Shown here: one piece after another, positions 1-64,000 of the stretch
Numbering within the stretch: position 1 is the stretch's first letter
Layout of the letters: every line of letters starts with the position of its first letter
Assembly: GCA_963969365.1 (NCBI GenBank)
Contig: OZ017747.1
Coordinates: 1,984,001-2,048,000 of the forward strand
Length of the DNA: 64,000 nucleotides
Reading direction: 5' to 3'
Origin: Asterochloris sp. CNOR1
Taxonomy: Eukaryota; Chlorophyta; Trebouxiophyceae; Trebouxiales; Trebouxiaceae
Position numbers and translations under genes: made by a program
Notes under the pieces: generated by a model
What the model was told of the DNA's origin: nothing
Databases searched by the model: none
Seen by the model: the letters and a program-made list of their open reading frames with translations, nothing else

Positions 1-2988
1 TCTGCCTCAAGCTGGCGCACTGTGGCCTGCAGCTGCTCCTTCTCCTGTATGGCAGCATGGGCAGGGATCAAAGAATCAGTGTCAAAGCAGCTGGGCCATG
101 TTCCTCAGCAGAGGTCAGAGTCATCCCACACATAGCCCACCCAAAGGACGGCCTGCACATCTGAGAGTCAGCTAGGGCCACAGCACCTTTAAAATTCACA
201 GCTCAGATTGAGATTGGCCTGGGGTCGTGTGGAAGCAATCTGTTGCCGTGGCAGCGAGCCTCAAGATTGTGCAGCTGCACCCTAGCGCCACCCACTGTGC
301 CCAGCCTGGCCCACCTGCTGCAGCTCATGGTAGGCTGCCTCCATCCTGCGCTTGTGATCAGCGGCACTTGTGCGCAGCTCGTCCCTGGCAGCCTGCAGCT
401 GACTGATCTCATTCCTTGCTTGCTCCAGGTCCTTGATGCTGCGCTCCAAATCCTGCATACACAGCCAGAATCCATCAAGCTGTCCTCAAAGCAAAGATGA
501 AGCACCCAGGCTCTATGTAGCCAGGCTCACAGCGCGTGAGCACTGTGTGGAGGAAGTTCCCTTGTGCAAAGGGTGCACAGTCTGTAAGAGGCATCTGTTC
601 CGGAGTGACCTCACCCCTTGGAGGTGCATGGGGCTGTCTGGGGGAGAGGAGTGCACCGACGTGCTGATGCCCCGCAGGTGGTGCTGCTCAGGCTGCTGGC
701 CCACAGACAGCTTGTGCTGCAGGGCTGGCACTGGCCCCGCAGCCTCATCGCCCTCAGACACCTTGCTCAGCCTGCACACAGCTCATGACTTTGTCAGTAG
801 CCAATCTGCTTGGGCTTCAGGGCCAAGCGTGCTGGAGGCCGGCAGTTGTGGCAACCTCGGGGGAGATTGGGTGACACATTTTCAGCAGTCTTGATCCCAG
901 TGTTTGAAGGCACAGAGGCTGCTGCAGTCAGATGGTCCCAGAGGCAATCTTGAGGGCACAGGTCTTTGCTGTGCTAGCAAAGCCGAGTGTAATCAAGGCG
1001 TACCTGTGTTGGGATTTGATGGCCTGCACTGGTGCCTCCTGAATGTGGTCCTCAAAGCCCCTCAGGTCCTGGTCATGATAGTGGGCGTCCTCATTGCTGG
1101 ACAGGCCAGACATCACGGAGACCTCTGTCATCTCATCATCAGAACCCATGGCCTGCATGAAACCCTTAGCATCTATAAAGGTGCCAGGCAAGCACCCTCC
1201 CTTTTCGAAGCACCAGTGCAGCTCCCTACAACTGACTTGCAGCGGCCTTCCTAGCGCACTGTGAATGCCCAGGGCACACTTACACATCTGCCACTCATGA
1301 GCGACCAGCGGCTGCGTACTGCTGATAAAAAACACTTGGCCTGTAGACAAAAGCTGAACCACAAATGCTGAGCCAGAAGCTGCAGCTGTCTAACATCCCT
1401 GCTCCACCTGGCGACCGCACATACCTGTCAGCAAACAGCAGATGCAGGAGAGCGCCTTTGACCACCCGGTGAACACTGCCAACCAAAGGCTGACCTCATG
1501 CCCATTGGTAGCAGCATCACACAGCCTGGTCTGTGCTAGCATAAGCCATTGCGCTGTTGAGACACCTGCGGCAGCTGCCCGGTCCCCTTGCCAGCCATGC
1601 TCCATCTGGCTCAGTGCAGGCGGATGCAGTGCCGCGCACCTTGACCATGTGGCCCGACACCTTGAGGCGCAATTGCCCCGCAGGGAGAGCTTTGGAGAAG
1701 CCCTTGCCTGCGCTGAAGGGCGTCTGCACCACCAGGTGCTGCTCCTGGTGCTCCATGGAGACGTGCTTGGCCATGTCCACCACCACCTTGCTGACAGTTA
1801 CCATGCTATCGTCATCGTCTGCCTTTGCTGCTGCCTGGACTTTGAAGACGTACTCCTGCATCACAGTTCTCTTCAAATCAAAGGGTGCCTGCACCTTCAG
1901 GCCCCTGCACCTTCAGGCCCCCGCCCAGCTCATGTGTGCTCAGCTCTGAGAGGCTGTCCTTGGCCTTTAAAACAAACTCCTGCAGCAGCGACACTTCCAT
2001 TCAGGCCATGGTCTGTGCTGATGGCGCTTGCTTCTGGAGGATAGGCTTGTCTCCCTGCTGAGCACATGTGTGCTCACTTCAGCGCTGCTGTCTTGGCCTT
2101 GAAGACATATCCCTGCAGAGGCATCTGTCAGTAGGCTCACCTCAGAGCACTCAGTGTCTTCTGCACAGGCCCACAGGCTAAAGCTTGCACAGCTCACTTG
2201 GGCTCAGCCTACAGCCTGCACCTGCAGGGCCTGCTCAAATGCTGGAGCTCAGACACCCATCAGGCTGCACCAGGCTCAGTCCACAGAGCTATGCTGAGCT
2301 CAGCCACAGTTTTGCAAGGTCAATCTGTGATGATGGAGGCTTCTTGCCTCAGGCAGGGAAGCAGCGGTGGCTCTGCCGGCATGAGCTGGGACATGAGCTT
2401 AGAGTAAGCGGCAGCTGGTTCATACAGTGCTGAGCAAGGGGTTGGATGGACACAAAGCCTGAGCATAGGCAATCGATGGAATGACAAGTATGGTCAGCAA
2501 TGGTGTCAGGGCTGACCTTGGACTCGACATCACTGGTGTTCTTTGGGTCGCGGTACACCGTGGCCACCTGCGAGAGCGTCTCTCGCCAGTGCGCGACGCC
2601 TGCAGATGAGCAGGCAGGCCCCATGTGAGACACGCCGTGGCCATCAGGTAAGCAGCAGCAGCAGGCTAAGCGGAAGGCTCACCATTCTCGACAGCCACCG
2701 TTTTGGTCATCTGCACCTTTGCGCCACGTGTCCATACAAGCCTGCATGTCTTGATGGTGGGTGGGATGTTTTCAAGGCTGCTGATAGTCACATCGAAGCG
2801 GAACTTGACAGCCAACTTATGCTTGCTGCGCCTGCAGGAATCAGCGAGAGTGGCTCTGGTGAGCTGCAGTCAAACACAATTCCACCTCAAATGAGCGCAG
2901 ACTTTAGCAAGTCAGGGTTATGCCCAAGCTGTACAGAACTCAAGGAGGAGCCTTGCCTGTCAATCTGCCGTGAGAACTTGGCAAACAT
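1..2988 (-). CDS. NT-C2 domain and coiled-coil protein (3' end beyond window)
   Basis: Multi-exon gene read leftwards from an ATG at 2988-2986. Exon 1 (starts MFAKFSRQID) joins through a GC-AG intron to an exon at about 2833-2690 reading KLAVKFRFDVTISSLENIPP and TCRLVWTRGAKVQMTKTVAV, then VAHWRETLSQVATVYRD (about 2600-2525) and EYVFKVQAAAKADDDDS with VVVDMAKHVSMEHQEQHLVV (1855-1640). This order (basic start, FxFDVTI strand, W/G-K strand, acidic linker, final strands) fits the N-terminal C2 domain of EEIG1/EHBP1 and its plant relatives, thought to bind membranes. Further left the exons turn into coiled coil: IKDLEQARNEISQLQAARDE (about 460-310) and EKEQLQATVRQLEA at the edge. An acidic SDDEMTEVSVMSGLSSNEDA linker (about 1150-1090) separates the two parts. 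The cargo or partner is unknown. The gene continues left of base 1, so its C terminus is not seen. Confidence 0.75.
1836..2120. repeat. Three-copy array of an exon start with its acceptor
   Basis: The real exon of the NT-C2 gene begins at 1855 (minus strand, CAG then EYVFKVQ). Two degraded copies follow upstream in the intron with borders near 1979 (CAG then EFVLKAK) and 2112 (CAG then GYVFKAK), spaced 124 and 133 bp. The second and third copies also share flanking bases (around 1926-1960 and 2060-2092), so the duplicated unit is about 130 bp. Confidence 0.7.
1890..1921. repeat. 16-bp direct tandem repeat, two copies
   Basis: The stretch CTGCACCTTCAGGCCC occurs twice back to back inside the intron that also holds the exon-start copies of the NT-C2 gene. 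No function is visible. Confidence 0.8.
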
Positions 2989-3279
2989 GATGCTCTTATA
3001 CTGAGCAGCTCAGAAACTCAGCCCCTCAAGATTTGTTGCATTGCTAGGCGGCATTCGCAGGGCTGAGACAGCAGGGATACCACTTCAAGGGCCGCATCAA
3101 CCATCCTTGTGGCTGTCAGCGGGCTGTGTGGGCTGCTGAGCAGGCGATGGTCTGTACTGTCTGCATTAGACTTTGTCTGATTGCATGATCCAGATCACAG
3201 GCCCGCCTATGCAGCTCACTTAAGGGAAATGTTGCTTTGACTCGGGCATTTCGGCGTTTGCCTGCATGCATCTTCCGAC
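2989..3279. promoter_or_regulatory. Shared upstream region of NT-C2 gene and chlorophyllase
   Basis: About 290 bp between two divergent start codons. It must contain both 5' leaders and promoters. I see no clear TATA box or repeat in it. Confidence 0.4.
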
Positions 3280-5202
3280 ATGCTGAATACAGCAAGGCGT
3301 CCCGTCCTGGGCATTGCATCTTGGCTGGTCTTCGTTGCCCTGCTTTGCACAAGACACTCCAGCATGGCATTGCCATCTGTCCATGAGAGGGATGCTCGCC
3401 CAGACTTTACATCCAGTGGGCCGTACACATCTGCTGCTCAGTATTTCAGCTTGACTGTAGATGGTGCATCAAAGAAATCCTGTCGAGGCACCAGCACCAG
3501 CCGGCACCTGATGCTCACAGGTAACAGGTACTGTGTATGATCTATTGCCCACTGCCATGGTGAAGAAGCCTTTGTGCAGCCATCTGACAGTGCCTGCCTG
3601 CTGCTTGTGCAGTCACACTGCCCAATGGCGGCAAAGACCTAGATGGACCCACAGACGGGCCATTCCCAGTAGTTTTCCTGTTCAATGGCTTCATGGTGGG
3701 CAGCTCAAGGCTGGAAGCTGCCAAAGTGCCGTTCCAAGGCAGCAAGCCGCTCACGCTGTCAGTTCCTGGCTCTGCAGTTGCGTGCCTCCTTCTACAAAGC
3801 CTATGCCCAGCGGCTGGCCAGCTGGGGCTATGCAGTTGTGCAGTACGACGCCGGCATCTTCCCCATCCTCACCACAGCTGCAGAGGTGCGTGCAGGCAAC
3901 GTGTGTACAGTGCGGGTGAAGGGCTTGCATATGCCGGGGCGCCCATGCTGCTTGTGTGCCTCAATGAGCTCACACGGGGTCCTCGTGCTCTGCAGCTCAC
4001 GTTTCTGCCTCAGATTACGACCTGGGCCCAGCAGCAGGAGCAACTGGGCTTGCGGCTGGACTTGGGGCGCACAGCTGTGGTGGGGCACAGCAGGGGCGGC
4101 CAGCTGGCGGCACTCCATCTGGGAGAAGGTAGGTGGGCAACTGCTGCTGCATTGCATGCTCAGGTAGCAAGGCATGCACATTTTTTTGCAGAAACCAGTG
4201 TGCAGGCTGTGTCTGCAGCAAAGCCTTGATAATTTGCTGGCCACATCGGCTGCAGGCGCGCCTGGCAGGCGTGCTTGTCGCATGCCTTCAGATGGCAGCC
4301 TGTAGGCAGATTCTGCAGCTGCGGCCTGCCACTCATACAACAGTCCTTGCATGCAGGCATATCTGGTCTGAGGACAGCCTTCCTGATTGATCCTGTGGAC
4401 AACACAAAAGCGGCGCCAGAGAGTCCTGACTATCCCAGCGCAGCCAAAGCCTTGCAGCGGGCTAGCAAGCCTGTTGCTGTGGCAGGAGCAAGCATCTTTG
4501 GCTCCTGCAACCCCAATGGCAGCAACTGGAAGGTGAGGCTGCAGCTGCAGCAATGAGCTGTTGCTGCTCCTAGTGACAGCCATGCTGCCGTGCTGAAGAG
4601 GTTGCTCCTGCCTGTGCATGCATACCAAGCTGCAGACTGGCCTGCAGGCTCGCCTGGCCCACCCACACATATGATGAGCCTCTGTGCTGAATGATCTGCG
4701 CTGTATGCAGCACTTTTACCCTTCTTTGATGGCTGACAGCTGGCTGGCCGTCATTGAGGGGGCATCCCATGGTGACTTCCAAGATGCTGGCTTCCTGCGC
4801 AACAAGCTGTTTGACGCCCTCTGCAAGTCGGGCAGGATATCAAATCAGGTCAGGAAGGTCGGGCACTTGGCAGCATCTCTAGACTGGAACACATGTGCCT
4901 GTCTGGTCAGCAGGCTGCGCTTGCAATGAATCTGGCACAGCTGGACGTTTCTTCATGTGCAGGCCACCATTGAGCTCACAATGCCGGTCATGCTGGCATG
5001 GCTGGAGCTGCACTTAAGAGAGGACCAGCAGAGGAGCAGCAAGCCTGATAGCCAGCATTCTGAGGTGAGGGAATTTTTCAAGTGGCTCCAGATGCAGACT
5101 GCTGCTGGCAAAATCATTTTCAGGGTTAAGGCCGCCCCAGATCATGAGAATGGGCAAACTGACCCAGCACCACACTCAGAACATACTGTTACCCAGGTCT
5201 GA
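3280..5202 (+). CDS. Chlorophyllase (chlorophyll chlorophyllido-hydrolase)
   Basis: Alpha/beta hydrolase that removes the phytol chain from chlorophyll. The start MLNTARRPVLGIASWLVFVA is hydrophobic and looks like a signal or transit sequence. Exons then read PFPVVFLFNGFMVGSSRLEA, AYAQRLASWGYAVVQYDAG, the lipase-type nucleophile motif GHSRGG (about 4083-4100), LIDPVDNT holding the likely catalytic Asp (about 4388-4412), and IEGASHGDFQDAG holding the likely catalytic His (about 4755-4795). The order and spacing of Ser, Asp and His and the ASWGYxVVQYD phrase match plant and algal chlorophyllases. Splice phases agree across all joins read (for example EAAK to LRASFYK around 3732-3777, and WK to HFYPSLM around 4532-4711). 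The C-terminal tail from about 5020 is hydrophilic and lineage-specific. It is divergent from the NT-C2 gene. The stop is at 5200-5202. Confidence 0.85.
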
Positions 5203-5317
5203 AATGCGCTCTTGACCTGCTGGCAAATTGATGCTGAACCAGGATGTTTTGCTCGATTCCACATACCTCCCCCGCCTCTTCTGAAATACACACAATGATG
5301 GTGTACATCAGATCACT

Positions 5318-6983
5318 TCATTCGTGGCCATGGCCATGGCGGGATTCCTTGGGGGTCTCGAATTTTGTGGGGGTATCCAGCATGTTCAGCATGAAGGTGC
5401 CAGCTGCCAGGGCTGAGATGAGGCAGATGCCCAGGATGATTGTCTCCACCACCCGCACCTGTGCCTGGCACTTGGAGTTGCAGAGCCAGGTTTCAGGCAC
5501 AGGGGACGCGCCAACACCACTGCCAGCCCCACTGTGGCCAGGAAGGTTCAAGCCGGACATCTGGGTGGGTAGTACCCGCTGCAGCAGTGAGCGCCGCTGG
5601 GCCGCCACAGCCTGAAAACACAGAGGGCACATAGCAAGTCAGCAGCACCACCAGCACAGGTGTTGCTGGCTGTGAAGGGAGCAATGCAGCTGCTTGGCAG
5701 GCACCCTGCAAACAGGGCCCAAGGAAATATGCCCTGATTCTAAGAGGTGCTGCCACTCTGCCCATGCAGGCAGGCACCATGCGGGCAGGTCCCTTGTCTG
5801 CGGCCGCTAACCCAACACTAAAAGTGGGGGCCGCATGGGGCTCACCTGCTCAGCTGGATCCACAGCAAAGACAGCCAGGTGCTGCTTGCCGCTGGCTACC
5901 AGCACCTCACTGGCCTGGCTCAGCAGCTGCATCTCCTGCTGCAGGGTGCTGCCAGGGGCGGCACACAGCACGACGTGCTGCCTGCCATCCTGCACCAGGG
6001 ACAGCACTGCATGACACTCGCTGCAATGACTCTGCAGATGCAATATTAGACGTCAAGCAGCCAGCAGCCTCAGCACGTCTGGCAGGGTATGAGGGACGCT
6101 CTTACTCCCTCACCTTCTGCAGATCCTGACGCAGGACTGCCAGAGGCTCCTGCAAAGCTTGCCCAGCAGCGCCTGGGCAGCTGCCAAGTAGTACAGGCTC
6201 CACGCTGCGCTGCTTCAGCTGCTGTGCCAGAATGTCAGCCAGGGGTGCGGAGCTCTGCAGGGGCAGACACGTACATATCTCTGGCTGCACACATGCAGCC
6301 CGTAAGCCAGCCGTGCAGCCATCCCAGCATCCAGGGGTCATAAGTTCATGTGCTCCCAGAGGCTTTCTCAATGCCCTTTGGGAGACGCACCAGGTCAACG
6401 ACATCAGGCAGGGTCAGGCTGGCTGCAGCTCTGTCCATTGCGTTCTTGAGGGGCTTGATGCTGTCCCTCTGCAGCTGGTTGGACAAATCCTGCAGGCGGA
6501 GCTGCAGGCAGCAGAAACAGCTTACTCAGGGTTCTGCAAGGCCCTCAAAGAGCGAGTGAGGTGACCAGGGACACAGGCGACAATCACAAGCTGCTGCACA
6601 CAACTGCCAGTCTGATGATATGGCTGACAGTGGTACCTGGTGACCAACCACAGTGAGTGTGATGTCTGGCGCTGTGGTCGCGGCTGAGACCCCACTCTCG
6701 AGTGACCCTGATCCCAGCAAGATGTTTGTCAAATCGGACAATGGATGGCCCTGGACAGCAGCAGTGCAAGCTGCAGTTCATCAGGCCCAAAGAAGCTGTG
6801 CAAACATGGGGCAAAAAGGGCCAGCACCTCATACGAGACCCAGTGCTTCTGCCCATTCTCACTCGCTGCCAGATGGGATGCTGATCCCCAGATGAAGGCA
6901 GGCGCTGAGGTGCCCAGCTGCTTGCCCTCGACTGCAGGATAGGAAAGCAGGCAGCTGAGGCAGCAGATCGCCAGCCAACGCAT
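5318..6983 (-). CDS. Type I membrane protein related to plant V-ATPase S1/VOA1-like proteins
   Basis: Starts at 6983 with MRWLAICCLSCLLSYPAVEG, a clear signal peptide, followed by APAFIWGSASHL, which resembles the AFLWSPHL opening of the plant family around Arabidopsis At3g13410 as I recall it. Middle exons read LTNILLGSGSLESGVSAATT (about 6740-6680), LSNQLQRDSIKPLKNAMDRA (about 6490-6420), LADILAQQLKQRSVEPVLL (about 6250-6190) and DGRQHVVLCAAPGSTLQQEM (about 6000-5940). The last exon has a CNSKCQ pair, a single membrane helix VVETIILGICLISALAAGTF and the short cytosolic tail DTPTKFETPKE ending in a His-rich end. One lumenal domain, one helix and a DTPT(R/K)FETP tail fit that plant family, thought to help assemble or accompany the vacuolar proton pump in the secretory pathway. 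The assignment rests on recalled family features. Its ATG lies 109 bp downstream of the neighbouring poly(A) polymerase stop codon, on the same strand. Confidence 0.55.
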
Positions 6984-7092
6984 ACCGCAGTGTGCACAGG
7001 CGTTTGCAGGCTCAGCTCGAAGTCTGTGACATTTGTCGTCTTCCATTCTTGCAATGAACTTAGATTCAGCAAACAGTCTGATTGCCGCTTTC

Positions 7093-10000
7093 TCAGTCTT
7101 CTGGTGACCCCAGCTGAGTCTGCTGATACCACTTGGGCCCTCCCACAATGGAACTGAAAAGCTGCACCTTGTCTGCCATGCTATGCCGCGCCTTCACCCT
7201 TGGAACCTGTGGAGGGCCAATGCAAAGCTCAAGACAATCTCCAAGGGAGCTTGAGTGTAGATGCAGTCCATGAGAGTGTGAAACATTGCGACAGGCCTAG
7301 TCTCAAGGGCCATAGTTGCAGCAACATTGTAGGTGGCTGCCTTTTCCAGCATGATAGCAGCATCACCTGGTCTGGAGGGTCATTCTGCCGGCGACTGAAC
7401 TCCCTGCACATGATCTCGATGGCGTTTTCCATCTCCAGCCTGGGAAAGGGAGGCTCTGCTGGATTCAGTGCCTGGGGCTGACCCTGAGTGCCCAGCTGTG
7501 CAGCAGCCTCCTGGAGGGCCTCACAAGAGGGCACCAGCAGCGCCTGCACCGTGGCGCTGACCAGGGCTGCGTACATGCGCTGCTCAGCAGTAAGGGGCCC
7601 AAGGACGCCCGCAGGCTTGCCGTTCTGGTGCTGGGTGTCGCGCCGCGCACCCCGGCTCAGCTTGACTGCTGTGCTCTGCAGATCAGAGGGCATGTCAATG
7701 GCAGGAATGCCCCCTGCATCAGGTGCAACAGGCTTCTGATGTCAGGTGAGTTCCTGGGAAAGCGAGGGCAAGCACCAAGACTCAGAAGCCAGGGCATGCA
7801 TTGGGGAGACCCAAAAGCATGCACTAAGAACAGCATGCACGTTTACCTACAAGGCAAGTAGCACAAGCATGCTAGTGGCTGCTGTATGGACACTTACCTG
7901 AGGATCAAGCTCTCGGAAGAGCCTGAGGCCTGTGGCCAAGATGTCAGCAAGTGGCACATCCCTGCCTTCTGACGGCTTGCTGGCTGTCTCACAGGACCCA
8001 GGCTTGCCTGGGCCAGCCTGGGCAGCTTTTCTGCTGCTGCGCTTGCGTTTGGAGGCCCCTGCCCGCTCAGCAGGCTGGGTGCTGGTGCTGGAGTCACTGG
8101 GCTGCTCATCCCTCTGCTGCAGGGCTTGCTCAATCTCTGCATGGTTTGCGAGCATGACTTGTGCCAGCACAGGAGCTGCCAGCAGGGCCAGCACGACCTC
8201 AGCTGGTGCCTCCATTCCCTGAGGCACTGTCTTGTCCAGTGCCTGAAGCAGGCTGAAGCAGTGGGGCAGGGTGGGGCCTGCTCGTCGCGGGACATGCGCC
8301 ACTTGCAGCCAGCAGGCGTAGGTGGGCAGCAGCAGGTCTAGCAGCTTCAGGCGCCACAGCAGCATGACGTTGCTGTGTGCCGCGCCACGCAGCAGCATCT
8401 TGCGCAGCTCCAGGTGCAGCCGCCCCTGCAGCGTGCCAGCGCGGGGTTGTGCTTTGCCAATGGCAGAAAGCCCTGCCAAGCCCTGATAGCAAGCAGCATG
8501 CCAGCACAGGACTCCTGTGCATTGCTGCAATCTGAGGACCAGCTAGGTGTGCATGTGAATGCCCGGCAGTCTGCTGCAACCTTTTCAAATGGGGGGATGT
8601 GCCACACTTTTGAGTACAAGTGCTCACCCTCTGGGCCTCTGCAAGCAGGCCTGGATGATTGGTGATAACAGCCTTCAGGTCTGCCGCCATTTTCCAGCCT
8701 GCAGGAGCAGCAGCCTGAATCAATCAGGCATGGCGACAGCAAGTCAGTCCAAAAGCAGATGGGCAGCACAGTGAGGTGCAGCATTGCTCTGCAAGCATAG
8801 CTCTGCCTGCAGGTGGGTGTTGTCGTCCGTCACCTGAGGTCGAGCAGAACCTGACTGCCCGGAGCATACGGATGGGATCATGTCGCAGGGACGTCTCGGC
8901 TGGCCCAATGGTGCGTACCAGCCGCTTTGAGCAGTCTGCCAAGCCGCCTGTGTAGTCAAACACTAGCTGGCTGAAAGGATCACACCTGCAGGGCAATGTA
9001 GGGCAAATGCTTTGGTGCAATATAGTAGTTTCATAGCATAGACCAGCAGTGTCGCTCACAGCAGTGCAGCAGCACAGCAAGAGGAGACAGGAGCAATTTT
9101 TCCAGTGCAGATTGCAAAGAAGTTCAGCCGCGACACAGCCCACAAGACAGAGGCCCGTTTGATGCAGCAACATGCAAGCTCTGAAGGCCTCACATGAGCC
9201 CATTAACTGTGAAGTCCCTGCGTAGGGCATCTGTGCGCCGATAGGTGGCCCAGCTAGCACCTCCCTCCACAGGGGGGCCGGTTCGCTGTCGGAACATGAT
9301 CTGCAGCCATGTCCAGGCCTCCTGCAAATTGCTGTGCCACAGGGCAGGCTGCACGCCAGACAAGCCAGGCCAGGTTCTGAACCACAAGGCAGGCGTCACG
9401 CAAGCCGCTGAGCTCGGCGATTTGCTGTACACAGGCCTTTGCTGTATACAATCGACAGGGTGGGTGCAGCTGACAACATCACTTTCTGTCAAGGAGGGAG
9501 AGGGGCTGTACAGAGCCCCGCCCACACACGGCAAGATACAAGTCAAGAAGGCCATTCAGATCATGCCCAGGGGCAGCATCATAGGGTGCTGCTGCATGCC
9601 CCTCATGGCACGCACAAACAAAGTTTGGATGCAGGCGCACCTTGGCCATCATACCAGCATCTGCAGGCAGCTGGTCCTTGAAGGAGGCCTTCTTGAAGGC
9701 AGACACCTCCACTCGCTTGCCATCCACAGGCACCAGCATGATGGGGAAGTTGCGGCCGACCTCTATAGCTCCCCTGAACAGCTTCTTCACCTGAAAGCAG
9801 GAGTGATGCGGCCAAAGGTGAACGTCTAGCTGCACCCTTTGGGGGTCCAGTCAGCAGCCCTCCATCCAGCACCAGCACAGGGGAGCCACTGACATCGCAT
9901 ACAGTTAAAATGGAAAGTTGCAAGTCATGCGGGGCTGCCCCAGTGGCTATGGGCTGCCACATGTCTGAGTCTCCATGGGTGCACTCTTTCAGGCCTCCCT

Positions 10001-11098
10001 GGGCGACGTCCTGTCACAGTGGACTCGCTGTGGCACCAGCAGGCAGGGCTGAAGGGTCTTTCTTCAGAGTCAGCAGCTCAACATATGAACTGGCCAGCAA
10101 GCTGTGATTTGCACACCTCACACCCCAGTGCATGGCTCTGTGTGGTCAATGACTCACGCACCCTACTGTGATTGGCACTGGTCAGAATGTCCACATCCTG
10201 CGGCGCCCTGTTGCTGAGCATGTCTCTGACGGCTCCACCCACCACATAGCAGTCATGCCCTGCACAAGCAGATGCATCTGGCACACAGCACAATATGGCA
10301 TAGGGAAGCTCCACTGCCTAGGCAATGCTGCAGGGAGACATTACATGCACAGCTTTCAGCAGCAGCAATCTGAAGTTGTTGCAGCCTCACAGCAGCATGA
10401 TACTAGGAGTGATCAAGGCATGCTGCAGCAGGAGCGTTGCATGCAGTGGGACCCAGATGTCACCCAGCAGCAGGTGTAGAGTAGCACCTTCCAGCTTGAG
10501 CCTGGTCATGAGGGTCCACGCATAGCGGGGCAGCTGCTTGTGAATTAGCTTGTCCTCCACAATGAGAGGCGGGTCGATGCCTGCTGGGCTTGTCTGCTTT
10601 GAACGCTTACTGCCCTTCGCTGGCACCAGCTTGCGTGCTCTTGTCTGTGCTGCAGCAGCTTGGCTCTGCTGTGTACTGCTATGTCTTGCCAATTGCTCTC
10701 CATCAGGGTCATCATAGTGGCTGGGCTCCTGTTGAGCCTCTGCATGGTTGGCTAACTCCTGCAGCAGCATCACTCACATGCAGCAGCGACAACATAGTCT
10801 GCATGCTGTCGCACTATTGCTGCAAGCAGGTGCTGACCTCAGGCAGATCAGTAGCTGCCTCAGCCGCCAATGAGGTGGCACCTCTGTGTGTGGATGAGAC
10901 ACCTGACAGTAGAGCAGGCGGCTCTTGGAAAAGATGATGGGAGCCACCAGGCTTGACTGCTAAAGCACTCCTGGCTTTGCTGATAGGCTTTGTGAGATGC
11001 TGCAGATGCAGCTGTGGCAGCAACGAGGGCAGTGTGCTGCTGCTGATCGACCTCGTGAGCTGCCTCAGTGATGCTGACACACCAGATCTGCTGATCAT
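7093..11098 (-). CDS. Bacterial-type poly(A) polymerase / tRNA nucleotidyltransferase family, probably organellar
   Basis: Class II nucleotidyltransferase that adds nucleotides to RNA 3' ends. The proposed start at 11098 opens MISRSGVSASLRQLTRSISS, an Arg/Ser-rich stretch with no acids typical of a plastid or mitochondrial presequence; a second ATG lies 48 bp upstream. After a basic linker, exons give LPRYAWTLMTRLKLEG, GHDCYVVGGAVRDML, the metal-binding QDVDIL (about 10210-10195), VKKLFRGAIEVGRNFPIMLV (about 9800-9740), TYRRTDALRRDFTVNGLM (about 9245-9193), FDYTGGLADC and RHDPIRMLRAVRF (about 8890-8850), then helical RNA-binding exons down to about 7400. The final exon is reached by a GT-AG intron ending at about 7207 and reads VPRVKARHSMADKVQLF to a stop at 7093-7095. 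The set of motifs fixes the family; separating PAP from CCA-adding activity by eye is not safe, though VGRNFPI and the long C-terminal part favour PAP. Confidence 0.8.
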
Positions 11099-11250
11099 GC
11101 GTGGGCACAATTGTCTGGTCAAAGCATGGCAGGTCAAATTCTTCAAGTCCAGGTCTGGGCAAGTTTGTCATGCTGATGGTCATTCTCTGCAGCTCAGTGT
11201 GTTGGATGATAGATTCTGCAGCATTTGAAGCCCAGCTGTAACACACCAAT
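11099..11250. promoter_or_regulatory. Short divergent promoter region
   Basis: Only 152 bp separate the proposed start of the poly(A) polymerase gene (-) from the DNAJC11 start (+). Both promoters and leaders must fit here, so it is a candidate bidirectional promoter. No specific motif was recognised. Confidence 0.4.
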
Positions 11251-14200
11251 ATGGAGGGAGCTGGGGAGGAGATGTCATACTATGCAGTCCTATCTGTGCC
11301 AAAGGATGCACCAGACAACCTGATTTCCCAGGCTTACCGGCGTCTGGCGCAGACATATCACCCAGGTCAGCTCCCCATCACACAGCCTCAATCAGGCTTT
11401 TGGCACATTTGCTCGAGAGGCTTGTGGTATGTGTTCTTGAGCACAGAACTAGAACCTGCAGCACCTGCAGATAAGTGTGTGGAGGAGAGCAGCAAGGAGA
11501 AGGCCCAGGAGCACTTCACACGGGTGCAAGAGGCATATGAGGTTGGACTGCGCACTGTTTACACAGTCTGGCTTGGTGTCTTCCTGCGTCTTGCCTGCTG
11601 CCAGACAGCACTCACAAACAGCTCTCTGGGCATGCAGCCAGCCTCAGCCTGCATGGCCTACTCCTTGCTGTACAGCACTCAACATCCCTGGCTGACTGCC
11701 TCTGCCCACAAGCTTGGTTTTGCCCTTTGTGCACTCTGGAGGCTGTTGTCAGGTGAAGGGTTCTGTGGGCCCCTGATATTGAGCTGAGTGCCCCAGCATC
11801 CTGAGTGCTGCCAACAGACAAGTGCTGCCCAGATTGCCTGCCTCAGCCCACAGGCTGGCTGTGTGCCATCATGCGCAGCCAGTCACCTGCAAGCCCCTGG
11901 CCTCAGCGCTGGCCAGACCGCTGCCGTTGGGGCCCTGCAGGTCCTCAGCGACCCTGTGAAGAGGCAGATCTATGATGTGTATGGCAAGCAGGGTCTCACC
12001 TCCGGCCTGGAGCTCGGGGAACGGCTGCGCACAGCAGACGACATCAAGGCTGAGATGGCCAGCCTGGAGAAGCAGAAGGTCTGTCAGTCAAGGGTTCAAG
12101 TCGACTGCCCTTGTGGTTGGCCAGCTCTGCTGCACGGCCAGGACAGTGATGCAGGGTGGGCAAGCAGCATCTCCATGGGTCGGCCTGCCTGCACTGCTTG
12201 GATCAGAGGGGTTGCTGATGCCCATGGTGCATCACGAGCACTGTGCAAGAGCAGGATTTTGAGGCTGAGATGTTGTCTGCAGTCCATCTTATGTACTACT
12301 TGGTGGCAGCTAGAGACACCCCCAGAGTTTGTGCACCTGCACGCAGAAAGCTGCCCAGCTGGAGGGAGCAGTGGATGCCAGGACTGTGGTAGTGGCCAAA
12401 CTGGATGCCACAGACACCATGGCAGGCATCCTGGAGGCAGCAGACCGGTCTGCTGCCAAGCTGCTGCCCCATTCCCATGCTGATGCAAAGCCAGCAGCCA
12501 CAGGTCAGACATCTGCAGCACAAGGTCTCTGAGTTGCAATGCTTGCTAGACATGCAAGAGCAGTGCAGTCCAGGGCACATGTAGCAGAGGGACTCTGCCT
12601 TGCCGCTGCAGTGAAGCATTGCTGTTGGCCACATCCATTGTGCTTTTTGCTCTTCAATTGCGATGTGTATAAAGCAAGCATAGATCGCACAGCAGGTGCA
12701 CACGAGAGCAGCCTGACGTGCGCTGCTGTGTTGCACTGCTGTGCTACAGGGCTGACTGACCTTCATGTGCCTTCGCCTGAGGTCACAGCCCTGGCTATCA
12801 CCCACAATGCCGCCACCGAGCTCACTGATGGCCTTGCGGGCTTCCTTGGAGGTAAGGCTTGCTTGACTATGCGCTGCAGCCGAGTGCTCAGAGCTGTGTC
12901 CTTTGAAAGGGAAGACTGCTGAGCTTGCCCTGCTGCAGCACCTGCAGTGTGGTGTGCCCATGCATGGCTTGGGCCCTTCTGCTGCAGGGCAGGTGGTTGT
13001 GCAGATGGCCGGCAACCGTGCCACCGGTGGAGGAGGCGCGTTTGTCTTTGGGCTGAGGAGGGCGGACTCCTCTTGGTCCAACTCCAGCCTAGAGGCGACA
13101 GCAGGTGGGGCTGAGTTCCAAACTGAACATCAGTCTCCCTAAAACCTGGGAAGACACATGGCGCTGCCTGCCAACTCACCAAGGAGCTGTCACCAGGCTG
13201 CTCTGAGGAGGGGAGACGGCCTGTCAGCCAGCTCCCTGATCTGTCAGGGTGCCTGTGACCAGCACTTGCTGGAAAAGACGCTCCCTGCAGGGCACAATGT
13301 ACATGTTGAGAGGCACCTGCTTTGAGAGGCACATGCCCTTGCCAGTGTGCAGAATGAGGCTCAGCAAGTGTCATCATGGTGCTGCAGGCATGCGGTCCCT
13401 GCTATCCTTCTCCAACACCCGGGCTCTGTCACTAAACAGCAGCGCAACCATTTCTGGCAGCTACTCCTTTGGCACAGGCTTGGGCCTGCAGGTGAAGCCT
13501 CGTGAATGCCATGACAGCTTATCAGTTTGCTGAGTGCACAGCGCGGTGCAGCCGCTCAGCAAGGCTGGCCCTGTGACGGGCACTGCACCCTGTCTGATAT
13601 GCACAGCATGACAGACAGCATGAGGCTGTGATGGAGCCCTGGCCGCACATGTTGCAATGCATCAGGCCAACTGTTTGAGATGGGCATGCGCCCTGCTGCA
13701 GGTGGGGACATCTAGGCAGCTCAGCAAGAGGTGCCAGGGCGAGCTGACATGGGTGGTCGGCCCGCAAGACAGCCGTGGAGTGGTCCTGGCCGTCAGCAGG
13801 CGGGGGGAGCGCCTCTTCCTTCTGGGCAGGGTGGAGGTGAGCAGTGGGTGCCTGGGTGAACTTGGGAGTGCCTGTAGCTAGCGTATCTTGCAGACTCTGG
13901 ATGGTCAGCTTGATGTGCAGTGACCTGCTGTGTGGGTGTGCCACATGAGCAGCGCGCCTGCTTGTCTTGAGGACTGTGGTGCGGAGGTCTGCATGTGGGC
14001 GGCTCCACCTGATCCCCTGGCATATGCCATGATCACTGCACAGAGGCTCAACGCAACTGGTGCATGCGCCTGCAGGTGGGCGCCTCAACAGGAATCGTGG
14101 CCCGTGCGGTGGTCAAGATCAACCCCAGCGCCAGCCTGCGGTTCAATATGAGGGCAGGCACCGCTGGCATTGAGGCTGAGGTCGGAGTGCTGGCACGCTT

Positions 14201-16404
14201 CTCAGAGTTCAACACCGGCAGCCTGTCCGTAGCAACTGGCCTGCAGGTCAGTGCCAATCAGCTCGACCTCCTGGGCCCATGACAGTGCAGAGCAGCTGTA
14301 CAGGCCAATGCGCTGCATGTCTCAAGGGCCCTGCATGGCAGCCGCCTGAAACGGCACAGCAATCTGGGCTCACATTTTCTGCTGGATGTGCACACCCAGC
14401 ACACCTGCCGCAGAGCCGTTGGGGTGAGCTTGGTGCTCCCTGTTGCATCTTGTAAACCTCGTACTATATTCTGAGATTTGAAGATGAGTGCTGCACCTGC
14501 AGGCCTGGTGACGGGCAGCCAAACATTGAGATCACAGTGTGTTGCTTCTGCACGTGGTTTACAAACAGGTTGTGCTGCCTTGCAGGCGGGCAAGAGCCAT
14601 CCCTGAAGGTGCCTTGTAGTAGTAGAATGCAGCGCGCACTCATGCAAGGCACACTTGTAGCACCTGGAGGCATGCCCAGCTGAGCGCTGCCTCACCTGCA
14701 GGGTGTCTCCCTGAAGGCATCCTTCACGCGCACCTCCCACCGCTTTGACTTCCCCATCCTCCTGTCCCGACAGCTGGACGCCCGCACGGTGGCTGCAGCC
14801 TACCTGCTGCCGCCTGTGGTTGGGCTGACGCTGCAGTTCTGCGTGTGGCGGCCTCTGAGGCGGCGGTGGAACAGCCACCAGGTGAAGCCTTGCTGTGTGA
14901 CGGAGGGGCCACCCCTTCTACCTGCAGTGAGTGTGAGGGTTTGGCGGTTCATTCAGAGGCCAGCCACTCAGCAGCTCTTGTCTGGGGTTGGGCCTCATCT
15001 CAGGAGGTGCAGGGTGCAGACCCCACACCTGTCACGGTTGCCCTGCTGCTGTACAGGCGCTCAAAGCTCGCTCTGAACGCGGAGCAGAGATTGCGGCCAG
15101 CTTGCGTCGAGCTGAGAACGCTCAGCAGCTGATGGTGCCAGTGGCTGCCAGGAGGACGCGTGCGGAGGCCAGCAAGGTCTGCTTCTGCAGGCATCCCCTG
15201 GATGCCCAGCGGGTGACGCCTCACACAGCTTGACACATGTGCAGCAGCCCCATGCAGGGGGAACAATGCAGCGGAGCAGGGAAACCCAAATTTGCCTATG
15301 CGCCAACAGTCTGCAATGCAGCTGGCTCCTGCTTGGGGCCTGGCCAGCTCATCCACACATAGCTCAGAGCTTCTCACTCTTACCCAGCATTGCAGTACCT
15401 GCACTGCTGCAGGATGGCCTGCTCATTTTGTCTGCTAAGTTTGGGACCAAGGAGGCAATTGCTGGGGCGGAGCTGGCAGAGCAGCGGCATAGGCGTGGAG
15501 GCCCCAGCACCAGCGGGTCAGCCTCTGCTGATGGAGCCCCCCAACAGCCAGCCTCCCCTGTGCAGCGCCGCACCCGTCGGCCGACTTGGCAGCCAGGCAA
15601 GCTTTGGAGACCAATGCTGCACACTTCTGAGCTCTGCCAGGGCTGTTGCAAGCACACCTGCAGGATGTGGTGCTCTGCCAGCTACCGATCAATATTGTGT
15701 TCTGCACAGCATGGGGTCCCCATTGACAGAGCAGTTCAGAAGCACTATGTTGCTGACAGCTGAGAGCCTCTCAAGCTATGGCTGAGCTGCAGAGGATGCA
15801 ACTGCTGACCCAGAGGTGGTGGATGAGGATGCCACCGCAGAGGGGCATGCAGCTGCCAGCCCAGCCCCCAATGGCACACCACCTGCCTGGCTAGATGTGA
15901 CAGTTCCCCTGCGGTTCATGGTGGAGCACAGCAAGCTCAAGTTTTATCAGGTGTGCTGACTGCTCAGTGAGCCAAGCTCCTGCCACCACTTGTCATCACT
16001 GCAGAGCTTGCTGCAACTACAGTATGGCTCAAGCATCCTGTTTCATCTGCAGCATTGAGCTGTCCCTGAATGGGTGTTGCTTTGCTGTGCAGGACGTCCC
16101 AAAGGCTGGGCTGATGGGCTTTGCTGACGTTGCACCAGATGCTGCAAAGGTGTTGGTTGTGCACTTCACACATGAGAAGCAGGCCTTCATGGTCACATTG
16201 GATGAGCAGGTAGTTGTTTTCTTGTTCGCATGCTATGGAAGACACATGCTTGCTAACAAAACCTTGAAAACTTGGGTGGTCGTGCAGGAGGGCGCCACAT
16301 TACCTGGCAGCGGTATTGCTGTGCAGGATAGAGTGACAGCTCAGCTCCTCAAGCAGCAAGCTGCAGATCTCAAGACAAGTCTGCAAGGGCAGAGAAGCAG
16401 CTGA
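11251..16404 (+). CDS. DNAJC11: DnaJ homologue subfamily C member 11 (DNAJC11)
   Basis: In animals DNAJC11 works with the mitochondrial MICOS/SAM machinery that shapes cristae. The N-terminal J domain is split by introns: SYYAVLSVPKDAPDNLISQA with YRRLAQTYHP, then EKAQEHFTRVQEAYEV, then QVLSDPVKRQIYDVYGKQGL (about 11937-11995). The HPD motif is interrupted by an intron right after HP, which is followed by GQ in the genomic sequence; the D is presumably supplied by the next exon. The middle exons match the beta-rich part: ATGGGGAFVFGLRR (about 13020-13062), GVSLKASFTRTSHRFDFPIL (14702-14760), and PVVGLTLQFCVWRPLRRRW. The C-terminal DUF3395-type part reads GLLILSAKFGTKEAI, LDVTVPLRFMVEHSKLKFYQ and DVPKAGLMGFADV, closely following the human order. 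The final exon reads EGATLPGSGIAVQD; the stop is placed at 16402-16404. It converges with the next gene, 97 bp away. Confidence 0.85.
14582..14724. repeat. Echo of an exon start in DNAJC11
   Basis: The exon beginning at 14702 (after CTGCAG) carries TCCCTGAAGGCATCCTT at 14708-14724. A shorter degraded copy, TCCCTGAAGGTGCCTT, lies at 14600-14615 in the preceding intron, also about 18 bp after a TGCAG. The spacing is about 108 bp. This is one of the weaker examples. Confidence 0.4.
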
Positions 16405-16501
16405 GCTGATGGCAAGTGTTGCTGTGTGACTGTATCTCTGTGAATTGACAATGCAGTCCTCAGCAGGGCCTGCTCCTGAAATGCTGCTCTTCACAGATCC
16501 T

Positions 16502-18558
16502 CTAGCCTAGCCAAGCCTCTGATTTGTGGTCTCCGCCAGCGCCCACCATGCCACGAGCTGAGATGGTGGCTCGCCCCCACTGCGCTCTGGCTGCCTCAAA
16601 AGCTGTCTCATCCAATTTAGCGCCTGATCCCGCTGCACCCTGCAGCAAAAAAGCGTCAGACACGAGGCCCCAGGTATGGGTGGCCACAGCAGCCTGGCAA
16701 GACACTATCTGCCTCACCTTCCTCCGCTTGAGGCGCTGCCCATCGACAAATGCCTTAAGTTGGTCAATGTCTGCCTGCTGGCTGCTGCAGAAGTGGGAGC
16801 GTTGCTGCACCAGTTCCTGCAGCCAGGGAGACATGCTTGGCCTAAAGCACTGGCTCTTCCAGCCAGCAATTGTTTCAACTCATCACATGTACCTCCACAG
16901 CTAGGTCCACTGATGTACGAGCCCACAGGTTGCTGTAGATCTCCTTCTGCATGCTTCTGTAACAGTCCAACAGGGCTTCGCGCTTCATGCCCAAGATCTC
17001 CCTGCTGCTCCAGCAGGTGCTCTTGGGCGGGTCAGGTTTCCTGCAGGAGGCAGGAACTCATTGCTGCATGCCCCCTGGGGTCCATCACTCTTCGCAACAA
17101 AGAGCAATATCCTGGGCACACACCTCTGGGGCTTGGGGTCTATGAGAGCATCCAGCCCAAAGGGATCTGCTTCTGGGTCAGCATCAGCCTGATCACCCTC
17201 TTCGGCGGGCCTGTCTGCAGGCGGCAGACTGACTGGCTCTGGCAGCCGCGCCTGCACAAGCAGGCACAGCTTGATGTAAAGGACGACCAGCATGCCAGGT
17301 CTGCCACTTGTCACATGAAACCTGGTCTCAGCCTCCACAGGCGGTGTGTGCGGCTGACAAGCTGAGCCACTGCACTGCCAGGAGCTGGTTGCACTGCCTC
17401 TCTAACACACTGTCTGGAGGATGCCATGGCCAAACTGTACAGGACTGGTGTAGCCGTTCCCATTTATTGACAGGCACACCATGTGCCAGGCTGCCACCCG
17501 CGGCGCCAGTCTGCTGCCCACCCTCAGCTACTGTGGCCACTCTCTGGGAGCCAGGCATTCATGAGATTAGGGGCCAGCCTGCTGCCCACCTTGATGTCCT
17601 GCAACGCCTCATCGTCCTCAGGGGTGGCGTCTGGTAGGTGGGACACACTCTCCTTGATGCGCCCAACCACCCTGTTGAACACAAAGCTGTCGTCTGTGTG
17701 CAGCTGGTTGCGGAGGACTGCCCAGATGCCGTACACATCCAGCTGCGCCTTCTCGCGGCTGCCAAAGATCTGCAGGCAGGACCATGAGCTCTGCACCTTG
17801 CATCCACCAGAGCGACTGCGCAGGCATCCAGGTGCATGCAGGGCCTCTTGCCCTGCGCCACCACATGTGGCTCAGCACAGCAGAGTGCAGGATGCACCAA
17901 TGAGCCGGCACGCTTACAGTGCCCCTCACAGATGAAGGAGGCACTGGCCTGGGCATGACAACAGCCCAAGAGAATGATGGCAAGTATCCACGCCAAGGTG
18001 CTTCCCTCAGCAAGGGGCGTCTTGACTGCTGCAGCTGCTATGGGCCAGATAAGCCTCAGTACGTGTTCAAGCTGGTGGTGAGCACCTACATGTGCCAGTT
18101 TGGAGGCTGCTGTGACCAGGCGGAGGTAGGCCTTGCGATTCTCTGGAATCTCAGCCTCAGAGGGGTCTCTCAGGGCAGCTTTCAGTGCCTGCATGAAAAT
18201 CTAGGCGTCGGAGTGCAGATGTGGAACATGCAGGACCAGCTGTGGGCTCTGCAACTCACTTCAAACAGCAGCGGTGCATAAGACTTATCGAGGGCAGCAC
18301 AGTGCTGGTGGAGCAGCTGCAGCAGCAGCTCTGAAGCCTTGTGGAATTTCTTTGGCTCCCCAATGTGTGTAGCAAGCTTGCGCAGAGCGACTGCTAGGTG
18401 GTCAGCTGGTTGCTCTGCAGTCATTGCACTGTTCAAGCTCACACCACACAGGCTTCAGATGCAGACACAGTAGCATGGCTCTTACCTTTCTTTTGGCGCT
18501 TTGCCGGTGGCTCACTGATTTCAGTGCCGGCCTCAGAAGTGAACATGGCCGCGGCCAT
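16502..18558 (-). CDS. Conserved plant/algal protein with DPFGLDALI motif, function unknown
   Basis: Starts at 18558 with MAAAMFTSEAGTEISEPPAK followed by a KRQKK run, a probable nuclear signal. The next exons are helical: LAVALRKLATHIGEPKKFHK with ASELLLQLLHQH, then NRKAYLRLVTAASKLAHVG, then LDVYGIWAVLRNQLHTDDSF with VFNRVVGRIKESVSHLP (about 17745-17640). An acidic linker leads to ADPFGLDALI (about 17175-17145), then REALLDCYRSMQKEIYSNLW (about 16985-16925), a helical exon LQELVQQRSHFCSSQQADID with QRLKRRK, and the end ARGMVGAGGDHKSEAWLG, stop at 16502-16504. I recall a land-plant protein with the same order (ALRKI..PSKF, DDSFVF, DPFGLDALI, basic helix, SWLG end) that is annotated only as unknown. 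Nuclear or nucleolar location is inference from the basic patches. It converges with DNAJC11. Confidence 0.7.
17494..17600. repeat. Echo of a donor site in the DPFGLDALI gene
   Basis: The exon ends at 17590 (minus strand, ATCAAG then GTGGGCAGCAGGCTGG). A copy 69 bp further into the intron reads GTGGGCAGCAGACTGG, with its border at 17521/17522. Here the similarity lies mainly on the intron side of the border. Confidence 0.65.
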
Positions 18559-19457
18559 TTCGCCTGATTTAATGTAACATCTACAATTCCTGTTCAACAG
18601 TGACCATCCACCAGGCTCTGGCGAGCTTCACGTAAATGTAACCATAGAGGTACCATCAGAGGCAGCTGATGATCTGGTGAGTGGGGCTTCTGGGGCTTCG
18701 CAGCCATGCTGTTAGGCCAGGTAGCCATCTCACAGCCTGTCCCTGATCCTGGCTGTGCAGGTGTCCCTGATTGAGAGCTGGGCAGCGTCAGCAGGGGTCG
18801 AGGTGGCCACCTCACAGACGCCAAGTCCCAGGGACTGACAGGCCCTCCTACTAATGCAACCCGCCTACCCCGTAACACATACCTGATAGGCACCAGTTGA
18901 ACACCTCAGCTCACACGAGTAACCCAAGGAATGAGCTCAGCTCATCCAAGCATGTCGATTGGCAGCCCTGCTGCAAAGTCTGCATTGCTGTAGTGCTGAC
19001 AGATGGTTGTGTAGGTGCTGTCTGTGTCTGTACCTTTTCAGAAATTCAAGGCGCCCTTTCATAGTACTGGTGCCTCATGACCCCTGGCAAAGGCTCCTTG
19101 TTTCAAATAGGCAATGAAGTGCTGGAGCTGTGGACCTCTTATTGCTTGCAGCTTGGGTGTATCTGCTTCCCCAGATTTATCTGATGTTGTAACACATCGC
19201 GCGATGTCCACAGTCAAGCATGCAGGCCTGCTCTACTGCATCAAAGCTGGCATAGCGGGCGGCTCTGACTTCCTTGCCATTGACGATGTGCTCCTGGCCA
19301 GTGCAGGTTTTGGGATGCTTGTATTGCCAGGTATGCCCACCCAAACCTGCACATCACCAGTACTGTGAGAGAGCAGCATTCTCTGCAGGGGGAGCTTCAG
19401 CTCCTGCCTGCCAGCATAGGACATCAGGCCTGCCCCTGCGAGATGCAACCCGCTCAG
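18559..19457. other. Intergenic region upstream of the DPFGLDALI gene
   Basis: About 0.9 kb between the start of the DPFGLDALI gene and the last recognised VPS41 exon. It should hold the promoter of the former and the 3' untranslated region of VPS41. A possible extra last VPS41 exon (about 19430-19354, reading RPDVLCWQAGAEAPPAEN) lies in it. Nothing else was recognised. Confidence 0.4.
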
Positions 19458-22400
19458 TCAGTGAGCGCCCACCTTCTCCTCGGCATCGCCTTGCGCATCA
19501 CGCGACTGCCAGGTGCCGCCACCAGCCAGCAGGGGGCCTGGCATGTCATCAGCGCCGGCAGACGCACCAGCGCCCACTGCGTGATCCCACTTCAGCCACT
19601 GCTGCTGGGCGGAGGTGTCTGGGGCCCCTGCCAGGTGGTGGCTGTGGTGCAAGGGCAGCACGAAGAAGGTGTGCATGGAGCGGCGCACCTCAGAGTACAG
19701 CTTCTGCAGGCAGCCATTGGTGCCTCTCAGCCTTTACAACCTTGCGGCTGGATTTGCTTCCCTGCTCCACACAGGCAGGGCACTGCAGGCATGCTGGTGT
19801 CAGGCGCTGGTGAGTCTAGTCTTCACACCTCTGCCGCATCCAGAGGGTGCTGAAGCAAAGCATGCCTCTGAAGCTCCAGGTCACCCAACTCCGTATCAGT
19901 GCAGGCCCAGGTGGAGGAGGGCATGCAGACAGGTAACAGCGCCCAGCTGGCAGCATGGGACTCCTGTGCAATCCCCACCTGGGCCAGCAGCACACAGTCG
20001 GTGTGCAGGATGGTATTGCACCCTTCGCGCAAGCTCGTCTGGGTGCGAAAGTCGGCCACAATCTGCACGATGCGGTCGCGCAGGCGGGCGATGGCCATCC
20101 CCTCAGGGATGCGCCTGATCAGCCGCAGGGGGTTGACATAACCCCCGATGTGGTCTAGAAGGCTGCCTGCACCAGAAGAGGTGCAGGCTTGCAAAGCATC
20201 TGCAGGCACAGGTTGAAGCTGGCACAGATCCTAGCGGAAGGTCCAGGCCTGCACAGCCGGTGACTCGGCAGCAGGCCAGGGCTGGCAGTGCTTGCTGACA
20301 GCAGTGTATGACTCAGTGGCATGAAGCTGCTTGCAGGGGGCAGAGCAATCAGGGCAGCAGGCCTGTGTTCATGTGAGGCGTGTCCTGGAACTGATGCTGA
20401 CATGCTCGGTTGCACCATGGGAACGCTATGTCACTTACCCTTCTGTCTATGGTCACATAGCCCCTAGCACAGCTGCTCTGCAGCAGAGCTTGAGGCTGCC
20501 CCACCTGTCAGGGAGGCGTTGCCCAGGGCCAGGGTTATCAGCAGCTCCCACAGCTCATCATCCCGCTGCATCTGCACAAACTCAATTGCCTGCAGGCAAG
20601 TGATGCAAGGTCTCGAGGAGCACCACGCTGCAGGCACTCAATATTGCTTTAATTAAGAGGCTGCCAGCATGCAACAACAATAGCTGATGCCACAGCTGAT
20701 GCCCCAATACCAGTCCAGACTTGGACACTGTCCCATACAAAGCGCAGTGGGATGGCCAGCAGGCCCCAAGTTGGCAGCAGCACGCCATCACGTGAACTGC
20801 TGCGCCAAGACGCACAGGCAGGGAGACCTACCAGCACAGGCCATCCGCACACCCCAGATCAAGTGCTACCCTCTCAACACGTTCAGCATCCCTGGCGCAC
20901 ACCAAGCCACCGCATCTCTCCAGGCACACGAAAGAGCTGCTCAGTGACGAGGTGCAGGGCCTTGGGCCGGCACCGCCCATGAAACACACAGACCGGCAGC
21001 TCAGGCAACCTCACAGCGGGGAGTGCCACACCTGGCACCCACCTGAGGGATGTTGTTGAGCTGCTCGATGATGAGGTGCAGGGCCTTAGTGGCATTGCCC
21101 ATGCGCCCCAGGATGAAGACCTGCTCGCTGACAAGGCCGCGCGCGGTGCAGATCTCATAGGCCGACTCCAGGGAGTAGGACTGGCTGCTGACCAAGAACT
21201 GCATCAACCGCTTGGCCTCAAACTCCGCAAAGAGCTCCACCTGCAGAAGGGAGGGCCCAAGGCAACTCTGAGCAAGCGCACTTTGCAGACAGCGCCACCT
21301 GCAGGCAGAAGCGGCCGGTTGCAGGTGACAGGGGGCTGCAAACAGGTAGCCTGCAATGAGGGTTCCTGCAAAGGACAGCCTATCAGAAAAGACGCAGCAC
21401 GCCGGCCTCCAGCCAGGCTGCAGAATGCAGAGCAAAAGTGCTGTGAATGCAGCAAGCTTGCAGGTGAATCCACCCCTGAGTGTCAACTGTAACTGCCCAC
21501 CTGCTGATCTGTAAAGTTGGCGGCAACTGCAAACCTGGCTGCAGCTGTCCAAAGTTATTGTGCACCTACTCACCTGCAGGTCCGCAAAGTCAGCTGCGGC
21601 TGTCTGGTCTGCCCTGAACAGCCGGTCCAGGTAATGATGTAGGCGCTTGCGCCACTGCCGCGCCTCAGCGTGGTCGCGTCGCTGCACAGCCTCCTCCTGC
21701 TGCTCCTGCAAGCCATCAGACAGCAAGTTCCTTGATGGGGGGAAGGGCAAAGTGCTACAGCGGCAAGAGTGCCCTATTGATTGTAGCACAGCTTGCATGA
21801 GGCAGCGGGAGTCTATGGCGAAACGCATGCAACAACAGTTCTCCACAAGACAGAGCTCTTGGGGATGCTGATGTGTTCCATGTACTTTCTCAGCCAAGCA
21901 GCATGCACAACAGCATGTGCAGCAAGCATAATTCAGCCCCACCCCAACCTTCCATGCCAGCACCTGAAGCCGCCATCTTCTAGTCAGGCCACCCATACTG
22001 CTGCTCTAACAGACGACCCCACTTCGCAGCATGTCATGTAAGATCACCTGCAGCTTGGCCACCACCACCTGGGGAGGGACCTCATACTGCTGCTCCACCA
22101 GCAGCTGCGTGGCCCGGACCTCGTCGATGGCCATCAGCTGGGGCACATAATCCCCCAGCAGGCGCAGCAGCCCGTGCTCGGCAATGAAGTCAAACACGGC
22201 GGCCTCCCTCTGCTCCAGGTAGATGGCCAGCGCCATCTCATAGTGCCCCTGCAGCTGGTAAAGGTGGGCAGCCACCTGGAGCAGTTCGCTGGTGTTGCCG
22301 CCAGGGGCGCGCATCCTGCAATCAGATAGTACATCCTTGGCCTGCTGCAGGGCAGGCAAGGAATGGGAGGGCATGTTTCTGCAGATAGGACAGATTCTGC

Positions 22401-25400
22401 AACAGCTTGCTGCTTCTGGTGCTGTGGGGTCACCAGCAGGCAGGCAAATGCTGGAGGCCAGAGCTGCTGCTGCTTGCTCCTTGCAGCTGACTTCTGGTGC
22501 CCAGGGACACAAAGTCTGCAGCAGTCTTTTGCCAGGCCAGGACGCTGCCACCTCAGATGGCCATCAGCAGCTTTGGCATCATCCACTCTGCGTTGCATGA
22601 AACTACCATGAGCAGCTGTGCGCAAAGGCTTGAAGCTGGCGCTTTGCAGGCCCGAGCCCACCTGGCATGCACAGCATCTGAGAGGGCTTTCACAGAATAC
22701 AGGCGTGTGGGCCAGCCCCGCACCAGCTCCAGAAGGCGCCCGTGGTCTCCCGGTGCCAGCAGGAAGGCGTGCAGTACCATCTCATAGGCAGAGGGACGCA
22801 GCTCAGGGGCTTCTGTGGGGATGTGGGCAGCCAATGCAGGCAGCTGACGCTGCTGAGCAAAGGTATACACGCGCCGCTCCCAAGCTGCCGCATCGCCCTG
22901 CAGAGATGGCAAGCAGTGCTGGACACTGGTATGTGATTGTCGCTGCTAGACTGCTGCGTTACATGCTGCAACCTGCAGAGCCCCCCTCTGGGGCAGATGT
23001 GAGCAGCAAGACACCGCAGAGGCAAGGGCGCTCTGCCGGCGGGCCCTGCAGAGGGCACTGCGCTGCTGCCTGCCAACCTCCACGGGGATGGACAGCAGCC
23101 AGCTGGCACACATTATTGGCACCTAAAAAGCACCGCACTGTCAGGTGCCTGCCTGCAGGAGCTGCGGCATGAGCTAGGCGGCCCTCAAAGCACTTGGGTG
23201 CATCTCTCAATGGTCAGCCTGGGCGGTAGCCTTTGCCTGCAGGAGACATGAACTTGGCAGCAAGCGGCACACAAGCTTCCACTGACAGGTACCCACTTGC
23301 AGGAGCTTGGGCATGAGTTTGGCAGCCTCTGCGAAGCGCTCCTCTGCAATGAGGTGGTCCAGATATCGTTCAACGGTCTGTGCTCGCGTGGCCGCCCGCA
23401 GGCTGGGCTCCTTTTCAATGATGTCCAGGGCGCGCTGGAAGCGCTGGTGCTCCAGCAGCCAGGCAATACGATCGTCCCCATCGCGGGGGCGCCCCACAAT
23501 GATGTCCTGCACATGAGGAGCTGATGGAACTGGTTACTGAATCCAAACTGAAGGGTACGGCCCCCAATGTTGAATAAAGAAGTTGGGTGACTTGGCAAAG
23601 GAGCTCCACAGGAAGGATGTACTGAAAATGGCGCTTATGAGGCGGTGCCTGGCCAGTGCATTGGTCGCTGCAGCCCATGCCTGGGGTGATTGAGATGAAG
23701 CGGCACTCCAAAGTGGCCCCTTTGCCGTGAGTTGCGATAGATAGCAGGACATGACCTTCACCTGCCATCTGGCATGTGAGTCGATGAGACCACTCCCTGT
23801 GGCATGCAGCACATCCCCTTTTGCTGGCCCCAGGCAGGCCTCAACAGCAGTTCCTGCTTCCTGCCGCCTGCACATGCCCTCCAGGACTGCCAGGCCTGTG
23901 GTGGCAACCCTGCAGCAGACTCGGGCATGCCGCACATGCCTTCGGGGACACCACATAGTAGGTGGGGTCCTCTCCATCTGCCCACCAGCGCTCAAAGTCA
24001 CGCCCAGTGGGCGTGCTGGCGCCGCTGCCCACTACGCTGCTGGCGGTGTCGTTGGTGCTGGCAGCCCCCATGGAGCCTAGCTGCTGGCTGAGCATGCTGG
24101 TGCTTGGCCGCAGCCTGTGCTGTGCTGCCGTGCGGGGCCAGTAGCACGCCGCCAATGTGTAATCTGCAGGGCAGACCTACCAGTGAGATGTGGGGCAGTT
24201 GCCAGGCAGATCTTCCCCAGTTGGACTGCAAGTCTTGACCACCGCAAACGGCTACAGCAGGGATGTTCAGCACATGCAGCGCCTGCACAGCAGCTGCTGC
24301 AGGGTGCAGCCATGCTGCTGCACCTTCCATTTCCTGGCAGTCACATACCAGAAGGGTGGCAGGCGGCAAAGCTGCTGAGTGCCAGCGCGTCCGAGGCAAT
24401 CTCCTCGCCTTGCCACGTCAGAATCTTCAACAGGGGGCAGGCCTGCTCGGGCACAGGGCTGGGGTCAGCATCCCCAGCAGCAGTGTCTGCCCTAGACGAG
24501 GACCCCACTGCCGGCCGTACTGACTTTTTGGGACTGCATGCAGAGGTGGGGGACCCTGGCGGTTGGCGACCCTCGACGGTTTGTGGTGCGCCCTGGCCCT
24601 GTGACGGGGAGTCTGGCGGATTCTGCGGGGCCACAGCCTCTGCATCTGGGGGGGACCTCACGCGCAGCTCAGGCAGGTGGGCAGGCCCCAGGACAGAGGG
24701 GCTGGGGGCAGCCTGCTGGGGCTCAGCCATCGAGTCAGCAGCACCAGCACCGAGGGTCAGTGCTGATGCTGCTGGCAGAGTGGCGTGCCCAGCAGCCGTG
24801 GCTGCAGACGTTCCGGCATTGTGCTGGCTGTGCGGCGGCCTTGACGGGGTGGAGGCTGCGCTGCCGGCAGCATTGTCCTGGGTCACAGAGGGGCCAGCAC
24901 CTGTGGGCCGGTGCTCACCATGCCAGGCTGACCCGGCATAGGCAAGGACGGCGATGTCGCTGCCAAAGGGCGCAACTCCCTGCAGAAGGAAAGGTGCACC
25001 TGGCTGCAGGGCAGGCTGGATCTGATACTGTCCTGGATGGAGTCGATGAAGGAGCGACCTCACGTCTGCAATCAGGCTGGTGATGCCAGTTGCATGACAC
25101 AGTTCAGTACCGGGCACGGTGAGACTCAGGGCCACTGCAAGAGAGCAGTCCCCTCACCATGACAAGGCCCTCCAGCTGGAGGGAGGCGAGCACTTCAACC
25201 TTCCTCAGGGCCTCAGGATCTTTCACATTGGGCTTGCGCACCCGTGCCACCTGCAACATGATCAGAACTATACAGAGGGGCCCTTGCACAGAGCTTCCTG
25301 GCCATCTTCATGTTGCACCATGCAGTCAGGCTGACCTCGGTGGCTGACGCAGCCTGGCAGGCTCTGCCAGCCAGCAACAATCTCAGATGCTGCCGCAAAG

Positions 25401-27043
25401 CGGTGCTGCACTGTGAGTGGCCACTGTGGCAGCTGCGCCTGTGGCAGCCGGGACTGCAGCAGGCACGCTAGGGGGCTGACTGCCCCACCTGAACCATGCA
25501 GGACCAGCCAATGTAGAGCAGCTTGTCACTCTCCCAGAACAGGCTGCAGGCAGTCTGTGAGTCTCCTGCCCTGCACGTTACACAAGCATGAGCCTCAGAA
25601 ACTGCCGCCAGTACTGGTGCATGTTGGGCCCGCGCTGCAGCGCTTGCTTGAGGCCCAGAGCCTGCCCGAGGGGTGGAGCTGATGCAATGCATCAAGGCAG
25701 GGGTGTGCCGGGCAGCAAGCCCCATCAAATCACCTGGGTCTTGGCCGCTCCACAAAGCCAATCCTGCAGTGGACTGCAACATCATACACCTGCACATCAC
25801 CAGCACCTGAATTTGCCCTCTGCAACTCTGCCTCAGCAGTTGCAAGCTGCATCTCCAGAGGCAGCCCCACCTTGACGCCCAGGTTGTTTGCCCAGGCCAC
25901 CAGCGAGTCGGCCCAGCGAACACGTGAGATGGGCCCTTCTCCCGAGTGTATGAGGTTGTCTCTGGCGCCCAGCCATCCCTGTAAGGGGCCAAGGCACCAT
26001 GCACACCAGAATCATCAGGCATCATCCAGGCAGTGAGCTTCAAGCCCTTGGCATGACAGGGCCGCTCACCCTGGAGTTGAGCAGCAGGTGGCCTGCCTGC
26101 CCTCCTGCAAAAAACTCTCGTGTCTTCCTGGTGCCATACCGGGGATCCAGAGCAATGCTCTGCAGCAGCAGCGGGGTGTTGCTGTTACCACCACAGACAG
26201 GGAAGGGGCGGCCACCCATTGCATTGCTCTACAGCAGCAGGGTTCCCTTGTCAATGCAGATGCAGCTGAAGCCGCAAGCATGGCAGATGCTAAGAAGTGT
26301 AGCAGAGAGACAAGCTGCCCACCAGGATGGGCTTGCTGTACTTGAAGGTGAAGACCTCCTTAGTATACAGACTGTGCACCTGCAGGAGGCAAGGGAACAC
26401 ATCTCAAAAAGCCATGTGCATCTGCAGCAGGCACTGAGCACGTCACAGGAGTACATGTGGTGGCGCGAGGGTCAGCATGTGGAGCCCTGCCATGCCGGTC
26501 ATGTTGGGGCAGCCCAGCTCAGCAGCTCACCACTACTGTGCAGTCCTCTGAGCAGCTGGCCACAAACTCAACTGTCTCGTCAAAGCTGAGATCATGGACA
26601 GCACCCTTGTGAACGTTGAACTGGTTCACCTGCACCAGCCAGGGGAATATGATGCAGCAGTGGCACGTTAGCCAGAGCCATTGAGTGGCAGCCTGCAATG
26701 ACCTTTGTAACGGACAATGCATGAACAGCCTTGGCGATCCACTGGGCTTTACCTTGTCACCGCTGTAGTCCAGAATGCAGACTGTCCCATTCTTGGTGCC
26801 CAATGCCAGCAGCTTATCTGACACACATAGACATGTTGCTGCATCCTCTGCGAGCAGGGAGTCTGTATCTGCATCTGATCCCAGGCGATGGTATTTGAGA
26901 CGGGGCTCATGCTCCTCCAACAGATTGCCTGCCTGACTGGCAGGCTGATCGGTGCCAACATCTGAGAAGCAATCCTGTGCACCTTGCTGTGCAGCATCCT
27001 CATGCTCATCCCTGCTGGGATCTCCATTGTGCTGAGGATGCAT
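19458..27043 (-). CDS. VPS41: Vacuolar protein sorting 41 (HOPS complex subunit)
   Basis: VPS41 is the HOPS tethering subunit for fusion with the vacuole or late endosome. The start at 27043 reads MHPQHNGDPSRDEHEDAAQQ, an acidic N terminus. The WD-repeat part follows: LLALGTKNGTVCILDYSGDK, KGAVHDLSFDETVEFVASCS, LYTKEVFTFKYSKPIL, ALDPRYGTRKTREFFAGGQA with GHLLLNSR, and SLVAWANNLGVKV (about 25905-25870). After a long Pro/Ala/Ser-rich insertion (about 24950-24400) come the helical repeats: RIAWLLEHQRFQRALDIIEK, YLDHLIAEERFAEAAKLMPK, LPALAAHIPTEAPELR, HYEMALAIYLEQREAAVFDF and ALHLIIEQLNNIP. The C-terminal part reads NPLRLIRRIPEGMAIARLRD and SLREGCNTILHTDCVLLAQ. The Cys/His-rich RING-H2 end of canonical VPS41 was not found; the last exon is RLYSEVRRSMHTFF followed by low-complexity sequence. 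Several of its introns hold splice-junction echoes. Confidence 0.85.
20918..21087. repeat. Echo of an exon end in VPS41 (ALHLIIEQ)
   Basis: The exon ends at 21043 with ALHLIIEQLNNIPQ. A copy 124 bp further into the intron (20937-20963 against 21061-21087) reads KALHLVTEQLFRVPG on the same strand; 24 of 27 bases agree over the core. Confidence 0.7.
21496..21600. repeat. Echo of an exon end and donor in VPS41 (AADFADLQ)
   Basis: The real exon ends at 21574 reading AAADFADLQ then GTGAG. A copy ending at 21501 reads VAANFTDQQ then GTGGG on the same strand, 73 bp into the intron. It keeps both the reading frame and a GT donor. Confidence 0.65.
23153..23332. repeat. Three-copy array of an exon end and donor in VPS41 (KLMPKLLQ)
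   Basis: The real border is at 23297 (AAKLMPKLLQ then GTGGG). Degraded copies end at 23237 (SSCLLQ-like, then GCAAAG) and 23153 (LMPQLLQ-like, then GCAGGC), spaced 61 and 83 bp. Both copies have a GC where the real site has GT. Confidence 0.7.
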
Positions 27044-27591
27044 GGCACAAACCTTTCATGAGGTGCAGGAACATTCTGTCATGGCTGAAGGCATGGCACT
27101 TCTGAGGCGCCCGTTGACCTCAGATCTCGTCAGTTGGCTATTGCATGAGCACTGAGCCCATTGGAAGGAAAGTCAGGAGTGGGACACATCAAAACTGGTA
27201 CAAGTAATGTGTAGGTTTACATGGAGAAGGAGATGTGGTCTGCTACATTAGGTGCACAGAATCGACACATGCCTGCAGTCGCTGCAGCAGGCTGATCACT
27301 AGCACAGAGGTGCGTGACATGAGCCCGTGAGGGTAGCAGCCTCTTTTTGCCCGATGCCGGCAGATCCAGGCTGCAGAAGGCTTGCTTCGGCATGCTGGCC
27401 ACCTCAGGTAGGCTTGTTACATTGCCAATGCTTGGACAACATGTGGGCCTCACAATGCAGGGCCTGACAGGCAGTGCACATGAAGCTGTAGCACCTGTCA
27501 GGACCACTGCTGCAAGACACGCTATGGCGAAGCATCCACTGCTCTGTCTGAAAGCAGCTCAAGTGGCTCACAGATTTCACTGACTGCATAG
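27044..27591. promoter_or_regulatory. Divergent upstream region of VPS41 and the CLC gene
   Basis: Just under 550 bp between the two proposed start codons. No repeat, RNA gene or further coding exon was recognised in it. Confidence 0.4.
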
Positions 27592-30500
27592 GTGTTTCAT
27601 TGGCAAGGCTGTCCAATTCTGAAGCACAGGCAGACCTGCTGGTCCAGCAGAATACATGCAGGCTTTCACAGACAGGCTGTCTGCCACTCAGCTTCGCCAG
27701 ACAGGAGACTGAGGCGCCGCTCAAGTCTTTGCCATGCACGACGGGGTGAGAGGCCTACCCTCCAGCCCAGAGCTGCTGCCTGTCTGTTGAAGCACGAGCA
27801 CTGTCACACTGCTGCCTGTCTGGCATCACCAGACATGCCTGCCTGCCCACTGCCTGCAGATGCAAAGCCTGGCAGCCCCACAGCAGCAGACATTGATGAC
27901 AGCCTGGACGGGCCCCCCGACACCATCACCCTCTATGATGAGCCTGAGGCTGCCACGCTGCTGGTGGCATGTGGGGTGGGCCTGGCTACAGGCGTGGGGG
28001 TGGTGCTCTTCAACAACGTGATTCATGTCATCCGGCACCTCGCCTGGTCCACCACACCGCTGGAGGCTACCTATTGGGGCCAGTGGGCCAGGTGGGAGGC
28101 TGTTCGTGCAGCTGGGTCGGGTCCTGGCAAGCAGCTGTTGCCGTGCTATCCCTGGAAACCTGCCTGGCAGCTCAGGTGCTGGTGCAGCAGCTGTGCTGCT
28201 TAGTCCTCCCCGGCGGGCTGTGCCCCGCAGCCCAGATGTGCTCGGGGGCCAGACCGTGCTACCTCTTCTGCCAGCCAGAATTGCCCTCTGCTGATGTGCT
28301 CTGCAGACTCGCAGAGCGCTGCTCTTCTGTCCTGCCTGCAGGGAGCTTCCCCCTGCCGCCTGGTCCACCCTGGTCCTGCCCCCCACGTTGGGTGGGGTGG
28401 CAGTGGGTGTCCTGAAGTTGCTGGCCGGCGGCTTTGACAGCAAGGGCCATGACGATGTGGGGTCCAACCCAGCACCCCCGCTGGTGAACAAGGTCCAGGA
28501 TGAGCTGGCTCAGTTCCGGCGCCTCATCACTGGCAGGGTGGGCAAAGTTTTGCTAGAATGGCATGACGGATGCATGGCTGGACTGAGGCACTGAACTGGC
28601 TCTGTTTGGGTCTGCAAGCTCAAATGGTTGCTGTATGGTGGGCACTGTCCTGAGGTCATCCTGCCTTTCGTGACGCTTCTGGGCATCTTTCAACGCTCAA
28701 GGCCAACACATTGCATGTCGCACATTGCCGACTGCAAGATTTCATTCTGCACTGCTCCTCAGGTGGAGGACGCTGTTGACAAAGCAGCCAAGGAGGAGCT
28801 GATGAAGGCCCCGGACGAGCAACGCAGCAGCCAGGCACAGGCCAGCACCAGCTCCAGGGCTGGCCCTGATGGGGATCCTAGAGATGCTGCAGGTGAGGTG
28901 CTGCTGCCAGCCCACAGTGCTGCCACCCCACCCTGCGGCCAACTCAGCTTCAGCCAGCAGGCCAGCGGGTACCCTGGGATGCTGCAGGTGACGTTTGGGG
29001 CCTGCATCATTGTGCCTGCAGCAGCCATGTGCGGGCAAGTGCAACCGGCGCCCTGCAGATCTGGCAGAGACCCTCCAGGTCGGGCCCCTTGCCTGGAGGT
29101 CAGGGGTGTGCCAGTTGGCTGTCACTGCTGTAGGTCTTTGCAGCGGCTACAAAGCGGGCCAGCACAAGCGCTTAAAAGTCTAGTGGCTGCGTCTGAGTGC
29201 AGCAGTGCCGTGCAGAGGTGAGGGCACAGGGTTTAATGTGTGCTCTGCTGCTGCAAGTGAAGTGCATGTGTGGGGGGTGCGTGGCTGTGCATGGTTGCCT
29301 GGTGCTGCCGCAGAGGCGTTCAGCTGCTCAGTGCACCAAAGCTGATTGTGCTGCTGACACGGCATGGCTTCATCTGACCGTCTATGGTGTCCAGCATGCT
29401 GTGCATCAGCAAGCTGGCTGGTGCTGTCCGCAGAAGTGGAGCAGATACAAAAGCGCCAGCACCCAGTGCTCACATTCAGACGGCGGGCACGCGCGGCCAT
29501 GCAGCCAGTGCTGAAGGCCACTGCAGCTGCCATCACACTAGGCTCTGGCGCCTCACTGGGGCCTGAAGGTGTGCAATCTGCCTTGGGCTGTGGGACAGAT
29601 CTCCTCAGCAATATCTGGCCAGTCTGAGTCCTCTTGAGACCATGCTGGGCCGAAGCACTTTTGTTTGGACTAATGATAAGTAGGTTGCCACCCGCATTGC
29701 AAGCGTCAGCACCAGACCCGCTTCATCTGCTGCAATGATGTTGCACGCTTTCGCTCATTGAGGGTCTGCCCTCTGCCTTGTGTGGTGAGAGGGGCAGTGC
29801 CTGACCTCCTCACAACAGCAAGTACTGTGATGCCAGCACCAGGGGAACGGTCACATGCCGTCTAACCCCTTGCTTCCATCATCCCCAGGCCCCAGTGTGG
29901 AGATTGGCAGGGCCACGGCCAAGGGCCTGGGCATGCTGCTGAAGAGCAAGCAGCGCCGCATGCTGGCCCTGACAGCAGCAGGAGCAGGGGCAGGTCAGAT
30001 TCAGTTGGAACCTCATGCGCGGCTGGCCCTGCCCAGTATTATATGAGCTGCATGAGAGTGGCCCTCATGCAGACCACCTCACAACGCCATGCTTGCTCAT
30101 CACTAGATGCATTGCCATGCTCTGCCCATCTTCGGAGCCCTGTAGGCTCAGCATCAGGCCCTTCGCCATTCTGATGCCCCCACCTGCTGTCCCATCCTTG
30201 CCATTGAGATCCTCCCGCTATCGAAAAAGCTTGCCCTCTGTTGCAGGGGTTGCCGGTAGCTGTCAGTCTGTCCGCTGGCAGTTGTGAGCGCACCTATCTT
30301 GATCCTTGCAACACCTGCTGCAGGGCTCTCGGCTGGCTTCAATGCACCCATCTCGGGCGTCTTCTTTGCAGTTGAGACCCTTCTGCTTACTGAAAAGGAC
30401 TATGACAGCCGCGGCGATAGCACTCCTGGCCTGACCATCGCCATGGTTCTCCTGGCCTCAGTCCTGGCTGCCACCGCCAGCCAGGCGGGGCTAGGGTCCA

Positions 30501-32661
30501 CCCCTTCTGTCCGCGTCCCAGACTATGAGCTAGTCACCCCTTTGGAGCTGCCGCTGATCCTGGTATTTGGGGCCTGCTGCGGCCTGGTGTCGGCCAGCTG
30601 CACCTACAGCAACAAGGTGAGGTTGCATCCTGTTGCCTGCCAGCTGGACGCACAGCAACAGGGTCATGTGACCCTTGCATTTGGGGGCTGCCATGAGCGA
30701 CCCAGCCTCTGCCAGCTGCGCTGCCCAAGCCAGCCACTGTGACTGATGTTGGTACTTCAGACCTGCTGCGGCTCACTTCAGAGGCTGGCTTGCTGCTGTT
30801 GAGACTGCGCACTCCTGCCCCGTCCTTCTGGGGCAGGCCTGACCCCCGGCATGTTGCTTCAATAGCGCTGTCTGGTGCGGCACACCTGGCAACATGCTGG
30901 CAGCCTGCGCAGACCATGGCACATGTCCCCAGCTACATGATCTGCACTGCTGCCTGCTCTATGCTGTTGCCCAAAAGACTGCAAGACCCACGCCAGGTGA
31001 CAAGTTCACCCGCCGGAGCTGCCTGCACTCACCCGAGACAGGCAGAGCAACCTGAGCATATGTGCTGCTGCCTGCCCCTACGGATGACATCAGAGGCCTT
31101 CAGCCACCTGTGGACTGAAGGGGAGGGCCATATCCCAGATCACCTGCCCCAGCTTGCCTGCACGCCCAAGTCCTGCGCTGCATTGCCCCGCAGACTGTGT
31201 CCGAGGCCTTCAGCCAAGTGCGTCGCAATGTCGCCTTGGAGACAGCCATGCCTGCCCTCGGGGGCCTGTTCACAGGCATCGTCGCTCTGCGCTACCCCGA
31301 GGTCCTGTACCAGGGCTTTGGCAATGTCAATGCGATCCTTCAAAACAAAGCCAACTACGCGCCCTGGCTGCTGCTCCAGATCCTGGGCATGAAGATCATC
31401 TGCACCTCGGTCTGCCGAGGCTCGGGGCTGGTGGGGGGAATCTATGCCCCCTCCATCTTTATGGGTGAGTTTCTTTTCAGATGTTTGACATGATCTGTCG
31501 ATTCAGCGTCTCTTGGTGGCAGCAGTCGCAAAGCCACTCCTCTTGCTTGCAGCAGGCGGATATCCACTGCGCTGTGTGCTTCTGCTTGTGGCTGCCTTCC
31601 TCAGGAGTAGAAGTGAGCTACACCTTATTATGCTGCGGCTCGGGTCGTTGCGCGGCATCTATGTGCCACACATCTTCACAGTTAAGCACGTCTTGCTAAG
31701 CTAAGCATCCTCATTTGGAACACAGCTGCTGCTTTTGGTCATGGCCCACAGTTTAGGGTGTGTATGGCTGCCGCTGAATGGCTCTGCTGGTTGCTCTGCC
31801 CTTCTCGGACATGGTAGGTCATATATAGGCCTTCCTGCTGCATGCAGAGGTCTCAGCAGATTGCAGTGGTCCTTGCCGCTGCTTCTCCAGCAAGCATGCG
31901 CTGCTCCTGCTGCAGGTGCAACCCTCGGCTCTGCATTTGGTGGCCTCTGTGCCCTGGCCCTCGGCCCGCTAGGCATCAGCGTGACGGCACCACAGGCCTA
32001 CTCCCTCATAGGAGTGGCTGCCATGCTGGCAGCCAATTGCCAGGTCCCCCTGACAGCAGTACTCCTGCTGTTTGAGCTCACCCGGGACTACTACATCCTG
32101 GTGCCCACCCTGGGAGCTGTCGGTATGAGCTACTGGGTGGCCTCCCTGCCGGCACTGACATCAGCATTTCAGCCCGCGGAAGTGATCATTACTCCCAAAA
32201 ATGGGTCTCCCAATGCTGAGGACTCTGGCTACATGGACACCTCCAGAATCACATCCCAGCTTGGCATGGGCATTGTGGGGGACTCAGACGAGCCTGACGA
32301 CCGAACCACAGTGTTCAGTGCCCAGACTGCCTCCGCTGCCACCCAGAGGCGCCAGGCAGCGTGGAAGGTGGCATCAGGGCTGCCACCAGAGCAGCCTCTG
32401 GTGCTGGCAAGCTTGGATGCAGACCCATTGGGCACTGACACCGCAAGCGTGCAGTGTGCCCTTGAGGAGAACTGTGTCCTGCTGGACCGCGACACTTCAA
32501 TGCTGGAGGCTCTCAGCATCCTCGATGAGGTGAAGCAGTCTGTTGCACTGGTCACAAACAATGATGGGAATGTTATCGGTGTTCTGACCAGGGAACGAAT
32601 AGTTCAGGCGCTGTCAACCGGCAGTGCAGAGTCGCCAGTAATGAATGGTCACAAGAAATGA
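27592..32661 (+). CDS. CLC anion channel/transporter, plant CLC-e/f type, with CBS domain
   Basis: Voltage-gated chloride channel family membrane protein. The proposed N terminus (from 27592) is rich in Arg, Ser and His, as for a plastid presequence. Membrane exons read EAATLLVACGVGLATGVGVV, AVGVLKLLAGGF, then the filter motif GSGASLGPEG (about 29540-29570) joined by an intron to PSVEIGRA, then GLSAGFNAPISGVFFAVETL (30329-30383), LELPLILVFGACCGLVSA, SEAFSQVRRNVALETAMPAL, GLVGGIYAPSIFM (ends 31464), GATLGSAFGG and YSLIGVAAMLAANCQVPLTA. The gating glutamate is present (GPEG). The second acidic position after helix H is Thr in FFAVETLLL, as in CLC-e/f relatives. A single clear CBS half, VLLDRDTSMLEALSIL and NVIGVLTRERIVQAL, ends the protein at 32661. 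In plants this subfamily sits in thylakoid or Golgi membranes; thylakoid is my inference. Confidence 0.85.
28879..28992. repeat. Possible echo of a donor in the CLC gene
   Basis: GATGCTGCAGGTGAG at the proposed exon end (28884-28898) recurs as GATGCTGCAGGTGAC about 95-98 bp later inside the intron. The match is short, so chance similarity is possible. Confidence 0.35.
31083..31220. repeat. Echo of an exon start in the CLC gene (SEAFS)
   Basis: The exon starts at 31194 with VSEAFSQVRRN. A copy 110 bp upstream in the intron reads TSEAFSHLW in frame; GAGGCCTTCAGCCA is identical in both (31203-31216 and 31093-31106). Confidence 0.7.
31410..31682. repeat. Echo of an exon end in the CLC gene (GIYAPSIFM)
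   Basis: The exon end GSGLVGGIYAPSIFM (border 31464) is echoed at 31632-31681 as LGSLRGIYVPHIFT, 217 bp further into the intron on the same strand. The echo is followed by GTTAAG where the real border has GTGAGT. Confidence 0.7.
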
Positions 32662-33045
32662 TGGTGAGGACTTGTATTCAGACCCCACTTCTCCCCTTGC
32701 TCTTACATACTCTCTTTTACTGGCCTCAGAGGCACAGACAGATGCCGTGTGCTGGCCTTTCTGAACTCAGTCTCAACACCCTTATCTGCGCCAATTATTG
32801 GACTCCTCCTTGTCTTTTGCATCCTCCCACCATGTTGAAGTCTGCAGCAAGCGCACAAAGATCACTGACTGCTGAAGGCATTTGGCCTCATCATGGTCAA
32901 AACATCAGAGCACAACTGCTACCTGAGTTGGCTGACAGCATCTCTGATCTCGTGTACATTGGCTTGCCCTTATAAGGCTGGGGCACAGTCCACCTATGGC
33001 TGGGTGCTCATGCTTGGAGGGCACATGCGACCCGCAACCCTCCAC
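32662..33045. other. Convergent 3' spacer
   Basis: Between the CLC stop and the LPA3 stop. It must hold both 3' untranslated regions. No coding exon or repeat was recognised. Confidence 0.4.
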
Positions 33046-35341
33046 TCAAGACTTCCTTTCCAAAGAGCTCACCTTGTACCCAGTCCTGAGGAAGGCCAGG
33101 GCAGAGCCCACCTCCTCGGTGTCCAGGCCCATGGACTGCATGAGCTGCTTCTTAACCTCGCCCAGATTGTAGCGCTCCTCGCGCTCTGCCACGCAAGCAT
33201 ACATGGCGTTGTCCTGGCGCAGCAGGACCTGCCAGGGCCCAGGGTACTCCCGGAAGAGGGCGCCGCTGTAGTTGATCAGGAATGGTGCCACTGCCACGCT
33301 CTGCATGGCATGGTGAACTAGTGATGTGAGGCCTGGCATGGTCTTGGCACACCAGCAGCTGCCAATGCCTGATCCCAAAGAGGGCCACCGCTTTGAGAAA
33401 ATGTCAGCAGGACGCAAACTGTCGGGTCACTATTCAGCAAGAAAGACACTTCCCAATAAAGCCCTCAGAACAGGGCACCTGTGTTTTATGAGAAGAGCGC
33501 CACTGCCACAGCGTGCCACAGGGGTCACGTCAGGGTGCAGAGCTACATCCTGGAAGAGTGACAAACATTTGGCGCCGGGGCTGACCTTTGAGTAGTCCCG
33601 CTGCCTGATGTAGAACACAGGCGTGAAGCGGCACAGGAATCGGTATTGCAGGTCCTTCGGAGGGAAGGCAAGCAGGCCTGCAGGCTTGCAGAGGTGAAGC
33701 TTCAGTCTGCTGGGGAAACATTGGTGACCTCTGATCAAGTGGCCCACAGCTTGCTGCAGCAGCATAAATGGCAGCCCACAGAGGCAATCCACCTTGCTGC
33801 TGCAGGGAGAGTGGGCGGCCCCTGTAGGGCACTCAAGCTTTTCGTTGCAGCACAGTACAGGGGCAGTTTCTCACAGCCCCTCAAGCTGGCTGCAGCACCC
33901 GACCGCCTGCACAGGCAGCGCACCAAGGCTGACTCTAATTAATGAGACAACCCTTCAAGTTGCTTTGGCTTGCTGCAGCAGCCAACCCAGCAGCCTTCAG
34001 GGGCACTCCATGCCCCAGATCCATATTGGACTCAAAAGCCCCTGACACTTGCTGCTATAGCATGAGCCAGCAATCCCTGAAACAGGCCTGCAATTGCGCT
34101 CACCCAGGTCTGCTCTGAGCGTGTCCAGCTCCATGTTCCACAGCACGAGGGTCTTTCCCTTGGCATACTCCTTAGCATAGCGCTCAATGTCCTTCAGCTC
34201 CACTGTGGAGGCATTGACACAGATGAAGACCTCTGCTCTGCCAGCAGCCTCCCCTGGATTGTCATCTGCATTGTCAGCATTGCCAAACAGCTTGCTGAGG
34301 CCACCCATGAAGCCGCGGCGCCCCTCGTTCAGATAGCCCATTGTCACCATGCCATCAGCCAGGTCCAGGGAGTTCTTTGCACTGCAGGGCACCAGAGAGA
34401 GTCTGTCTTGGGCAGCAGCCAGGTCTCGAGGGACTTCAGCACTGCAGAACGCACAGCAAGACATTCAGGGCATCTTCAAGGGGTGATGTGGTTGGCAGCT
34501 GGGATAAACCAGCTGGCTCATGCCAGAGGCAGCATGCTTATTGCAGAGAGTGGTGGCCTGCAGGTACAGTCAACCCCAGCAGCAGCAGCGTGCATGAGGT
34601 CGCAGTCAGCAACAGCACAAGAGAGCCAAGGGACCTGGGCAGGGCAGCTGCAAGCAGCAGACACCAGCTCACAGTTTGTAGGAGCGATTGTACTCAGTAC
34701 GATCCGGTACCAAGATGTGCACTCGCTTGTTGGTCTTCTTGGCGATCTGCATATTGATGCGTGCTATGCTGAGCCTGGCGGCAGGGCTGAGGCAGCGTCA
34801 GGGCATGTGAGCAGCACGGCCTGATGGTCACCTTCACAGCTCCTGAGATAGCTAGCCGTACATTTGCATCAATATAATCATCTGAAGCTCCCTTGTAACC
34901 TGCAATGGCAGGCAAAGAGCAAAGATAAGGAGTGCTGAGCATCTTTTGAGCCAGCAACATGTATGAAGCCAAGGCACAGGATAGGCACGCAGAGGCAGCA
35001 CTGCAAAGCTCACTGTCAACGCTGGATGGCAGAGGAGGGAACTCCACTTCCAGCTCGCTCAAGCCTGCTTCCATTGCCTCCACAAGGGCACTGCTGGCAT
35101 CAGTGACCATCTCATCAAAGGACTCTGGGCGATATGTGCTCCTGCCTGCTGTCTTGTTCCTGGGCAAAGTGTTTGCATTCTGCACAGGCTCTGGGACAGC
35201 AGCTGCAGCACACACTGGCAGGCTGCTGCGCTTGCGTTTCAGGCTTTGGGAGGCAGCAGGCTTCGTCTGGCACCTGCTGGGGATTCCTGGCTGAACAGAA
35301 CACCTGCCTGCATGGCACACTGAGAAATCGTTGTGCAGCAT
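33046..35341 (-). CDS. LPA3: LPA3-like DUF1995 protein, photosystem II assembly factor
   Basis: LPA3 in Arabidopsis is a stromal factor needed for CP43 assembly into photosystem II. The start at 35341 opens a Ser/Lys-rich presequence with a plausible plastid cleavage site at PVCAAAA. The mature part reads [125 protein letters not shown] with [10 protein letters not shown], and [20 protein letters not shown] with PWQVLLRQ (about 33300-33210). Every block lines up in order with LPA3 as I recall it. The C terminus after FLRTGYK is short (stop at 33046-33048) unless a further exon was missed; the plant protein has about 20 more residues. It converges with the CLC gene and is divergent from U1-C. 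Confidence 0.85.
33288..33521. repeat. Echo of an exon start in LPA3 (VAVAPFL)
   Basis: The last LPA3 exon starts at 33300 (minus strand) with [10 protein letters not shown] copy 212 bp upstream in the intron reads AVAVALLI after GTGGCACG; CCACTGCCAC is shared on the plus strand (33288-33297 and 33500-33509). Confidence 0.5.
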
Positions 35342-35629
35342 GGTGGATGAAGATTGGCCAGCCTGGTTCCTGACCTAAGTAGAGGTCTGATACCCTTGCA
35401 ACTCAGCAGGCAAGGCCATCTCACAGCAAGTGGAGCGAAGTCGAGCATTCAAGAACCTGACTTGCAGGCCTGGAGCCTGCTGGCAGTCTGCAGGTGTTGC
35501 CATGCTCGTGCACATTGTGCTGCCCTGCCACAACGGGCTCCTCCTTGACGGCTGTGACACACTTATGCAGGTCAAGGTGATCTGATCCTCCAATGCTCAG
35601 TCTGAAGTCTGGCTGAGAGAAGTGAAGCC
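35342..35629. promoter_or_regulatory. Divergent upstream region of LPA3 and U1-C
   Basis: Just under 290 bp holding both leaders and promoters. No distinct element was recognised. Confidence 0.35.
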
Positions 35630-36789
35630 ATGACGCGCTTCTTCTGTGACTTCTGTGACACGTACCTGACGCACGACTCAGTAAGGGTTGCCTGGGGCTG
35701 CGCTGGCAAGCTTCTGCAACAGCAAATTTGTCACATCTGCTGAAAACTTCCTCCTGGTGCTCTCCAGATTCAAGTTCGTAAACAGCACAACGCAGGGTAC
35801 AAGCACAAAGTGAGCCAGCCTGTAGTTGAGCATGATAGTTCTGGCAGCCACTTGTGATCTGCACGAGTTGAAAGCTGTTGCTTTTGTAGGCAAATGTCAG
35901 AAACTATTACATGCAATTCGAGGAGGCACAGACGCAGATGATGATAGACAACAAGCTGAGCGAGTACGAGCAGCGGGCGAGGATGGGCATGCCCCCGGGC
36001 CAGGTCAGCATCATCTACTTTGCTGCTCAGTGTCACAGGGGTGCAACTTTTTGCTCAGGTCTTGCAGCACTGCTGCTTGGCCCACATGTCGGCCTGCTGC
36101 TCACCTATCAACCTGCCCCTGCTTGTCCAGGGTCTGCTGCTCTGGTCAGCACTGCCTGGTCTGCAGCCTGACACCCACAGCTTGCAGCCTGCTGCTCTGC
36201 GGCCTACCTCCCTTCAGGCTATGCTGCTCACTGAAGAGCAGCCTGGAACAATGGTACTGTGTCTTGCAGATGGGACCTCCCGCCTTTGGCGCCCCAGGCC
36301 CCATGGCCCCTGGCATGGGACTGCCCCCTGGTCCCCGGCCGCCCAGCATGCCCCCTCCAGGAGGTGAGCGCCCAGTGGTGACCTGCCCTGAGACTGTCGG
36401 GATTTCATCCGCATCGTGCTGCGACTTCAGTGAGGCAGTGCAACTAGAGGAGGCGCCAGCCTGCAGGTCTCTGCCTGCATGCACAGCGTGGCTGCCACTG
36501 CTGCATGCTCAAGGTGCCAGTCCTCACGGTATTACTGGCGGTGCAGGCATGCCGCCCAGGCCATATGGCGCACCCCCTATGGGCATGCCGATGCATGCTG
36601 GCCACCCTGGCGGTCCCGGCGGCTATGGCACAACCCCAGGGGCAATGGGAGGCATGCCGCCACAAGGTGAGGCAGCCTGTTGCCTGTCAAATCGTCATTA
36701 GTTGCTTGAGGAGCCTTCTGGGATGTAAGAGTGTGCTGTCTTTGGGTGCAGGACCCCCCATGGGAGGCCCTCCAATGTACGCCCGATAG
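35630..36789 (+). CDS. SNRPC: U1 small nuclear ribonucleoprotein C
   Basis: U1-C binds the 5' splice site duplex in the spliceosome. Exon 1 (35630-35680) reads MTRFFCDFCDTYLTHDS, followed after an intron by IQVRKQHNAGYKHK, then ANVRNYYMQFEEAQTQMMID with NKLSEYEQRARMGMPPGQ. The zinc finger is complete: C6 and C9, then H-x5-H in QHNAGYKH. The remaining exons encode the usual Pro/Gly/Met-rich tail (PPAFGAPGPMAPGMGLPPGP, PPRPYGAPPMGMPMHAGH, GPPMGGPPMYAR, stop at 36787-36789). The start was chosen because it gives the canonical N terminus; it is too short an exon to stand out as an open frame. It converges with the Nudix gene, 157 bp apart. Confidence 0.92.
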
Positions 36790-36946
36790 CAAAGATACTT
36801 TTCCCAGCCAAGAAGTGCAAACAAATGCTTGGCAGCTCCCGTCTACACCAAAGCTCTGGCTACATCTTAAAATTTGAAGCGCTGCGCAGCTTCCTCTGCT
36901 ATTCTGGCTGCATTGATGACCAGGTCTGCACCCAGACAATGTCGCT

Positions 36947-37925
36947 TCAAGTTGCAGCTGACTTGAAACTGGGTGTGCCATTGGCCCTGAGCAACTGTCG
37001 AGCATTGATAGGGCAGTGTCCAACCGAGAAGCAGATCTGCCAGTGGGTAGGAGCTGTGGGTGGCTCCTCACCTGGGAAGCCTCTCAACATCCTGACCGGC
37101 ACCCACTGCACATCATCAGCATCGCTGGCAGCCTGTGGGACTGTGGCAGGGTCTGCTGCAAGAGCTGCCACCTCGACAATAGTATAGTGAAACTGTATCC
37201 TGCCAGTGTTCTCATCCTTGGATATAACGTCCGCTGCTGCAAAGGGCGTAGGCACCTCCAGGGTCTCAGAGAATGCCAGCCCATCTTCAGGAACTGCATG
37301 CAGCACATCCTGCTCGTACAGCGCCAGCTTGCGAAATCCCGAGTGGCAGGAGCCACTGCTCACCATTGCCAGCATTGTTTCTGAGGGCCATGCCTGTTTC
37401 TTCCAGAGCCTGCACATCATTGCAGCAGTGGCATGACCATTGACTTGCGCACACGAGCTATGGACTCTGGCCGCACCTCTCGCATGGCACATTGCACCAT
37501 TGTCTCGCCTGCAGAGAGAGAGGGCATCTCAAAATGCTCAGGGCTGGCTGTGGCTCTGTGTTCCAGGGGACACACCAAGCTCCTGCGACCCTCCAGGGAA
37601 TGTCCACATGCCCTTCGAGGGACTTTTGCCCCTCTGAATGAGCAGGACCTGCAGGGCATCAAGGCAGTATGCTTGGCACGCAGCCAGTCACATTGGCTTC
37701 TTGTCTCACCTCTGCTCCTGATGGGTGTGGCCTGAGGATGACCACCCCAATGCCCACGCGCGGCTCTGCCGGGAAGCTTCTGTCCTGCCCAGCCTGCATG
37801 CCGCAATGCCTGGCAGGCAGCCTGACTTTGCTGGCAACGCCAGGAGTACACCAGGCCCTCGGAATTGTAAAAAGACGCATCTGGGTGGCACCTTGTAAAA
37901 GAAGGACATGCATCCCCAGCTTCAC
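36947..37925 (-). CDS. Nudix hydrolase, ADP-sugar/NDP-type
   Basis: Cleaves nucleoside diphosphate linked compounds. The start at 37925 (MKLGMHVLLLQGATQMRLFT) gives an N terminus with many Arg and few acids that may be an organelle presequence. The core reads PRVGIGVVILRPHPSGAE, then after an intron LLIQRGKSPSKGMWTFPG. The Nudix box is spread over three exons but complete once joined (G-x5-E-x7-R-E-x2-E-E-x-G): GGSQELG, ETMVQCAMRE and ALEETGM, with borders near 37500 and 37475/37412. Later strands read FHYTIVEVAALAADPATV and DDVQWVPVRML. Stop at 36947-36949. The W(T/S)FPGGxxE entry and the VQWV end resemble small MutT/ADP-ribose type enzymes, but the substrate cannot be read from the sequence. 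Upstream is a divergent unknown membrane protein gene. Confidence 0.8.
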
Positions 37926-38260
37926 CTTTTCCCCACAAAAACCTGGCCCCCAGATCTGAGCAGGTCATTGGCAGCGAGTCGCGTCATCTTGCATGTCAGC
38001 AGAGGCTGAGCTTGACAGTCAGCTGACGGTCAGCCCTGGTGGGTGAGCCCCTCATTAGACTTTGTCTTGCCATTGTTGTGCTCATTGCACCTGAAACCCA
38101 TAACAGACTTTTGATAACATAACAGGAGCTTGTTATTGAGCTAGTGCTAGGCAGCTCAGACATGCTGATGATATCTGACACCTTGCAGTAGGAGCAGCAA
38201 CCTCAGCAAATGCTTTGAGATAGGTGTGACATTGCACACTTCCCTCGCAAGCCAATTGGC
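37926..38260. promoter_or_regulatory. Divergent upstream region of the Nudix gene and membrane protein A
   Basis: About 335 bp, locally AT-richer than the surroundings around 38095-38150, with two CATAACA words 24-25 bp apart. No defined promoter motif was recognised. Confidence 0.3.
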
Positions 38261-40037
38261 ATGGTGCTCAAGTTCAGTGATTCCCGGCTGGAGCGGGACT
38301 ATGCCGACCACCATGCCAGTCTGTCCTTCCAGACCGATTTCCTGTTTTCAGCTCTGAATGGCCTGGTGAGAGCCCCTTGCTGATGGTGCAGCGCTTTGCA
38401 TAAGGTTACTTGCTGCCGTCGACACTGATGCCTGCTACCTGCAGGTGTGGCTGCTTGCTTGTGGCAAGAACCACAGTCTCATTGAGGGGCAGGTTTGGGC
38501 CATCCTGATGCTGAAGGTCATTGCTGGCATGGCGCCGCCACTGCTCATCTGGCAGGTGCCCAATTTCTACAAACGCGTGAGGGAGCCGCTGGTGCTGTGC
38601 CTGCGCGTGGTCACAATGGTGGGGGCTTTCCATCTGCCTGCTGCTCACTTGCCCCAAGTGTGCAAGCTCCCTGCAGCTGCTTGCAGCAGCGCTTGGCTTT
38701 GTCAGCTGCCTACTGCTTGCCTGCCAACGTGCCTGGCTGGGAGCCAGCATGCTGCCACTGTCTGCCTGCAGGTCTTTGAGGTGTTGACCTGGGACAAAAT
38801 CTTCCTGAACAAGGTTAGCCTGCTGGCCGTGCCGATGTCGCATTGTGCGCCTGGGCTGCCCAGTTGCAGACTTGTGGAGGACAGGTCACACTCAGCAAGA
38901 TCCCAGCCATTTTGCAAATGGGTCGGCAAGCTACAGTAAAGTAGGTTCCTACTTGATTGGTCAACGCTGCTCTCACAACCATGTCAGTGGTCTGCAGGAA
39001 TTCAAGACTCGCAGTGAGCTCATCAAAGTCTTGGTGCGCCTGCAAGCTGAGTAGCGCCTGCTGTCACCCAGCTCAAGCGCCCTGCGCCACCACTGTCTGC
39101 ACTGATGGCGCTGCAGGTTTTGACCAACAAGTGGACCACTCTGAATTGCCTAGTATTCGGCTTCTGGGTGCGCTTCTGGCTTTGCCTGCCAGTGCACACA
39201 ATGTGCTTGGCCATTCACCTGGCGTCCAACAAGGGGTCCTGCAAAATGCTCCTTGAAAGGTGACATAGTCTGTAGAGCACATTGTGCTTTCTCTGCAAGT
39301 CAGCTCTGCACATGAAGCTCCAGCAAGCTGCCCCAGGCATGAGACAGTGAAGTCTGATGCAGAGTGACCTCTGACTTATCGCATGCAACTTGCACAGCCA
39401 TGAAAGGTCCATACAGGCTGCATTGAGTGGCCCTGAGACATACCCTGTGGCCTGCAGACCTGGCACCCACCAGCATCTCAACGACCTGGCAGCCTGGCTT
39501 GGCCTGTACGACCCCTGGCTGGCCTGTCTGTCTGTGGGCTCGCTGCTGCAAGTCGTGCTTGGCTATGCCGTTCCCCTGACAGTGCAGTACCGCCTGGAAC
39601 AGAGCCAGCGCCATCATTTCCTGAGGCAACGGCAGCGCGCTGATGACATGTACACCAGGTAGTTGCTGCAAATTCTCCTGTTCTGGCTTCGTTGGTGTGA
39701 ATCCAGACCAGACAGCCACAGGGTTTCTACAATTGGCTGGACATGGTCATGCAGCTCTCGCCAGCAGTGGGAGTCTGCTTGTGTTGAGCTGCACTGCTGG
39801 GGCCTTGCTCCTTGCGTGACCATCCCTGCTTGGTTGGCTGCAGGCCAGACGTTGTGCAACTCCTACCTCTGATGATTTTAATCCCGCTGCTTGTTCTGAT
39901 TGTCTGGCCCCGCTTTGAGGTGAGGCATAGCCAGGGCTGAATTGCTGCTGCCGAGCTGCACTGCTGCTGCACCTGCATCAGCTGCACCACTGACATGGGT
40001 GCTCTTGTACCTGCAGCTCCTGGTTTATGTTGTCTGA
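38261..40037 (+). CDS. Multi-pass membrane protein A, unknown family, tandem paralogue of B
   Basis: Starts MVLKFSDSRLERDYADHHAS. Exons then give SFQTDFLFSALNGL, WAILMLKVIAGMAPPLLIWQ, LTWDKIFLNK, VLTNKWTTLNCLVFGFWVRF with WLCLPVHTMCLAIHLASNK, LYDPWLACLSVGSLLQVVLG, and a last hydrophobic exon LLPLMILIPLLVLIVWPRFE joined to the C terminus LLVYVV (stop 40035-40037). About six membrane segments are visible. I do not recognise the family. The charged segments WDKIF and GFWVRFW and the ASNK that follows are shared with gene B, which has the same exon order, so they are likely functionally important. A role as a transporter or scaffold would be a guess. Confidence 0.75.
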
Positions 40038-40369
40038 AAGTCTCCTCATCCTCTGCCATCCACCCCAACAGGCCCTGAGCACTTTCCTTGTCAGAAGTGA
40101 GCCCAGCAGTGCACTGCCAAATAATAGCGCAATCTTGTTGGGCAGTGGCCTTGAAGACCTGACTTTTCTAAATAACACTGGCACCTGCTTGCGTGGTGTT
40201 TTTGTAAGTGCACTTTGCCAGTGCTGTCAGTCTGCGGCAGAGCTGACATTCCAAGCTGACCTACTTCAGAATATGAAAAATCAACAATAGGCCCTGATGA
40301 TAAGGCATGAATTTGAAATCAGGGTATAGTAAGGGGCAGCCCTCCCCTAAATGTTGAGGGAGCTTCGAC
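40038..40369. other. Spacer between tandem paralogues A and B
   Basis: About 330 bp containing the 3' end of A and the promoter of B. A TGTAA word at 40202-40206, the usual green-algal polyadenylation signal, lies about 165 bp after the A stop codon. Nothing else was recognised. Confidence 0.35.
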
Positions 40370-42000
40370 ATGGTACTGAAATTTGAGGATGACAGCCTGG
40401 AGGAGGTCAGGCATCTGCACTGCGTTGCAAAGGTTGCTCTGTGTTGTGTGCCGCACACATGCATGCGCTGGAGGCAACCATCTGTGAGGTGCATGCAGGC
40501 CTATGGACTGTACCAGAGCACTAGTGCCTTCCCCACAGACCTACTATTCAGTGCTCTGGGGAGCCTGGTGAGCGGTGGCCTGCCCCTTGGCCATGTCTGC
40601 TGATCCCCAAGCTCTCTCATACCGCAGATGTCTCCTCACTGATGTTTGACTGTGCAGGTCTGGTGGCTGTCCTTGACAAGCACTTACAACCAGTTGAGCC
40701 CAGTTGAGGTGGCTCTGTTTGTCACTAGGCTTTTAACTGGCCTGCTGCCGCTAGTGCTTATTTTGTCAGCCCCAGGATGGTATCAGCGGCACAGGGACTC
40801 AGTTGTCGTCTTCCTGCGGCTCAACACCATGGTCAGTGCAGCTCACACATGCACATGTGTGCCTCTTCGCAGTGCTGGCCGGAGGCAGACTCTCCTCTCA
40901 ACCAAACATGTTTCTGTCAATGTGTGCAGCTTGCAGCATATGTGGCCTGGGACAAGATCTTCTTGACAAAGGTCAGCCAGTTTACCTCCCTGTACCTTAA
41001 GCATTTCTGTCATACTGTTGCACCACCCAGTGTGGCTGCCACATGCAGGACTACTCCACATGGGCCTCCTTCTTCAAGGTGCTGCTTCATGCTGCTCCTT
41101 GTTGCTTGGCTCATGCTTGCCTCGAGCTACACCACACATCTCCTGAGAGCTTTCAGTCACCTCGGCTGCAAAAGGAGCCTCATGGTTGCAGACTGCTCGC
41201 AGGTCATGATTTTGGCAAACAAGTGGCCATTCCTGGGCTGTCTTGTGGTGGGCTTCTGGGTGCGCTTTTGGATATGCCTGCCGGTGCACACTCTGTGCCT
41301 CGCAGTTGAACTGGCCTCCAACAAGAACTGCTGCACCGTCATGACTGGCAGGTAACACACGCCTACACAGCACTCCTCCTCGATGTGGTGTGCTCACCTG
41401 CACTGCTTGGTGCATCCCAATCTTGGCTCTGCAGGCAAGGCAGTGGGGCCCTCTTGCAGCGGCTTGCGGGCGGCTGGAATGACAGCGTGCTGCGAGGGGC
41501 TGGCGGCTTTCTGGAGACAGACGACTGGCATGCCTGCGTGGCCACAGGCGTGCTGATACAGACACTGTTTGGACACCTGCTGCCGCTGATCTCTGCTCAT
41601 GAAGTGGAGGTGAGTATGCTCTCCTGCCTGCTGATTCAGGCTCTCAAAGGGGGGGCCACCTTGTACAGACGACATGCCTTGATGTGCAGATGCGCCTGCG
41701 AAAGTCGTTTCTGCGATTGCAGCATCGCCATTCAAGCCTCTGGACCAAGTGAGAGTCTGCAGAGCATCCGTGCCTTCCTTGAACTCCTTTCTGTCCTGTA
41801 CTGCTGTCTCACAGTGCTGTCAGGTGCAGGCCGGATATCCTTCAGGTGCTGCCCATCCTCATTGGAATGCCCATCGCCATCCTGCTGGCGTGGCCACACT
41901 ATGAGGTGGGTGATGCGCGGCTGATGACCTGGTGCCATCGTGAAGGAGGTGCAGCTCACAACTCCTGTTTGCTGTGCAGCTGCTAGTCTTCATTGTCTGA
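40370..42000 (+). CDS. Multi-pass membrane protein B, unknown family, tandem paralogue of A
   Basis: Starts MVLKFEDDSLEE, then AYGLYQSTSAFPTDLLFSAL, VWWLSLTSTYNQLSPVEVAL, LLTGLLPLVLILSAPGWYQR, AAYVAWDKIFLTK, MILANKWPFLGCLVVGFWVR with FWICLPVHTLCLAVELASNK, VATGVLIQTLFGHLLPLISA, and an end reading LIGMPIAILLAWPHYE joined to LLVFIV (stop 41998-42000). The order of exons, their lengths and the ends match gene A throughout, so A and B arose by tandem duplication; divergence outside the central NKW...ASNK block is large, so the duplication is old. Family and function are not recognised. Confidence 0.75.
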
Positions 42001-42668
42001 TTTGCTTCGCATATGCACAGAGTGACGCTGCCCTTGAGCCCTGCCAGTGAAGCTTCTGGTGCTTACAAGTCTCATGTGCCCAATGGCAGCCTGATCATGC
42101 CACCTGGCCCCTGATGAGGCCAACCCATGTCATTTCATCATTTGGATTTCACAGGTTGTGAAAGGCCTTGGTCTGGATATTCAACTGAAATGCGACCATT
42201 TGCTTGTGGTTTCATGAGCTCACACCCATGGTGACCATTCCGCAATCGGCTCAAACCCCCTAGTCTAGCTGTGCATCCCACATTCAGCAGGTAATGCTCA
42301 TAGCATATTTTGTCGAGATTGCCGTCTTTGGCATCGCGGGTCCTTTGTGCCTTCTGCAACAGCTCCAACTGCTGCTGTCCCCTCTGAGACCGACCCTCTC
42401 ATAGCGGCCGAGGCGCAGCGAGTCATGCTGTAAGATTGCATGGTGAGTCCTGGTCCTCAACTTGCACCATCTGCAGCACTCTGATGCCCATCTTCCTAGG
42501 TGCACACTGCATGCCCATGAGGGACAAGCTCAATGCGAGGCCAGCCGTCTCGAAGCAGCTTGACCATGCCAACATCTTGGGCGTTGAGCGCAAGGCCAGC
42601 CTGCCACAATTGTCTGCAGACTCCCAATCAGTGCATGCAGGCCATGTTGCCAGGCTGACTGCATTGCC
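42001..42668. other. Spacer between membrane protein B and CDC45
   Basis: About 670 bp. It should hold the 3' end of B and the CDC45 promoter. A TGTAA word occurs near 42429. No further exon or repeat was recognised. Confidence 0.35.
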
Positions 42669-45600
42669 ATGCTGGTCAACCCAGACCTGTACAGCGAAGT
42701 CTTTGAAAGCATCAAGAGCGACCTCTACGAGTCCACCACGAAAAAAGTCTGTGTGATAGTCTCTACCTCCTGTGTGGACTCCATCTGCGCAGCCAAGATC
42801 CTGCACGTGAGTGCTTGCTGCACTGCGTCCATTCAGAGCCGTCAGCACCGCTTGCAGTCTGTCAGAGACCCAGATTGCTGCCACCGTAGCATGCTCCAGT
42901 GTGCTGGTGCTGCTTTGCTTTAGCCCCCAGCAAAGCAGCTGCAAGCTGAGCACAGCAAGATGTCTGTTTGTGCAGACCATCCTCGACCACGACAACGTTC
43001 ACTTTGCCACCAAGCCAGTTGCCAGCTACGAAGAGCTCCAGGACACAGCTGCAAAGTATACCAGCGAGGAAGAGGTGACACCAGCTTCTTTGAATGACAG
43101 CTGGCATGGCACCAAGTCTAGTACCCTGCCAGCAGCGGGCGTGAGCCTGGCACCTGTCCGGCCCCTGCACATTGCTGGCAGCGCCAAACCCAGATGAGCC
43201 CTGCGCACTGGCATAGCTGTCGGCCAGTGGGCTGTATGTGTGCCTGCCTGGAGTGAGCGGCAAGCCGTCTTGCACTTGACCCCACTCTGGTGATCACAGG
43301 GAATGCCTGGCAACTAGCCCTGCACGCTGGCATTCACCCCTCTAACATGCAGGGGCTGCACAAAATGGCTTGCATCAGTAGGTGGCTGGCCACAGGCCTG
43401 GCTGTCGGCCTGCATTTGTGCAAGCACAGAGGCACCATCCAAAGCCCCGCATGTCGTTCTACACCACTGTCAGCAAGGAGTGCCATCTGTGCAGGACTTC
43501 CAGACCCTTGTCTTGATTAACTGCGGCGCCACAGAGGACCTGTACGAACTGCTTGACCTGCGCCCAGCTGTGCGGGTGGTGGTCATTGACAGCCACAGGC
43601 CCATCCACCACAGCCTCAACAGCAGGAACACACAGGTGGCTGTGCTGGTAGATCCTGAGGATGGCACGCTGGAGGGGCTGCCAGAGGCCGAGGACACATC
43701 CGATGCAGGTGGGGTCTGGTCCAGAAGTTTTCCTCGGCTGAGGCGTGGCTAGCCTGCATTTCTGCAGCTTGCTCAGCCCACTTGCACAAGAGCAGCAGCT
43801 AGGGCCTGCTGACAGCTTGCTGGGGTCTCGGGACTTTGACAGCTCTTGATGCACTCTCAAGCTTACATTATGGGGGGTGGCTGCCATTAAGCCAGGGCCA
43901 AATGCTGCCTCTAACTTGCCAGTGCATGCCTACAGAGGAGGAGGAGGACTTTGCAGGCACTACCGGGCAGGAAAGCAATCAGGAGAACATCCCTGACAAC
44001 AGGTCTGCAGGATGCCCTCGTCAGGCTTGACCCCAGAAGTTGCCTTGACACCTGCCATCCGTCCTTTGCGGCTGTGCCCTCAGTGCTCTTGGAACAATTA
44101 AAGGCCTGCACCTTGTGAGCATGTGATGAGGCATGCACCAGGGCAGGCAGTCAAGCAGCATGCTGCCTCAGCCTGCGGCCGCTTGAGCTGTGGCCTGCCA
44201 GACCTTGCCAGGAGTGCTGACCTCGGTGCCTGACGCGTCTTGCCAGGAATCCTGATGGGTCTCCAGCTGCCAAGCGCACCAAGCGGGAGCAGCAGAGGCA
44301 GCAGCACAGGGAACTCCGGCGGCGACGTAAAGAGTACTACGAACGTGGCACCTTCTGGGGCAAGCCGGCGGCCTTCATTCTTTGGGAGCTAACCCACCAA
44401 CTGCAGCTGGAGAACAGCAATCAGCTCTGGTAGGCACAGTTGTGTGCAGGGGCCACCGTTTTGTGTCTGCCATGCTATAGTGCTGAGCGGGCTAGTACTC
44501 AAGACACCTTTCCAGCACCAGCAAGGCTGTCCAGCATCAGCAGGGTTGATAGGCTGTCTGCCAGGTGCATCACTACTCTGCAAGGGGGCCCTTGGCTGTG
44601 AGCTGGCTGCCTCAAGAGCCATGGCATGCGCCATGGTCGGCTGTCAGAGCAGCATTCCTGTGTGCCTATGTGACCCATGATGGTATGCATGGGTCACGAG
44701 CTCATGCATGTGGTACGCTTCTGCTTTGAACATAAGCACAAGGTGTGTTACTATGCTAGCTGAAGGAGGGCTGCCTGGCTGGCCCATGAACCAGAGCACT
44801 GAAATTAGAGCACACATCTGCGCATGCCCATGCTGGGCTGGCTATCTTTGCTGCACTGCCCTTTGTTGCTGACTGTGGGAGGGCTGCTTGGCTGGCCTAG
44901 CAGCCGGCGGCTGGGGGAGGGGGGTTTGTGGTTTGAGTCTGGTGCCTGTGCTTGGCTCCAAAAGCAGAGCTTGCACCTGCTGCTGCCTGTGCTTGACCAC
45001 AGACGCAAAGCAGGATTGCTGACGCTGTTGTTTGGCTGCAGGCTGGCCATGCTGGGTGTTACGGACCACTTGGTCCACGAACGGCTCAGTATTGACCAGT
45101 ACTCCCACTGGGGCATCCTGCTGGAACAGAAGGTGGGTCGTGCTGCATGAGACCCATGTGTGCTCCAGATGACCACTCTGGGCCCTACAGTCGGAGTGTC
45201 TCGAGTGCAGAGCGAGTCAAAGCACCTGAGCTGCTGCTGTGCACAGCTTGCCCTGAAGCTAGTTCAGCAGGCGCAAGCACTCCTGCGCTTTGTGAGGGGG
45301 GGAGAGGCGCCTGCCACGCAGTGCCCAGCGCATCAGGCTGGAAGGCAGCAGGGCTCTGATGACGGCAAAGAATTGAGTTGCATGCGGCGGCAGCTACTGG
45401 GCTCAGGCGGCATGCTCAAACCGTCATAAGTCGACATTTTGGCACCTGTGCAGGTGGCAGACTGTGGCATGCTGGCTCGGGAAGAGATGACCGAGGTGCA
45501 GCAGCCTGGGGAGGAGGAGGGGGAGCGGGTGACCACTACAGTCACCAAGGCGCAGTACGGCAAAATCAGGTGGGGTGCTGCGGCTTGGAGTTGGCGCAGG

Positions 45601-48600
45601 GCCTGCTTGATGACATCTCACAGCTCAGGGGGAAGTTGGGCAACTTGGGGGTTCGGGGTAAGAGCTGGGCAAGGCCCTGCATGGCCTTGCCTGAGTGGAG
45701 GGGCCATCCTGTGCCTGTCCCTTCGAGTGCTGGACCCACCTTGGCGGCCTTGGCACCTGTTCAGCAGGATGATGGCCAACAACCTCCCACCACCTGAGCC
45801 TGTTTCGTGCCTGCGCCCTGCAGGCTGATTCAGGACCACTTCCTGGTCCTGCTGCGCCACTGGAGCCTGTTTGAGGCCCTTCAGTTCTCCGCCTATGTGG
45901 CTGTGCGTCTGCAGACCTGGCATGACAGGGGCCGCCGCACTCTGCAGCATCTGCTGGTCACTATGGGCTACCCGGCCAGGCAGTACCAGAAGAAGTACGG
46001 TAAGCATCCTGGGCTCAATGCTTTTGTGCGCTGCTATGTGCATGGTGAGCACCCAGGCACCAGAGCTGCACGTGGGTGAGCAGCAATCCCCCCCGCGAGG
46101 TGTAGTAAAATGTGGTGAACAGCCAGGGCATGCAACAGTGCGCACTGCAGTGGTAGGTCCTGACATCACAGAAGACACCAGGCAAAGTGCCGGACCACCC
46201 TGTAGGCAGAGCGCCAACAAAGTATTGCCAACCTTGGCACGTCACCTGTAGTGGTGCCGTCGAAGGGTGGCAGCCACCTGGCAAGCCACAGGCATCCAGC
46301 AGGGTCTCCCGTGCCAGCCCAGCCGCTACGCTGCCAGGTTCCAGTGCAGGCTGCCAGGCAGGAACCATAGCGCTCTCCCTGTGCTGTCCATGCAGGCGCC
46401 ATGCAGGCCGAGTTCCAGCGCATGCTGGCGGACCGGCTGGAGGAGCATGCCCCGCACTACAGGCTGACCAACCTGCAATACAGGCAAGTGTTACCAGGGG
46501 ACTGCAGACAGCTGATGTCACTGACAAAGCAGCCAGCACCTCCATCGGCGCACCTGGAGCAGCAGTGAAGGGAGGACTGGCAGGCCGCCTGGCCTGTGCA
46601 TGCCAGAGGTTGCCGCAGCTGGTGCTGCATGCATTGTGGTGCCATGCCGCAAGCCCTAGTCAGAAGCTAGGCCTGACAGCCTGATGCCACACTCTTAGAG
46701 GAGTACTGTCTCTGCTGCTTGGATGCCGCCACTGCTGAGATGGGTGCTGTTCTTGCCCCAGTACCTTGGTTCGTCAGTCCCCTCGTGTACCGCTGCAGCT
46801 GGTCCATGTGTAGGCACGTCTAATGGTTGCAGCAATGCAGAGACTGCTGCTAGGCTGGGGGTTCCACAGCACCTTACTACCAGCCTTGCCCTACAGGAGC
46901 TTTGAGATCCAGCACAGCTATGACCGCCAGACTGCGACAGACACGGTGCACGCTGTGGCTGCGCTGCTGGAGACTCCCCCACAGGGCCATGAGGACACGC
47001 CCGTCGAGCGCTTTTGGTGAGCATGGTCCTAAGAGCGTTGCAATGTTTGGGTATTTTGCTGGGCGTTCTTGTCAGCCTCATGTTTCTGAAGCAGGCTTGT
47101 AGTTGTCTGTCCTGTCTCTGAGGCTGCATCTTGGGCGACCTGCTCTGTGAGTCAGCCATGTGGGCGGGTGGACACAGCTTTGACCGGGTCAGCGTGCACC
47201 CAGACCTCTACAAATGCCATCGAAAGGCCCCAGCTTGTGCCTTTCATGCTGCGTGCCTGCTGCCATTTAATGCCCTGAAGGGTCTGGTGCTGTCAAAATA
47301 GGCCTCACTGCTGAGCTGCTGACCCAACCAGTGCTGGCTGTGCCTGCGGGCCGGCACTGAGGTCCTGGCTGTGTATGTGAATACTGTAGATCACCCAGCA
47401 TGGGCAATGCATCTGCCACAGTGTCTCACCTGGTGTCGGCTGCCCGCAGGCAGGCTTTCAAGGCTCTAGCTGTGGATGAGCGGGTCAAGCTCTTCGCGCA
47501 CGGCCTGGACCAGTCCAAGCAGGTGCAGCGCGCCGTCGTCATGTGAGGCTCCCGACTGTGCTGCTGTGCTGCACAGGAACATGACAGGGGTACAGGGCAG
47601 CACAGCGTGTGCACTGCCTCAGCTCTGGCTCAAACATACCTGTAAGGCTGCCGCTGGGCTGTTGCTGCGCTGCACTGCTGGTCCCTGAAGCTTAGGGCAG
47701 CCGCGAGCTGCTGTCAATGTGGATGGTGGCCAGCTGGCTCGTGCTCGCTGGTGCTGCAGTGCAACGCGGCCTTCTTTGCCAGCAACCAAGCAGCTAGCTT
47801 CACACTGCTGAGACCAGCCTGCAGGGATGGGGGCCTCATTCTGGCTCGCAGCCCCGGGTACATGAACACCAAGCACTACCACCTCTGGAATCTGTCCGCC
47901 CAGGAGGTCAACAACAAGGTAGGATGCAGCGCACACGGCATCTGCATCTCAAGCAGAGTCCTGTACCTTGTGAGTGGTAAGCTACAACATCCTGAGATGT
48001 AGTGATGCCCGCTGCAGGCCATCCTGTCGCGGCCTCTCACGCTCGCTAAGCTGGGGCACTTCCTCATGGAGGCCAGGTGTCCAGTGCCATGTGCCGCTGC
48101 CCGCTGCAACCTCAGTGCCCCAGACACTGCAGGGCTCGGGGCGCCTGCTGCACTGCTGTTGGTTCCCGCTTGCTGCACCTGCGCACCCTCTTGATGCTGC
48201 ATATTCCACCAGAGGGGCAAGTGCTGCCAGGTTGCCCCCCAGCAGCAGGCAGTGCCCCTATGATCATCTGCGCTGCCTCCTGTGCCTGCCCTGACCTCCC
48301 AGCAACACTGCCACTTGGCAGCTCAGTCCAGCAGCCTCCCCCACAGTAGCTTCGTGCCAGCCTGGTGCCTAGATCAGCTCTGTGTTCCATTGTAAATGTC
48401 CCATGCACAGCATGAAAGCTAGCCTGACTGGGGTGCAGGTACCACCAGACGGGCAAGCGCAAGAGCGTAGTGCTCGTCGCCCCTGCAGACGGGCAGCGGC
48501 AGTGCCTCGTGATGGGCCTGGTGGGGGGCAGTACCCTTGCCACACAACAGGTGCAGAGCAGCCCTTGCTGCGTTTCTGTGCTCATTCCAAAAGCTTCTGT

Positions 48601-48915
48601 GCAGTCCAGTTTCTGAAGGGTGCCATGCGTGCAGGGCAACACCTTTGGCATAGCTTTTAGGAGAATAGCAGATGACCTGGGCTCTGCTTTCAAGCATAAT
48701 TTTTTCGATACCGCGATTCTGGAGGTAAATGGAGTTCTCTGCATGCATCACACTTATGGACTGCACCAAGTGCAGCTCTCTGTGCTGCCGCCAAGCTGTG
48801 AGCAGCTCCTGCGTGTGCGCAAGGTGACTGACATGCTCTCAATGCCCTTTTGCAGCTCGGAATCCATGATGTCCCTCGCTTCCTCAATAGCTTGAAGACT
48901 GCTTTCCACTCCTAA
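42669..48915 (+). CDS. CDC45: Cell division control protein 45, replicative helicase (CMG) subunit
   Basis: CDC45 joins MCM2-7 and GINS to form the replication helicase. The start MLVNPDLYSEVFESIKSDLY is followed by KVCVIVSTSCVDSICAAKIL, TLVLINCGATEDLYELLDL and VRVVVIDSHRPIHHSLNSRN, the RecJ/DHH-like core. A charged linker (EEEEDFAG; KRTKREQQRQQHRELRRRRK) leads to KEYYERGTFWGKPAAFILWE, LAMLGVTDHLVHERLSIDQY, LLRHWSLFEALQFSAYVAVR, RTLQHLLVTMGYPARQYQKK, FQRMLADRLEEHAPHYRLTN, and TFGIAFRRIADDLGSAFKHN. The final exon, after an acceptor at 48854, reads LGIHDVPRFLNSLKTAFHS and matches the C terminus of human CDC45 in register; stop 48913-48915. About 13 introns are present, one of them around 600 bp. 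Confidence 0.88.
44670..44697. repeat. Perfect 10-bp inverted repeat in a CDC45 intron
   Basis: GTGACCCATG (44670-44679) and CATGGGTCAC (44688-44697) flank an 8-nt spacer inside the long CDC45 intron. It could form a hairpin or be a dyad protein site. No flanking target duplication was seen. Confidence 0.7.
48197..48457. repeat. Echo of an exon start in CDC45 (YHQTGK)
   Basis: The exon starting at 48439 reads YHQTGKRKS. A copy 236 bp upstream in the intron reads FHQRGK after CTGCAT; 15 of 16 bases agree (48442-48457 against 48206-48221). Confidence 0.6.
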
Positions 48916-50133
48916 AGCAAAGGTAGCATTCCCTCCCTGCAGCCGCAGCATGACTCTGCAGGAAGCAGTAACCTTGGCAGCCGACAACAACAATAAATTT
49001 GGAAATTCAACACAGGGGCTTCACATTTCTAAAGTCATGTTGTTTGCAAGTTGTGTGGGGTCCTCCTGCAGCGCAGGCAATGCCACCTCAGCCCTGGCGA
49101 TTTATGACTCAGTCTGTGAGGAGCTGACAGGGCGAGCCACGCGGTGTGATGACGTCCTGCCCATGGGGGATTGCCTGTGCTGATTCTACCATTATCTGAC
49201 CTGTGAGCAGATGTTCATAGCTATGCAGTGAAACACAAGCACCTGGACCAGCAACAGGCCCTGCAGCTGCCCTGTCAGGAGCTGGAGCCCCAGGTGCAAG
49301 GTGTGCTGTCAACGCTGCTGGCTACCGCCTAGCAGACTTCTGAAGAGCTCCGACACTGTTGAAGCCCTGCAGGAGGACCCCCCTTTCCAATGAGCAGTTG
49401 CAATCTACTTTAAAAGTCTGATGTGAAATATATGTGATCTCAGAAGAGGATGGACAGACAGTCATCTTCGCAGATGTTTCTCAACACCAGTCCAGCAGGA
49501 GAGCTCATACATATGAGCTGGGTGGGCGGCAGACATCGCTGTTAATCAGCTCGCAGGGAAAGACATCACGGGGCTCAGGGTACAGCAGCTGCGCCTTGCC
49601 CTCCAGGTACCTGCAGGCAGGCAAGGGCAAGATGCTGACTCTGGCACTGGCATCCTGCTTGCTGGGGCCATCACTACTGTACAGCTGTCACATGAGCTGA
49701 CTTGACGCTTGGCTTGGGGCTGCACCCCATGTGCAGGTTGTCTCTTGACGCTGCCTGACTGCAGTTGCAACACCAGCTGCTCCTGTGGGTCCTTTACTGC
49801 CGCTGCTGGGGAGCGCTGACTTGTTCACTCCGCAGGGTTGGCTGAAAGCAACCTGATGGCTCCGCTGTCTGTGTCATGCTGTTCCACAGCTGAAGGCAGG
49901 CATCAGCAGGGTAGAAGAGCTCTGAATGGGGGTGCCGAAGTGATCATGCCTCACCTGCTGAGTATAGCCTGCTGGTGGGACGTGCAGGCAGTAACAAGAG
50001 GTGCAGTCCCTGAGGGGTGCTGCTGTGCGCAGTACCACCCTCCCACTGGGTGAGCACTGGAGTCGACAGCAGTGCCGGTCAATTCATTGCAAATAGGTTG
50101 AGCAGCTTTGTGCTGCATGGTTCTCAAGACCTG
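48916..50133. other. 1.2-kb convergent spacer with a coding-like fragment
   Basis: Between the stops of CDC45 and glucose-6-phosphate isomerase. At about 49037-49330 (+) two open stretches, NATSALAIYDSVCEELTGRA and AVKHKHLDQQQALQLPCQEL, have helix-like composition and could be exons of a small gene or a remnant. I could not join them into a supported protein and do not recognise them. The rest shows nothing. Confidence 0.3.
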
Positions 50134-53100
50134 TTAATCCCACCTGTTAAGCAGCCTGGTGGTGGAGTAGTTGAAGCCATCCTGTGGCTTGATGCGGCGG
50201 TTGGTGGTGCGGCATGTGTTGACCGCGGTGCGGACCTTGGAGGCCAGCACCTTGCCCAGCTCCACGCCCCACTGGTCGAAGCTGTTGATGCCCCAGATGA
50301 AGCCCTGCAGGCACACATGCCACCGGCTACGTTGGGATGCTGCACTGCGCAGCTGCATCTGGTCTTGCAGTGGCCTGTGCTGAGCTGCAAGGTTTGTCTC
50401 GTCCTGAAGGCCTGCAAATGCCACTGGCAATACAGGCAAGCAGGCCTCCTGCACTGTGGAATGCTGCTGCGGGCGCGCCTGACCTCCAACAGCCCTCCAG
50501 TGGGGCTGCCATTTTGCAGAGGCAGCTGACACCAGTACTTGAGGCAAGAAGTTGATTAAACAACTGGGGGAGTTATGAGGCTGCCCTTGCCTGTGTAAGA
50601 CCACAAACAGCTTACAACACACAGCGAGCAGCACTGGAAATGCAGCAGCTTTTCCACAAGCTGCCATTGTAAGTGCTGTGCTTGCCTGCACTGCCACCCT
50701 GTGCTGTGACAGAAGGATCCCCTCTGTTGTGTAGCCTGCTACCAGCAGCAGACAGAGCCACATGACGGTGTGAGGCATGCCTGCGTTTCCCTGCCGCGCC
50801 ATGGTGTGCTGGCTCTCTGCCACCCTTTGCAGGCAGTGTGCCAAGGCAGCTGCCCCAGTACAGAAGCTTACGGCTCACCTGCACCGCCACCCTGTGCTCA
50901 TACATGGACAGGATCTGCCCCGTGGTGTAAGCGTCCAGCGCTGGGAGCAGGATGCTGAGGGAGGGGCGGTTCCCACTGAAGGTCTTGTGGGGGATGAGGT
51001 GGTCCGGCACATTCTCCGAGCGCAGCTCGATGGCGGTCTTGCCCTTGGCCAGGGCATCGGCTTGTGCAAAGAAGTTGCACATCAGCTCATCGTGGTTGGA
51101 CACCACCTCGCCCTGCAAACAGACATGACTGATGAAGAGGTCATGACAGCACAGCATGCGACCATTTTGAAGCCCATGAGGCGCCACTTGTCGTGCTGGG
51201 CTGTCAAAGCAAGGGCTTGGGAGGTTGCGAGCACGTCTGAGGGGCAACACCTGGGCAGCAGCCTATGGCCTGTGGCACACAGAACCAGGGACTAGCACGC
51301 AGCCCACTCCGCCAGCAGTGTGCAGGCTGGCCTTGGGCCTGGGCAGCATGTGGTCAGGCGCTCAAATATGCACCAGGTACCAGCAACCATCAGAGGGGTT
51401 TTGCACCACACTGTGTGGTGTCCAGGGGGCCTGTCACAGGCATGCCTGGCTGTTAAATCTGCCTGTCTGAGGTACAGGCTAAGCCGGCTGGACAGACGTC
51501 AGAGAAAAGAGCAGGCTCCTCAAGGCAAGAGTGTTTGTCGGGCGCTTCATCAGAGCATGCCCACCAGGCGTCCCTGTGATCACAAGTACCCCATCAGCAT
51601 CTGAACAACTCATGTCCACCTTGAGGTACACGCTCTGCTGGCTCTTGACGATGCCGATGAATTCAGCGGGGATGACCCGCCCCTGGTGGATGAGCTGGTA
51701 GAAGGAGTGCTGCCCGTTGGTGCCGGGCTCCCCAAAGTCGACCTCACCCGCCTCGAACGGCAAGCGGGTGCCATCAATGGCCACGCCCTTGCCATTGCTC
51801 TCCATGGACACCTACACCGAGGGGGCACAGCCAGGTGCAGGGACATGATGAGCAGGGAGGGGCACTGGTGCTGCTCCAGCTGCGTGGCCACAGCTGCTCC
51901 AGTTGAGTGGCCACACCTGGTGCATGCACCGCAGATTCTGTGCAAGGCCTCCAGTCTTCATGCTTTCTGTGGGCCAAGGGAGCCATGCAAGCAAGCTGGT
52001 TGCCAACACAGAGGAGGTGCCTGCAAGCACCCCTGACCCCATGTGCTCAGGGAATCTGGTGGCCCGGTCCTGCACACCTGTCGGATGTGGCCAGCTTGAC
52101 CAATCCCTGGTTGAGGACTCCAAACATTGAGACCAGCAGAAGGCAGTTCAGCGCTTAACCAGCATGAGCCGGGGCGATGCCCAATGTGCCCACACCCCCT
52201 TAGGCCGCCCCATCAGCTGGCAGCATGAGGGACTCAGCGGGGTGGCCACGACTCTGCAGCCAAGCACAGTCTGCCCCACCTGCTGGATGTGGGGTGCCAG
52301 CTTGGCCAAGGCCTGCGTGTAGGGCAGGATGGCACGAGCGGGGTACCCCAGGAAGCTCACATTCCACACGCTCATCAGGCCCAGCTGCACAGGGATGTTG
52401 TGCTCATGGGGTGCTGTGCGGAAGTGGGTGTCCATGTTCCAGGCACCTGCAGGGGAGGGTGGTGCGTGGTCGCAGTGTCCTGTGTGCTGAAAAGACTTAA
52501 GAGGGCTGAAATGGCAGGGATGCTTCGACTCAAGCCCCAAGTCAAGGGTAGCAAACTTGCGATGCTGTGTGTTGCACCGCTGCTGGCAGCAACTCAGCAG
52601 GCTGCCCCAGCCTGGACAGTTGCGGGAGGGAGCAGGCAATCAGGGGCCTGCTCAGCGTTCTGACCCCACCTGCTGAGCAGGGGCCAGCAGGGCAGCAGCC
52701 CTGTGTTCATGCAGCCTGCATCCTGCTGCTCACCCTGTAGGCTGCCCATTGCCTCAGAGATGCAAAGCATGCACATGCAACAAGCCCTCCTCGTCCTGCA
52801 GGGCCTTCTGTGGCCTAGGATGCCTAGACTGAGCGCATGCAGCAAGGCCAGGGCTTCCTGTATAGTGTCACACCTGTGCTGCAGGACCAGGCACTGCACA
52901 GTTGCCACTACAGAGCTGCCAGACACCCACCGGCACAAGGCTGTGGCAGAAGACCACACAGCCCATCCTGCATGAATCTCGTTCTGTTTCACATGCAAAA
53001 GACCATTGCACCTGCTACCAGCATTGCAGCTCACCCTGCAGGAACTCCTGCATGACGTCAAACCCATACTGCAGTGCCAGAGGCAGCATGCCAACAGCAG

Positions 53101-56100
53101 AGGTGACGGAGTAGCGTCCGCCCACCCAGTCCCAGAATCCAAAGGCGTTCTTGGGGTCGATGCCAAAGGACTCCACCAGGCGCAGGTTGGTGGACACTGC
53201 CACCATGTGCTTGGCCACAGCCTCAGGGCCCAACTCAGTGGTCAGCCACGTCCTGCAAGCAGTTGTGGGGGATGTTCAGTCTTGTAAGCGGGCACTGCTG
53301 CTATGGGTGCACACTGGACCGCAGCCCCAGGGCCCAGCTCAATGGCCAGCCATGTCCTGCAAGAGACATGAGGCATTGTTGCATTTCTGGAGGTCAGTAT
53401 CACCATCTGGAATGCTGCAGGAGGCCTTGGCCTCGACTTGGGGTGTGTGGGATCATGACTTCAAGCAGCCCAGAGGCTTAGCTCAGTAGTCAGCTGCATC
53501 CTGCAGAAATGAAACAATGCAGAGACATTGGGACAGGTGTTGGGGCCAACTTTGGTGGTCAGCTGTGTCCTGCAGGCAGAGGGCCATCTCTCCATACATG
53601 CTCAAAGGAAGAGTACCTCAGCTGCTGTGGCCGCAAGCTTGCCACCACCTAAACAAAGGTCAGATGGGCAGCCATGTCCTGCAAGAGATGATTCAAGTGT
53701 TTTGCCTCAGTGATGAGTTCCTGCTTTAGGAGGACAGCAGGGGAGAACAGTCAGCTCCCCTGCCCTGCTTGTTCAGAGAGTAAGCAGCCAAGCAGCCAGC
53801 ACAGGCTGGCTGCCAGTGCAGCTGCACAGGTCTGCAACTTGGGCCTCAATGCCTGCCAGTGTAGGAGCAGACGGCAGCTGCAACGCTGGCACTCAGCAAC
53901 GCGCATCACAGCCACCTATCGGTCTGGTATTGGGAGCTTTCTTTTCACCATTATGAAGGCTCCAGACACCACAATAGCGCCGGCATTCCGCCAGAAACTG
54001 GCCCTACCTGACAGTACGGGCGTTGAGCATCGTCTCAGCTGTCGTGAAGGTCTTGGAAACCACGATGACCATGGTGGTCTCCGGCTTGAGCCCATTGAGG
54101 GCACGCGCCACGTCCACAGGGTCAACATTAGCCAGGAAGCGCAGCTGGCGCCCCTCAGCCTCTGCGGCGGCTGCCTGGTCCGTCCTGCACCACAGCACGG
54201 CACTCAAGGCGAGGACAGCAGTCTTGTTGAGGAAATGAGACTGGAGAGCAGTTAGAGGCTGCAGGGGCCACTCAAGAGTTGGTGCCCACCGCACAGTTTG
54301 CTTGTGGTCCATGCTTGTCAATGTGTCAGAGACATGCAGCAGCCAACCCTGAGTACACCTGGACGCTGGGTGCACCACCAGAGCCTCACAAACCGCACTG
54401 CTGAAGGAGGGCAGCAGCCAGTCGTTGCTGGACTGAGATCTGGGCTTGATCAACAGGGGTCTGCTCAACTAGCAGAGCAAGCCAAAGAGCACCTGAGGGC
54501 TGTGAATCCAAGGAGGGCTCCAGGCAACAATGCCCTGTGCAACCCGTGCAGCGGCCAGCCTCAACCAGCAGCCCGCATGTGCACGACACAGGAACCTCGT
54601 AGAATTTCTGGCCAGGCCAGGTGCAGCAGCCACCCCCTGGACCGCACCTGAGGGCTGTGTGGACAAAAAGGGGCCCCAGAAAGGAGCCTCCAATGCCGAT
54701 GGCCACCACGTCCTTCAGGGGCTTGCCAGTGGCCCCCAGCCACTCCTCGCTGCGCACTTTGTTACTGAATGCCTGGATCTTATCCAGCACCTCCCACACC
54801 TCGGGCACCACGTTCTTGCCATTGTCCGTCACTACCTGCACCCACAGTGGACGTCTGTGATGTTTGCCAGGGAGGGGTACAGCAGCACTGAGTAGCATGG
54901 TCTTGAAGCTGTCGCCCAGAGCCATGAAGCAGCCAGGAGAGGCGGAGTGGTGGCTACACATGCAGCAGCCAAAGGCACGCAGTTCTGCTCTGCTGGAACC
55001 CATTAACTTCCGGCAGCCAGTCTGGGACGCAGTTCACAGACCAAAGGGGTCAGGGTTTTGGGGGACCGACATGTGCCGTTGCAGTGGGTCTTTGTCTTCT
55101 TGACGGCATCCATGACTCTCTGCAGCTAAATGGGGCTCTGAAGACTTGGGATGCAGCAGCAGTGGGCATCACCCAGCTATGCAAAATATCATGCCAGCGG
55201 CCTGGCTGCACCATGCCCATGGGCAGCCTGTCAGCCTGCACACCCCTGCAGCCAGACACTGCCGAAATCGGCCTGCAACTCATTATCATGGAGCAGGGAG
55301 ACATCTTGCGCTCTGCTCAGTTGTCATGGCCTGCCGTCCTGGGGCCTTGCTCAGCGAAGCTGTCCTCTCCCACCTTCTCCATCCGCAAAGTGTGGATAAA
55401 ATACAACCACCAGTACCACCTTCGAAGCTCACTCGTCTCTGGGGGCCACATGCAGCCGAACAGTGGCGGGGACACCAGCAGCTTCAGGCTCCCCTTGGCC
55501 CAGTGGCCCGGCCAGGCCATAAGCAGCACAGCAAACACAAACAAAGACTTTCAGGCTCACCTCGTCCCTGGGAGCCCGCAGGGCAACATGCAGTGCGGCG
55601 CGGTCCTCAGTCACGTTGAGGTGCTCGCCGCCAAACATGCCATCGATCTTTTCCTTCAGCTGCGCCTTCTTAGACAGGGCTATCAGCAGCTGCAGCCAGG
55701 GCACAGAGTGTTTTGGGCAAGTTTCAGGTGATTTTAGGGTGACTTCAGGTGGTTGTCTCAATCTAGGTTGTGGCTGGGGTGTGGCGCTAGCTGGAGCACT
55801 GAGGCAGTGCTGACCTGCAGGGTCTTTGAGGTCACCCTTTGCCGCGAGAAGTCGCAGAAGATGCTGTCGTGCTCATGGAAGAGCTCATCGCAGCGGGCAT
55901 TGTCTGCCAGCAGATCCCGCAGGTGCCTGCAGGAGACTAGTGCCTCAATGCTCATACCGGTTCTGCTTGCCCTACAGTGTAGGGCTTTATGGGCAGCAGC
56001 ATTCCTGCAGGGGTCCCTGCACGGCAGCCGATGCTGCACGGCATGCAAGCGCAGGAGCCAGGGACTGGAGTGCCATGAGCGAGGCGTCAGGGTTCAAGGT

Positions 56101-56380
56101 GCCTTGGCTGGCATGACCTGTGCAGATGCGCAGCAGTAGCCAGAAGCGTTGTTGCAGGTGCACAAGGATCAGTGCTCAGGATACAGGCCAACACAGAGTC
56201 CTGCAAATGCGCAACAGGACCCAGGGCCAGAGAGCTGCATGAAGGGATCAGGGGTCCACTGAGGGGACGGAAAGTGTGCAGGTGCACAGCTCACGTCTTG
56301 TTGATCTCCCCCAGGTGGGCATCCAGCTGCCTCCACTCGTCTGTGTAGGCGATTGATGCCTTAACAGCATCCTGAGACAT
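50134..56380 (-). CDS. GPI: Glucose-6-phosphate isomerase (cytosolic eukaryotic type)
   Basis: Interconverts glucose 6-phosphate and fructose 6-phosphate. The chosen start (56380) gives [20 protein letters not shown] and matches the length of cytosolic enzymes, with no presequence. In order the exons read [40 protein letters not shown] with [40 protein letters not shown] with [46 protein letters not shown] (a PGI signature), [107 protein letters not shown] and [20 protein letters not shown]. The C terminus [13 protein letters not shown] ends at 50134. All catalytic motifs are intact. Introns of this gene carry at least four separate splice-junction echoes, the most in the window. Confidence 0.93.
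50681..50935. repeat. Echo of an exon end and donor in GPI ([17 protein letters not shown])
   Basis: The real exon ends at 50879 with [18 protein letters not shown] then GTGAG. A copy ending at 50686 reads [17 protein letters not shown] then GCAAG, 193 bp further into the intron on the same strand and open throughout. It covers about 60 bp. Confidence 0.85.
51870..51915. repeat. 23-bp tandem repeat, two copies, in a GPI intron
   Basis: Units 51870-51892 and 51893-51915 (GCTGCTCCAG...GTGGCCACA) differ at two positions. It lies in the intron upstream (minus strand) of the exon reading [13 protein letters not shown]. Confidence 0.75.
53228..53690. repeat. Five-copy array of an exon start with acceptor in GPI (TWLTTELGP)
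   Basis: The functional acceptor is at 53252 (minus strand, TTGCAG then [11 protein letters not shown]). Four degraded copies follow in the intron with borders near 53356 ([11 protein letters not shown]), 53500 (MQLTTELSL), 53569 ([10 protein letters not shown]) and 53678 (TWLPI then stop). Every copy keeps the CAG acceptor just before the coding-like part. Spacings are 104, 144, 69 and 109 bp. Confidence 0.85.
54489..54670. repeat. Echo of an exon end and donor in GPI (VHTALR)
   Basis: The 16 bases GCACCTGAGGGCTGTG occur at the real exon end (54645-54660) and again at 54489-54504 in the following intron, 156 bp apart. On the coding strand both read CACAGCCCTCAG then GTGC. Confidence 0.75.
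55427..55600. repeat. Echo of an exon end and donor in GPI ([11 protein letters not shown])
   Basis: The real exon end (55561) reads [13 protein letters not shown] then GTGAGC. A copy ending at 55433 reads [10 protein letters not shown] then GTGAGC, 128 bp further into the intron, same strand, with the donor hexamer intact. Confidence 0.75.
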
Positions 56381-57070
56381 GTCTGCCGGCTGCAGGACCA
56401 CCAAGGGGACAGTCAACCAGGTGTGCATGCCAAATGGAAGTGTCAGTGAGTCTGGCGCACATGGGGCCAAAGCACTCTCAGAGCTTTGCATCACCAAACA
56501 TCCAACTACTGCACAGGCTCCGCTTATCAGGCAATCCGAGACCATGTGCAACTGATCTGAAAGCTTGCTACTGGATCCAGAGTCTTGACGGCCAGCCAGG
56601 AAGGTGTGTGGCAGCTCTCCAACAAAGGGTTGGCACCAGACGATGGCAGTTGGGGGGTGCTCACCATTGGTGGGGCTGCGATCGCAGTTGTGGCCACCTG
56701 CGCACGACTCTGCTTTACTTGCTGATGCCTCTTAAGTGCCCTGCAGATGAAGAAGTCTGCTGAAGATTTGCAGGCATCAAGCAGGGCACATGCTGTTTGC
56801 CTGCATCTGCAACACTCCAGCAGGCTCTGATGGTGCAGCCAAGAGCATTTGACGACTGAGCATCAGCATTGCAGCCAACAGCAGACTTTCCGCAGCCATC
56901 TGTATCTATGAGGATGCCCAGTGGGTCTCGATCAGGAACCCCACCTGCAATCGCCTCTGTGACGGGCCTGAGCAGAGTGCAGGCACTTCAGGCTCACTGA
57001 TGCAGGGCAAGAAAGGGTTTTCACCCCGACAGCTCCAACGGCAGTCATCTACGGAACAGAGTCCTCCAGG
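56381..57070. promoter_or_regulatory. Divergent upstream region of GPI and the 57-kb gene
   Basis: About 690 bp. An acceptor-like CTGCAG directly precedes the GPI start codon, so a 5' untranslated exon or alternative first exon may lie here. No further element was recognised. Confidence 0.35.
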
Positions 57071-59454
57071 ATGGGCGAGTGCAGCAGCAGAGGTGTGCAG
57101 GGGTTGGAGTGGCTGGCTAGTCAACGTATTACATTGACCTCATTGCTCCAACCGATGTTTTGTGGCAAGCTAGGCCCCTCTCCAGTCCCTCAGCACAGAC
57201 CCCAATGCCTGCAGAAACCCAGGGGCTTGAAGTGCAGGGAAAGACAGAGCCCCAGACAGGCCAATCTCCTTTGTGCAGCCAATGCAGGACCAGCTGATAG
57301 GTCTGGACCCCAGAATGGTGCTGAAGCAGCTGCTGCTGTCGTAGAGGTATGTGTCCTGTCTGCCATATGGCAGCGTGCATGCTCAAGCTGCCCCCTGCCT
57401 GCTCTGCAGGAGTGTATGAGGCTCGTACAGAGCGGGGAACTCGACTCCTTGTCCAACTACCTGCCAAATGAGGTGCTTGACAGATGTATTGCAAGGCGCA
57501 AGACAGCCAGGTGGGGTTCAGGCAGTTTCTGTCGCAATGATCGCGGGCCTTGCATGCACTGCTGGAAACTGATGGGCACTTCGGCACTACATATAGAGCT
57601 TTGCACGTTCAAAGAGCTGCATGTGTGTAGCCCTGGGCCCCTTCCTGCCCCATGCATGACTGTCCCCTGGCGTGATGTCCTAAAGTACACTTCAGAGGAG
57701 CTGAGCAGTGCATGTCGTGGAGGGGCAGCATGCCTGGACGCCACTCTTCACAAATTGCAGCAGGATGGCAGCCGGGCTGCCCATGAGAGAGCAGCACAGA
57801 GCATGGATGGCAGCCGCTCACTTGCCCATGTCCTGTCTGTGCCGCAGCGTGATGTCTCCCCGGCATACCATAGAAGAGCCTACCTTTGCAGACATTGTTG
57901 ACAGCAGCAAGCGCAGCGAATTCTGGATGGACAGCTTTGCCCGGCGCAGCTTGCTGTTCTCCACACCTACTGCCTGCCAGGTGTGGCCAGCCTGACCTAA
58001 TGGCGCAGCCTGCTGCTGTCCAGACCCACTGCCTGCCTTCCAGGTGGGGCACTTGTGACCTCCGCCTCCTCACTGACTGCCAGTCAGCTCTTAGTCTGCC
58101 TGCTGTTTGGCTGCCAGCAGCAGTGCACTGGCTGCACACCCCTGTGCATGTCCACACCACCCTCACTGTGCAGACCACCCTGTTCATCCCAAAGCGTCTC
58201 CAGAGTTTTGTTTCTGGAATTGTGGGTGTGCTGAGCTTGATGGTGTCACCCTTACCGATAGTATGGCAGCAGTGATTCATACGCCTTGGGGCTGCATGCA
58301 TCACACACAAGCCCCTGTGCCTGGTGCAGGTGCTGAGCTCCATGGTGACGGCTCCAGGCACCTTCCTGCAGCGCTGCTCTGTGAGTCTGCCCTCCGGGGA
58401 GCACATGACGCTCACCTTTGAGCTGCGCCTGGAGGACAGCCTGCAGCCAAGCTACAGGGGCTTCCGGGTGCGCACACCTCTGGTCCCTGCATGCATGCAC
58501 CACCTGCACCCACAGGCTTGTCCGTGCGTGCTGAAGTGGTGCAGGGCATGCACTATGCCCACTGCCCCCAGGGCAGATCGAGGCAGTTGTCAGTGGCCAA
58601 CTACTTTGGGCCTGCCTGCGCATGCATGACTGGCCTGCATTCCCATTGCTGCGCATTCAGAATGGCAGCAGTCACAAATGCAACCGAACTGCAAAAGCTA
58701 ATGGGTCACCATGAACAGTGCCGGCAACACAATGCCCCCACAGACTGATGCTGCATGGCTGAGGAGCTGTGCTCCTGTTGATGGCGCAGGTGGTGCCGCA
58801 GTGGGTGTTGCGCTCAGTCATTGGGGAGCATGAGGGGGCTGGGGAGCTGCCGACCTCGCCAGATCCCAGCTGGCCGCCAGAGGCTGTTGTGATGGCGCAG
58901 CTGGAGGCCCTCCAGTCAGTTACACTCCACCTGAGTCTGCCCCCTGCTCAGTGCCCACGATGTCTCCTCATGCATACCAATGCTTTTGATTGCTCAGTGT
59001 GCCACCTGGTGCTGCACCTTGTGAGGGACATGCCATCTCACTGCAGGCAGAGGGACGTTGCTCGAGTTTTTGCATTTGCCAGCCCCTCAAACCAAGCCAT
59101 GACAGGCCCACTGCCAAACTTTGCTGCCATGCTCAGCAGCCCAATGTATGAACCTTTGCTGGGTCACACACTGGCAGAGATGCACTTGGTTGCACAGAGG
59201 GGCTCAGACAAAGCAACCGTGGTTGTGCGTAAGTCATGCCTTTGCCGCATGTTCTGTCACAAGCTTCTGTTTGCTGGCCAATCTTGCTCATTCAATCACT
59301 GCCCTTTGCAGACGTCCTGCCCTCCCTTCAACTTCAGCAACTTGGCTACTCTGGCAAGCTGGTGTACTTGTGGGTCCTCTCATTGCAGGAAAGCCAGACC
59401 CTTTGTGCAAACTGCTGGGTGACAGACCGTGTGCAATTTCTCAAGCCCTTGTGA
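57071..59454 (+). CDS. Multi-exon gene, product not recognised
   Basis: Exons with agreeing phases: an Ala-rich end of a first exon (AEAAAAVVE, ends about 57347), ECMRLVQSGELDSLSNYLPN with EVLDRCIARRKTA (57410-57511), VMSPRHTIEEPTFADIVDSS with KRSEFWMDSFARRSLLF (57849-57980), VLSSMVTAPGTFLQRCSVSL with EHMTLTFELRLEDSLQPSYR (58331-58470), VVPQWVLRSVIGEHEGAGEL, SPMYEPLLGHTLAEMHLVAQ, and LPSLQLQQLGYSGKLVYLWV running to a stop at 59452-59454. The first part is helical and acidic/basic; the part with beta-like strands around LTFELRLEDS..PSYRG is weakly reminiscent of RGP1/arrestin-fold proteins, but I would not assign it. The start is uncertain (57071 is the first ATG in frame with exon 1). Confidence 0.5.
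57961..58060. repeat. Echo of an exon end and donor in the 57-kb gene
   Basis: CCTACTGCCTGCCAG then GTGTGG at the exon end (57980) is echoed as CCCACTGCCTGCCTTCCAG then GTGGGG with its border at 58043/58044, 63 bp into the intron. Confidence 0.6.
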
Positions 59455-60321
59455 AGCCAGTGGTTGCCTCTGTCATTTGGTACAGCAGAAGGTCTTGCAT
59501 TGTGTATTGATTGTCTGTACAGCAATGCCCTGGGCTTTTACTACCTGACCATGAACTGCAATAGCACGATTTACAGCTTTGTCTACATCAATGCGATGGG
59601 TCCCCCAAAGAGCTTGCCATTCAAAACACATGACCTTCATGCATCATTGGTGGTCCAACATGCATCAAACAGATCCGGTGGGCTGCCCTGAGTGAAATTC
59701 AACAGCGTATGCACCAGACAAACCACAAAATGTGTCCAGGGCACCACAGTTCAAGTCAAGGGAATGGTGTACAATAAGGTTTCACAGGCAACCCTCAGGT
59801 GACTTGGGACTGGACACACATCGCTGCCTCTATCATCAACAAAACATCAATCGCAAACAAGAGCTGCCAATTTCACATCGTTCCTATCAGCTGTGCAAGT
59901 TCTTATCGGAAAGCGGGGGCGTGCAGGCGATGCACTCTTGCACCGTAAGGCTCCGTCATGGTGCAAGAGAGTAGGCAGTGCCTGTGATCATGCTGAGAGA
60001 CTCCACCTGGCGTGGAGTCGGCTGCCATCCCCGTCACGCAACAGAGCTGCTGCGGGCAACACAGGGAGACATCAGAGCAACCGCTGAACAATGTAAGGCT
60101 GCAGTCTTGACATAGTTTCTTATTGGGGCCCACGGTGGGAGGGGCCCATGCTGTTCAGGGGCACTTGGCCCAGTGGCGTTTGAGGTGATGCCACATCTGG
60201 CTAGAGGTCTGGGGGGGAGGGGGGTTCAAGCAGACAAGCACGACAGAAAAGCCGCTAGCGCTTGTCCTGCACAGTTCTGCTTTTGCCGTCCACAGGGAAC
60301 CAAACCACTGGGGAATGAATG
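59455..60321. other. Convergent 3' spacer with two perfect hairpins
   Basis: About 870 bp between two converging stop codons. Apart from the twin inverted repeats annotated separately it shows no coding exon. Confidence 0.45.
59935..60019. repeat. Twin perfect inverted repeats, possible structured RNA
   Basis: Stem 1: CTCTTGCACC (59935-59944) with GGTGCAAGAG (59960-59969), 15-nt loop. Stem 2: GACTCCAC (59999-60006) with GTGGAGTC (60012-60019), 5-nt loop. Both are perfect and only 29 bases apart. No match to U snRNA, SRP, RNase P or tRNA consensus was recognised, so the nature is open. Confidence 0.6.
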
Positions 60322-63300
60322 TTAGCGCCAGCTCTGAGAGGCGCTGCTGCTACCAGCACCTCCTGAGCCAAAGGCTTCAGGAATGGTGTGCATCCCGTTG
60401 GTAGAGCCAGAGCTCTGCCGGCTAGATGCGTTCTGCAAATGAGCAGAGGTAAATGTGTGCTCCAGATCTGCAGCCAGAGAGCAGACCAAAGGTTCAGAGT
60501 TACAGGCCGGGTGCAGGTCTTGCCAGGGTGCAGTCTGCACCGTCTGGGCCGATCTCAGGGGCCAGCCAGACCAGCTTGGCCCGCCCCTGCTGGGCTGCCT
60601 CAGACTGTGATTGGACAAGCCAACTCACAAGGGGTGCTGTTGTTGCAGCCAGCAAGGCAGGTCCTTCGCAGTGATCAGGCCAGGGTTTGGGCAGGCAGGC
60701 CTGACAGCAAACAGACTGGAGCCTACCTGGAGCAGGATGCTCCTTGATGGAGCTGTGGCGGGTGAGGTGACTGCCCTGGCTCATACGCATCAGCTCTGCC
60801 ATGCGCTGCTGGCCGCCTGTCAGGCCCTCACTCCAAAAGTTGGGTCCTGAGTCTGCAGTCACAGGGACCACTTGTCAGAAATTCCAGTCTGAAGGCATGG
60901 CTGGCACACAGGGATGCTGGCTGCAGTGCCAAGCCGGCATTCATGTGCAGCCCTGGCTGGAGTGGCAAGCCGGCATTCGTGTGCAGCCTTGTTCATAGCC
61001 GGAGGAAGCCCTGAGCCCCCACAGCAGGCAGGACAATAGAGACTGATGTGTCTGCAGGCAGCCAAGAGTGCAGAGTGCACCACATGGCATCCCTGAGCCA
61101 TTTCAGACAGCAGTCGGCATACCTGACCACGATTGCGACTGCCCCAGCCGGCTAGGAGGGCCTCTAAAGTCTGAGCTGTGCTGCCCTGGGAACGGGCTGC
61201 CTGGATCCAGCAGCTGCTTCTGCATGAACGGGCTGGTGGGTGCTCGCTGCGCCTGGGTGGCAGGTGCCTCGAAGGGCTGCAGCAATGTCAAGCGTGAGCC
61301 TTGCTCAGCAGGCCAGCAGGTCCACAGGAGAGTGACCATGCTGCTGCCCTCACACATGGTAGCAAGCACGGAGGCCATGCTGTGGAGCGAGCCAGACACC
61401 TGGGCACTGCTGCTGCGGTGCTGCATAACAGCTCCTTGAGTGCCACGCATGGTCAGAATCTCAAAATACAGCTGCAAAGGCTCTGCAGATCAGGGCAGAC
61501 AGCGGGCAGCTACCCATGAGCCGGGCCTGCGGCTGCTGCTGATCCAAAGAAGCAACAGCATGCACACTGCCCAGCCCAGTATATGGCTGCAGCTCACATA
61601 CGAAAAAAGCAGTATGCACATGTCAACCCTTGCTGTGCATGCTGCACCAGACTTACACTACTTGGAGCCTAGCAGGAACGGGAGGCATGCTGAGGCAGCA
61701 GAAATGGCATCACAGGGAGTCCATTGCATAGCTGCTGGGGGAGGGCCGGGTGCCAGCCATCTATGAGAACAGCAGTAGCGAAGCTGCAGCAGGCGCTGGG
61801 GGTAGCATGCCTTACGTCCCACTTTCATGCAGCGAGCCCATAGGCCTGCCTGTCAACCCATTGCAGCAGCCCCCTTGAACGACATGCAGCCCGGCAGGGA
61901 CAGTTGCTGAGATAGAAGCAGTAGCCACAAATCATGGCCGCAGCTCACCTGCTGAAGTAGAAGCAGTGGCTGCAATTCATGACCGCAGCTCACCTGCTGT
62001 CGCTGGAGGGCCTGGTGCCCTGAGGGAGGCAGCCCCAGGCTTTGCGACCGCCGCTGCAGCCCGACCGGGGAGGACATGAGTACCCCCGCAGAGGGGGGCC
62101 GGCTTGGCAGGGGACTGACTGGCAGGCTGGCGTTGCTGGAGGAGCCTGCCAGGTTCTGAGAGCCGTGCTGCGACCCATGCTGAGAGGGTCCCAGCATGGG
62201 GGAGGGAAGCAGTGGCGTGATGGGCGCGGAAGGCGCGCTGTGCAGGCTGCCGCCGCCCTGCAGGCCATCAGGAGACAACAGTTGAGTGCCCAGGCAAACA
62301 GGATGTCAATCAGCCATCATGCATAGCACGCGGTGGGAGCCATCAGACACCAGCCTGGTCAATACGGACTTGCTGACGCCATACAGACCGGCCCTGGAGA
62401 CGCCATCAAGGCATGCGGTCTCCACTTCATCCCTGAGGCAGGCCCTGAGTCTCGGCTCCAAAAACCATTGGGTGCCTAGACAAGCACTCATGAGGCAAGC
62501 CAGCAAAGGGTGTCTTACTCTGAAGCGCTCAGCAGATAGTGGCAAGTGGAGCCCACCTCGTGCAGGGACTCTGCCCAATTGGGCATCAGCTGGTGCATGT
62601 GCGGCGGCTCAAATGCATTCACCTCGCCCTGCTGCTGCTGGGGGCTGAGGCCCTGCTGCTGCCCTGGTGACATAGCACCCATCTGCTGCAACCCTATCTG
62701 GTGTGGGTCCTGCTGCTGGGGGTGCCCCTGCTGCCGGAAGCCCTCTAGAGCAGGGTGCTGGGCGTACAGCATGCCCCCATGCTGCTGTTGGTGCATTGGC
62801 GGGAAGCCCTGGGGCTGCCCCTGTGATTGCTGCTGCTGCTGGCGCAGCAGCTGCTCGGCAGCAGCCTGCAGGCTCAGCCCTGGCAGCAGGTCCTCCATCT
62901 CTGGGCAGGGGTGGCTTGCCCCTGCCGCCATCAGGTTGGGCGACCCGCTGATGGGGCGCTGCTGCATCTGACTGCTCTGACTGAACCCTGGCTGGGCCCC
63001 ATGCAGGCCCTTAAGGCCCACGCCGGGCAACATGCCGCTCAGGCCGCGCAGCCCCGCTGCGCCCTGCTGCCCGCCCAGCAGGGACAGCTGCTGCAGCAGA
63101 GCCTGGGCAGCCACCACCTGCTGGTCAGACAGCGCCCCACTGGCGCTCAGCTCACTCAGCTGGCGCTGCTGCTGCTGCTTTGCGCGATCGTCAGCCCACA
63201 GCGCCTCCTGCAGCACCAGGGCGTGCTTCTCTGTCAGCACTCCGCCACTTGCATGCGTGTGTTAGGCTGCTGAGCGCCTGCTGCAGCATGAGAGGCATGT

Positions 63301-64000
63301 TGATGTTCTTGCAGCATTGCCTCGTCAAACACCTGCACCACCACCGGAAAATTTGGCAGCACTCACAATATGCCTGAGCAAGCGCTTGCTAGGGGAGGCA
63401 GCTCATCTCTTGGCTTGGGTCCTCCCACGGTAAGACTGGCCGCAAGGAAAGCCTAAGGCAGGACTGCTCAGCATGCGGCAATATCAGAGCAGACAGCGCC
63501 AAATCCTGGGCAAGAGGCATGGCTGGTCACATAGACGGCACCGGGTGTCACCTTCTCATGCTTGCTCATGCGCTTGTACAAGGCAGCCAGCTCCCGGTCA
63601 AAGTGCACGTTGTTGGGGTTCAGTCGGTTGCTCAGGTTGACGGCTGGCAGGGGTGCGTCATCACCGTCTGAGGAGCTGTCGCCACCACTGCGCCTCTGTG
63701 GCACACAAGCAGGAACATCAAATCTGGGCTATTGGGTGCCCCATGTTTGGCTGTTCCATGTTTTGCTTCTGTGACCCACACAGGATGCTCTCCCGCCACT
63801 GCATTTGACGAACCCCACCCGCCGGCACTGACAGTGCTTACTGCCCCAGGCTGAGGTTGCAGACCTGTCCTGCACAATGCCCGCTCCCAAGCATGGCGCC
63901 CTTCAAAGCTGCAGTCAATGCAAGCAACGATGCCCGTGCGATCAGGGTCTGCCTGACAACTGTGCGCTTAGTCCTGCATGCCTCACCTGAGCACGCTGTG
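60322..64000 (-). CDS. Gln/Ser/Pro-rich low-complexity protein (5' end beyond window)
   Basis: Exons read leftwards from beyond base 64000: RSGGDSSSDGDDAPLPAVNL with SNRLNPNNVHFDRELAALYK and RMSKHEK (about 63690-63550), then a large exon from about 63238 with KHALVLQEALWADDRAKQQQ, a helical AAQALLQQLSLLGGQQGAAG stretch and Gln-rich runs (AAEQLLRQQQQQSQGQPQ; GAMSPGQQQGLSPQQQQG), then SPMLGPSQHGSQHGSQNLAG, PFMQKQLLDPGSPFPGQHSS, GLTGGQQRMAELMRMSQGSH, and an end reading IPEAFGSGGAGSSSASQSWR, stop at 60322-60324. The composition suggests a disordered scaffold such as an RNA-granule or transcription factor, with short conserved-looking motifs (LNPNNVHFDRELAALYKRM). The family is not recognised. The 5' end is outside the window. 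Confidence 0.65.
60919..60990. repeat. 36-bp tandem repeat, two copies
   Basis: Units 60919-60954 and 60955-60990 share GCCGGCATTC and GTGCAGCC blocks and differ at four positions. They lie in an intron of the Q-rich gene. Confidence 0.8.
61912..62001. repeat. Young 45-bp tandem duplication of a splice donor in the Q-rich gene
   Basis: Units 61957-62001 and 61912-61956 are roughly 80-85 percent identical. Each contains, on the minus strand, CAGCAG then GTGAGCTGCGG, so the intron begins with the real donor (after 61994) and repeats it 45 bp later (after 61949). Confidence 0.85.

Follow-up and report, generated by a model that had tools for sequence, protein, structure and literature searches.

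Echoes of exon borders in Asterochloris introns and their likely source in old local duplications across splice junctions

The origin of intron sequence and the differences in intron length are open questions, and several described systems bear on what we report here. Intron gain through AGGT tandem duplication is treated in Rogers 1989 and Hellsten 2011 (both as cited in PMC4974935), with Drosophila cases in PMC2891723, and the potato RdRp gene provides an example of boundary-crossing tandem duplication, from which a new intron arose in what is described as one recent case (Ma et al. 2016, PMC4974935). In vertebrates, short local direct duplications, many of them intronic, have been ascribed to imperfect double-strand-break repair (Pace et al. 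2009, PMC2671141), and 'doublets' are attributed to Thomas et al. (as cited in PMC2671141). According to the former report the human units have a median of 147 bp (search minimum 50 bp) and lie ~1.2 kb apart, a distance perhaps driven by the method in its authors' own view, and the donor was partial exon/intron in 4 of 824 duplications (PMC2671141). Finally, introner elements (see PMC9860276) are dispersed families that act as a genome-scale source of intron sequence.

In a window of 64,000 nucleotides of the green alga Asterochloris sp. CNOR1 (contig OZ017747.1, positions 1,984,001 to 2,048,000) and in other DNA of this genome, introns carry local copies, here called echoes, of the neighbouring exon ends with their splice sites. 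The event type is already known, but it is plentiful at borders here, as counted in this genome alone. Like the vertebrate doublets described in PMC2671141, the echoes would come from short local direct duplications, many of which lie in introns, although the units are shorter, the lags are ~110 nt and splice junctions are their peak. As in AGGT intron gain, exon sequence and splice signals are duplicated and one copy is intronic, but the register of upstream exon end against intron end is absent. In contrast to the potato RdRp case, the outer sites appear to be the ones used, the intron only lengthens, the copies are mostly old-looking and ~9% of borders are involved; and, unlike introners, the four echo loci tested match only themselves.

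Echoes against controls

Gene models came from one self-trained program with 264 kb around the window as training DNA; 429 of its 527 introns were common to four program settings, and the echo counts take all 527 after a length filter that left out introns <70 nt and introns with flanking exons <20 nt. A gene finder with a weak intron penalty was discarded because of over-split models (1888 introns, median exon 25 nt). Each border query, consisting of up to 60 nt of exon and 30 nt of intron, was aligned to the remainder of its own intron with strict Smith-Waterman scoring; permissive scoring left the echo signal inseparable from background. Removal of low-complexity best matches reduced the borders from 906 to 881; this filter was not applied to the 906-border controls or to the test on four other chromosomes. 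The tests on the junction peak, on intron-internal word copies and on acceptor and donor motifs used introns of at least 200 nt only.

At a score of at least 56, 81 of 881 borders (453 introns) had a copy in their own intron, when 4.2 were expected from the introns of other genes, and at >=64 there were 51 with 0.7 expected. Without the filter, 53/906 borders reached 64, compared to 0.4 in other introns of the same gene, 0.6 in the dinucleotide-shuffled own intron and 1/906 in reverse complement, and 83 borders reached 56 (4.1, 4.8 and 7 in the same controls), so that the excess is one of the own intron and of the same strand. It was replicated on four other chromosomes, with 8/104 borders at >=64 and 0.04 expected. 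Direct repeats with lags of 15-300 gave the same picture, with 149 ungapped segments at score >=60 and ~2.4 expected from far lags once low-complexity segments were removed. The echoes are thus real, and a fair share of introns, though a minority, contain decayed copies of the end of the neighbouring exon together with the splice site. The sequence-only reading had placed them in nearly every gene at several borders, which is an overstatement: echoes at >=56 occur in 76/453 introns (~17%), chance being responsible for a few, and in the window at 22/227 borders, in 21/117 introns and in 10/19 gene models.

Chance similarity through the word bias of this genome deserved attention, as CTGCAG is the most enriched 6-mer of the window (~11-fold over expectation) and acceptors, mostly TGCAG|G, are dominated by CTGCAG|G. 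This bias probably accounts for many of the echoes that had been called barely readable, since at >=44 there are 160 borders and 62 expected. However, controls with the same words yield 0.4-0.7 borders against the 51-53 seen, exon-only queries likewise exceed their controls, and TGCAG at the acceptor makes no difference to echo presence. The shuffled, same-gene and reverse-strand controls refute chance word similarity for scores of at least 56, and we give it next to no credence as an explanation of the echoes. A dispersed repeat was rejected for four echo loci, each of which had a single genome match in a search that skips very common words.

Position of the echoes

In the window, gene identity was established for GPI by alignment to a solved structure and for CDC45, VPS41 and DNAJC11 by Pfam; the remaining names are putative labels of the sequence-only reading. 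One example is in GPI (reverse strand), where the acceptor border in use (53210..53259, the end of intron 53253-54007 and its exon) has an echo 104 nt upstream in the intron, at 53314..53363, which is 84% identical (score 128). The gene-model protein aligns to solved glucose-6-phosphate isomerase without gaps across this junction (residue 273), and a further copy of the acceptor motif at 53657..53688 is 91% identical to 53336-53366, which is part of the first echo. Three GPI donors are also echoed: 50873..50929 (intron 50305-50878) at 50680..50733 (lag 193, 75% identical, score 85), 52277..52315 (intron 51812-52279) at 52075..52109 (lag 202, 77%, score 69) and 54644..54659 (intron 54185-54647) at 54489..54504, with 16 identical nt (lag 155, score 64). 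In VPS41, also on the reverse strand, the donor border 23280..23327 of intron 22898-23296 is echoed at 23136..23183 (lag 144, 79%, score 102), and the region 22880-23400 has itself as its sole genome match. The exon end at 21058..21102, by the donor of intron 20590-21042, has an intronic echo at 20934..20980 (lag 124, 81%, score 99), the aligned part stopping 15 nt short of the junction, and the acceptor 26140..26171 of intron 26160-26322 recurs at 26209..26240 (lag 69, 78%, score 65).

Other reverse-strand echoes are those of the donor 2053..2107 (intron 1905-2077) of the putative NT-C2 gene at 1919..1974 (lag 134, 77%, score 98), of the acceptor 34353..34387 (intron 34382-34672) of a gene taken as the putative LPA3 at 34413..34447 (lag 60, 78%, score 60), and of the Q-rich gene donor 61964..61999 (intron 61277-61993) at 61919..61954 (lag 45, 86%, score 99), the latter within a contiguous 45-nt tandem repeat (61905-61999). 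On the forward strand, the CDC45 acceptor 48434..48460 (intron 48077-48438) is echoed at 48198..48224 (lag 236, 81%, score 63), the donor 57952..57987 of intron 57981-58329 at 58011..58050 (lag 63, 78%, score 73), and the donor 30578..30623 of the putative CLC gene (junction 30616/30617) has an adjoining intronic copy at 30624..30669 (lag 46, 76%, ungapped score 85). By position, nine of the ten genes named as echo-bearing in the sequence-only reading are covered; in the DPFGLDALI gene no border is echoed at a score of 52 or more, and there is only an intron-intron repeat (17502/17570).

Echoes peak at junctions, both donors (25/282) and acceptors (25/281) being echoed in ~9% of cases and exon interiors in ~1%. 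In a rank test at p<0.005, where 0.5% is expected, intron interiors reached 2.8% and 4.2% and exon interiors 1.2-2.3%; as interiors also exceed expectation, local repeats are general and the borders are their peak. Intergenic DNA is poor in such repeats (2 clusters, 11.2 expected). Among 109 clusters, 42 include a junction copy, and the partner copy falls in an intron 36 times (14.3 expected), in an exon once (7.9) and on another junction five times (2.2), so that the claim that copies lie only inside introns largely holds. The echo rate rises with intron length, from 4/267 borders in introns <180 nt to 22/159 at 350-500 nt and 22/71 in those >500 nt, longer introns also having more room, and the median intron is 453 nt with an echo and 254 nt without. 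A junction could be mapped in 43 of the 51 echoes at >=64, and it lies 45-229 nt from the own junction; the visible copies have a median of 49 nt, with spacers of ~60 nt and lags of ~110 nt.

Intron birth, reserve splice sites and decay

If introns were born when an exonic AG|GT segment was duplicated in tandem, the upstream exon end should be repeated at the intron end and the downstream exon start at the intron start. Over 366 introns this signature was no commoner than chance would give (1 and 2 cases with an identity of 65% or more, 0.7 and 1.35 expected), and there was none in the 76 shortest introns, nor did any of the 43 mappable echoes come closer than 39 nt to the opposite splice site. 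Junction-spanning duplications do exist, the birth mechanism is documented elsewhere and the clusters with both copies on junctions exceed expectation, yet echoes are commonest in long introns, a pattern as for intron growth. We therefore retain local duplication across splice junctions from the sequence-only reading and consider its intron-birth model highly improbable.

That selection keeps echoes as reserve, decoy or alternative splice sites is another idea of that reading, which also held that border dinucleotides are preferentially kept. AG persists in 18/21 acceptor echoes, compared to 69% for other dinucleotides (p 0.10), and in all 12 of those aligned over at least 8 nt on both sides, but GT is kept no better than other dinucleotides (15/26, compared to 62%, p 0.69; 6/12 in the both-side subset). 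Moreover, echo distances show no frame preference (17/15/16 modulo 3), and divergence at codon positions 1, 2 and 3 is 0.168, 0.194 and 0.227, so that echoes are almost without coding constraint. Judged from sequence, a reserve-site role would be very unlikely.

Echo identity has a median of 0.78 and a 90th percentile of 0.89, and only 4/64 echoes reach 0.92, a level that about a quarter would attain in simulations of steady production. This does not fit the impression that the copies are generated continuously, and duplication activity looks mostly past.

Duplication across junctions and its alternatives

We consider it probable that the echoes are mostly old, short local DNA duplications that lengthened introns and did not give birth to them. 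Units of ~50-110 bp, arising in tandem or nearly so, presumably through DNA replication or repair, would by chance span an exon-intron junction. With the donor or acceptor duplicated, splicing would stay on the outer site, the mRNA would be unchanged and the inner copy would turn into intron, with a net gain of ~100 nt per event, while exon-internal events would be lost because they alter the protein. The used site would in every case be the outer one and most events would be old. Selection would hold the exon-side copy and the working splice motif and the inner copy would drift neutrally, so the pair would stay readable as exon end plus splice motif after its intronic parts have become unalignable. 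A junction peak is expected under this model, since only units that contain the splice site qualify. In simulations of old 50-100 bp duplications with exon and splice motif frozen, median identity was 0.79 (0.78 observed), exon reach 32 nt (30 observed) and intron-side continuation 12% (4/43 observed); intron reach was 16 nt in the best-fitting simulation and 10 nt in the data.

The duplication model is strained by the extent of the copies. An initial continuation test, in which z-scores were elevated outside the unit as well, gave way to a shift-controlled and an anchored one; clear intron-side similarity extends only to ~30 nt in the former, and continuation at p<0.05 was found in 4/43 border pairs, so that fully contiguous tandem duplication appears to misfit most pairs. 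Three well-preserved acceptor pairs (91-95% over 32-37 nt, spacers 57-100 nt) also count against it, as their ungapped matches end 4-13 nt into the intron, although the pair whose intron lies at -174340 to -173883 relative to the window does continue when gaps are allowed (z 4.8). Copies abut, with length equal to lag, in a few cases such as 61905-61999. In favour of the model, random placement of contiguous units would give ~2.2 junction pairs for every purely intronic pair (1.58 for start positions multiplied by ~1.4 for survival), and among 73 strict pairs 47 take in both exon and intron while 17 lie wholly within introns. By a hand estimate, short spaced units (~45-60 bp) should not yield many more junction pairs than wholly intronic pairs, survival bias included, and the observed ratio exceeds this unless ages are skewed to old.

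Such spaced copies could instead reflect templated insertion, in which repair of an intronic break or stalled fork takes 30-60 bp of a nearby border as template and leaves native intron between, words common to both places, TGCAG for instance, perhaps serving as primers; this would be the repair-mediated duplication, or 'doublets', known in vertebrates (PMC2671141). The short copies and their spacers agree with it, as do the sharp ends of the well-preserved pairs in ungapped view and the lack of extension past the matched part in purely intronic pairs (n 10-20). TGCAG/CTGCA words are concentrated in two edge bins of the intronic copies, and intron-internal CTGCAG sites are copied ~2.4 times as often as other positions (14/236 and 13/238 in the two directions against 119/5020 and 114/5129, i.e. 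5.5-5.9% against 2.2-2.4%), an extra copying that the duplication model does not need. In one 59-bp identical pair (L019:2433/2524) the spacer is an inverted local copy. However, exon interiors should serve as template about as often as borders and are ~ten times rarer, acceptor echoes are independent of TGCAG (26/230 with, 4/54 without), spacers have no general inverted match to their surroundings (1/43, 0.4 expected), and templated insertion does not by itself explain why echoes are in the longest introns. We regard it as a possible but unlikely source of most echoes.

Shared words may act as anchors: donors with AGGTG are echoed more often than those without (28/125 and 16/158, p 0.008), and CAGGT sites inside introns are copied in 10/151 cases downstream and 3/133 upstream, but exon-only queries show no motif effect. 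In 6/43 cases (0.5 expected) a spacer also resembles its own flanks in the direct orientation, which probably reflects further local repeats. As a repeated element, spacers were rejected by all-against-all comparison (mean 32.8, 32.2 for random intron chunks), yet 7 of 850 pairs reach 52 and 2 do so among the chunks.

The scarcity of intergenic repeats is not predicted by a uniform mutational process. It would be explained, together with the sharp peak of echoes at junctions, the edges that fall at the splice motif and the excess of junction pairs over purely intronic ones, if splice junctions were hotspots at which a transcription- or splicing-linked process repeatedly copies border and motif into the adjacent intron. 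We hold this to be rather doubtful; were it true, border duplication would be one of the main ways in which introns grow in this lineage.

Echo-bearing introns contain believable but false exon starts and ends, similar to the real ones, which is a warning for annotation. With its exon copy frozen, each event brings its own internal reference for dating within a single genome. If ~1/6 of introns, and nearly 1/3 of borders in introns >500 nt, hold fossils of duplication, this would be a measurable route of intron growth.

Excess of border echoes over chance

The genome comprises 56.4 Mb in 21 contigs, and beyond the window (C2:1984001-2048000, C2 being its contig) we analysed 200 kb upstream and a 10-kb stretch of each of four further contigs. 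In the window plus upstream DNA (264 kb) a self-trained gene finder predicted 83 genes and 527 introns with the donor consensus CAG|GTGAG and the acceptor consensus CTGCAG|G; 429 introns were common to four gene-finder settings and showed no frame bias in their lengths. Pfam family matches were obtained for CDC45, VPS41 and DNAJC11, and glucose-6-phosphate isomerase (GPI) aligned to a solved structure with no gap where it spans the echo-bearing junctions (residues 214, 273, 402 and 544). Two adjoining predicted genes with similar N-termini (MVLKF...; window 38261-40037 and 40370-42000) are probable tandem paralogues.

The sequence-only reading had claimed that introns carry worn same-strand copies (echoes) of the neighbouring exon ends with their splice sites, and this was borne out: echoes exceed chance. 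Against introns of other genes, 81 of 881 borders scored at least 56 (4.2 expected) and 51 of 881 at least 64 (0.7 expected) under strict scoring. With the same kind of control, p<0.005 was reached by 7.4% of 338 donor and 6.0% of 350 acceptor borders (0.5% expected), and by only 0.6% and 1.4%, respectively, in the reverse-complement version. Word bias was the first suspect because CTGCAG, the commonest word in the window (1-64000), is identical to the acceptor motif and about 11-fold over-represented, as are CTGCTG and CAGCAG. Controls from same-gene introns and dinucleotide shuffles agreed with the excess, which was repeated on four other chromosomes (8 of 104 borders, 0.04 expected). At the low threshold of 44, 160 borders were seen and 62 expected; weak echoes are largely noise.

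Position and extent of the copies

When 36-nt queries were slid across the borders, the echo rate was maximal at the junction, both for donors (25/282, -30 to +6) and for acceptors (25/281, -14 to +22), and dropped to roughly 1% inside exons and to 2-6% within introns, for which matches in either direction were counted. Longer introns had higher rates. The echo junction lay 45-229 nt from its own junction in the 43 mappable echoes scoring at least 64, and 42-301 nt within the window for those of at least 56. The 109 local-repeat clusters were intron-junction (36 vs 14.3 expected), intron-intron (40 vs 32.1), exon-intron (17 vs 22.0), exon-exon (6 vs 12.4), junction-junction (5 vs 2.2), exon-junction (1 vs 7.9), exon-intergenic (2 vs 4.2) and intergenic (2 vs 11.2). 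The five junction-junction clusters in the 264 kb may be cases in which an exon end or an intron end was duplicated. Local direct repeats there are scarce in intergenic DNA compared with introns, though both should be free to change.

The visible match had a median reach of 30 nt on the exon side and 10 nt on the intron side (n=50). In the ungapped catalogue, 22 of 58 donor matches had their intron-side edge between +3 and +12, and 34 of 57 acceptor matches had theirs 4-14 nt ahead of the exon. These edges roughly coincide with the limits of the splice motif, and hence with those of the sequence that selection holds fixed in the border copy. The GPI acceptor border (53210-53259, minus strand) has one echo 104 nt upstream with 84% identity, and a further copy lies beyond it (53657-53688, minus strand). 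An intron of the Q-rich gene holds a 36-bp two-copy tandem repeat (window 60917-60988, 91% identity).

Origin and age of the echoes

Intron birth by tandem duplication of an AG|GT segment had been suggested as the source, but the repeat register that it predicts was looked for and was absent. Nor does a dispersed repeat account for the four echo loci searched against the genome, all of which were single-copy. Echoes are nearly unconstrained as coding sequence: divergence at codon positions 1, 2 and 3 was 0.168, 0.194 and 0.227 (chi-square p 0.04), and the slight third-position excess is what silent changes in the exon itself would produce. In the parts of the literature searched, algal genomes included, we found no survey of border echoes; the related cases described there are a single boundary-crossing duplication in potato (PMC4974935), introns from tandem duplication in Drosophila (PMC2891723) and repair-mediated duplications in vertebrates (PMC2671141).

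Simulated steady contiguous duplication gave a median identity of 0.85 and an intron reach of 26 nt, with continuation visible in 63% of cases; the observed echoes had 0.78, 10 nt and 4 of 43. Simulated old units of 50-100 bp came close to the observed values (0.79, 16 nt and 12%), and therefore most duplication events look old and few young. Identity was at least 92% in 4 of 64 echoes. If contiguous units were placed at random, junction pairs should outnumber purely intronic pairs about 2.2 to 1; among 73 observed pairs, 47 were junction and 17 purely intronic.

Viewed without gaps, three well-preserved acceptor pairs end sharply and have spacers of 57-100 nt; in one of them the match carries on when gaps are allowed. 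Short spaced copying suits the other two better than tandem duplication does, although such copying leaves the near absence of exon-interior echoes unexplained. A 59-bp identical direct repeat in an intron (locus L019, 2433-2491 and 2524-2582) has a spacer that holds neighbouring sequence in inverted copy, the arrangement that a template switch would leave. Shared words may have a part in the copying, since copying is more frequent at CTGCAG sites within introns than at other positions. Finally, the shortage of repeats in intergenic DNA and the possible excess at junctions would be compatible with a junction-linked process behind the echoes.
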